Assembly: GCF_026210795.1 (NCBI RefSeq)
Contig: NC_089430.1
Span: 3,658,001 to 3,722,000, forward strand
Direction: 5' to 3'
Source: Rhizophagus irregularis
Lineage: Eukaryota; Glomeromycota; Glomeromycetes; Glomerales; Glomeraceae
DNA: 64,000 nt
Shown here: positions 1 to 64,000 of the stretch, in pieces
Layout of the letters: each line of letters begins with the position of its first letter
Position numbering within the stretch: the first letter of the stretch is position 1
Program-made: the position numbers and the translations under genes
Notes under the pieces: generated by a model
Told to the model about the DNA's origin: nothing
Seen by the model: only the letters and a program-made list of their open reading frames with translations
The model's database searches: none

Positions 1-2301
1 GCTGATTGGCGTGAAGCGCTTGTTTATCCCATTCCGAAGCCTCATGAATTTGACGCCCAATTAAAGAATACGCGTCCTATTACTCTGTTAGAAACTGTGC
101 AGAAATGTGTGGTTAAATTCGTTACAACTCGACTTTCAAAAATCCTAGCTGATAACCAAGTGCTTCAAGGTGGTAATTTTGCTGGATTACCAGGCGGTTC
201 TACTGACATTCCTATTAAAATGCTTGATGCTATTATTCATCAACGCCGTTTTGACAAAACTGATGACCAAGAGTTATGGATTGTTTCTCAAGACATTTCT
301 AAGGCCTTTGACTCGATTGATTTAAATATGCTCAAATTAGCTTTAATCCGTTTACATATTCCACCTTTGTTGACCAAATTTATTATTAATCTTTTTACAA
401 GACGCAACAACAAAATTATTACACATTATGGGGATACCTCTGGATATAGAGTTAGAATTGGTATTGACCAGGGTGAAATTATTTTCCCGTTATTATGGGT
501 AATTTACTTAGATCCTTTGCTCACAACACTTAATCGAGAAGATTGTGATCCCTTTATTTTGAAATCCTCTGCATTATTGGATTATTCTTCGTTTGAATAT
601 GAATAACATAATCTTCCTGTTTCACATATTACATTTATGGATGACTCTACATTGATTGCTTCATCTAAACGAGGAATTGAAGATCGCCTTTCAATCACTG
701 CTGAATTTTATACTCTAAATAATACTCAAGCTAATTCAGCAAAATATATCCTTCTTTCTTCTGAACAAATTTCTCAAACTATAGTGTTTGATCTTTTCCC
801 ATCTCCTTTAATCCCTATTTGTTCCCTTACTTTAAAGGCGTTAACTTTATCCAAATCTTTCCATTTTTTAGGTGTTTGGTTTTGCCTTTCAGCTTCTTCT
901 CGCTTTGTTCATGATCAATGCACTTCCATGGTCAAAGACATGGCTGCCCTACTTAGCCCTAAAAAACTTTTGGCACAACATGTGGCTTATCTTTATAATA
1001 TTGTTCTACTTTCAAGGCTAGAATTTCGCCTACAAACCACGTTATTTGCTGAATCCACCATTAACCATATGGTTTTCCCAATGCTTTCTCTCATTCAACA
1101 GAAGGCTGGTTTTGCCTCAACAACTCCTCTTTCCGCACTTTTTACATTGTTGCCATTTTCAATCCAACAAGCATTTGGTCGATTTTTATCGTCTCATGTG
1201 GCTTCACGACAAAGAATTTTTTCTCATCCTTTATATAAAACCTTTGCCAATTATGTAATTACTTATCTCCAAGGCTTTCTAGATTGTGATGCCTGTCCTT
1301 CTACTATTGATTTAGAACCATGGTCCCATACCTTTTCTCTTCGCACACATTCTTTATTTAATTTTTTATTGTTCTCTTCTCGATTGAAAATCACGTGGTC
1401 TTTATTATTCTGACCTCCGAAAAAGGATCTACGTCCGGCGATTCCACTCTGGTCTATTTTACCTAAAGATTTATTTACTTCCATGAAAAATGTTCGAAAC
1501 AATTTTGGTACTCGTTTTCTTGCCCAACTGGTTACTCCATGTGGCTCCACCGCTCCAGACTTCTTTCATGGAAAGATTTACACTTTCTTAAACGAGTTTC
1601 GAACAAAGGATCTGTGCCTGCTTGGTTTACTTATTTATTTAATTTTGTTATTATTTCTAATTCTCCTTCCTTTTTTGTTTTACCGCAATTTAGAATACCT
1701 AATTCCCATACTGTAGCTTCTATCCATTTTATAGATATTAGTCGAAATTATTTGTTTAATCTCCAATGGGCTATTTCTTTTAATCGTAATACTAATTCTT
1801 TTCTCGTTGGCCGTGTGATCATTACCTATCCTGCTCCATGCAATGAAGCTCTTATTTCACATTGGATTGTGTCATCTGTTGATGACTTATTATCCGATTT
1901 TACTGCATGCCAAGGTTGTGCCTCTGCTATTCCACGATCCTCAACTTCCAAGACATTGCTTAAATGGTGTCCCTCTGAAAAGTGCTTTTCTTATGTGTCT
2001 TTATCAACTCTTATCCGTTACCCTACGAAGCCCCGTACTTATATACATGCGGAAACTCGTTCGGTCTCGCTTTCCGTCTCGTTAGGCTATGCCAAATCTC
2101 TATTATTACTATTTTATCTTTTTGCTCCAGTTCGATCATTTCTCATGAATAATTAAGTGTCTAGGATTTCGGATATCCAACTTCCCTCTTTGGTGTCTAC
2201 ACTATATATCAATGGCTCTTTCCTTTCTTTTCCCAGTCATTCGGTACCTTCGATGGCTTATGTATAGACTGCTATCGATTCTGATGGATTCATTCTTGAA
2301 T
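1..2301 (+). pseudogene. LINE-type retrotransposon ORF, 5' part: reverse transcriptase and start of RNase H (broken)
   Basis: The window opens inside a non-LTR retrotransposon polyprotein. Frame 1 is open from base 1 and reads RT blocks in order: a PITLL-like block, SQDISKAFDSIDL (catalytic Asp block), GIDQGEIIFPLLW, then FMDDSTLIAS, the YADD-type active site. In-frame stops lie at 604-606 (just before the FMDD box) and 1411-1413. The reading passes from frame 1 to frame 3 between about 1540 and 1600. Further stops lie at 2154-2156 and 2265-2267. The RNase H domain starts near 2190; its first catalytic Asp is replaced (YINGS instead of the usual YTDGS). At 2301 the frame is cut by a DNA element and resumes at 4065. 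Six stops over the two parts, one frameshift and a lost catalytic residue mean this copy is dead. The N-terminal endonuclease lies outside the window. Confidence 0.88.
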
Positions 2302-4054
2302 AGTGCTCTAAAAAAAATCCGATCTGATCTGGATCCGCAAATTTGATCCGAGTCAGATCCGGTTTGGTTTTCAAAATTCTGATCCGTAGATCAGATCAGA
2401 TTTAAAAAAAATCTGATCCGATCAATTTCAGATCAGATCAGATCATAACACAAGAAAATCTGATCCGATCTGAACAGATTCAGATCAGATTTTTTTTTAA
2501 ATAAAAAAAAAAATTTTTTTTTTAAAAACTTTTCCTGGACGAACGGACGAAGCCGGACGACCAAGATTTAAAAGAACGAACTAGGTAAGTTCGTTTCTTT
2601 TTTTTTGTTTTTTTTACTTGAGGGAACGTATTTAACGGTTCCCTTCTTTAGTAGGAAGCCTGGACGAACGAAACCTAACGACATGACCAGGATTTAAAAA
2701 AAATGAACGAACTATGGTAAGTTTGTTCCTTTTTTTTATTTTTTATTTTTTATTTTTTATTTAAGGGAACGTAATTAACGTTCCCTTTCTTTTTTTTAGG
2801 AAACCTGGACGTGAGACGAAGGAACGACCAGGATTTAAGAGAACGAACTATGGTAAATTCGTTTCTTTTATTTTTATTTTTTATTTTTTATTTAAGGAAC
2901 GTAATTAACGTTCCCTTTCTTTTTTTAGAAAACCTGGACGTGAGACAAAGGAACGACCAGGATTTAAAAAAAAGAACGAACTATGGTAAGTTCATTTCTT
3001 TTATTTTTATTTTATTTTTTTTACTTAAGGGAACGTAATTAACGTTCCCTTTCTTCTTTTTTTTTTAGGAAACCTGGACGTGAGACAAAGGAACGACCAG
3101 GATTTAAGAGAACGAACTATGGTAAGTTCATTTCTTTTATTTTTTTTTTTATTTTTTATTTAAGGGAACGTAATTAACGTTCCCTTTCTTTTTTTAGGAA
3201 ACCTGGATGTGAGACGAAGGAACGACCAGATTTAAAAAAAAGAACGAACTATGGTAAGTTCATTTCTTTTATTTTTATTTTATTTTTTTACTTAAGGGAA
3301 CGTAATTAACGTTCTCTTTCTTTTTTTTAGGAAACCTGGACGTGAGACGAAGGAACGACCAGGATTTAAGAGAACAAACTATGGTAAGTTCGTTTCTTTT
3401 ATTTTATTTTATTTTTTTACTTAAGGGAACGTAATTAACGTTCCCTTTCTTTTTTTAGGAAACCTGGACGTGAGACGAAGCTGAACGACCAGGATTCAAA
3501 AAAAAGAACGAACTATGGTAAGTTCGTTTCTTTTTTTTATTTTTTTATTTTTACTTAAGGGAACGTACTAATTAACGTTCCTTTCTTTTTTTTAGGAAAC
3601 CTGGACGTGAGACGAAACTGAACGACCAGGATTCAAAAAAAAGAACGAACTATGTTAAGTTCGTTTCTTTTTTTGTTTTTTTTTTTATTTTTACTTAAGG
3701 GAATGTAATTAACGTTCCCTTTCTTTTTTTTTTAGGAAACCTGGACGTGAGACGAAGCTGAACGACCAGGATTCAAAAAAAAAACGAACTATGGTAAGTT
3801 CGTTTCTTTTTTTTGTTTTTTTTCTTTTTACTTGAGGAACGTAATTAACGTTCCCTTCCTTTTTTTAGGATAAGGACCAGATCTGAACCAGATTCGGATC
3901 AGATTCAAATCGGATTCAAATGGATCCGAACCAGATTCGGATCAGATTGAACCAGATCTGATCGGATTCGGATCAGATCAGATCTATTAAAATAAAAATC
4001 AGATCGGATCAGATTTAAGCTGAATCCCGTCTGAACCGATCTGTTAGGAGCACT
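2302..4054. mobile_element. Non-autonomous DNA transposon inserted in the LINE (10-bp TSD, AGTGCTC ends)
   Basis: A perfect 10-bp direct repeat, ATTCTTGAAT, sits at 2292-2301 and 4055-4064. The DNA between begins AGTGCTC and ends GAGCACT. Removing it with one repeat copy restores the LINE RNase H frame (FILE then SYYNT), so the boundaries are solid. The first and last 200 bp are rich in GATC and GGATCC-like words in both orientations (GATCAGATC, GATCCGATC), typical of subterminal transposase-binding repeats. The middle is a tandem array (see 2534-3868). There is no transposase ORF. A 10-bp duplication fits a Mutator-like element, but the short TIR does not settle the superfamily. Confidence 0.85.
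2534..3868 (+). repeat. Tandem array A: ten exon/intron-like units of 128-145 bp
   Basis: Ten copies are visible. The exon-like blocks start at about 2534, 2655, 2800, 2929, 3069, 3198, 3331, 3459, 3596 and 3736, and a last AG lies at 3867-3868. Each block is about 53 bases, starts GAAACCTGGACGTGAGAC and ends GAACGAACTATG. It is followed by GTAAGTTC (GTAAATTC in one unit, TTAAGTTC in another), a T-rich stretch, an inverted repeat with arms GGGAACGT and ACGTTCCC around AATTA, then TTTCTTTTTTTAG. GAACGAAC before the donor can also pair with GTTCGTTTC after it, placing GTAAGT in a stem-loop. The blocks are 53 bases, not a multiple of three, and have no long shared frame, so they are probably not coding. 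Signals face the same way as the interrupted LINE. Confidence 0.9.
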
Positions 4055-4064
4055 ATTCTTGAAT

Positions 4065-5368
4065 CTTATTATAATACCATTCCTTCTCTTTTCCCTTCTG
4101 CATTGCGTTCTGAAATTTTTGCTTTATTGCATGGATTGGACTCTCTCCCTCAGAATTCCAAGATTACTGTCGCTACTGATTGTGCTCATTTAATTTCCCT
4201 ATGGTCTACGTATGTGGATGCTTCTTTTATTCCTAAAATGCTTAAAGAATCCAACCACCTTTTATGGTCTTCGGCACGAGCTATTATTTCATAAAAGAAC
4301 CTAGAAGTTACTTTAATCAAGGTTCCTGCTCATGCTGACGATTCTTTGAATAATCATGTTGATGATTTAGCGAAAGCTGTTCATACGGACTCGCGTCTTT
4401 CCCTTCAGTCGCCTGCACTTTTGGCTCCTTGCATTTTACAATTTAATTCTTTACCTGTGGATATGAATATCCGAAAATTCATTGGAGAAATTTTTGACGC
4501 TAAGAATCTTTTGACTTTTGCTTTATTACCAAGATTCAATCTTAATTCCTCTATTCCAGACATCAATTGGGCTTGTACTAAATTTTGTTTTAATAATAAA
4601 CAATTACAATTTTCCCATCGCAATGGCCGCTCTGAATTTTGTGCTTTCTGTATCAAGATTTTATTGGATATGCTTCTGACACTCACAACTCTTTAGAAAC
4701 GAAAGCCTCATATCTATGATCCGAGTTGGCCCTGTCCTCAGTGCAACTCCTCTCCTGAGACCTTAGACCACTTATGGACTTGTCCTTATATTCTACCTGA
4801 ATTTAGCCCTTTTAATACTTTTAAAACTCTTCTACTGGACCTTCGTACTGTTTACCTTGATAAATTTCTTTTCGCGACTCCTTTGAAACCTTTACTGGAC
4901 TCTTTTGTTGCGGAATTTACGGCTATTGATTGTTGGGAATGTGACCCTCCTTCAAATTCCTGTCTGCGATTTGCACGTGGACTTATACCGATGTCTCTTA
5001 CAAGTTTTCTTGTAACTTATTTTTCACCATCCAATATTTGGTCTATCCTCGATACACCCCTACACAACTTTCATTTTGACCTTTATGTTCAAATCTGGTT
5101 GTGCCGTTCCATTTTCTTTCACCATTGGGAATCAGCTCAAGGCATTACTAATAAGATGAAATCGTCTGCTATTGGTCCTTCTTCTATTTCTCATCCTTCC
5201 TCTCATATTGTTCCTGATTTTTTGACACCTTCCCTGGCGACAGTTTCCTTGGATTCCTGGGTTTCTTGGGTTTCCTCTTATGTAATCCGTGGGGGATCTT
5301 GGATTTCGCACTTGGATTTTTGGCGCCGCTTAACAGTTCAGCCTCTACTTAGGATTTCTTTTTGGTAA
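4065..5368 (+). pseudogene. LINE-type retrotransposon ORF, 3' part: RNase H and zinc-knuckle tail (broken)
   Basis: This continues the ORF cut at 2301, now in frame 2. RNase H residues are visible: ALRSEIFALLHGL (catalytic Glu), TVATDCAHLI (catalytic Asp) and KVPAHADDSLNNHVDDLAK (final Asp region). The C-terminal part carries a CX2C-X8-H-X4-C metal site (CPQCNSSPETLDHLWTC, near 4727-4780), usual at the end of fungal LINE ORFs. In-frame stops lie at 4292-4294 and 4694-4696. The ORF ends at 5366-5368 after FW. Confidence 0.85.
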
Positions 5369-5650
5369 CGGATTGGATCTTAGGACATGCTGGATAGTTG
5401 ACTCACACTGGCCTTCGGGTAAAGTTGAGGTATGCGTTTCTGTAATAGTTTAGTTTTTCTTTACTTAATTTTATTTTGTTTAGATTTCTTTACTTGTATG
5501 AATCGTGAAGCTAGTTCTTTTTATTTTTTATGTTTAATTTCTATATTTGTTCTTTGTAATATTGTTCGATTTGATTATTGTACTTTTCGTTTAAAATTAA
5601 ATAAAAATAAAGTCAAAAGACTGTTTGCTCATAATCACCAAATATAGACT
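5369..5650 (+). other. Probable 3' UTR/tail of the LINE
   Basis: The stretch after the LINE stop is T-rich with no homologous ORF. Near 5595-5612 it has AAATTAAATAAAAATAAAG, an A-rich run with AATAAA words suited to a LINE 3' end. The small ORF at 5432-5647 is hydrophobic only because the DNA is T-rich and is not proposed as a gene. From 5651 to 6045 no gene or clear repeat was seen. Confidence 0.45.
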
Positions 5651-6224
5651 GTCCCAAATGTGTGACTATAAAGAGAGTTGACTGTAATTCCAAACATCTA
5701 GATCCCTTCTATACCATCATATTAAATACTAAGTCTTATTTAAAAGCCACTACAACTTGTGATTATCTAGCATCAATAGTATAGTTGTAATCTCCAAGTG
5801 GTATACTTTGTAGTAACCATTTAGACATTAAGATGTACAGCTCAATACAGAATCATTCTTTAAAATGGATATTAACCATAAGGAATTACCACCTAGTATC
5901 CATCCAGTGGAAAGTCAAATCCTATTATTAAACTATCTGTTCTGTTTAGAAATATACATATAGTACATGAAAAAAATAATTATAATAATATTTTTGTTTA
6001 TTGTATAACAAATATTTATTAAACTTTCATGAAAATTTAAACATACAGTCCCCTTGATATAACGAACTCTACGTTTCAGCCGATCAGGGCTTTGTTATAA
6101 GCAACTTCATTTACACTATAACGAATTATTTGGTATAGATATATTGGTCATATAAATCATGTGACTTGTTAATCTGATTACCGATAATTTAATTACTAAT
6201 ATTTTTTTATTTTTTTTATTGTAG

Positions 6225-6592
6225 TGAACTTCCAGACTTCAAAATGATCGCCTGAAATGAGAAGTAAGTGGGAACAATTCATTTTTTTATTAATTTCGTT
6301 TAAGAATATTTACTACTAATGTTCTTTTTTTATTTTTTTTATTGTAGTAAACTTCTCAGATTTTGAAATGGACGTCTAAAATGAGAAGTAAATGGAGACA
6401 ATTCATTTTTTTTTATTAATTTTGTTTAAGAACATTTACTAATGTTCTTTTTTTATTTTTTTTTATTGTAGTAAACTTCCTGGACTTTGAAATGGACGCC
6501 TAAAACGAAAAGTAAGTGGAAAACTTATTTTTTTTTATTAATTTCGTATAACATTATTTACTAATGTTTATTTTTTTATTTTTTTATTGCAG
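6225..6592 (+). repeat. Tandem array B: three exon/intron-like units of 121-124 bp
   Basis: Exon-like blocks of 39-40 bases lie at 6225-6263, 6348-6387 and 6472-6511. Each follows TTATTGTAG, contains a GAAATGGACG-like core, and ends GAA or AAA before GTAAGTGG (GTAAATGG in the second). In the intron-like part AAGAACATT and AATGTTCTT form an inverted repeat around TACT, so a TACTAAT branch-point-like word sits in the loop, followed by a T tract and TTGTAG/TTGCAG. The final AG is at 6591-6592. The sequence is unrelated to array A but the order of parts is the same. Confidence 0.85.
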
Positions 6593-6724
6593 GGAATGCT
6601 TCCTGAAGTGTTCTACTTTTTTTTGTAGATTTTAGCTTAGGACTTGGAAATGGAGACCGATAAGTATTTTTAAAGGGTTGGAACTTGGAAGTGGATTTTT
6701 AATTTTTTTATGTAAAAATGTTTA

Positions 6725-6906
6725 GGGGAGTTACACATATCACGTAATATTCATTTTATTATAAACCTTACCCCCCCCCCCTTGTTAGATTTCATAACCA
6801 ATCAAATTATAATATTTATAAATCATATGATTTAAATAAGTGTAACGTAAAATTTTAACTACCCCCCTCCCCCCCTATAATAATTACATAATATGTGTAA
6901 GCTCCC
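6725..6906. mobile_element. PIF/Harbinger-like MITE, copy 1
   Basis: 182 bp with ends GGGGAGTTACACATAT and ATATGTGTAAGCTCCC, flanked by TTA on both sides (6722-6724, 6907-6909). A second copy with the same ends and TTA flanks lies at 17798-17975. Three-base TTA duplication is characteristic of PIF/Harbinger elements. The interior has two runs of C near 6770 and 6865 shared by both copies. Confidence 0.85.
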
Positions 6907-7343
6907 TTATTATATTTCTTTTTTTGTAGGAAATAATTTAATGTTATTTACAATAACTGACTATATAATAAATAAATAATTATTGTTTTTTAATGATATG
7001 TTAATTTAACCAGAAGTATTCTTTAGGGTCCTGTTACTACTGTGATAAATATAAATTAATAATAACTTATATCGAATCCTAATACAACTGAATTAATGTA
7101 AATTAACATAATTCTGCCTAAATATTAAATAAAATAGCCAGAATTATCAATCCTAATACGATTCTGATATGATTCTGATCTATAATTTAAATATAAAATA
7201 CGGGAATGATATTTAATGTTATATAATATTTTGTGCATCAATCTAATTATTAATAGAATTATTTAATTACATACAATCAAAAACTGCAAAATTTTTCATT
7301 ATACTGAAAAAAAAATTTGTTATAAAAAAAATCCATTATATTG

Positions 7344-7734
7344 AGAATAAAGATGTAGTATGTAATTGATAATTACTACATTGTGTTGTAATAGTAAGGG
7401 TTGCAACTGATGACTTTTATTTTAAAGTTAAAGGTAATATTACAACACTTACGATTGTTCAAAAATTTCCTTTTTGAAAAATAAAAATTACAAAAATAAG
7501 TTTTTATAGAACAAATATCATCATAAAAGAAATAATTAATATATAATAATACATATTTATATAATTGGAAATAATTACAACACTATATAATAATTACAAT
7601 ACTAGTAGTAATTATAATACTATATAATAATTATAATATTGTGTTGTAATTACAACAAAAGTGTTGTATGTATGTTGTAATAGTTGCAACCTTATAACCT
7701 TCTAAAAATAATTACATATTACATTTTTAATTGA
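7344..7734. repeat. AT-rich inverted-repeat element (full copy)
   Basis: Ends are roughly inverted: AATAAAGATGTAGTATGTAA on the left and the reverse of CATATTACATTTTTAAT on the right, with an inner pair AGGGTTGCAACT/AGTTGCAACCT. Related copies lie near 50690-50826 plus 55165-55250 (interrupted by a 4.3-kb element) and 63025-63180 (one end only). The middle contains TAATTATAATACTATATAAT-like words in both directions. No ORF. Exact boundaries are uncertain by about 10 bp. Confidence 0.6.
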
Positions 7735-8247
7735 GAAGTATTTTTATATAAGCAATTCACACACTTTACTTCGTACTATGTTATATAGTAAATAAATAGT
7801 AAACTTCGTTATATCAAGATTTTTTTTATATTTAAAATCAGTACCATACTGAAAATCTGTTATATTGTATTATTCGTTATATAGAGGTTCGCTGTAAAGA
7901 GGGGGGACTGTATATGTTTTATTATATTGCAAAAAAGTTTGAATAGGCTTAATTAATAATTTATTTTATTGCTATTATTTGCTTTAATCTTAATGGCATA
8001 CTTTTAATTAATAAATTAATAAAAATTTCACAGGCCAATTTCTTTCCACTTTTTTTCAAATTATTTTCTAGAAATATCTATGATAATTAATTTTTTTTTT
8101 ATTACTGGTTTATTAACCTGTCTTTCTACATGTTTCTTCAATATGTTTTACAATTTTCTATAGAATAGAAACCATTTTCCCAATATTATATAACATTATG
8201 CAAAAATTTCATAAACTATATTATTATAGATAAAGCATAATTGCATA

Positions 8248-8810
8248 CTTTACAGAAACCTTGAAAATATGAGCGATGTTGAATTGATACAGGTACGATA
8301 TAAATTTCATGTCATAATGGTATCAATTTCTGTGATGATATTGTTATAATGTTGATTTGATATCGTTACTTCATCACCATAATTTATCGCGAAAATATCG
8401 TGATGATATCTATTCAAAAGAATATCAAATCGGCACAGCCTTGATATCATTACGATGTTGGTAATTTCAAAAAAAGGATGCGATATTGATTTGATATCGT
8501 CACTTCATCCCACAATTTATCGCCGAGATATCGTGACAATATTTATTTAAAAAAATATCTGATTGGTATAGTCTTGATATCGTTACGATATTGGTAATTC
8601 AGGATAAAAAAAGATGCATTTACGATATTGATTTGATATCGTCACTTCATCCCACAATTTATCGCCGAGATATCGTGACAACATTTATTTAAAAAAAATA
8701 TCTGATTGGTATAGTCATGATATCGTTACGATATTGGTAATTCAGGGATAAAAAAAGATGCATTTACGATATTGATTTGATATCGTCACTTCATTGCCGC
8801 AACTCATTTG
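8248..8810. repeat. GATATC-rich element: left end plus four tandem units of about 130-150 bp
   Basis: At 8246-8247 TA precedes CTTTACAGAAACCTTGAAAA, the same terminus found at the ends of the 15.2-kb element (29120 and 44350, TA flanks). Downstream four units begin near GATTTGATATCGT at about 8350, 8478, 8630 and 8774. Each combines GATATCGTNAC words, a CATCCCACAATTTATCGCC block and TTGGTAATTCAGG. No matching right end was found nearby, so this may be a truncated copy. No ORF is present. Confidence 0.6.
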
Positions 8811-8961
8811 TGGTATCGCAACTCATCTGCAATACCGCAAATATTAAACTTTACAACTTTTATATGTATAACGTGCTGCCATATTATTAAAATAAAATTC
8901 TGATATTTTAAACGATTAAGCAATGAAGATTACATAAAAATATACTAATATGGGACTTTGA

Positions 8962-9081
8962 CTACTTCCGTATGTCGCCGCCACAGAGTTGCGGTTGCAA
9001 AGGCTTCCAAATTTTAATAAGAGAATTCTTTTTACAAATTTCTTGTTCTTGTATAGGTTTATTACGATATTGAGAAGACAT
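8962..9081 (-). pseudogene. LFLRTR-family gene remnant 1 (first-exon start only)
   Basis: The minus strand from 9081 reads MSSQYRNKPIQEQE, then SLIKIWKPLQPQ, and stops after 39 residues at 8962. The same opening (MSSQDRNKPVQE...SLIKHWEPSQ) starts the genes at 16682 and 12465, where it leads into a long Gln/Pro tract. Here the tract and all later exons are missing. The upstream motif at 9188-9211 is kept. The peptide is best read as the stump of a duplicated gene. Confidence 0.6.
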
Positions 9082-9187
9082 TTTTAAAACTTGTTTGATG
9101 ATGATTCTACAGGTTAAAATGTGAGTCAAAAAATTTTTTTTTCTTCTCATTTTTTATAAATCAATTCTTTCATTCCTTATTTTTGCA

Positions 9188-9211
9188 TTGATCTTACCAC
9201 ATCATGATCGA
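9188..9211 (-). promoter_or_regulatory. Conserved upstream block of the LFLRTR genes, copy 1
   Basis: On the plus strand the core reads CTTACCACATCATGATCG. It lies about 107 bases upstream of the start at 9081. The same core is 118 bases upstream of the start at 12465 and 79 bases upstream of the start at 16682, although the DNA between has diverged. A shared promoter element is plausible; plain recent duplication is the alternative. Confidence 0.4.
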
Positions 9212-9308
9212 GTATGATTAGTATGGTGGTCAATTTCGAAAGAAAAAATATATTTTTTTTGATATACTTTGATGTATTTTCCATATGATTTTAGATATTG
9301 AGAATTTG

Positions 9309-9508
9309 GTAAGAGAAGAGTTTTTTTAATTACTACTTTAACGAAATGTACTAACACTTGTTCTTTTTTTTAGACAGGTTCAAAGCATGGGATTTCAACT
9401 GCTGGAGCTCAGGGGTGTAGATTTCGGTGGATATTTTATAACATTTTTTTTTAAAATCTTTTTTTTTTTAATGTACTATTACTAACAGTTCGTTTCTTTT
9501 TTTTTAAG
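9309..9508 (+). other. Isolated splice-like blocks
   Basis: GGTAAGAGAAG at 9308-9318, GTACTAACACTTG near 9347 and a T tract ending in AG at 9372-9373 look like one intron. A second TACTAAC word followed by a T tract and AAG (to 9508) lies downstream. No ORF surrounds them. They may be a degenerate relative of arrays A-C or remains of an intron-bearing gene. From about 9520 to 10500 no gene or repeat was recognised. Confidence 0.35.
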
Positions 9509-10520
9509 CGGGTTTTCATGATTGCTTTGACGGAATTTTTCTATTTTGTAAATTATACTAGTAGTTTATGTATTATTATTTAGCCGTATAATAAAATAAT
9601 TTATTGGCATTTTAAAATATATTAATCATGTTCTGTCAATGCAATCTTTACAAAATTGTGAAAATTATCATAAAATGGTTTTAAATACATTGTCAGGATG
9701 ACATATTTTATGATGTTCTGGTAAGCATCGGAAATGGGGTTCTAACGTGGTTTTCAAAATGATTTTTTATTATGTAAAATGTCTTTACAACCATATTAAA
9801 ATTCGAATTTTAAGTACATTTATGATATCATAAAAGTATCATACGATATCTTGAAAAAATTGCCTTGTCCAGTAAAAGTAGTCTCATTTTATTTACGAAT
9901 GTATATTTTAATATACAGTATTTGAAATGTATTAGAGACATTATTCTATTCAATACATTTACTAAGTTTTATCGACATGGTTAAAAATCGGAACGACTTT
10001 AATAATAATTCGTGACGATTTATCGGTAAATTGATCCACGATCGGTAGACGATTATTTGCATGATATGTTTACTATTCGGATACAATTCAATACATTCCA
10101 GCAAAGAATAAATTATATATTAAGCAAAATTATTGATATGAACTTTATTTATGATTAAAAGTGTTAATAATAAAAGTATTAATAATGTAAATGTTAAGTA
10201 TAATTACTAAATTATAGCTCCTCTATGCTAAATATTTACTATAAACTATTGATCGAATAAAAAAAATCAAAGCCAACAACCAAATGCTATAACATTATAA
10301 GACCAACAAGTTTCCACGAATATTTATTTTCTATCCCTTTTGTTCTTAGAGTATTAAAAATCTTCCAGAACCTTAAAGTATTATCGTCACCACCAGCTCC
10401 AGCTACAATGTCCTCTCCATTTGGAGAAATATAAAAATAAAGGACGTGATAAAAATGTAAAATGATATATAATAAAAATATATTATATAAAATTTATAAT
10501 AACGCTTCTCACTAGCCTCC

Positions 10521-12465
10521 TTAATTTGCAATCTTCTTAGTTCCTTTTTTTTTATGCTTTCTTTGCTCTCTTTCATCATCATCATCCTTTTCGTCATCAT
10601 CTTCGGGAAATGACCTTGCAGCACTTATGTAATAATGAGACAGCTCCATTGATCTTGTAACATCTATTTTATCAGTACAAGCAAAGTCCAAATTTATTGT
10701 GTATAAATCTGTATTTGCCATAAAAAAGTTGCGACGAGCTGTCTTGTCATCATCCACCTCCTCACTTAAACAACTAATCCCGTAAATAATAACATTTCGG
10801 AGCGCTTTTTCCATTTCTTCTGATAGTTCATTTGAAACACATGTCAACCACTGACGAAATATAGTTGAAACTGAAACTTTGAATTTTAACTGGGAAATAT
10901 TATCGTTAGTGCAACTATTCTGATATGCGAAAACTATATTCGACTATAATTCGCTCCTCCATCCATCAAAAACTTTTCGAAAACGTTTGCACATAAAACC
11001 AATTTTTTGTTTGTTTTCTTTCTTCTTAGCAAAATGTGGAAATAATTTACTAATTATATCTTCTATCATTAAATTTCTAGTAGAATGGTCAAGGTGCCGA
11101 GTACGAAGGAATAATGCTCTTAATTCAACGTAAATGATATCTAAGACCCATTTTGGGAGAGAACTATAATTATTTTCTAATATTTCACTCATCTGTTTTT
11201 GACTATATTCGCGACTAGTTTTAGGTTCCGTATATTTATCTGGAACATTTGCGTCAGGTCTTGGGGAAGGACTTCTGGGGTAATGACGTTCTTTAGTAAA
11301 ATATTGAGACGGTAACTCCAAATTGTTATTTATGAGTTGTCGTTCGAAATTATCCCTATAATAAAAATAAATGGGCTCAGAACATGTGAATTATAAATCT
11401 TACAGATTTACTATATATATATTTACATTGGAGCGCGATTCTTCAAAGGCGGAGAACGTAGCGGAGAATGTGGCGAAGTCACCGGGGAAGATTCCAGTGA
11501 TGTTATTGTTGATATGGGACTTTGACTTTTCCTGTATTTCTCGGTCATAAAATTGACATACTCGGGTAAAATTAGGCTGAATTCATCCGCTATTTTCTTC
11601 TTAGTTTTATAGGGATCTGAAGATATATTTATTATCTCCTCAATCCTCAAGAACTCCTCTTTCAGCATTTTGTCTACAATTATTAAATATCAAGGTAAGT
11701 GAACTATTCATATCACAAAAAGAAAGAATAATGAATTTCAATCATAGGTCACCTATTTTTTCTTCATCGATTGGTTGAGGTGGTAATTGAGGTTGAGAAG
11801 GTGATTGCGACCATTGATATTCATGATGTGGCCATTGACGTTGCTGATTTTGTTGAGGTTGTTGAGGTTGTTGAGACCATTGAGGTAGAGGTTGTTAAGG
11901 TTGTCGAGCCCATTGAGATAGAGGTTGTTGGGGTTGTTGAGGTTGTTGAGGCCATTGAGATTGAGGTGGTTGCGGCCATTGAAATTGTTGAGGTTGAGAT
12001 TGTTGAGGTTGTTGAGGCCATTGAGATTGAGGTGGTTGCGGCCATTGAAATTGTTGAGGTTGAGATTGTTGAGGTTGTTGAGGCCATTGAGATTGAGGTG
12101 GTTGCGGCCATTGAAATTGTTGAGATTGAGATTGTTGAGGTTGTTGAGGTTGTTGAGGCCATTGAGATTGAGGTGGTTGCGGACATTGAAATTGTTGAGG
12201 TTGAGATTGTTGAGGTTGAGATTGTTGAGGTTGTTGAGGTCCATTGAGATTGAGATTGAGGTGGTTGCGGCCATTGAAATTGTTGAGGTTGAGATTGTTG
12301 AAATTGTTGAGGTTGTCGCGGCCACTGAAATAGAGTTTGGGGTTGAGATTGTTGCGGTTGTTGAGACTGAGGTTGTTGATATTGCGGTTGCGATGGCTGC
12401 CAATGTTTAATAAGCGAGCCTTTTTTACGAATTCCTTGTTCTTTATCAAAATCTTGAGAAGACAT
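10521..12465 (-). pseudogene. LFLRTR-family gene 2, three exons, broken
   Basis: Exons on the minus strand: 12465-11753, 11673-11427, 11355-10521, with introns GTGACC...TGTAG and GTAAAT...TATAG. Exon 1 encodes MSSQDFDKEQG...SLIKHWQPSQPQ followed by a Gln/Pro/Trp-rich tract of QPQQSQPQQFQW-like repeats. Exon 2 matches exon 2 of the gene at 14847-16682. Exon 3 has LPKWVLDIIYVELRALFLRTR and ends in an acidic run then basic RKHKKKGTKK. Damage: an extra base in the repeat tract near 12240, a nonsense TAA in the tract near 11895 and a TAG at 10944-10946. Spliced length is 1795 bases, one over a multiple of three, matching the single extra base. The function is unknown; the Lys-rich end suggests a nuclear protein. 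No signal peptide is present. Confidence 0.6.
11860..12400 (-). repeat. Gln/Pro/Trp-coding minisatellite in exon 1 of LFLRTR gene 2
   Basis: Units built from CAACCTCAACAATCTCAACC-like words repeat here, with a longer 60-70-base unit coding for QFQWPQPPQSQWPQQPQQ occurring about five times. The low complexity opens long shadow frames on both strands. One unit near 12240 has an extra base that shifts the coding frame. Confidence 0.8.
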
Positions 12466-13145
12466 TTTAATGATAGTTAAAAAATGCAAGTCAAAAAAAA
12501 AACAAATATCTAAATATAAAAAAAAAAAAGAAATAATTAATTGAATAAAAAAAAAAATTTTTTTTATCCCCTTTTTTTTGCGTTGATCTTACCACATCAT
12601 GATCGAAAAAAATTAATCTTTTTCTTGCATCGTAATTATATCTATGATTAATATGGTTAATTACGAAAAGAAAAAAAATTCTTTTTGCCATTGATCTTAT
12701 TACATCATATGATACAGATTTTTTTAAGGAAAAAAAAATATGATTAATATAATGATGGATATTGTGATTAAATCATGGCCAAGTAAAATTAATATTTTTC
12801 TCACATTGTTACGATTAATTTCGAAAATAAGTTTCTTTTTTACCATTGATCTCAATAGATTTTCTAAGGAAAAAAATTTGATTAATATAATGACGGACAT
12901 TGTGATTATCGAGTAAAAATTAATCTTTTTTTCAATTTTTTTCTTTTTTTAAAAATTCTATATCGTGGTTATACCTATTACCGAAAAAAACTTTTTCTGC
13001 AAAAAAAGTTGTTTGCATTGATATCATAACACTACGAGTTATCTTTTCCTTGAACCTTCTCAAACATTTTAAGTCGTATAATTAATAATTAACCTCTCCT
13101 ATAAACAGAGAGCAACTTACTTTAATATAAACACGAATAGAGAGC
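12466..13145 (-). promoter_or_regulatory. Upstream region of LFLRTR gene 2, duplicated at 16683-17345
   Basis: Blocks in the same order occur upstream of the gene at 16682: the CTTACCACATCATGATCG core (12586-12603), TTGCCATTGATCT...TTTTTTTAAG, AATATAATGATGGATATTGTG, TATCGTGGTTATA, and CCTTGAACCYTCTCAA with an AGAGAGC...CAACTTAC end near 13120. The duplication unit therefore extended about 700 bases beyond the start codon. No ORF in this stretch is convincing. Confidence 0.55.
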
Positions 13146-13274
13146 GAGTGATTTGAACTAAGCCAAAGTTAGAAACAAGATAGTTTCGGTATCTTCAGGC
13201 GGTATGGATGAAGACAATTCACGTATTAGCCCTTGTTCTACAATTTGATTTTTATCAAACTCGCTCTACATTGA

Positions 13275-13651
13275 TTATTTCAGTTCTGTCTCAACCGATC
13301 TCCGAGGAAGAAGCAAAGTAGAAATCAAAGAATGGGAATCATGTATGGAAAAGGAACATCCTAAAAAGAAAGAGGCAACGGTTCTGCGAGTTAGAAATAT
13401 CTGAGTAGATGATTCATGCTGAAGCTTCTCTTCTCTCATTTCATCACTGATGCTTTTTCTTATGCGCCTTATCCAAGAAAACATCCATTTCCCTTTCCTT
13501 CGATGACTTGGTATTCTTGAGCTGGTCTATGGAGTCGGATACATCTACAGCTTATATCTCTGGTGTTACGATCAGTGAAAAAATCCAGGTAACACCGGAA
13601 ACGATACGGAATCACAATCACATGCCCTCTGAATATCATCTTGAATGCCAA
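13275..13651 (-). pseudogene. Degenerate coding fragment, family uncertain
   Basis: On the minus strand overlapping frames give KSSKEREMDVFLDKAHKKK followed, after a shift, by MREEKLQHESSTQ. The first part looks like a charged segment seen in large Rhizophagus families from memory; no search was done. Stops and shifts occur every 50-60 codons. It lies between two LFLRTR loci in the same orientation. I would not call it a gene. Confidence 0.2.
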
Positions 13652-13744
13652 ATTGATATGGTGATAATGTTAAATTCATATTGCAGAAAATATAAAAAAA
13701 AATTGTTCAATATGGAAGTCAGTAATTTGATGGATCAGTGATGT

Positions 13745-14175
13745 CAGAATCAACATCAGAAGTGCATATTGAAAGATCACGTCGTATTTTGATAAATTTA
13801 TCGATGTCGCGACGTTATAACCAGAAGTACTTGGAAAATCACAGTTAACTGTGTAGAGGCTTCCATTAAACGAGAAAAATTTTTCATGTGCTGCGTCATT
13901 GCTCCTCTTCCAAATTAATGATTTCTGCTTGTCTGGTTGATTGAGATTGTTGTCTGTCTCCTCTTCAAAATGTGGACACCTGGGCAATATTGTAAACGAG
14001 GTAGTTGTTCATCCTCATAAGGATATTGCAATCGAAATGGTCTGTAATTACGTCCAAATTCAGGATAATATTGTGATTGAGGTTTATAAATGGATTGTTG
14101 TTGCCGTTGATATTGCTGATGATGTTGTTGTAGATGTTGTTGGTGAAGTTGATGTTGATGTTGCTGTTGCTGTTT
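13745..14175 (-). pseudogene. LFLRTR-family remnant: Gln-rich start fused to the C-terminal block
   Basis: From 14175 downward one frame reads a Gln/His-rich tract (HQLHQQHLQQHHQQYQ) and then YKPQSQYYPEF; after a frame change near 13975-13990 it reads AHEKFFSFNGSLYTVNCDF and SGYNVATSINLSKYD. The latter is the C-terminal block of the family (compare GNLYTVNN...SGYNIGSSIDLSKYE at 14847-15657). The central exons with LFLRTR are absent, so this is an internally deleted copy in the same orientation as its neighbours. Confidence 0.5.
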
Positions 14176-14534
14176 TTAAAAATAACCTTCACGATTAACT
14201 CAATTTAATATTTTATTATTGTATTATAAAATCCAATATACTAATAAAAATGATTTGATTTATTTTAAAAAAACACTGCATGATATCTTCGTGATATCAG
14301 TTTGTAATTGTAAAAAAATTATCTAAATGATATCGCCGTGATGTTTCATAATTGTACCAAAAAAAATCTAAATGATATCGCCGTGTTCGATTCAGTTAAA
14401 GAATGTGAATGAATGTTCGTTAATTTTGGTTGCAAATTTGAAGTTTTATTTTGGCAATAATGTTATACAATAGAAATAAAAATGATAAAGAATATACTAT
14501 CTACCCGTCTTCTTTTAGATTGTGAAAGTGAAAA

Positions 14535-14558
14535 TATATATATATATATATATATATA
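14535..14558. repeat. (TA)n microsatellite
   Basis: An uninterrupted TA run of about twelve repeats. Just upstream (14280-14400) a few GATATC-type words repeat. The rest of 14200-14846 has no recognisable gene. Confidence 0.9.
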
Positions 14559-14846
14559 GATACAAAGAAAAAAATTATTGTTGTAGTAACAATGATAATT
14601 ATAATCATTTGACCTGGTTTTTAAAATGATGGTTTTTTACATAGAATTTTTTTTTAAAAAAAAAAGAAAAATTTGCTCAGCACTTTCTTCATAAAAGGGA
14701 TTTTTTAGACATATCGTGGGATTAACAGCACATCTAGACACGTGTTTTATAAATTTACATACGAACCTCTCAAACTTCAACACACGACCAGACACTTTAC
14801 TTTCTACGCTAAAAATTTAAATTGAAAAAAATCTACATAATATATA

Positions 14847-16682
14847 TTATTTTTTTCGCTTTTTAGTAGATTTCTTTGATTTCGGCTTTGGTTCATCCTC
14901 AGAGCTGGAATTTGAATCATCATCATCATTATTTTCAATTTCATACTTTGATAAATCAATCGAAGAACCAATATTATATCCAGATAAATTGTTAAAAATA
15001 TTATTAACCGTATAAAGGTTTCCGGTGTGAGTAAAAAAACGCTCACGTGCATCACTGTTATAAATTTCTAAACAGTGGAATCCAAAAAGAATTAAATTTT
15101 TAAGCGAATTTTCGTTTTCTTGAGATATCGGCTTGTCCGAAAATTTCAACCAAAGGTTGAATATTTCTTCAATATGACGACCTTTTAAGTACGGTTTGAA
15201 ATCAAGACTTTTGTCTTTTTCTTTACGTTTTTGATAAGTTTCGTATCTAAGCTTGATGTTATCCCATAATGTATTTCTCCAGTACAACCAGGTTTTACAA
15301 AAACTTTTTGCTACAATATGTAATATGTCAGGATGATCGTTCATAAAAGTTGGTAACAATGACGCTAAGAAATCTTCTATAATTTGATTATTGTTGCTTT
15401 TATCTAAGTTTCTTGTTCTTAGGAATAATGATTTTAATTCGTTAATCACTATTATTCTTAACCACTTTGGGATAGAGTTTTGCATCGATATAATATTAGA
15501 AATTCTCTTTTGGTTATATGATATATTTGCATCACGATCTGTGAACTTTTCAGGAGAATTTGCATGAGGGCGAATCGATGTTGGATATCTTCGATTCTCG
15601 AGATAGATTTTTGGCAGCTGTAAGCCTGAGCTTAAGAGTTCTTCTTCCATGTCATCCCTAATTTTTAAAGAAAACATTGTTATATGAAGATTACAAGATG
15701 ATAAATATGAAAAAAATATATTTGTTACATTGGATTCATCCGAGGGAGAGTTGAAGATGTAACAGAAGGTATAGCAATACCAAGAGAAGAAGTACTAGTA
15801 CTACTTTGAGTTATAAGAGGAATTTCTTCCAAGGTATCCCTAATTTTAAAAAACATTATGTTAATATGAAGATTATAAGATTATAAATATGAAAAAGTCA
15901 TATTTGTTACATTGAATCCGTCCGTGTGAGAGTTGGGGTCATAACAGGTGTAGAAGATGAGGAAGTGCGGCTTCGTTCTTCGCTAGCATAACGCTTGCCT
16001 CTGTGGATCATCTGCTCGATTTGATCATGTAAATGTTCAGGGAGCGTCATGGCAAAGCGTTCTGCAATAGATTGTTGGACATAAACAGGATTAACGGCTC
16101 TGGACATGATGTCCTCGATTTGTAGAAATAGTGTAGCGAGTAAATTATCTATATGATAGAAATAACGTTACAAGTTATTGTTCTGTTATTGAAGATTTCT
16201 TCAAATACCGAATATTATTAAATAATACAGACCAATTTCTTCATCAGAAAGTAATTGTGTTGAAGGATGCTGCAAGTATTGTGAGGAATACGAGGGATAT
16301 GGAAAGGGGTATGGAGACTGTTGTTGTGACGAGGGGTATGGAGACTGTTGTTGTGACGAGGGGTATGGAGACTGTTGTTGTGACGAGGGGTATGGAGACT
16401 GTTGTTGTGACGAGGGTATGGAGACTGTTGTTGTGACGAGGGGTATGGAGACTGTTGTTGTACCGAGGAATGATGCGGATACAAGGGGTATGGAGAATGT
16501 TGCCGTGACGAAAAACGTTGATAGGGATATGGAGGTAAATATTGTTGTGACCATTGAGGTTGAGATTGCGATTGCGAAGGCGATTGCGAAGGCGATTGCG
16601 AAGGTTCCCAATGCTTAATAAGAGAGCTCCGTCTATGACTTTCTTTTTCTTGTACAGGCTTATTACGATCTTGAGAAGACAT
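14847..16682 (-). CDS. LFLRTR-family gene 3, four exons (one-base deletion in repeat tract)
   Basis: Minus-strand exons: 16682-16233, 16148-15911, 15839-15729, 15657-14847, all with GT...AG introns. Exon 1 begins MSSQDRNKPVQE, then SLIKHWEPSQSPS, then 9-residue repeats SSQQQSPYP. One repeat near 16411-16416 lacks a base, so the spliced length is 1610, one short of 537 codons; this could be real damage, a slippage allele or an assembly error. Exon 2 carries ALPEHL-like helices and a Ser/Thr-rich tail. Exon 3 (111 bases) is an extra copy of the exon 2-end/exon 3-start region. Exon 4 holds SIPKWLRIIVINELKSLFLRTR, a WYWRNTLWDNI-like aromatic block, GNLYTVNN...SGYNIGSSIDLSKYE, an Asp run and a basic KKSTKKRKK end suited to nuclear import. 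The function is unknown. Confidence 0.6.
16270..16470 (-). repeat. 27-bp minisatellite coding SSQQQSPYP in exon 1 of LFLRTR gene 3
   Basis: Seven or so units of TATGGAGACTGTTGTTGTGA plus CGAGGGG (plus strand) repeat with almost no variation. The unit at about 16391-16416 ends CGAGGG rather than CGAGGGG, giving the frameshift. Near-identity between units points to recent expansion. Confidence 0.9.
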
Positions 16683-17345
16683 TTTTTGATAATGGTTTCT
16701 ATGAGTTAAAAAATGTGGATCAAAAATTTTTTCAATTTTTTTTTTTTATTTAAATAATTTTAATCTTACCACATCATGATCGAGTAAAAATATGGTTAAT
16801 TTCGAAAATAAAAATTATTTTTTGCCATTGATCTATTACATCGTGTAATACAGATTTTTTTAAGGGAAAAAAAATCTGATTAATTATTTAATATAATGAT
16901 GGATATTGTGATTAAATCATGAACAAGTAATTTTTTCATATCGTGATTATATTACTTTTTTTCCTTAAAAAAATCATACGGTACAATAAGAACAATGGAA
17001 ATAAGAATTTTTTTTTTCTTTTCGAAATTAAATAGATTAGATTGAGTCAATAATTAGACTTTTCTTTTTTTCGAAATTAATCTCATCATATGATTACGGA
17101 TATTGTAATTAAATCATGATCGAGTAGAATCTTTTTTCAATTTTTCTTTTTTTTCTTTGTGATCGAATAAAATTCCATATCGTGGTTATACACCTATTAG
17201 CAAAAAAACTTTTTTGCAAAAAAAAATTGTATTGATATCGGTTTCCTAATAACACTACGGGTTCCTTGAACCCTCTCAAGCATCTAAAGTTAAACTCTCT
17301 CATAAACACAGAGAGCGCAACTTACCTTAATATGACATGAATACT
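16683..17345 (-). promoter_or_regulatory. Upstream region of LFLRTR gene 3
   Basis: Contains the core CTTACCACATCATGATCG at 16765-16782, 79 or so bases before the start, and the same string of blocks as 12466-13145 up to AGAGAGCGCAACTTACC near 17312. No ORF of interest. Confidence 0.5.
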
Positions 17346-17402
17346 AAATATGCTTAGTAGTGAGAACGAAAAATTAAATTTTGGGAAAAGGGGAAAGATA
17401 AA

Positions 17403-17524
17403 ATGGATCAACAAACTGAAATGGATTTTAACACATGAATCCTTCAGATGAAATTACTATGTTAGTAGAAAATTCAGGAGGTGGAAATAAACAGTATAAT
17501 TATAATTTTGCTTCGCCACAATAA
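17403..17524 (+). pseudogene. Short frameshifted coding fragment
   Basis: ATG at 17403 reads MDQQTEMDFNT then TGA; an overlapping frame from 17435 reads MNPSDEITMLVENSGGGNK and ends FASPQ at 17524. The two frames look like one peptide broken by a one-base indel. The family was not recognised. The stretch from 17525 to 18115 contains only a MITE (17798-17975). Confidence 0.25.
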
Positions 17525-17797
17525 CTTTTTATGATGGTAACAATCGTTATATAATTTTGATTATTTTCTACATGACCAAAATAAGTATATCGTCTTTTTA
17601 ACAAAATTTTTTAAGATCATCAAAATATTATTTTGATATTAGCAACTGAATGTTGGAACACATGATCGGAAATCAATAATTTAAGTATAATACTTATACG
17701 AAAAAATAGAAACTATCATGATGTTTAACTGAACAATTTATAGCATATTTTTTTTTTATTTTATATTATAGTGTATTATAAGTTTATTATATTATTA

Positions 17798-17975
17798 GGG
17801 GAGTTACACATATCACGTAATATTCATTTTATTATAAACCTTACCCCCCCCCCTGTTAGATTTCATAACCAATCAAATTATAATATTTATAAATCATATG
17901 ATTTAAATAAGTGTAACGTAAAATTTTAACTACCCCCTCCCCCCTATAATAATTACATAATATGTGTAAGCTCCC
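17798..17975. mobile_element. PIF/Harbinger-like MITE, copy 2
   Basis: 178 bp, ends GGGGAGTTACACATAT and ATATGTGTAAGCTCCC, flanked by TTA at 17795-17797 and 17976-17978. It is nearly identical to the copy at 6725-6906, differing mainly in the length of the C runs, so both are fairly young. Confidence 0.87.
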
Positions 17976-18115
17976 TTATTATCATAAAAAAAAATTGTGA
18001 CCCGTCTTGCATAATTGCGCTTCTTCACTCCAATGTAAATAAAATGTGATAAAAGATAATTTTTTTATTATAGTACTACCTAATATCATAAAAACGCTAA
18101 CATTTTATTTATTAG

Positions 18116-18720
18116 GGATGATATTGAAAAAAGCTTGTTGAAGCTGGATTATCGTTACCATTAAAATATCTGGAAATTTGATCATTTTTCAAAATTTGAT
18201 TTGACGAATCGTTCCAAGTACATCGTTCCTAAATAATGGCTTCAATTCGCCGAAAATTATCTTTCTAATCCACTTCGGTAGTGATTTGTACGACTCAAAA
18301 AGCAAACGTGCCATTTGAACTTGGGTAATGCTGCCTGAATTGTGTGGATCAATGAATTCTTTTTAAGGATACGCTGACGTGTTACAAATTTATAATAATT
18401 TGCGTAACGTCCTTTGGAAGAAATTAGTAGAAAGGTACATTAAATATAAAAATAGTAAAGAGAAGATTAAGCCGAATGTAAATCTAAAGAATCGACAAAT
18501 TAAGGAAAATACTAACGGAGGAGAATGAGAGCGCACTTAAAATCTCATCATCTTTGGGTTTTATTGTATTGAGAATTTATAAGATGCGCACGACAAATTT
18601 TTCTCATTTTACGGAAGCCTTTTCACAGTTACTTGTGATTTTCCAAGCTCTTCGAGATATAATATTGCGGCTTCTATGGATTTATCAAATTTTTATGTAG
18701 TTTTTAAATAATAATAATCA
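18116..18720 (+). pseudogene. LFLRTR-family remnant with an internal inversion
   Basis: On the plus strand ATTAG at 18111-18115 precedes GGATGATATTGAA, the same acceptor and first codons (DD[IM]E) as the last exon of the genes at 10521 and 14847; after a shift it reads EAGLSLPLKYLE. From about 18365 back to 18190 the minus strand reads FIDPHNSGSITQ and SLPKWIRKIIFGELKPLF, the middle of the same exon in reverse. From 18370 the plus strand resumes with YNNLRNVLWKKLVERYIKY, then LIIFGFYCIE and AHDKFFSFYGSLFTVTCDF. So an internal piece of about 180 bp is inverted within a forward-facing relic. This is the only family member on the plus strand here. Confidence 0.55.
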
Positions 18721-18971
18721 TACACGTGATAATACAGTGGCCATAAGTCACACGCTCCTGGGTATAATTTATGGGATGGTTTTTTTCCCTTCGGGAAAAA
18801 ACCCCTGAACTACTGTAGTTACTGAAACAGGAATTATACACGAGATCTTTACGTTGTACTAAACTAATTTTGACGACAGTACAATTGGATAATTTCCAAA
18901 ATTGTTGAATCCCAATAATAAATAACATCTTTTTTCGATAAAAAAAAAAGGTAATTTTCTTTTCATTAATA

Positions 18972-19541
18972 ATGGGAAAACCATCATTACATTCTAGGAA
19001 AACGGCCTGGCGTAGACAAAAAAAACGACAATATAAAAAATTTAAACAAAAAGAAATTGAAATATCTGATCTCCAGATACAGCTCCAGGATTTCCAAAAA
19101 GCTGTTGAGACAGCCGGTGAACAAGTGATTTCCAAGCTAGACAAAACTGAGCGTGAAAACGCAAATCTATTGAAGTGGATCGATATTTTTTCAAATCAAA
19201 TCTCAAGTCAGGAAGAAGAGATATATAAGCTTGAATTAAAGAGTTATTTAGCACAATCAACATCGTCTCTGTCATCTCCACCACAGCCACCATCATCATC
19301 ATCATCATCACAATTGTCACCGACATCTTTTAAAAGCATGGATGAGTACTTTAAACATAATCAAGTTAGTAATTTTTTAGGTATTGTGCAATTTTTAATG
19401 ATTTTTATTTTTATAATTAATGAATTGTTCTCATTTTTTAGTAAAAGAAATCTAGTAGTTCATTATTTTTTTTTTTTTGAAACCATTTTGAACTATTCTC
19501 ATTTTTTTTTAATAAAAGAAATTTTTGTAATATTGAAATAA
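18972..19541 (+). CDS. Hypothetical basic/coiled-coil protein with C-terminal hydrophobic segment
   Basis: 189 codons from ATG 18972. Residues 5-30 are strongly basic (RKTAWRRQKKRQYKKFKQK), followed by a helical stretch of about 60 residues with heptad-like Leu/Ile spacing (EIEISDLQIQLQDFQKAVE), a Ser/Pro-rich linker near residue 100, and a hydrophobic segment FLGIVQFLMIFIFII around 138-152. A basic region followed by a coiled coil resembles bZIP layout but lacks the NXXAAXXCR signature. Downstream codons turn T-rich and may not be real; an intron could end the frame earlier. Its N-terminus is vaguely like the ORF at 41317. The family was not recognised. Confidence 0.4.
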   Translation: MGKPSLHSRKTAWRRQKKRQYKKFKQKEIEISDLQIQLQDFQKAVETAGEQVISKLDKTERENANLLKWIDIFSNQISSQEEEIYKLELKSYLAQSTSSLSSPPQPPSSSSSSQLSPTSFKSMDEYFKHNQVSNFLGIVQFLMIFIFIINELFSFFSKRNLVVHYFFFFETILNYSHFFLIKEIFVILK

Positions 19542-20237
19542 ATACATAAAATAATCAAATTCGTATTAATAATATATCGTGTAAAATATGTTTTATTTGC
19601 CAGTAAATAATAAAAAAAATATTTGTAAAGGTTTAACTGGGAAATTTTCGCCTATCAGGAGGATATGGGGAAATTTTCGCCCGCTAGAACTCTACGATAA
19701 TAATCGCCATAAGGTATACATAGTAATCGAACCAGAGACCCGCTGCGATGCGGATTTCCTATCTCAAACTACTCTACCACATGCGATTATCTGTTTAAGG
19801 GATATTTATTGATTACTCTTTATTACTAAATTACTGGATTATTGATTGTGCTATTCCCTAATAAGGTTTGTACGATCACTGTAAGACCTGTTATGTATGT
19901 ATATATACATGTTAATTGTTACTGCGTTAAGAGATTGTTAATTTTTTTTTTTATCAAAAATTAAATGAGAAAACGATTACAGTTATGATAATTGATGATT
20001 ATAAGGTCAAGGTTACGATAAAAAAAAATTTTTAGAGAATGACATAAATAACAGATTAATAGTTATATTTTAGCGTCAAATTGTGTTAGTGAAGTTATTA
20101 CGACATTAACTTATTAACTTGTGAAGTCACATTCTATAAACTTTTAAAACAATATGATATATTGTAATCTTTATTATAATAAAGGAATAAAAAACATATC
20201 AATGTTATCACGGTCTTTTATGTGATATGTACTGTAT

Positions 20238-21794
20238 TTATGAAAAAAGATGGAGTTTTAAAGAGCTAGCAATGTTTCTTCCGCTACGGGAAGGAATTTC
20301 TAGATCTTCTGTAATAACATCTAACTCCTTAACCTTTTCTTTGATATTTGCGCTTTCAGTTTCAACCCAGACTATTTTGAAGCATTTTCTGGAGAATTCT
20401 ATTAATTTATCTAGTGAAGTTTCCGATAATTTTGTAAAATCGATGGCTGAAACATATCGGCTTAAGATTCTCTTTAAAACCACCTCACGTGATATGAAGT
20501 TGTTTACTTCCTCGTCGGTAGGATCTGAACTTTCCGTATATTCACTTTAATAGAAAAAAAGTTTAAATCATTAAATCATTGTAGTAAAAACAACATAACG
20601 ATATGAACGTATCGATCACCTTTCTACAATTTGTCGAAATTCTTTTACTAATGTTGAAAGTACATTTTTCAATTGATATCGATAGTCGGAAAATGATTTA
20701 CGATATCGTTCGTTAATTGACTTCGCCACGCTTTGATAAGCATCATGCCCAAAAATTTTTTGTGTTATTTTATCAAACGCATGATCGGGCGGATTTCTAG
20801 TTCGCAAAAAAAGGCATTTCATTTCTTCGTCAATAAGACGATAATTATCCTAAATAGTAATAATATCAATAATACATAATACATCAGTAATTCTGCTGTG
20901 TAATAACGATTGTTCTTAATTGGTAAGAATGTAACAACCAAAATAAGAAATGGACTTTACGTTGTCAGATGATGACGAAGTCGAGGTGGTTAGTGGCAAA
21001 TTTGTTGATGGCTGCTTCGTCGAGACATCAAGCATTTTGTTTGCCAGATGTAGTACACTTGAATGTAAGACCAACCAATTGCAAATTTGCAATTGATTGG
21101 TCATTGCGCCAAACTGAACCAGAATTTCTTCTTCACTCTCTAGAAGTAATATTAAATGAGAATAAAATTATATTCATTAATTATGTTCAGATTTTATGTT
21201 TTACCGCTTTCATCATTTTCATTTTCTTCTTGTTCTTTATCTTGCTCTCTCCTATCCCTCTCTCTTCTCTCTTTCTCTCTTCTCTCTTTTTCTCTTCTTT
21301 CTTTTTCTCTTCTCTCTTTATCTCTCCTTTCCATCTCTTTCTTCTCATTTTCTCTTCTTTCTTTTTCAATATTTCTTTCTTCTTGCTCTGGAAGCATATC
21401 TTCATTATAACGAAGTAAATTTATTTTTAAATAAATTCGCAGAAATATCATTTCAATTGAATAATAAAACAATTATTATAAGGTATTTACCCATAATAAT
21501 TCTTTCAATATCATCATCTTGTCTATTATTACCTTCTCCAATATCTACATCTTGTCCATGTAAATTATCTTGTTCATGTTCACTTCCTTCCTCTCTCCTT
21601 TCATCTCTTTCCTTATTATAATCACGTGAAGAGTTGGCAACATATGTACGAATAGTTTTGGTAGTTTTTGCAGCTTTTGTTGCCTTGTCTTTTAGGTATC
21701 ATTATAATAGTATTAGGCGCAATTACTATATAAAATTTCAAATCAAAAATATAATTTTATTACCTTTTCCTGTTACTCCTCTGCGTTTAGTCAT
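20238..21794 (-). CDS. LFLRTR-family gene 5, intact six-exon gene (379 aa)
   Basis: Minus-strand exons: 21794-21764, 21688-21491, 21399-21205, 21139-20961, 20849-20620, 20544-20238. Spliced length is 1140 bases (380 codons) with no internal stop, and every intron is GT...AG. The start MTKRRGVTGK and exon 2 are basic. Exon 3 encodes a charged helix of ERRDKERREK repeats. Exon 4 reads MTNQLQICNWLV and a Ser/Thr-rich tail. Exon 5 carries LIDEEMKCLFLRTRNPPD and KSFSDYRYQLKNVL, matching the LFLRTR block of the genes to the left. Exon 6 has REVVLKRILSRYVSAIDF and ends EIPSRSGRNIASSL. A paralog with identical exon phases lies at 36516-38284. There is no signal peptide or known domain; a nuclear, coiled-coil protein is a guess. 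The acceptor of exon 3 (GAAG) is the least certain junction. Confidence 0.7.
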
Positions 21795-22329
21795 GATAAA
21801 CAAACAAGGTGGTACTTATTGGTATTGTGCTAGTAGCAACGTAAAGAAATAGGTGATTCCTGACGAAACGAATACAGCATCATCTTTATTTATTTATAGA
21901 GATTTCTCCTAATATTAAGAAAAAATTACATCGTGACCGCAGCACATAAAAGGAAATTGGGTTAGCATTCTCGAAAAAAACGTTCATGGTTACATTAAAT
22001 CTTGGATAGTTGATCGGAAGAATTTGTTAATGGTTACATCGATTCTTTATGACGAAAATTTTGGGAAAATTTGATGTCTTAACGGTTACATGTAAAGAAA
22101 TTATATATGAGTATCGTAACTGTAGGACATAAACGGAAATTTGGCCAACAAAATTTTCAAATTATTGGAATAATTGATCGGGAAAATCCTTAATGGGTAT
22201 ATTAGCTCTTTGTCCGCAGAACATTAATGGTAATTTCGAGCAATATTAACGGTTACAAGTAAAGAAGCTATATATGAATATCGTGATCGCAGGACATAAA
22301 CGGATTTTCGGGATAATTTGTTCAGGAGA

Positions 22330-24240
22330 AAAAATTTGTTAATGGTTACATAATCAGGGTTGAAGAATTATACTGTACGTACTACTATATTATGCTACCC
22401 TAATACTTAAATAGAGTACTTTTTTTCATATGTTTAATATATTATATATTTATTTTAATAATTAGGATTGATAATAAATTATTAACTATTCTTTTAATCT
22501 TAATAGAAAAAATATTATATTAAATATTTAACAGTGCAATATTAATGCAATGTTTACAGTACATTGATAAAATTTTGGGCAATGGAAAAATTGCGGTTAC
22601 ATGTAAGGTGATCGCAGGACATAAAAGGAAATTTAGATTCAGATTTGGGGATAATAAAATTATTAATGGTTACACATTGATTTTTTATCTGCAGCGCATT
22701 GATAGAATTCAGGGGTAATCTGAAAAATTTGACAGAAATATCGTGATCGCAGGACATAAACAGAAATTTAGATCAAAAAATTGATCGGAAAAATATTTGT
22801 CAACAGTTCTGTTGATTCTTTATCTACAAAAGATCTTTATCTGCAGCACATTGGTGGAATCTAGGGTAATGATCTGAAAAATTTGGAATGAATATCGTAG
22901 TCGCAATAAATAAATAGAAATTTAGGTCAATAATTGATCAGAAAAAATTATCAATGGTTACATTGATTTTTTATCTGCAGCGCATTGATAGAATTCAGGG
23001 GTAATCTGAAAAATTTGACATGAATATCGTGATCGCAGGACATAAACGGATTTTCGGGATAATTGTAAAATTTGTTAATGGTTACATAATCAGGGTTAAA
23101 GAATTATACTGTACGTACTATATTATGCTGTCCTAATACTTAAATAGAGTACATTTTTTATATGTTTAATATATTATATATTTATTTTAATAATTAGGAT
23201 TGATAATAAATTATTAACTATTCTTTTAATCTTAATAGAAAAAATATTATATTAAATATTTAACAGTGCAATATTAGTGCAATGTATACAGTAAATTGAT
23301 GAATTTTGGGCAATGGGAAATTGCGGTTACATGTAAGGTGATCGCAGGACATGAACAAAAATTTAGATCAAAAAACTGATCGGAAAAAAATTTTTGTCAA
23401 CAGTTCTGTTGATTCTTTATCTGCAAAAGATCTTTATCTGCAGCACATTGGTGGAATCTAGGGTAATGATCTGAAAAATTTGGAATGAATATCGTAGTCG
23501 CAATAAATAAATAGAAATTTAGATCAATAATTGATCAGAAAAAATTGTTAATGATTACATTGATTTTTTATCTGCAGCGCATTGATAGAATTCAGGGGTA
23601 ATCTGAAAAATTTGACATGAATATCGTGATCGCAGGACATAAACGGATTTTCGGGATAATTGATCAGGAGAAAAAATTTGTTAATGGTTACATAATCAGA
23701 GTTGAAGAATTATACTGTACGTACTATATTATGCTGTCCTAATACTTAAATAGAGTACATTTTTTATATGTTTAATATATTATATATTTATTTTAATAAT
23801 TAGGATTGATAATAAATTATTAACTATTCTTTTAATCTTAATAGAAAAAATATTATATTAAATATTTAACAGTGCAATATTAGTGCAATGTATACAGTAA
23901 ATTGATGAATTTTGGGCAATGGAAAAATTGCGGTTACATGTAAGGTGATCGCAGGACATGAACAAAAATTTAAATCAAAAAACTGATCGGAAAAAAAATT
24001 TTTGTCAACAGTTCTGTTGATTCTTTATCTGCAAAAGATCTTTATCTGCAGCACATTGGTGGAATCTAGGGTAATGATCTGAAAAATTTGGAATGAATAT
24101 CGTGGTCGCAATAAATAAATAGAAATTTAGATCAATAATTGATCGGAAAAATTGTTAATGATTACATTGATTTTTATCTGCAGCGCATTGACAGAATTTG
24201 TTACATTAATTCTCTATCTCGGAATTATGTAATGAAATTT
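22330..24240 (+). repeat. Three long tandem repeats (606-735 bp) in the left arm
   Basis: The word TACTGTACGTACTA begins at 22371, 23106 and 23712. Each copy continues through an AT-rich block with TTTAATATATTATATATTTA, TTAACAGTGCAATATTA and AATTGCGGTTACATGTAAGG, then ATCTTTATCTGCAGCACATT. Copies are almost identical, so the amplification is recent. No ORF crosses a unit. Confidence 0.85.
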
Positions 24241-24469
24241 TAAAAAAAAAAACTTTTACAAGTTGTTGACCCAAATTTCCTTTTATGTAGTGCAGTCATG
24301 ATATCACAATCGTAATATTATAAAAAAAATTACTTTGTACTTTTTTCCCAAAGAATTCAATTGATATTTTTTTAAAGTTTGACTGTCCATATCTTATCAG
24401 TTACATATAAAAATACCACATCTCAGATCAGAGTTTTTAGATTTCTAATAAAAAAAAGTTAGAAAGAAA

Positions 24470-24740
24470 ATGTCCTTTCCCAAACCTAGTAGAGAAGAAA
24501 CAGGTATAAAAAAAAAAATACCTCATATATTAATTCATTAAATAACGTATGATAATATTCATATAATTTCTTTCATATATAGATAATACGATATTGATCT
24601 CACTAGACGATCTAATAAAAGAACAAACCCGATTGAACAATCTTCGCCAAACCAACATTAAAAAGAAACGGCAACGTCCGTCTCGTAACAACCGAGCGAA
24701 GACCATGGGAGACTGGGCTCGGATGGTGAAAAAAGTATGA
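24470..24740 (+). CDS. Small basic protein, two exons (63 aa)
   Basis: Exon 1 is 24470-24503 and exon 2 is 24583-24740, with a 79-base intron GTATAA...ATATATAG. The 192 spliced bases give 63 residues: MSFPKPSREETDN, ISLDDLIKEQTRLNNLRQTN, a basic stretch KKKRQRPSRNNRAK and MGDWARMVKKV, then TGA. The long basic run suggests nucleic-acid binding or nuclear import. It lies midway between two inverted arrays of the same repeat (see 21930-26169), so it may belong to that element. The family was not recognised and the gene could be chance, but an intron that joins two frames with no stop argues for it. Confidence 0.45.
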
Positions 24741-24860
24741 TCATTTGATTCTTTAATATTTTGTGATAATTTGAAATATTTAACACTTTAAAATTATTTG
24801 TTAGAATTGATATTGCCATTATATGAAGTTATATCTCATTACAATACCGCAAAATATTAC

Positions 24861-25046
24861 TATCCCAGTAAAAAGTTCTTGTACCAAATATAGGCCAATT
24901 ATGAAATGAGTCCATTCGGTATAAAATTTGGCCATATGTATTTTAATTTTATCCCATTTATGGTCCAATTTTTCGTACCAAACGGGCTCATGTATAAATT
25001 CAATACAAACCTAATATAAATTCAGTACAGGACTTTTTACTGGGAT
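24861..25046. mobile_element. MITE with TATCCCAGTAAAAAG ends
   Basis: Left end TATCCCAGTAAAAAGTTCTT, right end reversed TATCCCAGTAAAAAGTCCTG. The interior has paired words (GTACCAAAT... and ...GTACCAAACGGG). About 186 bp, no ORF. The target duplication is unclear. The ends resemble the CACTGGTAAAAAA ends of the foldback at 52276. Confidence 0.6.
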
Positions 25047-26298
25047 ATATTCACCTCCTTTTCAATTTATTTCAATAAAAAAATAAATCTTATGTAATTT
25101 TATAATTGTATATATCCGTAAAGCTCACCACTAGTGATTTTATCATAATAATTGATCGTAATAATTTAAAATCATAAAAATCAAAATTTCATATAAACTG
25201 GAACACGAATTGCTAACAATTTTTTTCTGATCATTTGTCTTGTCTAAATGTGCTGCGATCACGATATTCTTAAAATGTAATATCAATTTTTCAGAAAAGC
25301 TTTGTTAACCCAATTTCCGTTATGTCCAGCAGCCTATATAAATTTCTTTACATGTAATCGTCAAAACATCAATCAAGAGCTTTGTTAACCCAAATTTCTA
25401 TAGTTACGATGTTGTTCATTATATAATTCATTAACAGTTAATGTAACTAACTATTAACGAATTTTTTTTCTGATCAATTATCCCAAAATTCGATGATCTA
25501 AATTTCCGCTTATATCTTGCGGTCACAATATTCATATAAATTCCTTTATATATAACCGTTAAAGAAGTCAACTCTTCAGATCATTGCCTCAAAATTTCGT
25601 CAATGCATTGTAAGTAAAGAACCAATGTAGCCATTAAGAAAATTTCCCGATCAATTCAAATTTCCGTTTATGTCCCGCGGTCACAATATTCATACAAAAT
25701 TTCTTTGCACGTCAATTTTAGATCATTTTACCAAAATGTACTGTGGACAAAGAACTAACGATTGTAACTATTGACATTTTTTTCTGATCGATTTTCCCAA
25801 AATTTAAGAAATTAGTAATCTAAATTTCCGTTTATGTTCTGCAGTCACGCACGATATTCATACAAAATTTCTTTGCATGTAACTGGTTGTTAACACGTCA
25901 ATTTTAGATCATTTTCCCCAAGATTTCCATTAATGTACTGTGATCTAAGAACTAATGTAACCATTAACATTTTTTTTTCTCGAAATTTCGTGAAATTCGT
26001 AATATAAATTTCCGTTTATGTCCTGCGGTCACGATTTCATACAAAATTTCTTTACATGTAACCAGATCATTGCCCAAAATTTCCGTTAATGCACCACGGA
26101 CAAGGAACTAATGTAACCGTTAAGAAATTTGTTAACCCAAAATTTCCGTTTATGTGCTGCGGTCACGATACTATGATATCCAATTGAAAATATTATAAAA
26201 GCAGTTAATGAATTAAATACACAAACGCGCATGGACATTTTTTAAATTTATGATTTTATTTCATTTTATTATTCCTTATTATAATTATTGTCATAGCC

Positions 26299-29119
26299 AT
26301 GTTACGAAATAAACCTCGAAAAGCGAATATTGCTGCAATACCTTTTCGTATCCGTAATAATTTTAGAAGGTTGCCCAACAGATTTTTATTATCGGATAAT
26401 GATGACAATGAAAAAATGGTACAAAAAGATTTTGAAGATGATAATATTAGTGGCGAAGAGTATAATGAATATGGCGACGGAGATGATGATTTAGAACAAC
26501 GAAGTGATGATGATCATATAGAACAGCGAAGCGATAATGGTGATGATTTAGAACAACGAAGCAATGATGATCATTTAGAACAACGAAGCGATAATGATCA
26601 TTTAGAACAACGAAATGATAATGATGATGATTTAGAACAACGAAGCAATAATGAAGAAGGTGATACCAACATGATTTCAACATCATCAGAGAATGAAACA
26701 GAAAGCGATTATATAATGTCCTTAGAAAGTGATGAAGATTATGAAACAATGTCGTCAGATAATGAAAAAAGACATGATTCTGATATCTCAGAAGAAAAGC
26801 TATTCGTTGATGAAGCATTGGCTAAAGATAAGTTACCATCTTTTGATGGTGATTTTGCTCCATATTTTCAAAATTTAACTACTGCTGCTTTATTTTGTTG
26901 GATTTATAAACATAATATTTCAACAAATGCATATGAAGATCTTGTTGACATTATCATGAGACCAGAATTTAATAGAGATCATATTGTAAAGAATATTCGG
27001 AGATTTCGATCATGGAGGGAGCATCTTCCTCTTCCCTCAATATCAGCAAAATCTATCTCAATTTCATCAAAAAAAACACCATCAACTTTAAAGGATTCAA
27101 AGATGGCATATCAACTTTCAATAAGTGATATCATTTGGAATATTCTTAACAACCCATCACTATTAAAGGAAATGTATTTTGGTGCTGGTGTCGATTCAAA
27201 AACAAAATCCGAGTACTGGCATGGTACCTTATGGGCAGAGTCACCTCTTTTCGGTCAAGAACAATTAATGATATCAGGGGGTAATTATTTATTAAATGCA
27301 AGCTGATGGTAGAGAGGCGAAGCAATAAAGTACAAGAGACTAACACTTTTTTCATATGTATATAATAGAGATATACCAATGCGGCGATTTTGTTTACTAT
27401 TACGATAATGAGCGAAAACTTGGCAGATTGAGAGCGATATTATTAAATGAAGAGAACCAACAGTATCGGCTAAGAATCCAAAAAGTTCTAGATTATAGTG
27501 ACTTGCCTGGAAATTTTAAGGGAGAATTAAGGCAAAATCGCTCTCTTTCCGGAGAAGTTTGGTTACAAGATGAACCATTCTTGACAATAACAACATCACA
27601 AATTTCCGAAAAGGTTGCTGCAGATACACTACGAATTACCGAAATACTTTATAAACATCATACACACTGGCGCATTCGTGATGCAACGTTCTCTTATCAA
27701 CATCCTTCAGAATATATTTCCATAAGGCAGCCACCATCTCCAACAATTCCGGTTTATAAGCTGTTTTTGGACATATACTATGATGATTTTGGAACATTTA
27801 GGAATGTTTATCATTCGTTAGGAGGTGTTTATGTGCAGTTTGGAAATATGCCTGCCCGTCAAAGAAAGTTGCTCAAAAATCACTTTGTTCTCGGGTTTGT
27901 TCCTTTCGGTGGTAATTTCAATGAATTCATGTTGCCATTCATTTCTGAAATGAAAGAATTCGAACAAGGAAAATTAATGGAAGTGAATGGCCAAGATGCT
28001 TGGGTGATAGCTGGTTTAGGTGTCGTAACTGCTGATTTACCACAAGGGAATGACATGTGTGGTGTATTACGACATAATGCCAATAAAGGTTGCCGCACTT
28101 GTACAGCCTCTCGAGAATCACTTACCAACTTCTCTCAGGATGTACCAGCAACATCAAGATATCATCACATCACTGACGATCAATTTAAAGAGATATTTGA
28201 TGAACCTGCTACCACAAGGCAAAGACGACTTTGTACTGAGTTTGGACTAAGAACAAGGCCTAGCATTTTGGATAGGCTGCTAAGAGAAAGGCATCTACAG
28301 ACACCTCAAGATATATATCATGCAACTGCTGGGAAGATTTGACGACTTCTTAAATTAACGTATGATCTTAGAATTTAATTAACTTTAGCTAGATATGTAA
28401 CGAACAAAATCTTTTAATAAAGCTTTTTGATTTCCACAGGTGCGAATTATTTTCACAAAAAGGAGAGGACGAGTTTATCAAAGCCTGGAAGAACTTTGAG
28501 AAACCAAAAAAATGGTCTCGTTTGCCAAATCCAATTAGCCACAATGCCAGTTTCATGATGTCTGACTATCTTAGGCTCGCTATGATAATGCCTTTTATAC
28601 TTAATAGTTTTTTAGAATCATCAAGCTTAAAGGAAAATGAATCCAGAAGCATTCTGCGACGAATTCAAGAATCACGCATTAACATGGCGAAAAATGTAAT
28701 AATTGCTTGTTGGGTATATGTAGCAAAAACAATGAGGATAGTTTTTGAAAGCAAGTTTACATTAGATTCGTATGACGAATTACAAAAATGCCTTGAAGAA
28801 GAAATGAAAATTCTTCTAAAGGTACAATTATTCATAATTCTTATATAATTTTTTATTTTTTATTTATCAATATATAAAATATTATTTAATAATGTGGCTT
28901 TAGGTTTTCCCTGAATTTGCTAACTTACCAAACCTGCATATCAATATCCACTTGCTGGTGCATGCAAGGACTTATGGTACTCTTATAAACACTCAAGTTG
29001 GTATCAAAGAGATGGTGCATCGGATCTTTAAAGCAATGGTACCACGAACAAATTGCAAGAATGTCGAGCTAGACTTGTTAAAGCGGTATACTACTCTCTT
29101 TGCAATTCGTCATTTAGTA
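26299..29119 (+). pseudogene. Tnp2-like transposase gene, copy 1, 5' part (split by the 15.2-kb element)
   Basis: Exons: 26299-27280, 27369-28359, 28440-28821, 28904-29119, then 44353-44494 and 44561-45102 beyond the insertion. The exons total 3255 bases (1085 codons). Exon 1 encodes a basic start MLRNKPRKANIAAIPFRIRN, an acidic tract with EQRSDDD repeats, and SEYWHGTLWAESPLFGQEQL. Exon 2 begins with a BAH-like CGDFVYYYDNERKLGRLRAI and then LFLDIYYDDFGTFRNVYHSL, GGVYVQFGNMPARQRKLL and VADLPQGNDM-like blocks typical of Tnp2-type (CACTA/EnSpm) transposases and their fungal relatives. A single nonsense codon, TGA at 28340-28342, replaces a Gly codon kept in copy 2. The family assignment rests on recognition of these blocks. 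Confidence 0.75.
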
Positions 29120-29144
29120 CTTTACTGAAATATTCAAATCTAAA

Positions 29145-29720
29145 ATAATATCTTAACGATATCATTATGAGATCGTAACGATTTCATGACGATTTTCTAA
29201 AATGATAACATATTGATATAGTTACGACTCTCTTAACGATAACGTAATAATACTGTGACGATACAGTGAATGATAACAAAACGATATCATCCAGATATTT
29301 ATTGATACTGAAATAGCATCATTTTAGTATCAGCACGATATCATCGCAGCAATGATACAGTGACAATACAGTGAATGATAGCAAAACGATATTATCCTAA
29401 CACTAAGATAGCATCATTTTGGTATCAGCACAATATCATCGCAGCAATAATACAGTGACAATACGGTGAATGATAGCAAAACGATATTATCCCGACACTA
29501 AGATAGCATCATTTTGGTATCAGCACGATATCGTCGCAGTATTATTACATTATCATAACTGTATCAGCATGTTATCATTTAAAAATCGGCATAAAACCAA
29601 TATGTTCCCATATTGATGTCGTTGAGATGTATAGAAAACAACTAATGATTATTCAGAATATCAATCATGATATCTTAACGATATTTAAATGTTATCAGCT
29701 TGGTATTATGACAATAATTA
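29145..29720. repeat. Left subterminal GATATC repeats of the 15.2-kb element
   Basis: Includes about three tandem units of 97 bp with ACAGTGAATGATAGCAAAAC, ATAGCATCATTTTGGTATCA and CGATATCATCGCAGCA (near 29260, 29360, 29457). Short palindromic GATATC-like words continue to 29720. No coding potential. Confidence 0.8.
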
Positions 29721-29959
29721 AAGTATCAATTTTATTAATAATCAAAATTTACTTATTACATATCTGATCATAAATAATAATTACAACATCGTTACTAGTG
29801 AAATTACTAGAACTAACTTTATTTCCATAGTATATGTGAAATTTAAAGCATTTACAATTATTTAATAATACCATTCAGTTTTTAAGAAATACGTGTAATT
29901 AATAATAATACCTACCATACTTACCGAAAATAAGATGCAACAATTGCAGACACAAGTGC

Positions 29960-31500
29960 TGTTTTAACACATACTAAATCCCTGATGGACATGGAATGAT
30001 TGTTTTGATTTTACCGCCAAGTCTATGGAAGCAACATCTCCAATTGTTCCTAAAAATACTCTAGTTGAATATGATATAAAGATAACGAGTGAGTAATAAT
30101 ATAATTTACTTATAATTTTTGATATTATAAAAACTTTGTTTATTAATAACCTTTTGCAATATTTTATCGCCAATAGTTCCGCGCTCCTTGATAGGTTGTT
30201 ACTTCTTGGATGGTTGATATACGCTACATATTTCGTGTTGTCGGTCTTGATCAATACTGTCTGATTGGAATGGCCCTGTATTATAGAAGGGAAAATAAAT
30301 TGCTCTTAGCTCCAGGTGATTGATCATCTAAAGAACGAAGTATTAGTATTAGCATCTCATTTTTAAAGAATAAAGAAAATCAAGACTTCGAAGTAGTAAA
30401 ACCTTCGAAATCTTTGTATAAACTCTGTCCAATGATCAAGAAACTTAGAAATATAAAAGTGAACGTTAGATAACATTTGTTAAAATTTTTTTTTTGAAGT
30501 TTACCTTCAAAGTAAAGTCCAGGTCCGAACCTTTGGTGATATGTGTCCTGGAACCAACAAAAAAAGCAAATGAAGACGTTAGTTAACGTTTCGTTTAAGT
30601 GAAAAATAAAAAAATCGGATTTATCAAGCTTACCTTCGAGTAACAGCCTGGAAGCCGTGAACCTACAAAAGAGAAACTGAAATGTTTAGCTTCATTTAAT
30701 TGAGAAACAATAAATAAAAGAATTTCAAAGTTACCTTCTAGGTGTAGTAAACTTTCGTTTGGAAGAGTCACTGAGCCATTCACCCTTTTAGCTTCAAACT
30801 TCTTTTTCTGTCGCGAAGTAACGCCCCAGAATGCAATCGTGCTGGAAAATCTGAGTTCGCAGTTGCCACAATCTTTCCTATCAACGAGGCAAGTTTTCGT
30901 ACGGGAGAATTTTGAGTTGTTTCGCCTTCTGACATTCCCTCACTAAGCTCTTTATTTTGTGTTTTGGCAATTTAAGTGTTATTGCCTTTGAATCGAATTT
31001 TAAACCCTAAGTAATCGATCACCCGTGTAGGAGTTAGATAAGATTTGTTTTCGTTTACTATGAACCCATGGTTCTACTAGCAATTTTACGATAATCGAAG
31101 CATGGTCTTGAGCCTGTTCTTTTGATGAAGCCATTATCAACAGGTCGTTTAGATAATCCACTATCCTTATTCCCTGAGCTCGATATTCTGGGACTTGTTG
31201 TCAAGCCGAACGGTAAACATGAGGAAATCGAATGCAAAATATTTTCGTTGGAACTCTGCTAGCGATATGTGATAGAAAAAGCTTGATTGAGGTCGATAGT
31301 GACCATAAAATAGCCGCGTCTCAACAATGACTTTACTAGGTCTAGTACATCTTGAAGTGGTTGTATTGAACACGTTAGAATTTTTGAAGATTTGTAGCTA
31401 CTTTCGTTATGCTGTTTAGCTCTGGCGGTTTGACTGGCCACCCTAGTTGTCGTTTCCCGCAGGTTGATTCTTCCCTTTCCAAGTATTACTCTCATTTCTT
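29960..31500 (-). pseudogene. DIRS-like retrotransposon fragment (reverse transcriptase and RNase H)
   Basis: On the minus strand from about 31500: MRVILGKGRINLRET, then QPLQDVLDLVK, RRGYFMVTIDLNQAF (RT catalytic block A), YHISLAEFQRKYFAFDF after a shift, LREQGIRIVDYLND (the YLDD box with the first Asp changed to Asn) and LLIMASSKEQAQ. Further down come GKIVATAN and LPNESLLHLE blocks, and at 30260-30180 SVLIKTDNTKYVAYINH, the RNase H segment typical of DIRS/Ngaro elements. Frameshifts and stops are frequent. No tyrosine recombinase or terminal repeats were seen. The lower part is interrupted by intron-like segments (see 30454-30790). Confidence 0.6.
30454..30790 (-). repeat. Splice-like segments D on the minus strand inside the DIRS fragment
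   Basis: Read on the minus strand, exon-like blocks end ...CTAGAAG, ...CTCGAAG and ...TTTGAAG, each followed by GTAAC, GTAAGC or GTAAAC (donors at 30734, 30633, 30504). Acceptors are TTTTGTAG at 30663-30670 and TTCCAG at 30548-30553. One intron-like part contains GTTAACTAACG, a branch-like word within a short inverted repeat (ACGTTA/TAACGT). Blocks are 29 and 43 bases, with introns of 72 and 86. The order matches arrays A-C, but copies are few and divergent. Confidence 0.45.
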
Positions 31501-31863
31501 CCTTTATAGTTGTTGTCGTTAGGTTTTTTAATATTGTGAAAAAAAACAGTAGTTAATCTGAAAAATAACTTACTTCAAACTTCAAAGGTATCAAATTTCA
31601 AAGAAACTGGTAATTATTTAACTTTAAATAAATATTTAAAAATAAAAAGTTTGGCGTAGAGGGATTTTATCAGTAAAACAAAAAAACAAAAAATTTAAGG
31701 TTTTTATTGGTTAATCAGATCCAGTCACGTGAAATAGCATTGCTAAATCACGAATATGAAGATCGATCGCTAAATGCATTATTTTAAATAACACTAAATG
31801 ATACCACCATTAATTTCATCCTACTAATTACAAATAAATATAATAAAAGTCCTTATTATAAAG

Positions 31864-34800
31864 TCATATAGCAGTAAAAAAAAAATCATTTTTTATCCAG
31901 CATTCATTCGTTGCATCATAAACAAAGTGAACCTTTTGCACACGGTCAATTACTAATATTGGGAATATTCTTCTCCAACATGTATCATAGGTTGCCTGAA
32001 TACGATAAAGAGGACATTTCAATACATGGTGAACTCTCTTAATTTCTTCAAACCAATCAATAATAATAAATGCATAAAATTTATTATTGTTGGCTTTATA
32101 TTTGAAGATTCCTTTTATAATTGCATAACATTCATCATGATTTTCTTCTTGTATTGTTACAAAGTCACCAATATGAAGATGGATTTTGGAGAAGACACCA
32201 CTAGTAGTTTCTTCTATTATATAGGTTGCCAATTTATACCAACTCATTTGAGAATATATAAGTGCTGACTTAAATCCAATATCTTCAAATGAAAGGAGCA
32301 ACTCAGAATTGAAATGTGGCAAGTTCAACATAATATTTTCACGATCTTGTTGGGATACCCCCTTTTTTAAAGTAATATGTGTAATAAAGTTTACTGGAGA
32401 AGTTACTATAATAAAATTACAATGTATAAAATTAATCATTCAGTAATCAGATTTGAATTTTAAAAAAAAAATAGTATCAAAAAATTTTGCACAAATTTTT
32501 CTTGATTAGAATTACTTAGTAAATAATAAAATTACAATACAAACCATTATCTTGTTCATCATGTTCATTTGATGTTTCTTTGTTTTCAGTAATATACCAA
32601 TTGGTTAATATATGCCTAAAATTTGATGTCAGAGAAGCAAACCCATTACAACTTTGAGATAACCTATAATCTATACCACCATCTACTAGATGACGAATTG
32701 CAAAAAGTGTGGTATATCGTTTTAATAAATCTAATTCAATATTCTTGCGATTTGTCCGGGGTACCATTGCTTTAAAGACCCGGTGTACCATTTCTTTGAT
32801 ACCACATTGAGTATTTATAAGAGTACCATAAGTTTTTGCATGCATTAGTAAATGAACACTAACATGCAGATTTGGCAAGTTGACAAATTCAGAGAAAACC
32901 TAAAAATCATTTATTATTAGTAAATAATTAATTCAAATTGCTATACTAAGTAATTATTTATACCTTTGGAAGAATATTCATTTCTTCTTTAAGACTTTGC
33001 TGTAATTCTTCATAAGAATTTATTGTAAACTTGCTTTTAAAGACCATACTCATTGTTTTTGCTATATGAACCCAACAAGTTATTATTGTATTTTTTACTA
33101 AATTAATACGTGATGCACCAGTTCGTTGTTGGATGTTTTTTGCCTCATTATTCTTCAAACTAGTTATTTTTAAAAACCGATTTAATATGAAAGGCATTAT
33201 TATAGCAAGCCGAAGGTAATCAGACATCATAAAACTTTCCCGGTGGCTAATGGGATTTGGTATACGTGACCATGTCTTTGGTTTCTCAAAATCTTTTCAG
33301 GTTTTAATGAAATCATTTTCTCCTTCTTGTGAAAATAATTCACAAGTTAATTTGAGTAGACGTCCAATTTTTCCTGCAGTAACATGGTAAATATCTTGTG
33401 GTGTTTGCAAATGTCTCTCTCTTTTCAGTTCATCTAAAATATTAGGCTGTAATTTCAATCCATATTTCCTACTAAGTTGTTTTTTTTGAGAAATAACTGT
33501 TTCAGCAGATATTAAAGCAAATTCAGAATCTGTCAAGTGATGATATCGAGAAGTTAAAGCTATATTTTGAGTAAAATCAGTAAATGAATCTTTACTTATA
33601 GTACAACTTCTACACCCCTTATTAGCATTTTGTCGCAATACACCAGCCAAATCATTACCTTGGGGTAAGTCAGCTGTTACAACTCCTATGCTTGCAATTA
33701 CCCAAACATCCTGTCCTTGTATATTCATTACTTTTCCTTTTTCAAGTTCTTTTATTTCAGAAATAAAAGGTTTTATAAACTCATTAAAATCACCACCAAA
33801 TGGGACAAATCCAAGGACAAAGTGATTTTTAAGCAACTTCCTTTGATGACTTGGCATATTTCCAAATTGTATATAAACACCTCCTAATGAATGGTAGACA
33901 TTTCGGTATGTGCCAAAATCATCATAATAAAGATCCAAAAATAGTTTGCAGACTTTCATGGAAGGAGATGGTGGTGGTCTTGTTATGATATAATCAGCAG
34001 GATGTTTATATGAAAAATCTACATTACGAATGCGCCAGTAACTATTATGTCTATAAACTATTTCAGTAATATGCAATGTTTCTTCAGGAATGAGATTATG
34101 CTGGAATATCATCATCACAGTAGCTTTTTTAGAAATTTGTGATATTCCAATTATTTGAAAAGATAGGTCTTGTAACCAAACTTCACCAGTAAGAGAACGG
34201 TTCCATCTTAGTACTCCCTTAAAAGCTCCAGGCAAATCATTATAATATAGAACTTTTTGGATTCTTAGCTGATATTGCTTATCAACTTCATTCATTAATA
34301 TTGCTCTCAATCTACCAAGGTGCAATTGTTCATTATTGTCATTATCATAATAATAAATAAAATCTCCACATCTATATGTCTCTATTAGATATAAAAAAAC
34401 AATAGAATTATTTTACACAAATTATGAATAAGAATAAATAACAAATATGATTATATGATCATTACCTTGTAATATTGTTAATTGTTCTTGGCCAAAAAGG
34501 GGTGATTCTGCCCATAAAGTTCCATGCCAGTATTCAGATTTTATTTCTGAATGAATACCTGGACCAAAATACATATTATTAACTAATGATGGATTACTAA
34601 GGACATGCCAAATAATATCATTTATTGAAAGTTGATATGCTAATTTTGAGTTTTTAGAAGTTGATGGTGTTTTTTTTGATGAAATTGGGATAGATTTTGC
34701 AGATATTGAAAGAAGAGGAAGATGTTGCCTCCATGTTCGAAATCTTCGGATATTTCTTACAATATGATTCCTATTGAATTCTTGATTCATAATAATATCA

Positions 34801-35447
34801 ACAAGATCTTCATACGCATTTGTTGAGATATCATGTTTATGAATCCAACAAAATAAAGCAGCAGTAGTAAAATCTTGGAAATATGGTGCAAAATTGCCAT
34901 TAAAATTTGGTAAATTGCTTTCATCTAGCGCTCTATCAATGAATATTTTTTCCTCTGATGAGGGATTAGCAATATTTTCTCCGCTTTCTGAAGATGTTGT
35001 TGTATCACTTTGTGATGATGCATAAACATGGTTTTCACCTTCTAGAGATGTTCTTCCTGTATCGCTATTATAATCATCATATTCTTCGTTTTCTGAAGAT
35101 GCTGTATAATTATCATCATTTTCTGACGATGTTGCATAATCATCATTTCCTGCATTCCCATAATCATCATATTCTTCGTTTTCTGAAGATGCTGTATAAT
35201 TATCACTATTTTCTGATGATGTTGCATAAATATCATCATTTCCTGCATCCTCATCATCGTCATATTCTTCATTTTCTAATTGCATATCAACATTATAATT
35301 ATTTCGTTGTTCATTACTATTATCAAAATTGTCACTACCATTATCATCATTTGGTGGTACTATTGTACCTTGTGGTTGCCTTCTAAAATTATTTCGAATA
35401 CGAAAAGGTAATGTAGTAGTATCCCTTCGTGCTCTATTTCGCAACAT
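31864..35447 (-). pseudogene. Tnp2-like transposase gene, copy 2 (full length, one stop)
   Basis: Minus-strand exons: 35447-34466, 34381-32964, 32899-32545, 32405-31864, total 3297 bases (1099 codons). The layout equals copy 1: basic start MLRNRARRDTTTLPFRIRN, an acidic SSENEEYDD tract, FGQEQL at the end of exon 1, a BAH-like segment (CGDFIYYYDNDNN), LFLDLYYDDFGTYRNVYHSL, GGVYIQFGNMPSHQRKLL, and a C-terminal part with IIDWFEEIKRVHHVLKCPL. A TGA at 33297-33299 replaces the Trp of copy 1 (KAWKNFEKP). It lacks the intron present at 28360-28439 in copy 1. It lies inside the element that splits copy 1, in reverse orientation. ATG 35456 is an alternative start three codons upstream. Confidence 0.75.
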
Positions 35448-36515
35448 TGTTAACAATCAAAATCAAAATTCTAAATTTTTATGAATATACAAAAATTAAT
35501 GCCTTATTCGTATATTTGCTTATAATGCAATAAATATTATTATACTGACCTATACGGTGGCTATAGTGACTGAAATATACGTATGTTGACTGAGCTAAGC
35601 TGAAGCTGAATCTCTGAATCGCCAAGTAAAAAATACACCAATCTTTTTTATATTGATATCTTGAAATTCAACAAAATCCCGGTTTCACCTTAATATGTCC
35701 TTTTCTTGATAAGGATAATCAAAATACACAAACATATATGAGTCAAACACAACGGATGCATTTTTCTTGATAGAACGTGACACAATTATTTTAGTTGTAT
35801 TACTTTCGCATCGATCAAATCACAGCACGTAAATAAAATAAAAATATTACAATAAAACAATAAAATAAATATAATAATGTTTTTTAATATATGTAAATTT
35901 ATTAGTGAAGTTGGAAAAATAAATTTAAAGGGGAATAAAAGAATAAAAAGGAGACGATAAAGTTGGAAATATAAAATAAAAAAAAAGTCAAGCCAACACC
36001 GATTATCGGTGTGGTATGATACCAATGATTGTTACTTAACAATGTTAATGTATTTCGTACAGAATTGCATATAATTTATTTTAATTGTAAAACTATTGTA
36101 AAAATTGAAGTCTGCATAATTAAATAGTAATCGCGAATTAATCATCGGTAGATCAGTATTCTATATAAGGTTAAAATTTATATTGTTCTTCCTAGCCAGA
36201 AATCAATCGGTAAATTAAACTAAATAATAGTTATCAATCGGTATTATTAAATAAATCAGGTGACCTTGTAGTAATTACATCTACTTGCGTCACATAATCT
36301 ACAACATGCAGATTTTATCAAATATCACTTTAACAAAATTTATCATGCATCATCGTGTATTATTTGTTATTAAGAAAAAAGAATTCTCAATGATGATATT
36401 ACTTTATATATCATCACATCATACATCAATAATATTCTGTCACAACAATAATATCACACCAATAATTTTTATTACAATATATTGCAACTTCACTGCATTT
36501 TATTACATTTTTTTA

Positions 36516-38284
36516 TTAAAATTTCAGTGAGCTAGCAAAATTCTTTCCACTACGGGACGGAATTTCTAAATTTTCCGTATTTTTATCTAATCTTTTGATT
36601 TGATTATAGAAAGCCTTAGTGTTGGTTTCGTTCCTTTCCTCCCACGCAATACTAAAACATTCTCTCGAAAATTCAATTAGTTTGTCCATTGATATTTCTG
36701 AAATTTCAGATATATCAACCGCAGAAAAATAGCGGTTAAGAATTCTCTTAATAGCAACTTCACATGAAATAAAATTGGTAATCTCAACTTGAGTTTCTGT
36801 TTCTGTAATAGTTCCTCCTCTTTATAAAAAAAAGGAAAGAAATTCATATTGACATTAGTTATAAATACAATTATAAATGCAAATAATATTATATTGATTA
36901 CCTTTCTAATTTTTTTTGAAATTCTCAGACTAATTCTTCAATTGACACCCTAAGCTGATAACGATAGTCTGAAAAGGATTTTCTACATCGATCTATAATT
37001 GATTTTGCTGTGCTACTATAAGTTTCAAATTCGGGAAAAATTTTTCGTACTAGTTTTTCAAAAACGAGACCAGGTGGGAACCGAGATCTTAAAAAAAGAC
37101 ATTTTATTTCTTCATCGATTAACCTATATTTTTCCTAAATAATAATAAAAGTTTTTGTGAAATATTTATGAAAATTATAGTCACAACAACTGAATGTATC
37201 GATCGAAATACAATAAACGCTTACATTGGATGCGGTTGATGGCGCGTGTGCTGGCTGCTGCACTGCTAGTGCTAATTGTGACGTACTATCCTTCATATTT
37301 AACATTTGAGTGGCTAGCTGCAGGATATCCGGATGATCAACTAGCCAATTGCAGATTTGCAATTGGTTTGTCATCGATTCGAATTGGGGGGGAACTTGAC
37401 GTCATATTTATTTTATTAATAATAAATGAAGATATTTATGTATAACAAAATATTGTATTAAACAAGATTTTACCAGAATAGTTATCGTCTTCTTTTTCTC
37501 TATAATCTTGATCATCTTCTCTTTCATTTCTTCTCCTCTTAATTCTTTCTCTATTCTCTATTTCTCGTCCTTCTTGTTCTTGATGACGACAGAGGGGATT
37601 CTGACGTTCTCGTTCTTGTTCTTGACGACCACGGTGAGGATTCTGACGTTCTCGTTCTTGTTCTTGACGACCACGGTGAGGATTCTGACATTCTCGTTCT
37701 TGTTCTTGACGATCACGGTGGGGATTCTGACGTTCTCGTACTTCTTGTTCTTGACGATCACGGTGGGGATTCTGACGTTCTCGTACTTCTTGTTCTTGAC
37801 GACCATGGTGAGGATTCTGCTGATCTTTGGAAAGATCTTATCATTATTTATTATTGTTTTATTATTGTGTGTTATTATCGTTTGTTTTTAATAGTTTTTA
37901 AGTAAAAATTAATATCTTCAATTGTATATAATAAAATGCAAAATTCATTAAATTCATAAATTAAGATTCTATGACTGACCTCCGAGAAAATCTATTTCGT
38001 CATCCTCATTGCTTATTTCATCGTTAATTCCTCCATCCTCATCGTTAAATTCATCATTAACTTCTTCGTCTGTTCCCGATACAGTTTTTGCTCGACCTTG
38101 ATTAGTTTTCGCAGCTTTTGATTGACTTTGAGCAATTCCTGCAGCTTTAATTCGACTTGCCGCGGACTTTGACTTTTTAGTAGGTTCTGTTATATAGATA
38201 GCATTAAAACCGCTATTCAAAAATCAAAAAAAAATCAAAAAAAAAGGAACCAAAAAATATTCAAATATTACTTGATCGAACCAT
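36516..38284 (-). pseudogene. LFLRTR-family gene 6, six exons, one internal stop; paralog of the gene at 20238
   Basis: Minus-strand exons: 38284-38272, 38186-37980, 37824-37474, 37394-37225, 37134-36902, 36819-36516; total 1278 bases (426 codons). Phases equal those of the gene at 20238-21794 throughout. Start MVRS then KPTKKSKSAASRIKAAG, an acidic stretch, repeats of RQEQERERQNPHRG (42-45-base units at 37590-37815), MTNQLQICNWLVDHPDILQL, then KYRLIDEEIKCLFLRSRFPP, and finally REC...SRSGKNFASSLKF. A single TGA at 36925-36927 interrupts exon 5 where the paralog has Lys. With only one stop, the gene may have been inactivated recently, or the base may be an error. It sits inside the 15.2-kb element. 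From 35448 to 36515 nothing was recognised. Confidence 0.6.
37580..37820 (-). repeat. 42-45-bp minisatellite coding RQEQERERQNPHRG
   Basis: Five to six units in exon 3 of LFLRTR gene 6; two units carry an extra Val codon (QEQEVRER). The corresponding exon of the paralog at 21205-21399 holds a different charged repeat (ERREK), so this exon is a hotspot for repeat expansion. Confidence 0.8.
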
Positions 38285-39649
38285 GATTTAAGAATACCAA
38301 TCAGATCAGAAAAATCTTAACCCATGGGAAAATAAAGTGTCTCCTGCTCTATTGTATTTATATCTGACTCTAGCAGTATAAGAACCTGTTTATTGGTAAT
38401 CATGCCTTGTCAAACCATTTTCTGAATGCCACTTTTCTGAATATACTTCTCCCTAAATCAATTATCTAAAATGCCAATTTTCCAAATAGGATCTTTCCCT
38501 GAAATATTCACGAATCTGTATTTCCTGAATTCCAAATTCCTGATGCTCAATTTCCCAAATCCCGAAACCTAATATATCCTTATACCCAATATCCCGAATG
38601 GGCAATTTCCCGAAATATAAAATAATATACTGTAATCTCTTTTAATTCATATGATTTATTATAAACTGTGTAATAGATAATGGATGAGAATTATTGTGAT
38701 AAATACTTTGTTTCCATAAATCGGAAATTGGCTGATACAGATGTACATATATCGTAAACAGATCAACGGATCGATCTGTTTATATACTGCAGTCACGATA
38801 ACAAAATTTTCCGGTTATGCACTTAACTGCTGTAATCATTGACCTATCGCATATTATTTAAAGTAATGTAAGAATATTAAATAATTGGCCAAAGATATGC
38901 ACATATAAGATCAAATGATAAAAGAATGAAGTCAAAAAAAAAAAAAAATTTTTTTAAAAAAAAAAAATTTGAAAAAGGAGTGCAGTGCAAGGAGTACAAA
39001 AAAAAAATTTAAGGGGCCGAAATGCAAAGCGGATAACCCAAATCAACCCGGTAACTTACGTGATCAAAGTATGTATCCTGGGAAATTTTCATAAGATAAA
39101 AAGGAAAAAAATTTGTGTATTATTAATTTGGAACATAATCATTGTGCTATAAACCCGATTTAGGTAGTAACTAATATGTATTTTATTTATATTTAAAATT
39201 TTTCTTCGTTTAAGAGCAATGATATAAAAAACAACATAAAAAACATATTTTATATACAATATACAGTGTATTCGACTTTTTAGTATACTGTAACGTTTCT
39301 CCAAATAAAAGAATTGGTATTGATATTGACCCAAAAAGAAAAGATGTAGTTAAAATTGACCGTAGCCCAATTGTAGAACAATATCCAAAATATTGTGTGA
39401 ACGCTAAAACGAATTTGCGTATTAAATATATTTTTTACAACTCCAACGGATGATCATGCATAATTAGATAAGCCATGTAACGGTTGTTACAAATAAATTT
39501 ACAAAATGTTTATATTATACTGTACGTGAATTTTATGATCTTTATATATATGTAAGAAAAATATTTAAAGAATTTATTATATAATCTTAATTTTATTTAT
39601 AGATAGACAATAATTAATTAATTGATTAGGTTCGTCAACGAATTATATA

Positions 39650-39897
39650 TACTTTAGTAACAAACCTATTTCTGTTTTCTTGTCTAATACGCGTTGCTAA
39701 CTCCTGCACGCTATAAATTTTTTCCTAACGAATATCACATCTCCCTTTTCAAAATCTTTCTCAATATTCCTATCTGAATGAAGGCTTTGATTTTCAAATA
39801 ATTATTTTTTTGGATCATTAGCGTCTAATATTGACACAGCCGTAACCTCTTACTCTTGAGTGAGCCTTTCGCTAGAACCATGTAGAAACTTGGACAT
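39650..39897 (-). pseudogene. Small gene remnant with TATA-like box
   Basis: On the minus strand from 39897: MSKFLHGSSERLTQE, stop, EVTAVSILDANDPKK, stop, then after a shift YSVQELATRIRQENRNRFVTK. About 115 bases upstream the minus strand has GGTATAAAAAG. Hydrophilic, family not recognised. Two stops and a shift in 250 bases suggest a dead exon. Elsewhere from 38290 to 40640 no gene is visible; the stretch holds A/T homopolymer runs (near 38935-38970). Confidence 0.3.
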
Positions 39898-40654
39898 TTT
39901 TTGATAAATAGTATTTGTGGAGGTTCGGGTGCAATTGGTGTAAAAAGTTTTTTTGTTAAAATATTTTTTTACATGAAATTAATGAAAAAATCTAAAGGAT
40001 GATGACTTTTTATACCTTTTTTTATAATGTTAGAAATCTTCTTTTTTTCAAATTCATTCAAAAATTCAAAATTCGTTAAATTCGATCGTTGAAAAAAATT
40101 GATAATTTAATAATTGAAAAGAAGGAGCCTCAAATTTTCATTTTCCCTATGGAAAAAACATCATGAGGCATGAGACTTCGTTATTTCATTATCATTCTCA
40201 CGAGGCAATCACTTGCCATTATATTAAACGTCCGTATAAGGAACTGTAACATTTTTTTTCGTGAAATGATTTTTTTAATTAATTAATAAATCCAAAAAAA
40301 ATTTTTTTTAAGGAGGTTAAAAAAAAAAAAATCTTGGATTGAAACGTAATGATATAAGTTACAGGTCAGCAGCATCAGTGTAAATATATAGTTATATATT
40401 TATTATTAAAACATGACCTCTCCTTCAAGGAAAAAGAATCATACAATATATTTTAGATATTTTAACATGAATATTTGTAATTGCATACTTCAATCCCATA
40501 ATTCACAGTTTTTTATAAATTATTAAATTTTTTATTGTAGTTACAAATCGTTACCATCCTAGCAATAGGCATTGTACAATTGGTAGATCTAGCTCTGCTC
40601 TACCATTTCGTCTAACGATGGACATTGTATAACTGGTATCATTTTTTTTTGGGT

Positions 40655-40735
40655 TGTCATTAGTACCGACGTCCTCGTCGTGCAACCTGGGTACTAGTAA
40701 TATGCTAGTAGCAAACGGGTACTACTAAAATTGAA
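40655..40735 (+). repeat. Dispersed GC-richer repeat, copy 1
   Basis: About 80 bp beginning GGGTTGTCATTAGTACCGAC, with GACGTCC, CGTGCAACCTGGGTACTA and AGTAGCAAACGGGTAC. A diverged copy occurs on the opposite strand at 51873-51957. No ORF and no clear promoter boxes. Confidence 0.5.
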
Positions 40736-41316
40736 AAGAATGAAGCTGAAGCAAACAATTAAACTTTTTTTTATTGTTATTACACGTGAATCTTTTTTAC
40801 TAGTTATGAATTTTTTTTATCCGCTAATAAAAAACTTTTTTCACATGGTTTTTTCACGTTTTTTTTATATGTATACATTTTTTAAAATATTGATGAATTT
40901 TTTTATGTGATAATTATGTAAACAAGTCATTTTTTTTATAAAATAAATATTTCCTAAAATGATAATATTCCTCGAGTTTGATCGTTCGATTAATGATCTC
41001 AAGGCTATCTCTTTTTTTTGTATATAAGAACAAAAAAATGATTATTTTTTTAGTACTCCAACGTAGCGGAAGAAAATTTTTTAGGTATGAATTTATAAAA
41101 TTTTTTCTTTATATAAATTGACTTCAATAATTTAATTTATTTTTATTGATAATTTATTTAATAGAAAAATCAAAGCAGTGGTTTTAATTTTTTTTTTTTA
41201 TTAATTCAACGCGCAGTCAGCAGCAGAAAAAATTTTTTTAGGTACGAATTTAATAATTGACAATTCATATAGAGAGACAATTCATAAGCTACTATTAACA
41301 ATTAATTGATTAAAGC

Positions 41317-41547
41317 ATGTCGCCACCTGGATCATCAAGAAAAAGGACGAGAAAGACCTATTTCCAGCGTCATACTCATCGTCAAAAAGACAAAGAAGAA
41401 AGAAGATGGAAAGATAAATCCTATGAATTGGAAAAGAAATATGATAATCTTTTGGAAAATTCTGCATTTTTTCTTATTTGGGGATTTTTTATTATTGTAG
41501 TTTTTATTTTTATTTTTATTGCTATTTTAATTAATAAATACTATTAG
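41317..41547 (+). CDS. Small basic protein with one C-terminal membrane segment (76 aa)
   Basis: ATG 41317, stop at 41547. Residues 1-45 are charged and basic (RKRTRKTYFQRHTHRQKDKE). Residues 52-72 are purely hydrophobic (FFLIWGFFIIVVFIFIFIAI) and are followed by LINKYY. That is the layout of a tail-anchored protein: cytoplasmic basic domain, one helix, few residues beyond. An in-frame upstream ATG is absent; a different frame from 41306 gives nothing coherent. The N-terminus recalls the ORF at 18972. It lies inside the 15.2-kb element. The hydrophobic end could be an accident of T-rich DNA. Confidence 0.35.
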   Translation: MSPPGSSRKRTRKTYFQRHTHRQKDKEERRWKDKSYELEKKYDNLLENSAFFLIWGFFIIVVFIFIFIAILINKYY

Positions 41548-41889
41548 TATAAATACTTCTAATTTCATTTGCTGATTTTGATCACTTTTGACTATATTCT
41601 CAAACCTGACTTTTTAAAAATGATTGAACCCAACTGTACCACCACAGATTTGATGGTGATGCAGGAGACTAAAATCAAAAATTTGACCATGATCTACATT
41701 AGATATTGGTCGAATAATGCACTAATTAAACGTCACGCGTATTTAAAGTTTAAAAAAGGATCATCTTTTTTAAACTCCCCTTTCCCCTTCCACTTTCCCT
41801 CCTTTCGTTCGTCCTCCCTTTCCCTTTCGTCCTTCCCTTCCCCTTTCGTTCTCCCCTTTTCTCACACCTTCTTCCGCCTCTTTTTCTTG

Positions 41890-43570
41890 GAAGTAATGTA
41901 AGTTTCGTTTCGAAACTTACATATCTTTTTTTTAATTTTTTTTTTAATCTTTTTAATTTTAATTAAGAAACGAACTAACGTTTCTTTTCGTTATTTTTTT
42001 TATAGGACGTGTAGGAGGACGCCGGCTTGTTCACGAAACCGGACTTTAAGGTAAAAAACGGGGAAAGGGGAAGGAGGAAGGGGTTTTGGAACCTAAAATT
42101 CTTAAGAATCTTGGTTTTATTTATTTATTTTTTTTATTATTTTGGAACGGTTTACTAACCGTTCCTTTCTTTTTTTTATAGGCTCGGTGTATTTCCGACG
42201 AATAGATGAACCAAGATTCGTAAGTACGAGTACGAATCTTGGTTTATTTATTTTTTTTTTTAATATTATGGAACGGTTACTAATAACCGTTCCTTTCTTT
42301 TTTTAGGTTTCGGTGGAGCTTCCGAGTTCCGAAGAACAGAAAAACTAAGATTCGTAAGTAAGTACGAATCTTGGTTTTGTCTTTTTTAAATATTATTAAC
42401 GGTTACTAATAACCGTTTTTTTCTTTATTTTTTTAGGTTCGGGTGTCTTCCGAAGAACGGAAAAAGAGGACCAAGATTCGTAAGTACGAATCTTGGTTTT
42501 GTTTATTTTTTTTTAATATTATGAACGGTTACTAACCGTTCTTTCTTTTTTTTAGGTTCGGGTGGGCTTCTGAAGAACGGAAAACCCAAAGATTCGTAAG
42601 TACGAATCTTTAATTTTTTTTATTTATTATTACGAACGGTTTACTAACCGTTTTTGTATATTTTTTTATAGGTTCGGGTGGGCTTCCGAAGAACGAAAAC
42701 CCAAAGATTCGTAAGTACGAATCTTTACTTTGTTTTTATTTTTTATTATTACGAATGGTTTACTAACCATTCTTTCTTTTTTTTTATAGGTTTGTGGGCT
42801 TCCGAGGATCGGAAAAAGGAGAACTAAGGTTCGTTACGAACCTTGGATTTTTTTTTATTATTATGAACGGTTTCTAACTGTTCTTTTTCTTTTATTTTTA
42901 TAGGTTCGGTTGGCTTCCGAAGATCGAAGGAACCAAGATTCGTAAGTACGAGTACGAATCTTGATTTTTGTTTTTTTTTATTATTTTGGAACGGTTTACT
43001 AACCGTTCCTTTCTTTTTTTTAATAATTTCTTACGTTTGTAGGACGGTTCCTTGGAATTTTCTTCAGCTTTGGTAAGTTTCTTTTGAAAATTTATTTCTG
43101 GGAAAGGGAGGTGCAGCTGGTGTTTTTTCATAGTAATTAGATAAAATTTTTTTTTTACACCATAGCCACCATGTACGCTAGGAAAACGGAATCCTTCGTG
43201 TTGCATAACTCGCAAATGTTACGTGTAGGACGTGTAGATGTCTTGGAATTGGTAAGTTTTATTTTTTTATTATTAATTTTGATTTTTTTTTATTAATTTT
43301 TTTATTAATTTTTTTTATCTTTTAATTTGTAAAAATCGATAGTTTCACACTTCCCGGATCGAATTAGTAAGTTTTTTCACTTAAAACTTTTTTTAAAATT
43401 TTTTTTTATTATTATTTAATTTTTTTATTATCTTTTTTTGTAGTTTCGGCTTCCTTATCCCGGATCAGTAAGTTTCAAAACGGTTCGTTTTGAAACTTTT
43501 TTTTTAAGTTTAATTTTTCCGAATTTTTATTTCAGATCGGACTTGGACTTTATTTTTTTTCTTTAGGTAT
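41890..43570 (+). repeat. Tandem array C: about a dozen exon/intron-like units
   Basis: Exon-like blocks lie at 42006-42050, 42182-42219, 42307-42353, 42437-42479, 42556-42595, 42672-42710, about 42790-42832, 42904-42941, 43043-43071, 43229-43251, 43343-43366 and 43444-43467. Most have a core GGCTTCCGAAGAACGGAAAA and end GATTC before GTAAGTACGAATC. AAGATTCGTA and TACGAATCTT form a 10-bp inverted repeat that encloses the donor. In the intron-like part GGAACGGTT and AACCGTTCC enclose TACTAAC or TTACTAA, then TTTCTTTTTTTATAG. At the right edge the last donor lies inside a larger stem, AAGTTTCAAAACG and CGTTTTGAAACTT. At 41898 the first donor also sits in an inverted repeat (GTAAGTTTCG/CGAAACTTAC). 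Not coding. Confidence 0.88.
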
Positions 43571-43979
43571 AGTTAGACGACTTTTAACATTCGTTCTTTT
43601 CAAGATGTGATCACGTGATTTGAACTTTATCTTTTTTTTATTTATAATATTAGATAAATGCTAATATACGTGTACTGTAGCATTTAATAAATTAATAAAT
43701 TTGAAATTGAACTAATATTAAACTAAATTAATAAAAAAAATATTGAAGAATAAATTGGTCATCTTTAGAGCTTAAAATTTTGTCGAATAATATTTATCTG
43801 AACTTGTGCCTTAATTTGACTACTATTAGACCTATAGTCAAATTTAGGTTGAACGGTAGTGTAATGATAGTTGAATATTCTTTCCGTATAAGACGATTGG
43901 CACCCGAACTGCGCCAAAAAATTCGACCTTAATTTGACTTGTCTTTTTTCAACTAGTGTAAAAAAATCGTTTTAGCAAT

Positions 43980-44340
43980 ATTAAACCGATATCAATATGA
44001 TAATTATTTGTTGTTTTAGCGATATCAACATATTATTGATTTAACATTTTTAAAATAATATCGTTATGATATATTTTAATACTGAATTGATATTATATCA
44101 ATATCGTGTTTTTTCACATTTTTTTAAAAAAATATCATTGTCATTTTGACGATATTAAAGTGATATCGATTTGATATTTATTTAAATAAATATCTCTACG
44201 ATATCTTTTTGATATATCAAATCAATATTGGAACGATATCATCCTAATATTATAATGATATCATCTGCAAATCGATATCACTACGATATAGAATTAACAT
44301 CATTATTATATCAATTTGGCATTGTTTAAAATTTTGAGGT
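43980..44340. repeat. Right subterminal GATATC repeats of the 15.2-kb element
   Basis: Runs of GATATC, CGATATC and AATATCGT words in both directions at about 20-40-bp spacing, ending 10 bp before the terminal TTTCTGTAAAG. These mirror 29145-29720. From 43571 to 43980 no gene was seen. Confidence 0.75.
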
Positions 44341-44352
44341 TTCTGTAAAGTA

Positions 44353-45102
44353 GATGGAGGCGCAGATCAAAGATTATCACAACCTTGTAGAGGTTTCGCT
44401 ACTATGTCCTCAAATTTTAGAAATTTATTGACTAATTGGTATATTACTGAAGACAAGGTATCAAATGAACAAGAACCGGAAGGAAATGAAGAAGGTTTGT
44501 ATTACAATTTTATAATAATAATATTTCCGCAATTATTAACGTATTTTTAATTTTATATAGCCATTTCATCTCCAGTGGATTTTATTACAAATATTATCTT
44601 AAAGAGGAGCTTATCCCGTCAGGATCGCGAAAATATCATGAAAAATTTGCCAAATTTCAAATCTGAGCTGCTTCTTTCATTTATGGACATTGGACAAAAG
44701 TCAGCTCTTATATATTCTCAAATGAGCTGGTATGAATTGGCGACATACACTATGGAAGAAAGCGATGGCGTATTTTCCAAAGTACATCTTCATATTGGTG
44801 ACGTCATAACAATACACGAGAAAGACAGTGGTGAATGTTATGCGATTATAAAAGGGATCTTCAAATACAAAGGCAATGATGATAAATATTATGCCTTTAT
44901 TACTATTGATTGGTTTGACAATATTAACAGAATTCACAACGTATTGAAATGTCCTCTTTTTCGCATTCAGACAAGCCAAGACATTCGCTGGAGAAGAATC
45001 TTCCCGATATCAATAATTGACCACGTACAGAAAGTTCACTGTGTCTATGATACGAAAATTGATTTGTGGATAAAAAATAATTATTATTTTACGGCTATAT
45101 AG
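44353..45102 (+). pseudogene. Tnp2-like transposase gene, copy 1, 3' part
   Basis: Continues the gene cut at 29119. 44353-44494 reads DGGADQRLSQPCRGFATMSS and LLTNWYITEDK; an intron (GTTTGT...TATATAG) leads to 44561-45102, which encodes SSPVDFITNIILKRSLSRQD, ELLLSFMDIGQKSALIYSQM, FAITIDWFDN-like and NVLKCPLFRIQ blocks and ends YYFTAI. It matches copy 2 (31864-32899) closely. In itself it has no damage. Confidence 0.75.
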
Positions 45103-45694
45103 CTTTATTATGCAGTACAATATCTCATGATTCTTTTCGGTATATTTATTTATGATAACGTGATTTATTAAATAAATAAAGATAACGATATCGTTACGAT
45201 ATCGTTTGATATCGTATTCATGAATTTATTAGGCACGTGACTTTGCAATTTTTATCCAATCAAATCATTGTTTGTTAGACATGTTAAACATTCGCACGAT
45301 TATGTTTATGTCTACATCTCTCTATTCAATTTTTTTTTTAATACCGAAAAACATTTTGACAGTTTTTGTTATCAACAGTATACTTTATTCAAAAAAATAT
45401 ATTCATATTAACAATTACAGTCAGACCACTGTATATGCGCGTCTATTTTTATTCTGGCGTACGACAGGTACATATTCTGCTCTCGCTGGGTTATGTTAAA
45501 CTATCTTTGATATTTATATAACGCGTCAAAAATAATTACGCGTTCAGTTTTAATAGTTTTTACCTTTTTATAATAATTTTTTTTTCATATCAATACCCAA
45601 AGAAAAAGAATAAAGGGAAAGAAGAAAAAAAAGAAAAAAACCATTGTGAAAAAACGAAAAAGAGAAAACAAAGGAACGAAAAGAAAGAGAGATT

Positions 45695-46045
45695 ATCCTG
45701 AAATTTTTTCACAAAAGGTACTACTGTACTTGGGGGATCATTCGAGGGTTTTTTTTTGGCCGCTGATGGAAATGCACCATTTTTAAGACCTCTATATGGT
45801 AGGCCGTATCATGGAGGCAGGGTATGCACATAGCGAAAGCGCCGTGCTCCTATGTAATACTTGGGATCTTGTGGTATCGGAAGGTAGTGGTGATGTATCA
45901 TTGGTCATAGGCAGTTGGGTGCTAATGGCTGACGACCTAAGGGACACTCTAATGAGGTAGGCCCGCCGGATGAGCTCAACCCACTTATTGCATTTTTTGA
46001 TTCTTAAGGTTGAAAATCTTGGTGACCCAAGTGTTCTGAAACCAA
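45695..46045 (+). other. GC-richer block without an ORF
   Basis: About 350 bp is markedly less AT-rich than the surroundings, with AGGCAGGGTATGCACATAGC, AAAGCGCCGTGCTCC, GGTAGTGGTGATG and GTAGGCCCGCCGGATGAGCT. No long frame is open in either direction. Possibilities: part of a high-copy retroelement or SINE, or a non-coding RNA. Directly before it (45598-45715) is an A/G-rich run. Confidence 0.4.
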
Positions 46046-46114
46046 TTTTTATTTAAAAAAAAAATTTTGTTTGATTTCTATAAACGCAGTACTTTAATTT
46101 ATGCATCTTTTTTA

Positions 46115-46265
46115 GGATTAACAACCAGCATTTGCAATGACTTTAATAAATCTCAAGAACTATCATTAAATTAGGTTGGTTTGTATCTTCAACTCCTGTA
46201 TTTTCTCATGGACAACTATATGTTGCATGTTCAAGAATAACATCAAGAAAAAATTTAAATAATTA
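46115..46265 (+). pseudogene. PIF1-like helicase C-terminal remnant (Helitron)
   Basis: Across frames the plus strand reads PAFAMT, INKSQ, VGLYL, then PVF-SHGQLYVACSRITS and RKNLN, the closing motifs of Helitron PIF1-type helicases. At least two shifts and one stop lie within 150 bases. It is an isolated fragment on the strand opposite to the Helitron at 56440-60992. Confidence 0.55.
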
Positions 46266-46419
46266 AATTTTTACTTTATTTCAAGTTTAGGTTTTAACCA
46301 TTAACTGCTAATGTAGTTAACAGGTGAATCCTAGTAGTATTTAATATTTGTGACGAAATCCGATAATGTTGTGCGTAACTACTCCATTATGTTATAACGA
46401 TATCGTCACGTTGGTTTAT

Positions 46420-46870
46420 GTTAACCATCCGGGAGAGAGATGTGTCTAATTTACCAGGTACGATCGTATCTTTAATTTCGCAGAAACTTGCACCATAATC
46501 CGTGTACTTATTAATTTAACAATTGTCACAAAGTTTCGATACAATATTAGTGTCATAACAGTTAACCATCTGGAGAGAGAGAGATGTCTAATTTACCAGG
46601 TACTTATCTTTAATTTCGCAGAAACTTGCGTTGTATGTAATACAGACTCTTGTCAATTCAGTATTTGATATAATATTAGTGTCTTATGTTAACCGTCGGA
46701 GAGAGAAGTAATTTACCAGGTGCGTCGTAATCAGGAAACTTACATCAATTCAACATTTATAATATTATTGTCATACCGATATTGTCACATTGTTTTATGT
46801 TACTAGAGAGGGATGCACCTACATAATTTACCAAGTACGATTAAACTTCGCAATACTTACTATCAATTCA
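46420..46870 (+). repeat. Four degenerate tandem units of about 110-140 bp
   Basis: Each unit has GTTAACC(A/G)TC followed by GGAGAGAGA, TAATTTACCAGGTACG and TTTCGCAGAAACTTGC. Units begin near 46420, 46558, 46686 and 46798. The later copies are eroded. No ORF. Possibly the subterminal part of a DNA element. Confidence 0.65.
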
Positions 46871-46919
46871 ACAATTGTGAATCAATAATGACGGAACGCG
46901 ACTACTTCAAGCTGTAATA

Positions 46920-47758
46920 ACAATGATATCGATACGTTGTTTTTGTTTTTCATTTTGACCATCATAATTGCATATTAATAATATATACGGCATTATCAAT
47001 TAATAAAAATTATTGAATGTACTACCTATGGTTCACAATTATTTCATGACCCTCTAAATTCTTGTCAAATATCATCTTGATACTGTTTAAATGTCGTCCT
47101 GATATCTTAATAATATTTTTAAATGAAATAATATTTTTAAATGATATCGTAACAGTACGGTTTGATAATTATATCGATACATTTTCAACATCATCATAAC
47201 ATCTTCACGAAAACATCACGATTTTTAAATGATATTGTAACAGTACAGCTTTGATAATCATAACGATACATTTTCAACATCATCATAACATCTTCACGAA
47301 AACATCACGATTTTTAAATGATATCGTAACAGTACGGTTTGATAATTATATCGATACATTTTCAACATCATCGCAACATCTTCACGATAACATCACGATT
47401 TTTAAATGATATCGTAACAGTACAGCTTTGATAATCATAACGATACATTTTCAACATCATCGTAACATCTTCACGACGACATCACGATTTTTTTGAAGAT
47501 ATCGCGACGATATAGTTATGATAGTCTTAACGATACCTTTCCAACATCTTCACAATATCAAATTACGAAATCAATATGATATTGTTCTGATATCAAAATA
47601 TTACCGATTTTAATATCGCGAAGATGTTGGAAAGGTATCGTTAAGACTATCATAACTATATCGTCGCGATATCATCAAAAAAAATCGTGATGTCATCGTG
47701 AAGATGTTGAAAATGTATCATTAAAATATTGTGGCAAATTTGAAGATTTCAGCAAAGT
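46920..47758. repeat. GATATC-rich element with tandem and inverted units; right terminus at 47758
   Basis: Units of 88-90 bp with ATGATATCGTAACAGTACGG, ACATTTTCAACATCAT and ACATCTTCACGA recur at about 47145, 47235, 47325 and 47412. A segment at 47465-47560 is repeated in reverse at 47600-47740, making a palindrome centred near 47575. The end AAATTTGAAGATTTCAGCAAAG followed by TA is a variant of the right terminus at 44350. The left terminus was not found. Confidence 0.6.
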
Positions 47759-47999
47759 AACTAATTGTAAATAGACATGTAAACAAAAAATAATCATTAT
47801 ATATAAATATGTTTATTGTATAATCAGATAAAATTATTTATCCAATTTATTATAATTATTTTTTCACATATTATACCCTTGTAGACTATGATTTTTTAGA
47901 AGACCAGGCCTCAAAGGACCCTTTAACTATCACAGTTGATAATATCATTAAACTGCCACTTGAAAAGATTATGCCAATCATTTGAAGAGAAAGGATTTA

Positions 48000-49480
48000 C
48001 CATTTATGGTAACCATTTAACACTTTGAACCTCTACAGTAAAGCTTTTAGTACTTCCAGTGGTATTGTAAAATGACCATTGGAACAGAACACTACTCTGA
48101 AATATGTAAGTAGTAACTTTAAAGACAGGATTTTGAATATTCTAAAAACCTTATAAGAAATGTTAAAAATGTGTGACCTAACTGTATATACTAATTTACT
48201 ATGGTGCAGTTTAACTACTCTAATTCTTATATTTTCATATTATTGATAATAGTGTTTGCAGTAAAATTTGTTTAATTTCTGTGATCAGCAGAATTAAACC
48301 TATGACTTTACCATAATCAGACTTAATAAAGAAATGCGATCTTAACAACTATACTAGAATGATTAACCTTTAATAAAAATTTATTTTTGCACAAATGCTT
48401 ACAAACATCATAGTTAGCTTAAACTTATTAGAAGATAAACTACTGTAAAGACATTATACCTAAGACTTTACCATCTATGGACCCCATCTAACATGTGAAC
48501 CTTTGCAGTAAAGTTCAACATACCCTTAGTGATATCGTAGAATGACCACTAAGACAAGAGTCCATCTGAGTAGTATGCAAGTAGTGACTACTTAGACAGA
48601 AAAATTGGCTTCCCATTGCTTTAGTTTCAGAACGGAGGACACCATGATTCTCTGTTAAAATGTGCAGCCTAACTGTACATACTGATACACCATGATGCAG
48701 TTCATATACATGAAACCGAAATTGGTTAATTTTGACCTCCAAAATGGTCGAAATGGTCAAAATGATTTTGACTTGAGCCTCTTCAAAAGTAGAAATGGTT
48801 GAAATTACGTCATAGTCATATGATTTTATAGTAAACAATAATATTAAAATTCAAAGTTAACGAGCTCCGCATCCAGTAATTCGATTTTTATGATCTTTAT
48901 ACGGTTGGATTTAGCTCATCAAGAGGATTCCAATGATATGTATTTCATATTTGTAGCATCAATATTGACGGAGTTATTCACGTTTAAAATTTGGTATTAA
49001 ATAGTCTTATAATTTTTATAGTAAACAATAATTTTAAAATTCAAAGTTAACGATCTCCGCATCCAGTGATTCGATTTTTATGATCTTTACGCGGTTGGAT
49101 TCAGCTCATCGAGAGGATTCCAATGATATGTATTTCATATCTGTAGCATTAATATTGACGGAGTTATTCACATTTAAAATTTTATATTAAATTATAATTA
49201 TAAAAATCACATGACTATAATGTAATTTCGACCATTTTGACTTTAATTTCATCTTTTGACCTTCCCAAGTCGAAATATTTCTACTTTTGGGCTTTAATTT
49301 CGACTTCATATATAGCAGTTCACACTAATCCTATAACTCCACTTCAACAATATGATATGTTTGTATGCAGTAAAATTCAGTGCAGATTCTGTGATCAACC
49401 AGAATTGAACCTGCATCCTCACTATAATCAGGTTTCACAAGAGGACTCACAGACAGGACCCTGAACATTATTAAAACAAC
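48000..49480 (+). repeat. Two or more degenerate tandem copies of a 480-bp unit
   Basis: Shared blocks recur in order: TTACCATNTATGG, GAACCTNTNCAGTAAAG, AGAATGACCA, AAGTAGTNACTA, CCTAACTGTANATACT, GATGCAGTT, GCAGTAAAATT and TTCTGTGATCA, first at 48000-48340 and again at 48470-48706 continued at 49315-49440. The second copy is interrupted by the element at 48707-49314. No coding frame is preserved. Confidence 0.55.
48707..49314. mobile_element. Inverted-repeat element with 10-bp target duplication (GCAGTTCAYA)
   Basis: GCAGTTCATA at 48697-48706 and GCAGTTCACA at 49315-49324 flank the element. Its ends are imperfectly inverted (ATGAAACCGAAATT / AATTTCGACTTCAT, with GGTCGAAATGG and CGACCATTTTGAC further in). 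The centre contains two direct copies of about 185 bp with TTCAAAGTTAACGA, CCGCATCCAGT and GAGGATTCCAATGATATG. The paralogous repeat unit at 48210 lacks the insert, showing the empty site. Confidence 0.6.
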
Positions 49481-50068
49481 TCAGATCCTGTGTGACTAAA
49501 ATTTCAAATGAGATATCTCAGTCAAGATTATACCTAAAAAGATGAATTATATATCAAAATGTTCGCCTCAATGAGACGAATCTAACAAGCCAAATATCAT
49601 TAAAATCCAATCACTGGATCCCGAGATAGCAAAATTTGAGGCTAAAATCTACATATAACTTTATACATTTGGAACAGAAATTAATTATAAGGTTTATACA
49701 AATTCAGATCTGAGTTTTATTAGTAATGTTCGGGGTCCTTTACAGACTAACCAATGAGCCAAGGGTGATCAACTCTTGATTCTAATTATATTATATTAGA
49801 AGAATATATATAATATACTAGTTTTCAAAAACAAGAATAATAATAATATATTAAAAATAAAAAATCATACTTATCTATCAAGAAATAATATTTTGTATAA
49901 TTAAATAAAATTAAAACAATTAGAATAAGATTATCAAGAAATTATTCACAAATATTAATTTTATATATTTTACATGAAGTTAGCTTAAAGTGAAAAAATT
50001 AAAATAATATTAAATATTTTTTATAAAAATCAACACTAGCTAAAGTAAAAGCTAATACAGTTTTTAAA

Positions 50069-50480
50069 ATGATGTTAGAAATAACAGATAAATGGTTAAT
50101 TGAATTTTTTGATAAATTATATAAAGAAACTAATTCTACTAATAAATCAGAAAAAACTAATAATAGTAATAAGAAAAAATTGGTTTTTCTATGTTATTTT
50201 TTAGCATGTATTAATAATAAGTATATTAATGAAATTAAAGTTGATATTAGTTTATATTTGCATTTTGCAAACTTCTAGAGCATCAGCTACTTCTATTGAT
50301 ATACTTGCAAACATAAGATTATTAATATTAAGAAAAACTGTAGATAGGTAAAAAAAAGTTATTTCAAATGAACATGAACAATCTGTTAATAATTATTCTT
50401 ACAAAATATAGAAAAAAAAATTATTTTAAATATTGATGATTATCATAATATTTATTATCATACTATATCATCATTATTTC
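50069..50480 (+). pseudogene. Degraded ORF of an unidentified repeated family
   Basis: ATG 50069 opens a frame with ITDKWLIEFFDKLYKETNST and KKKLVFLCYFLACINNKYIN, stopping at 50278. A shifted frame continues with SATSIDILANIRLLILRKTV and, near 50410, NIEKKIILNIDDYHNIYYH. The last phrase recalls a DDYHNIH motif of a multicopy Rhizophagus family, from memory only. The broken frame suggests a relic. Confidence 0.4.
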
Positions 50481-50501
50481 ATTATTAGAAGTATAATTAT
50501 A

Positions 50502-50690
50502 CACTGGTAAAAAAATAACCTATCCTATACATATCTTACACATATCTTATATATATCGGATACTTAAAATATAGAAAATCTTACACAAATAATATACATA
50601 TCATACACACATCAGATATTTATATATATCGTATACCTATCAGGTATCTGATATTTGTATGATATATATATAAGTTAAAGATATACTAAT
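50502..50690. mobile_element. Partial copy of the CACTGG foldback MITE
   Basis: Starts CACTGGTAAAAAAATAACC and follows the left half of the element at 52276-52554 (ACACATATCTTA, ATACATATCA, CTATCAGGTATCTGAT). The right half with its inverted terminus is missing. Confidence 0.6.
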
Positions 50691-50939
50691 ATGTAATTAT
50701 TTTTAGAAATTTATATATAAGGTTGCAATTATTACAACATACATAGTTGTAATTACAACACAATATTATAATTATTATATAATATTATAATTACTACTAG
50801 TATTATAATTATTATATAATGTTGTACAGTCAGACCTCTATAATTGCACTTTCTATAATTGCACCCACTATATCATCAGGAAATTTTATAGCGCGAAAAA
50901 TTGCGTAAGTTTACGATTTTGTAAGTTTACGAAAGTTTA

Positions 50940-51650
50940 TGGCATAATATTTCGAAAAATTTCAAAATATTACGTAAGTTTACAATTTCGTAAGATTTAT
51001 GTGATATTACGGTTAAAATATTACGTAAGTTTTCAATATCGTAAGATTTACGCAATATTACGGTCAAAATATTCTGCAAATTTACGAAACTGTAAACCTG
51101 CGTAATATTACGGTTGAAATATTTCAAAAATTTACGAAACTGTAAACCTGCGTAATATTACGGTTGAAATATTTCGAAAATTTACGAAACTGTAAACCTG
51201 CGTAATATTACGGTTAAAATATTTCAAAAATTTACGAAACTGTAAACCTGCGTAATATTACGGTTAAAATATTTCAAAAATTTACGAAACTGTAAACCTG
51301 CGTAATATTACGGTTAAAATATTTCGAAAATTTACAAAACTGTAAACCTGCGTAATATTACGGTTAAAATATTTCGAAAATTTACGAAACTGTAAATCTG
51401 CGTAATATTACGGTTGAAATATTTCGAAAATTTACGAAACTGTAAACCTGCATAATATTACGGTTAAAATATTTCGAAAATTTACGAAACTGTAAACCTG
51501 CGTAATATTACGGTTGAAATATTTCGAAAATTTACGAGATTGTAAACCTGCGTAATATTACGGTTAAAATATTTTGAAAATTTACGAAACTGTAAACCTG
51601 CGTAATATTACGGTTGAAATATTTCGAAAATTTACGAGATTGTAAACTGC
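50940..51650. repeat. 50-bp tandem repeat, about 12-14 copies
   Basis: Unit: TTTACGAAACTGTAAACCTG, then CGTAATATTACGGTTAAAAT, then ATTTCGAAAA. From 51080 to 51640 copies are almost identical; the first few (50940-51080) are diverged. CGTAATATTACG is a perfect palindrome and GTAAA/TTTAC words add dyad symmetry. There are no spacers, so it is a simple tandem repeat and not a CRISPR. Confidence 0.9.
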
Positions 51651-51872
51651 ATATGCAGTAGAACGTATACAAGGGGCATGTGATACTATTGAATAATCAA
51701 AAATAATATAAACACCTTTTCTTTTATATAAACACCTTTTTTTTTAAGTTTGGGAAAGCAAATTTATTTTTATTTACAAATTTTTTATTATTTACAATTT
51801 TTATGTTAAAAATTAAAGTAAATTCTAATTTTTATTATAACTTAATAAAAAAAATACACATTTGATACTTGT

Positions 51873-51957
51873 TCGCTACTATTTTATAAAATAGTACCCA
51901 GGCTGTACGGCGTGGACGTCAGTATCAGTCACAGCCCAAAAAAACGTGAGTCTCCAG
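51873..51957 (-). repeat. Dispersed GC-richer repeat, copy 2
   Basis: Reversed, it reads GGGCTGTGACTGATACTGAC, GTCCACGCCGTACAGCCTGG and GTACTATTTTATAAAATAGT, aligning with 40655-40735 in opposite orientation. Confidence 0.5.
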
Positions 51958-52275
51958 CCGATATTTGGTACAAACTGGGCCTAGCTACTCACTTAATAAA
52001 TAATAAAAAAATAAAAATAATTATCTTCTTCTACGATACGTAGGTAAGTTTCTCCTTGCCCTACGATCATCACGCGTGACTAAAATTGATCAAATTTATC
52101 AAATTTAAAACATGAACGTAAATATTAATTATAAATTTTATTATAGTATAATTACCCGGCCTCTCCCAAAATCTCGTTCTAAATTCACGATAATATCTTG
52201 TGCCGGTACACGTCCACAGCCGCCGCCCAGGGTTACCATTACGATAAAGGACATAGTTCTAAATATCAAAATCAG

Positions 52276-52554
52276 CACTGGTAAAAAAATGATTTATCCT
52301 ACACATATCTTACACATATTGGGTACTTAAAATGTAGAAAATCATACACAAATAATACACATATCATATACATATCAGGTACTAATATATATATCATACA
52401 TATATCAGGTATCTGATAGGTATACTATATATATAAGTACCCGATATGTGTATGATATGTGTATTATTTGTGTATGATTTTCTACATTTTGAGTACCCGA
52501 TATATGTAAGATATGTGTAGGATATGTGTAGGATAGACCATTTTTTTACCAGTG
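52276..52554. mobile_element. Foldback MITE with CACTGGTAAAAAA ends, 3-bp duplication
   Basis: 279 bp, nearly a complete palindrome: CACTGGTAAAAAAATG on the left, CATTTTTTTACCAGTG on the right, with arms of more than 120 bp made of ACACATATC, GTAGAAAATCATACACAAAT and ATCAGGTA words. CAG flanks both sides. CACT(G) ends with a 3-bp duplication fit the CACTA/EnSpm group, the class to which the Tnp2-like genes in this window would belong. Confidence 0.75.
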
Positions 52555-54529
52555 CAGTTTGAATATTCGGTAAATACATTTAATTTATATGAATGTAATT
52601 TTATTTATTTACTTACATGGTAATCCCTGACGAGGTTCCTCCACTTTTGGCTGCACTGTTGCCCGGAAACCCTCGTTCGAAATATTCTATTTATTCTGAT
52701 TCAATTAAATGGATTGGTTAATTTGAATTTAAATTCTTTCTTAAAGAAATTATAAATATTAGTCATATGAACCTATTGGCAACAGAGTCCCAAAAATCTT
52801 GGCGGCTTCTACCATTAATATTGTGGTAGGCGCGGTTTCTGTCTCGGCGTATGTCAACAAGTTCGTCCATCATAGCCCAGTTCTAATGGACGTTATAGTG
52901 GGAACGACGACGTGTGTGGCGAGGCATTATTAGATTAGATTTGATTTTTATAATTTGATTTTGGGATGAGTAAAAATTTGAAAGAAAGTCGTAAAATGTC
53001 ACTTTAAATAAAATTTGAACAATACCTCTTTGGTTTGATTTTATTTCTCGTTTCAATTAAAATTTAATTTATTAGACTTTTCATCATTAAACAGATTAAT
53101 TAAATCTCATGCGGATATGGATTATCTAAATATAAATATCATGATTCTAAATATAAATATAAATCACTTAATTTATTTTAATTTTTTTTTAAAAAAAAAA
53201 ATCTTAGTTTGATTTCAATTAAAAATAATTAAAAATCATGTACATGTTTTGGTTATTTAAATATAAATATCAATATATTATATTTAAAAATAAACCAATT
53301 TATTATTAGCACATTCTATTGAATTTTAAAAAAATCAATTTTTTTTTAAAAAAAAATCATCAATATATCATATTTAAAAATAAAACAATTATATTCTGAT
53401 TAAATATTTTGCGTACATTTCTTAAAAAAATCATAAAAAAAAATCTTGTACGTCGTACATGCAATTACTAAATATCATCCCCTCGTGATAAATAAAAAAT
53501 TACGCAACACAAATTCAACACAAACTCAACACAAATTTAACAAATTTAACGAAATTTGGCCAAAATTAATAATTTTTTACCAGAATTATCAACACAAATT
53601 AAACACAAATTGTACACAAATTTCAGTCACGATTTATTTATGTCACACCCGCTGTACAATATACATAATTTTTTAAAATGCAAATTTCTGTAATTTTATG
53701 ATATCGTATTTTCTGGCCAATCAAAATTAGGCTGATCCTTGCATGTGATTTAATCATTTAATCATGCACGCGTTTTTGTCTTATTTATTTTTGTTTCTTA
53801 TTTCTTTATTCTTTTGTTCAATATTTTTAATTTTTTTGTCTCTTCTTTCTATTATTTCTTTAATTATATACAATATGTTTACATATATTTCATAATTTAT
53901 TGCTTTGCAGGTATAGAAATATTTGTTTATTAATACTAATTATTTTCATTTTTTTTTACCTCTTTGTTATTTTGTATCGTAATACTAACAATAATATCCA
54001 TGTTTCCTTTATTCCTTTTTACTTGTACTTTAATACTAACGATACTAACAATACTAACAACATGTTTATTTTTTCCTTTCTCTTTATTTCTTTATTCTTT
54101 TGTTCAATTACTTTGCAGTTATAGAAATATTTATTTATTAATACTAATTATTTTAATATTAACGCGTTTTTTTTTTACCTCTTTGTTACTTTATGTCGTA
54201 ATACTAACAATACTATCTACGTTTCCTTTATTTCTTTTTACTTGTACTTTAATACTAATGATAATATCCATGTTTCTTTTACTCCTTTTACTGTTTCTTT
54301 AACTCTTTTTACCTTAATACTAACAATAATAACAATATTTCTTTTATCTTTATATCTAATACTAACGTTACTATAGCTGTTTCTCTTCTTTTTACTTCTA
54401 ATAATATTGTTACTCTACTCTTTCTTTTTTTTACTTTTATGTATTCTGTATATATTAATAAATACTTGTAATTTTTTATGATTATATCTAATAAAACATA
54501 CATTATATAAACTTATAGTACAGAAAATG

Positions 54530-54990
54530 AAGTATTATTTATCGAAATATTTTGAAATATTACGAAATATTAAGTTGTGTAAAATCACAGAATATTACGA
54601 ATCATCAAATTATGGAACATTACGCATCATAGAATTTCGAAATATTTTAAAAAGTTGTGAAGTATTACGCAGTAAAATTACGGAATATTACGAATCGTAA
54701 AATTACAAAGCCTTGCATACAGTAATATTTCGAAATATTTTAAAAAGTTACAAAATATTACGCTTACGCAAACTTGCGGCAGGTCTGAAAACTTACGAAA
54801 TATTATGTAAAATTACGAAATATTGTGAACCGCAAAATTACGGAATATTACAAATCGTAAAATTACGAAGCTTTGCATATCGTAATATTTCGAAATATTT
54901 TAAAAAGTTACAAAATATTACGCTTACGCAAACTTGCGGCGGGTCTGGAAGCTTACGAAATATTATGATGTGTAAACTTGCGCAACTTTT
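54530..54990 (+). repeat. Duplicated AATATTACG-rich segment
   Basis: A block with GTAATATTTCGAAATATTTT, AAAGTTACAAAATATTACGC and TTACGCAAACTTGCGGC occurs at about 54720 and again at about 54885, roughly 165 bp apart. It shares words with the 50-bp array at the other end of the element. Upstream (53900-54480) is a T-rich stretch with AATACTAAC repeats. Confidence 0.65.
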
Positions 54991-56439
54991 CGCACTATAT
55001 AATTTCCTGATGATATACCCTCTCTAAATGCACCCTCTGATTCAGTTCTAAGCTTATATGATCTCTAATTATTTTACCTCTATAAATACACACCCTCTTT
55101 AAATGCACTATTTTTAAAATTATACATATGGTCCCAAAGGTGTGCAATTATGGAGGTCTGACTGTAATTATTTTTAATTATACAAATATATATTATAATA
55201 TATTAATCATTTTTTTTATGATGATATTTGTTCTATAAAAACTTATAACTCTTTTCCATTACTCACTTGATCAAAAATTTCCATCAAGAAATGGATGAAA
55301 AGTATGAAGACTTTTTGCTTTTAGAATAATTAAAAGACTTTTTGAGGTGTTCTGAAGTGTCTGTCGTGGTTTGTAGGTTTTGCTCAGGCTCTTACAGCTT
55401 ATTATTAGGAACGTTATAATATGTCTTAGAGTCCATCAAAAATATTGTAAGATGGCAGTTCTGTACGAACATTTTCCTGGTCTTTCTGAAGAGTTTTGTA
55501 GCAGTGTGTCTGGTTTTTGCGCTCTTAAAGACTAACTGGCCAAGCGATTCACAGGTTAGACCTTTATTTCTGAAAGAAGCCTTTGCTGCGTAGCTCTTAC
55601 TAGCTGTTGTAACGGGTGTTGTTTTCTTACTTCTTTTCCTTATTATTATTATCATGGTTACTTTTCCTACTTTGTATATATTTTAGTTTATTCTTTCTGT
55701 CACTACCTTTTATTTTATTTTCATTATTTTCTTTTTTCCTGTACCACCTTTCTGCACATATTGGAAATTTGAAAAATAAACCAAAATCAGTTTATTCCTT
55801 CTAAATGATCATCCTAGTCATGTGATTGATCTTTTTTTTTTTCTTTTTGATATATTGATCAATTTTATTAGTCCAGAGTGAAGCGAAGGACTATATACTA
55901 TTCATTTCAGTTTCACAAATATCCTGATATCTGCCTGCTCACTGTATAAGTTGATGCTTATACAATCGTATTGGTTCTTTCGGTTTATTTATGCATGTAA
56001 TTTTATTTTTTATAAAAATAAAACAACTACTTTCATTTGATGATCACGTCATACTGTTTATTTTTAATTTTTTTAATTAATAATCATTTTTTTTGTTTGA
56101 TTTTAATTAATCATTTTTTTTTGTTTGATTTTAATTATTGTTCAATTTTCTATTTTATATTTGAAAAAAATAAAAAAATTTAAAACAACCTGTAACGAAA
56201 AAAATAAATGTAAAAATAAATGTAATATTGTTTATTTAACCTGAATTTTAAATGATCCATTTATTATATTTTTTTATATATATTCTTTTTATTCAAAACA
56301 ATAAAAATTAAATAAAAATAATTAAGCTCTATGACAACGCGTGTCTTGCAAACAAATAATACAATTCTATCAAGCTATCCTGAAAGTAAGCTGTTCTTCC
56401 TCCGCCTTCCTTTCCTGACCTGCTGCTGTTTTTAATATG

Positions 56440-59400
56440 TTAAAGTCTATCAAATGTAAATTGTCTGAAATAAATGTCATTAAGAGAACGAATGTATGAT
56501 ACCATGATGAATGTTAGTCCAGCAGTGAATTCTTTACTTCCAATATTGATTTTGGCCTTTGACAACGTCAGACCTTGACTTTTGTGTACAGTTATTACCC
56601 ATGCTAGGCAGAGAGGAACTTGTTGTCTAAAACATATCATCCCAGACTTACCTTCCCAACTTCTTTTAATGGACACTATTGGAACAATATGGTCTCCTTC
56701 TGTTGATATTATGGTGGGTCCTTCATATGCGTTGAACTTGACGAAAACTGCTGCTGGAAGTGATGGTGGACTTTGATTTTTGAACAGGATGTCATGAACG
56801 ATTCTAATCAATCCGTTCACTAATCCTCCTTTGGTCCACAGGTTTGCTGTGAGCATTACTCGAGCTCCTTTTGCCAATAATAACTGAGGTTCAAGTTCCT
56901 TTGCCACATCTGAACTGGCTTTTTTGGCTTCATTTTCACCGGTATGAACTGCCATAATCTTGGCCACAGGTCGCTTCAAAGATCTGAGCTTCTTTATATT
57001 AATTTTGTCAACATCATTTCACGTTGTTAATAAGAATACAGCATCTGAAAATCTTTCACGTTCCTGCTGATTTAGATTCTCTTTGAACCGTATACTGAGT
57101 ATCTTCCAATCATCAAGGCTGCTTTCCCCATCACACATCCTTAGAAGTATGTCACAGAATTCTTTTTGTTCATTTGAATTACCTGTTTGCCTTAGAATTA
57201 CGTCGAGCTTGAATACTTCTCTTATACGTTTATATGCAGCTATACCTTTATTAGAATTTCCGTCTACACTTGTGTTCTTGGAAAATATAGGAACGTCAAG
57301 TACTGGCGGTAATTAACCAAAATCGCCAAGTAATATGATGGATCTTCCTCCGAAGGGCTCTTTGGAATTTTCAGGAAAAGCCTGTCTTAATCTCACATTT
57401 ATTATCGCAAGCATTCGACGTCTGATCATGCTTTCTCGTCTATTATTAGATAAATTACTTTTTGTAACCTTTCTTGTAATTGTTTCAGTTGCCTGCTATC
57501 AAGTTCAAGGTTTTTTGGGTTGCGTATCAGTATGGAAAGCGTTGAGTGTATTATTGATCCATTTATATTAAAGGCTGCTACTTCTGTAGGTGTAATAACC
57601 AGAATTGGAGAATCAGTGTCAGTTCCTGCCATTTTGTGAAGTTTCTGCCGTATCATTTTGATAAGATACAACTTTCCCGTACTAGCGGTTCCCATTATCA
57701 TAATCCTTAACACTTTTGACCTTCTTCCCATTGAGAATATCATTGTAATGTGATTTTATTCGCGGGAATATTTTTTTGATTTTTGTTTAACTTTCGATAA
57801 TCTATTGAATCAATATCAACTTCTCTTCCGTCTAATATCCCAGAATTCGAAATGTTCTTAATGAATTCATCAACACTAGCAATATCGTTATTGGAGTAGT
57901 TTTGTTATGCGTCAGTTATCCAATTGTGATTCTGATCTATATCACGAGAACTAAGATCGGATGCGCAATGTATGATCGCTTTGAAACCCATCTTCACAAG
58001 CCGCATCCAGTCGTACGTATATTGTTCCTCATCCTCATCTTCGTCCTCTTCGAACGGTAGTTCATCTTCACTTTCTTCATTATAAACCTCTTCATCGTCA
58101 ACAGGTTGTTTGAGCAAGTTCTGTGATGCATTATTTATCATATCTATATGTTGATCGTATAAAGTAGACCAATTGATATTGCCGTTTTTCGTAAGTACTT
58201 GCATATTGCAATGTCGGACGTGGAGTAGAACTTTTACTCTGCAATAAGCCTCCCATTGATATCCGTTATGATAAGATGATGGATGAGGCCAGACACGAAC
58301 TATGTTTTCTTTCTTACACTTTTCTATTGACCCCTGGAAAACCTATGCGTAAGGTATAATTCAAATAACGAATAATCTTCTAATTCTTCTGGTCGTTCCC
58401 AATATCTTTTTAAAGCTGATTGAGTTGTACGTCCAGTGTCTTCTACGTTATTTCTACTACCTGTGCCTTGGATCCACTTTAACTCTTCCTCGTTAACATT
58501 TAAATATACAAAGGAACGACTTAAATGATATAGTGCAGTTCCATTAAGAAGATGACAGGTTTCCTGAGCTGATATGTCGTGTTCCAATACGCTGTTGAGT
58601 AGGTCAGTAGGAGTTTCTGAATTGAAGAAAGTGAAGAATTGTCAGGATTGCTGTTGTTAAGAATTTGCTTGAAGATCTCAAAGAATGCCAGTGAACTTGG
58701 TTCCGTTTTACTGGTATATTTTGATATATATTGGAGCGCTGTGTGAATGCTAAGAATAGGCTTTAAAGCCACATTTGCATCCCTGTAGCTGTATTCTGTT
58801 ATGTGGATTAATGTAAGGATCATTTCTTGCCGTAAGTAATTCTGGCTGCCCATTTTTATTATCACGTATTAATGTGCTTTCAATATGTTCTTTAGGGTAC
58901 CTAAATTGACATGTTTGCACTTCTTCACGATTTGTGTGTATGCAGTACGATGGGCTACATCTCGTGTGATGCTGAAGTTTGTTGATTAATTCAATATAAT
59001 CTTGTAAGCCGTCATCAATTTTGCTGCTATCTTTTTGGCATGGGTGCTTCTCAGGTATGGGTGCATGTATTACTGGATTTATTGTGGTGACTATAGAATC
59101 GATGTAATCAATTACATTTTTCATCTCTTCTTCATTGTTTTTTAAATCCTTCCATTCAATAGTGAGTGCATTGCGTTTCTTTCCAATACCGTGCATGTGG
59201 ATGCTCTCTCTGTGCTGCCATTCATACCGAAACCACCAGTCCTCAAGGTCCCATTTTTCCTTAAGCACATCATTAAAAAAACTTTCAAATCATTTGGTAA
59301 AGAACCAAGCCGTGATATGAGAGTTATTGATAACTTTTGATTGAGTGTCTTCATCATCTAGCATGAGTCGATGAAGGTTAGGCCAGTGAAAGTCTGCCGC

Positions 59401-60992
59401 GCTGAAATTATAAAATATTAAACTTTTGTGTCCTATTTGCTTTATCATGTCTGTAAGTTCACCACGTCTTGCTATCCAAAATTGCCTTGTCCCTCTTAGC
59501 CCTTTACCGTATCTCATTATTCTGTCTGCTAATTGTTAATCTCCATTGGATATCATCTCTAGAATGTTGGAAACGTCAAGCTATTTTTCGCTTAAATTCT
59601 GTCAGACGTATACCTTTTCTTCTTACATAGCTAGTCATCGCATCATAGAATTTAATGCGAAGTAGTTCCATCTCAAGTGACGTTCAAATCATCCATCTTT
59701 GATTCAGAGTAAGTGTTTAAAATACTCTGCTAGCTTGATATCTCGTAAACGATTGGATCTGAGATTAGCTTTTCTGTATAGATATAGAGTCAGAAACGCC
59801 CTCGCAATATACCTGGTGTTTGGAATTCGTTTATTGGACTTTTATCGATCTCAGGCCACAATACTAGTTGCTCGTTACTTTGTATGCGATCAAGTGTGTC
59901 GTTAATAATGGCATTTTCTTTTTACATTGTAAGGTATGGCAGGCACAAATGAACGAGTTATTGCGTGCATTTCGTCATGCCGTTTTTCCGTTTTTTGTTT
60001 CAAATATCATCCATCTCATCGATTATTTGGTCAGATTTTATCTGATGTATCTGATTAATGATAGAACCATTTTGAGGTAATGATTTAAGTATTTCATCGT
60101 CAATGATTATATCTTCATAATAAGGGTTATTTGCTTTTAACCAATATAGCGCTTTTGCTATTTTTTTGCGGTGTATGATGAAATCTCTAAATCCTGATAT
60201 GTCGTTTGCTAATTTTCGTCGCACTACTAGAACGTCTAATGATGAAGGATTTCGTGGAAGGTGCCTTGTGAACTCCCGAACGTCATGCAGAAAATTAATC
60301 ACATTGCCTTTGTAGCCGTTTTGTCCACCTCGTAATCGATATACTGACATCACCATAAAAACCTGCGCAATGAGCATTTCTTCGATATTGGTAAGTCCCT
60401 GAAGTTCATCAGGAACCTCGCCTGGGTCCATGTTATTATCTGCAAAAAATTTTTTTGGTATCTTTTTGTCATTGTAGCAATGACGATACTTGCCCATGAT
60501 GAGAGTCATATCGGGGATCCATTCGTTATATTCGAGGCAAGTATTATACTGAATGTTATCCATTTTGTTACGAAATTTCTGCAATACTTTGTGATCATCC
60601 TCGCTAATAGTAGTAGACGATGTTGACCTGACATGCATGTTTCTATTATTAAGCTCTCTTTGAATATGTTCATTATCATTTGGTTTGTTTATTTGCTAAT
60701 CTTGTAGTTGATTCTTATTATGAGCTCTCAACACGTGTTTACGATTACTTTCATGTGCTAAGCGAATAACACGTTCATCATCCTTTTCCATTTCTTTTTT
60801 ATTATTTCTTCTTTTGCGAAGACTTTCTAGATGTTCATTACGTTTATTTTCACTTTCTTTCACTCACTTTTGACATTTTCTTTCACTTTCTCGATTTAGT
60901 CAAGCTTGCCTTTGTTCTGACGTCTCCTGTGCTTTAGCTTTTTGCTTTCGAATCATTTTGGGATTAACGTTTTCATATGTATTGTCTGACAT
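56440..60992 (-). pseudogene. Helitron replication protein (DUF6570, HUH Rep, PIF1-like helicase), broken
   Basis: From ATG 60992 (MSDNTYENVNPKMIRKQKAK) the minus strand reads a charged N-terminus with stops at 60900-60902, 60864-60866 and near 60697; a DUF6570-like part (60638-60000: YNEWIPDMTLIMGKYRHCYN, LIAQVFMVMSVYRLRGGQ); a Helitron-like N domain (ADFHWPNLHRLM, NNSHITAWFFTK); the HUH site EWQHRESIHMHG near 59215; the tyrosine motif ALQYISKYTSK near 58720; and RSFVYLNVN-like sequence. The helicase follows with Walker A GTASTGKLYLIK (usual GKS changed to GKL) and Walker B YLIIDE at 57743-57430, GGRSIILLGDFG near 57330, and VHKSQGLTL near 56580. At least six frame breaks are present. Catalytic HUH and Tyr residues are still readable. 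Confidence 0.8.
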
Positions 60993-61211
60993 TTCTCAAA
61001 ATATTTGATCTTTATAATCAAATTTACCATTTCTTAAAAAAAAAATTCCAATCTTTATATTTTTGTAGAATTTTACTTTATAAGCTTTGCAATCTATCAA
61101 GAACAATCCATCTGTGCGCCATTGAGAAAATGACTGTCAAGAACAATCCATTCATGTGGCATTGAGAAAATGACCAATGTTATAGCTAAATCGAGAATAA
61201 TTAGTTTAAAT

Positions 61212-61747
61212 CACAGGTCGAAAAGTGAAAAATCAGGCACCAATCGGTTACCAATCAGGTAGCTGATTGGTGACTGATTGGTGACCGATTGATGACTGAT
61301 TGGCATTTTCGCCAAATACTGTCACCAATTAAACAGTTTGCTAACTTTTGATCCAGTGATCAGAAAAGGATGAAATATAGCTCATTGGAATCGTCTTAAC
61401 AAGACGAATCTAATGGTAGTAAAATCGCATTTCTAGGAGTAATACTTGATGAGAAATTAAGTAAAATATAAAAATAAAAATGTATCATTTATATTTTATT
61501 TAATTTTTTATTAACTATTAATCCTAGAAATGCGATTTTACTACCATTAGATTCGTCTTGTTGAGACGATTCCAATGAGCTATATTTCATCCTTTTCTGA
61601 TCACTGGATCAAAAGTTAGCAAACTGCCTGATTGGTGATGGTATTTGGCGAAAATGCCAATCAGTCACCAATCGGTCACCAATTAGGTACCTGATTGGTG
61701 ACTGATTGGTGACGATTGATGCCTGATTTTTCACTTTTCGACCTGTG
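61212..61747. mobile_element. 536-bp foldback MITE with CACAGGTCGAAAAG ends, AAT duplication
   Basis: Arms of about 240 bp are near-perfect inverted copies around an AT-rich centre (61450-61510). The ends are CACAGGTCGAAAAGTGAAAA and its complement; AAT flanks both sides (61209-61211, 61748-61750). Within the arms short words (TGATTGGTGACTGATTGGTG, CCAATCAGTCACCAATCGGT) repeat. There is no ORF. A 3-bp duplication with CAC ends suggests a CACTA-group MITE. High arm identity indicates a recent origin or gene conversion between arms. Confidence 0.85.
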
Positions 61748-62191
61748 AATGATGTACACACTTATTGTTATTCTTTATTGTTGTTCTCTACATTGTTATT
61801 AGGTAATTTATTACATATAAAAAAACATTTACATTTTATTCATTGAAGACATTTTGATCTTATATTTTTCGCTTTATTTGATAGTGATTTGAATTGAATT
61901 AATATTACAAACGTTGAATTTTAATTATTTTGACTTTTTTTTTCGAATACTTATAAATAAATTTTTATTTTTGTAAAACTCGTGGCTTATCATCATATTA
62001 CATTTGTACGAAATATGGTTATTCGTGGCTTATAATATAAACCTCGTGGCTAATTTATTAACATATTATATAAATAATTAATTAGACTAGCTATTTTGTT
62101 ACGTTCGTTAACTACCTTCTGCTTCAATCAAATTTATCTGTGTTTAGTTAAATTTACCTATGTTTAATTAAGTCGCTTTTCGCTCTGGACT

Positions 62192-63024
62192 CCCAATAGT
62201 TCCTGTTCCCTAGTTATATAATTGATCACGTTTTCTTTCCTTATTTGGATAAACTATTGGACTTGGATTATTTGATTTTTCCTTTTGGCTTTATTACCTC
62301 TACTACCGATATTAGAATAGTTTTGTTTTTTACTAACTCTTTGTAGTCAGTACTGGTCACTAGGCTTCTACATCTTCCACCCTATTTGCACCATAGTTTT
62401 ATGATCAAAATTTTGTGACATATAGTTCATCACACGTTTAATTGGATATAGCATCTGAGATCTAGAGTTCGTAACAGCTTCTTCTTTTATTTTATTTTTC
62501 TGGTGTTTGTAATAGTAGTTTTATTGTTATGTTATGTTCTTTTTTTGTAATCCAGTCCATGTTTCTTTTTGTGTGTTTTTATTTTATTCCTTTTTGAATT
62601 TCATTTTTGCTCAATTAGGTATTTATCTATGAGCTTCTTAACCTTATGTAATAGTTATTCTTTATAGTTTATCTTTTTTTCTACTCCCTTTACGTAATTT
62701 ATGTAAAGATTAATGGCATGTTTAAATTTACCAGTTGTCCACTCCTATTTGGCATTTTTTACAAAAGTTAAGTAGGAAGTAAATCTTATGTACAGTAGCG
62801 TTTACTTTATTTGAAATATAGCTTAGAGGACGACACTTTGGATTATTTAGTCTGTAGTCTTTAGTTTTACTTTAGTTTATTTTCTGAATAGTTTGTAGTG
62901 ATACTGTTATGTTGCTCTTACTTTTGTATCGTGCTATTTTAATGTTTATTTGTTTAATATTGAAATTCACTACTTAAATAAAATTTGTGACTATCATGAA
63001 TTGTTTGCATAGTTTTTGACCAGT
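62192..63024. other. T-rich stretch without recognisable genes
   Basis: Only short frames are open. AATAAA occurs near 62977-62983 (ACTTAAATAAAATTTGTGAC), which could be a polyadenylation signal of an unseen transcript. I see no domain or repeat structure. Confidence 0.4.
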
Positions 63025-63180
63025 GTTATTTTTGTAATTTTTATTTTTCAAAAAGGAAATTTTCGAATAATTATAAGTGTTGTAATATTACAACACTTTA
63101 ACTTTAAAAGTAGTACTAATAGGTTGCAACCCTTACTATTACAACACAAGATAGTAATTATCAATTATATATTACATTTT
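63025..63180. repeat. Terminal fragment of the AT-rich inverted-repeat element
   Basis: Reverse of 7344-7500: contains TTTTTCAAAAAGGAAATTTT, TAAGTGTTGTAATATTAC, GGTTGCAACCCTTACTATTA and ATTATCAATTATATATTAC. The other end is missing. From 63181 to 64000 no gene was recognised. Confidence 0.6.
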
Positions 63181-64000
63181 TAATATTGGCATCTATCAAT
63201 TCCTCATATAAAAAATCAAAATGATATAAATTTTTTATTTTCAAAAATTGGTTAATGCTTGCAAGAATTTCTTACGCCAATAATATTAAAAATGCATCAT
63301 AATGAGATGAATCAATCCTTATATTATGTGGCAAACCAGTTAATTTAAGATGTTGACGTACATGAGGTAAATTGTTAAGTAGATTTATTATGAGTATTTT
63401 ACATACAAATTTATTAATAATTACTAATAAACAATTTATCATATAGTGCAAAACCTCTATACTCAACTACTTATGTATAGTAACAATTGATTGATTATAA
63501 ATTCTTAAAAAAAAATTTTTTTATATTAAAGTAAAAAATTTAACCAATAATTTTTATAGATATGACTATTAGCTTTAAAAATTATCAGTTATTTTTTTTC
63601 TAAATTAAATTTTGGCTGAGTTTTAGCTGTTTAAAAATCTGTAATTTAAATATATTGATTAAATTTAGTCAAAATTGAGACTAATTTAAATTTTTGTATT
63701 ACAGGTTTTTTTAATCATATTAGTGTTCATCTGTTGTCTACGACAACAGTTAATATGTAATTCCGGCCAGAATTAAAAGATCTGCAAAGAATTTCCTTTT
63801 TTGGAAATTTGAGCAACACAATTTTTTTAATTTCTCTGAAAAGTAAGGGCGATGACATTTATTACGTAATATTTTAGGGGTGGGGGTCACGAAAAATCTT
63901 ACGTTAATATGGATCACGTGATATCATTAAAAGTATATAACCGATTTAGTGGCTTAGAATTTATTAGTCATTTGTGTTACTATGGTTTCCCACGTTAACA

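What the first reader, a model, noticed from the sequence alone, without database searches (positions are those of the whole stretch)
2534..43570. Three unrelated tandem arrays share one design: exon-like block, donor in a hairpin, branch point in a hairpin, T tract, AG
Seen directly: arrays A (2534-3868), B (6225-6592) and C (41890-43570) do not share primary sequence, yet each repeats every 120-145 bp with the same parts in the same order. A 25-55-base block is followed by GTAAGT lying within or next to an inverted repeat; then comes a second inverted repeat whose loop or arm carries TTAAC, TACTAAT or TACTAAC, a T tract, and AG. These are the spliceosomal signals in correct order and spacing, repeated 10, 3 and 12 times. 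Known: TACTAAC-like branch sites and short introns are normal in fungi; introner elements create introns with built-in splice sites. Inference: this looks like a convergent or ancestral class of splice-competent tandem repeat, in which each unit is removable from a transcript, perhaps letting the DNA expand inside transcribed regions with little cost, or making multi-exon or circular RNAs. I know of no described element class with paired hairpins over both signals.
Basis: partly seen in the sequence, partly recalled or inferred. Interest (0 to 1): 0.88.

Follow-up and report, generated by a model that had tools for sequence, protein, structure and literature searches.

The report
Transposons carrying tandem intron-like arrays
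In what looks like a mycorrhizal fungus genome, several kinds of jumping DNA carry chains of short, non-coding, intron-like units whose splicing signals often sit in small hairpins; if these chains are really spliced, it would be an unusual use of splicing by transposons, and existing RNA data could test it quickly.

Summary
Arrays A, B and C contain ordered donor, branch site, T tract and AG units; six other tandem arrays that I checked contain none. A is hAT-like (8-bp target duplication identical in 8 of 10 copies; 40 empty-site matches). C is CACTA-like (3-bp duplication in 3 of 3 relatives). B is probably Tc1/mariner-like. Exon-like blocks keep no reading frame. Donor and branch columns are more conserved than base-matched columns (p = 0.007, 0.001, 0.047). 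Branch hairpins are common in all three families; donor hairpins are strong in C, present in 40% of A, nearly absent in B. The design extends beyond A-C: two directional hairpin patterns give 232 and 345 strand hits against 2 and 3 control hits. Covariation within families is absent in A and B and rests on few changes in C. No RNA reads were available and no spliced retrocopy was found, so splicing is inferred, not shown.

The parts
2301..4055 (+). Element A: hAT-like transposon without a long frame (ends TAGTGCTC..GAGCACTA) flanked by 8-bp duplication TTCTTGAA at 2293-2300 and 4056-4063
   Evidence: duplication identical in 8 of 10 copies with both ends; empty site; longest stop-to-stop frame inside it 87 aa
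2585..3868 (+). Array A: ten donor-to-acceptor units between first donor and last acceptor; blocks mostly 53-59 nt; branch hairpin AAGGGAACGT[AATTA]ACGTTCCCTT
2301..2530 (+). Left terminal and subterminal region of A (GATCTGATCC-type repeats), shared by dispersed copies
6046..7910 (+). Element B: probable Tc1/mariner-like element, CAGTCCCC..GGGGACTG with TA on both sides; right end seen in the window copy only
   Evidence: left part and body shared with L014-L017; longest stop-to-stop frame 68 aa
6225..6592 (+). Array B: three 39-40-nt blocks with GTAAGT/GTAAAT donors and branch hairpin AAGAACATT[TACT]AATGTTCTT, T tract, AG
41702..43958 (+). Element C: CACTA-like element; left end not found in this copy (similarity to L008 begins at 41702), right end CAACTAGTG at 43950-43958
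   Evidence: relatives L010, L011, L012 have CACTAGT ends and 3-bp duplications; longest stop-to-stop frames overlapping it 112 and 106 aa
41780..41890 (+). CT-rich tract just upstream of the first intron-like unit of C (promoter-like by resemblance only)
   Evidence: similar tract at the start of L011
41898..42005 (+). First intron-like unit of C: ATGTAAGTTTCG[TTT]CGAAACTTACAT donor hairpin, AAGAAACG[AACTAA]CGTTTCTT branch hairpin
   Evidence: z -3.93
42106..43042 (+). Array C: about eight units, donor hairpin AAGATTCGT[AAGT]ACGAATCTT type, branch hairpin GAACGGTT[TACT]AACCGTTC type; two units with broken donors
43073..43535 (+). Three to four further, non-tandem intron-like units downstream of array C, one with donor hairpin AAGTTTCAAAACG[GTT]CGTTTTGAAACTT

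Best explanation
SHOWN: the three arrays are the interiors of dispersed DNA transposons with different ends (hAT-like A, CACTA-like C, probably Tc1/mariner-like B) and no long reading frame in the window copies. Each interior is a one-direction chain of short blocks that keep no frame, separated by units with consensus-like donor, branch site, T tract and AG. Donor and branch columns are on average more conserved than base-matched columns. Local palindromes sit over the branch site and, in C and several other families, over the donor. INFERRED: the units are genuine U2-type introns of a non-coding transcript made from the element, removed one by one. The self-contained hairpins would help each near-identical unit fold on its own, leaving the T tract and AG free, so that neighbouring splice sites pair rather than distant ones. 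The most likely benefit is that a heavily spliced transcript is stable and treated like a normal host transcript, which keeps the element expressed and accessible; extra introns are gained by unequal exchange. The last step is the least certain.
For: Dispersed copies: first-look candidate places 138 (A), 359 (C), 116 (B). Ends and target duplications; 40 of 40 scored places (of 144 candidates) match the joined flanks of A across the junction without the insert. Seven further A copies carry 3-10 units each; six of the seven show both end regions, L024 lacks the right one. Longest stop-to-stop frames inside the elements are 87 (A), 68 (B) and 106-112 aa (C). Block lengths that are multiples of three: 9 of 54 in A, 1 of 14 in B, 21 of 54 in C. 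Donor plus branch columns diverge 2.6, 0.8 and 5.0% against 9.0, 9.4 and 12.7% in other columns outside T tracts, stratified p 0.0066, 0.0011, 0.047. Ordered signals on one strand only and absent from six other arrays. Rule-called introns in parts of seven further loci: stem of 7 or more at the donor in 16 of 47 and at the branch in 26 of 47, against 0 and 0 of 22 elsewhere in the window; with stems of 6 or more 19 and 30 of 47 against 3 and 2 of 22 (loci chosen because a hairpin had been noticed). Directional patterns 232 strand hits against 2 and 345 against 3. RNA folds better than shuffles, z -2.95 to -6.38 in 7 of 8 units that I picked. Precedent that intron number raises mRNA cumulatively in a fungus: PMC3744415 (abstract and passages).
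Against: No transcript data. No exon-exon junction of A, B or C in the genome at up to 3 mismatches, one pattern each. Within families, double Watson-Crick changes do not exceed chance in A (12, expected 13.1) or B (1, expected 0.8); in C 61 against 12.0, but two changes supply 52 of the 61. No clear G-U asymmetry in stems (C>T 85, 16, 97 against G>A 88, 11, 98 in A, B, C), so no sign of RNA-level selection in standing copies. B donors lack short hairpins (2 of 81). One of eight folds is ordinary and does not form the branch hairpin (L058, z -0.76). My first, stricter donor rule gave stems in only 3 of 47 units of the extra chains. GTAAGT palindromes are only 366 against 272 control genome-wide, and GTAAGT..TACTAAC at 80-110 spacing is not enriched (170 against 258; the spacing was too long for these units). 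Some palindromic places are counted on both strands. Units are related by descent, so the p-values are optimistic; the acceptor AG was not part of that test.
Confidence: 0.55

Rival explanations
1. The palindromes act in DNA: they are binding sites for transposase or host proteins, or products of replication slippage and template switching, and the splice-like words are passengers in AT-rich repeats.
For: Internal and subterminal repeats are common in such transposons (recalled). No clear wobble asymmetry, and no excess covariation in A and B. T runs are abundant in this window.
Against: Order and strand of donor, branch, T tract and AG are kept in all three families and absent from six other arrays; donor and branch columns are more conserved than base-matched columns; A has separate subterminal repeats outside the array; branch hairpins followed by T on one strand give 232 strand hits against 2.
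Confidence: 0.22
2. Units are spliced but the hairpins slow splicing, so that stalled spliceosomes mark the transcripts for RNA interference; the arrays would then be a liability or a host-side marker rather than a benefit.
For: Stalled-spliceosome RNAi is described in Cryptococcus (recalled; related titles in the listing only). Hairpins cover signals.
Against: Signals are near consensus and conserved, not decayed; a pure liability would hardly be kept in several families (inference). No small-RNA data here.
Confidence: 0.1
3. The arrays are captured or decayed coding genes whose exons encode peptide repeats, such as SP7-like effector genes.
For: A blocks of the window each have a stop-free frame.
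Against: Block lengths are multiples of three in only 9 of 54 (A), 1 of 14 (B) and 21 of 54 (C); the three B blocks of the window have stops in all frames; SP7-like genes are described with one conserved intron before the repeats (PMC11333574 section 6).
Confidence: 0.05
4. These are introners: transposons that become introns of the genes they enter.
For: Transposon ends plus splice signals, as in introners (PMC9860276 passages).
Against: In A the first donor is 284 bp from the left end and the last acceptor 187 bp from the right end, so the element would not be removed whole as one intron. Whether any copy lies in a host coding exon was not tested.
Confidence: 0.08

Closest known systems
Introner elements (DNA-transposon-derived introns)
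   Same: Mobile DNA carrying its own splice signals; many have terminal inverted repeats or target duplications, and some form hairpins (PMC9860276, PMC7789003 passages)
   Different: Here each element holds a chain of several to a dozen intron-like units with non-coding blocks between them; in A the splice sites are far from the element ends; hairpins cover single signals rather than joining the two intron ends
Symmetrical stwintrons of Hypoxylaceae
   Same: Fungal introns with inverted repeats that proliferated (PMC8469720 passages)
   Different: Those are single intervening sequences in genes, with terminal inverted repeats and no flanking duplications; here local hairpins, tandem arrays and transposon ends
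Non-autonomous hAT, Tc1/mariner and CACTA elements with internal tandem repeats (recalled)
   Same: Ends, target duplications, dispersed copies without a long frame
   Different: The internal repeat is an ordered, one-strand splice-signal unit; the main texts of two R. irregularis transposon papers hold neither 'intron' nor 'splice' (PMC11075540) or 'splic' (PMC8647823) as word starts
SP7-like effector genes
   Same: Tandem repeats in the same likely species
   Different: Coding repeats with one conserved intron before them

Membership tests
hAT-like transposon (element A) | 8-bp target-site duplication | tested here: met
   12 copies given, both ends found in 10: identical 8 of 8 in 8, 7 of 8 in one, 0 of 8 in one
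hAT-like transposon (element A) | terminal inverted repeats | tested here: met
   TAGTGCTC..GAGCACTA
hAT-like transposon (element A) | mobilised by a hAT transposase | not tested
   no transposase model was run; other superfamilies with 8-bp duplications are not excluded
CACTA-like transposon (element C) | CACTA ends and 3-bp duplication | tested here: met
   L010 GGC, L011 GAT, L012 AAA, 3 of 3 relatives examined; the window copy itself shows only the right end
Tc1/mariner-like transposon (element B) | TA duplication and inverted ends | tested here: inconclusive
   seen in the window copy by reading; right end not compared with other copies
Introner element | element inserted in a gene and spliced out as an intron | not testable with these tools
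   no RNA reads; element ends and splice sites do not coincide in A
Introner element | mobile element with splice signals | tested here: met
U2-type spliceosomal intron | GT donor, branch site, T tract, AG in order on one strand | tested here: met
U2-type spliceosomal intron | removed from RNA | not testable with these tools
   no reads; no spliced retrocopy
SP7-like effector gene | coding repeats kept in frame | tested here: not met
   block lengths
Known RNA family | match to an Rfam model at its gathering score | tested here: not met
   0 matches in window, L011, L054, L058, L060

The most novel reading that the evidence does not exclude
A widespread class of transposon-borne, non-coding intron chains with a shared structural code (hairpin over the branch site, often a second over the donor) that has spread across several transposon superfamilies in one fungus, where splicing itself is the selfish trait: introns as cargo that lets silent-looking elements be transcribed, tolerated and multiplied.
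Probability: 0.35. Interest if true: 0.9.

Novelty: new variant of a known kind. Interest (0 to 1): 0.72.

Why it matters
If the chains are spliced, intron number is a property that transposons amplify for themselves, linking intron gain, transposon tolerance and RNA surveillance in an organism rich in transposons. It would give many natural, graded arrays (3 to 10 units in the A copies read) for asking what hairpins on splice signals do, and it would warn genome annotators that some apparent multi-exon genes here may be transposon interiors. Existing RNA data for the likely species could decide the main point.

Tried and rejected
SP7-like coding exons: array A blocks read open in one frame, but block lengths keep no frame. 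Genome-wide GTAAGT..TACTAAC at 80-110 bases: not enriched (170 against 258 control); the spacing was too long for these units. GTAAGT..ACTTAC palindromes: 366 against 272, a weak excess, used mainly to pick loci. Spliced retrocopies: none for one junction pattern each of A, C and B. RNA-level selection by wobble asymmetry: not seen. Rfam: no match. Autonomous partner: not found and hardly sought; frames of 100 aa or more were listed for L019 (none) and L020 (two, both outside the A element there), not for L021-L024 or L027; in the chain parts of L059 and L060 no stop-to-stop frame of 90 aa lies on the chain strand except the CT-rich tract just before the L060 chain; no transposase model was run. 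One search, a first search for terminal repeats by self-comparison, gave mostly low-complexity matches and was cut; only its A result was used. A first hairpin count for the extra chains required the stem to cover the GT itself and gave donor stems in 3 of 47; I then counted stems covering donor bases +3 to +6, because many stems begin just after GT, which gave 16 of 47; the control was 0 of 22 both times. Of the seven loci L052-L058 I left out L052 (no chain seen) and L055 (C-like units) from those counts and added parts of L060 and L011. First counts of B donors were limited by my acceptor rule (5 sites) and redone (81 sites). Zero-length C blocks are an artefact, because C blocks begin with GT; recounted. 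The patterns were written after seeing such hairpins, so they measure abundance of those sequence types, not an unbiased rate; palindromic places are counted on both strands, and I did not check that each hit belongs to an intron-like unit. Boundaries of family D (L060-L062) stayed unclear. Literature: judged by titles and starts of abstracts, the listings show nothing on intron arrays in Rhizophagus transposons (open-licence PMC only); two searches returned no paper.
Full report
WHERE IT IS. The window is G000:C2:3658001-3722000 in a genome of 146.7 Mb in 32 contigs.

THE OBSERVATION. The three arrays exist at the stated places. Donor-like and acceptor-like sites alternate. A strict ordered motif is found 8, 1 and 5 times on the + strand of A, B and C (B and C contain units with variant donors) and never on the other strand, nor on either strand of six other tandem arrays of the window that I chose with periods of about 89-190. 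Perfect stems of 7 or more cover GTAAGT in 11 of 22 sites in the three elements, 1 of 26 sites outside and 52 of 2117 permuted hexamers outside. The hairpin claim is uneven between families. For stems of 7 or more, C has 231 of 261 donors and 186 of 232 branch sites, A has 38 of 94 and 53 of 104; B has 2 of 81 donors and 72 of 93 branch sites.

WHAT IT IS. Each array has many dispersed relatives: 138, 359 and 116 first-look candidates for A, C and B, of which 40 were scored each time. Comparing copies gives ends. Element A runs from 2301 to 4055 with ends TAGTGCTC..GAGCACTA. Twelve copies were given to and both ends were found in ten; the 8-bp flanking duplication is identical in 8 of 10, 7 of 8 letters in one and unlike in one. 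A query made of its two flanks without the insert matches across the junction at 40 of 40 scored places, out of 144 candidates, at 84-94% identity, so A jumped into an older repeat. C relatives have CACTAGT ends and 3-bp duplications in 3 of 3 cases examined; in the window copy only the right end was found. B is flanked by TA and has CAGTCCCC ends in the window; its right end was not checked in other copies. Seven further A copies carry 3 to 10 units each; six show both end regions, L024 lacks the right one, and in L019 the chain is interrupted by about 2.8 kb. The longest stop-to-stop frames are 87 aa within A, 68 aa within B, and 106 and 112 aa overlapping C, so these copies look non-autonomous; no transposase search was made.

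NOT CODING. Block lengths that are multiples of three number 9 of 54 in A (lengths mostly 53-59, outliers 34 to 69), 1 of 14 in B (39-40) and 21 of 54 in C (36-57). The three B blocks of the window have stops in all frames; A blocks of the window do have one or two stop-free frames each, which their lengths do not preserve from block to block. The extra chains likewise have mixed lengths.

CONSERVATION. Profiles of 95 A units (12 loci), 92 full-length B units (17 loci) and 247 C units (18 loci) were built. Donor and branch columns diverge 2.6, 0.8 and 5.0%, other columns outside T tracts 9.0, 9.4 and 12.7%; permutation within base and CpG classes gives p = 0.0066, 0.0011 and 0.047. Units are related, so these p-values are optimistic, and the acceptor AG was not tested. 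The C value is weakened by one column that varies by 49%, which I read as two alternative spacings of the branch word.

STRUCTURE. Seven of eight introns that I picked fold better than dinucleotide shuffles (z -2.95 to -6.38; the eighth, from L058, -0.76 and without its branch hairpin). In the five folds that include the acceptor, the last bases of the T tract and the AG are unpaired. By inspection the branch word sits at the tip of its hairpin in much the same way in different sequences (TACT, ACTA, CT or AATTA in the loop, AC or AAC at the stem). Against RNA-level selection: within families, double Watson-Crick changes are at chance in A (12 against 13.1) and B (1 against 0.8), and the C excess (61 against 12.0) comes mostly from two changes (52 of 61); transitions that would leave G-U pairs are not clearly favoured.

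HOW WIDE. Seven loci were picked from pattern hits (L052-L058). Five of them (L053, L054, L056, L057, L058) and L060 show more chains with other hairpin sequences, for example GTAAGTTTCGCAAC[GC]GTTGCGAAACTTAC and AAGAAACGTT[TT]AACGTTTCTT in L054; L055 holds C-like hairpins and L052 showed no chain. With a fixed rule for calling introns, in the five, part of L060 and the first part of L011, donor stems of 7 or more occur in 16 of 47 and branch stems in 26 of 47 units, both in 10, against 0 and 0 of 22 elsewhere in the window; my first, stricter donor rule gave 3 of 47. The loci were chosen because hairpins were noticed, so the rates are biased upward. Two directional patterns are far above their reversed controls: branch hairpin plus T run 113+119 against 0+2, donor hairpin TTCGAAG|GTA..CTTCGAA 183+162 against 1+2. 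These are strand hits, and palindromic places count twice; both patterns were written after seeing examples. In clusters that I picked from the list, 11 of 16 neighbouring hits are 117-127 bp apart and three are 239-240 bp apart. Of 28 comparisons of single units, C's first intron, D, E and F show clear relations (z 4.7 to 8.5 for D-E, D-F, D-C1, E-F and E-C1; F-C1 only 1.7), C to D 4.1 and A to C1 3.8; links among the A, B and C arrays are weak. Shared descent for part of the class is therefore likely, convergence for the rest is open.

MECHANISM. The parts and their conservation fit a one-direction, non-coding transcript with many removable introns. CT-rich tracts just before the first intron of C and of L011 would suit a promoter, by resemblance only. 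The local hairpins could keep each of many near-identical units folding on itself. The benefit I think most likely is a stable, host-like transcript; in Cryptococcus, removing introns lowers mRNA of most tested genes and the effect of intron number is cumulative (PMC3744415, abstract and passages). None of this has been shown in RNA: no reads were available, and no spliced retrocopy was found.

KNOWN KINDS. Introners (PMC9860276), hairpin introners of Amoebophrya (PMC7789003) and symmetrical stwintrons (PMC8469720) were read in passages only. They share mobility or inverted repeats with introns, but in those passages are single introns in genes. The main texts of two R. irregularis transposon papers hold no word starting with intron, nor with splice (PMC11075540) or splic (PMC8647823). 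Within the open-licence library, the listings, judged by titles and starts of abstracts, show nothing that describes such chains; most subscription papers are not held.

Noticed in passing
window 6725-6906: A stretch of about 180 bp inside element B is absent from the other B copies L014, L015 and L017 and has inverted ends by reading (GGGGAGTTACACATAT..ATATGTGTAAGCTCCC): probably a small nested element.
   Followed up: partly
window ~2000-2300 and 4064-5400: Element A sits in an older dispersed repeat (40 scored empty-site matches of 144 candidates) that reads like a retroelement 3' region; its family was not tested.
   Followed up: partly
window 8352-8807, 29313-29539, 44000-44265, 47133-47559: Arrays and stretches rich in GATATCG or CGATAT words recur and may be one further repeat family; the three that were arrays show no ordered splice motif.
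   Followed up: partly
L011 340-880: A CACTA-like relative of C holds a long purine-rich tandem repeat (about AACGAAAGGGGAAGCTAAA) as one large block between intron-like units.
   Followed up: no
L058 1-720: A separate tandem array with about 112-bp period, GTAAGTTTG donors and AAGAAACGT[ACTA]ACGTTTCTT branch hairpins, next to a chain of diverged units.
   Followed up: partly
window 51004-51647: A 50-bp tandem array of about 13 copies, 92% alike; no splice-like design noticed, not tested.
   Followed up: no
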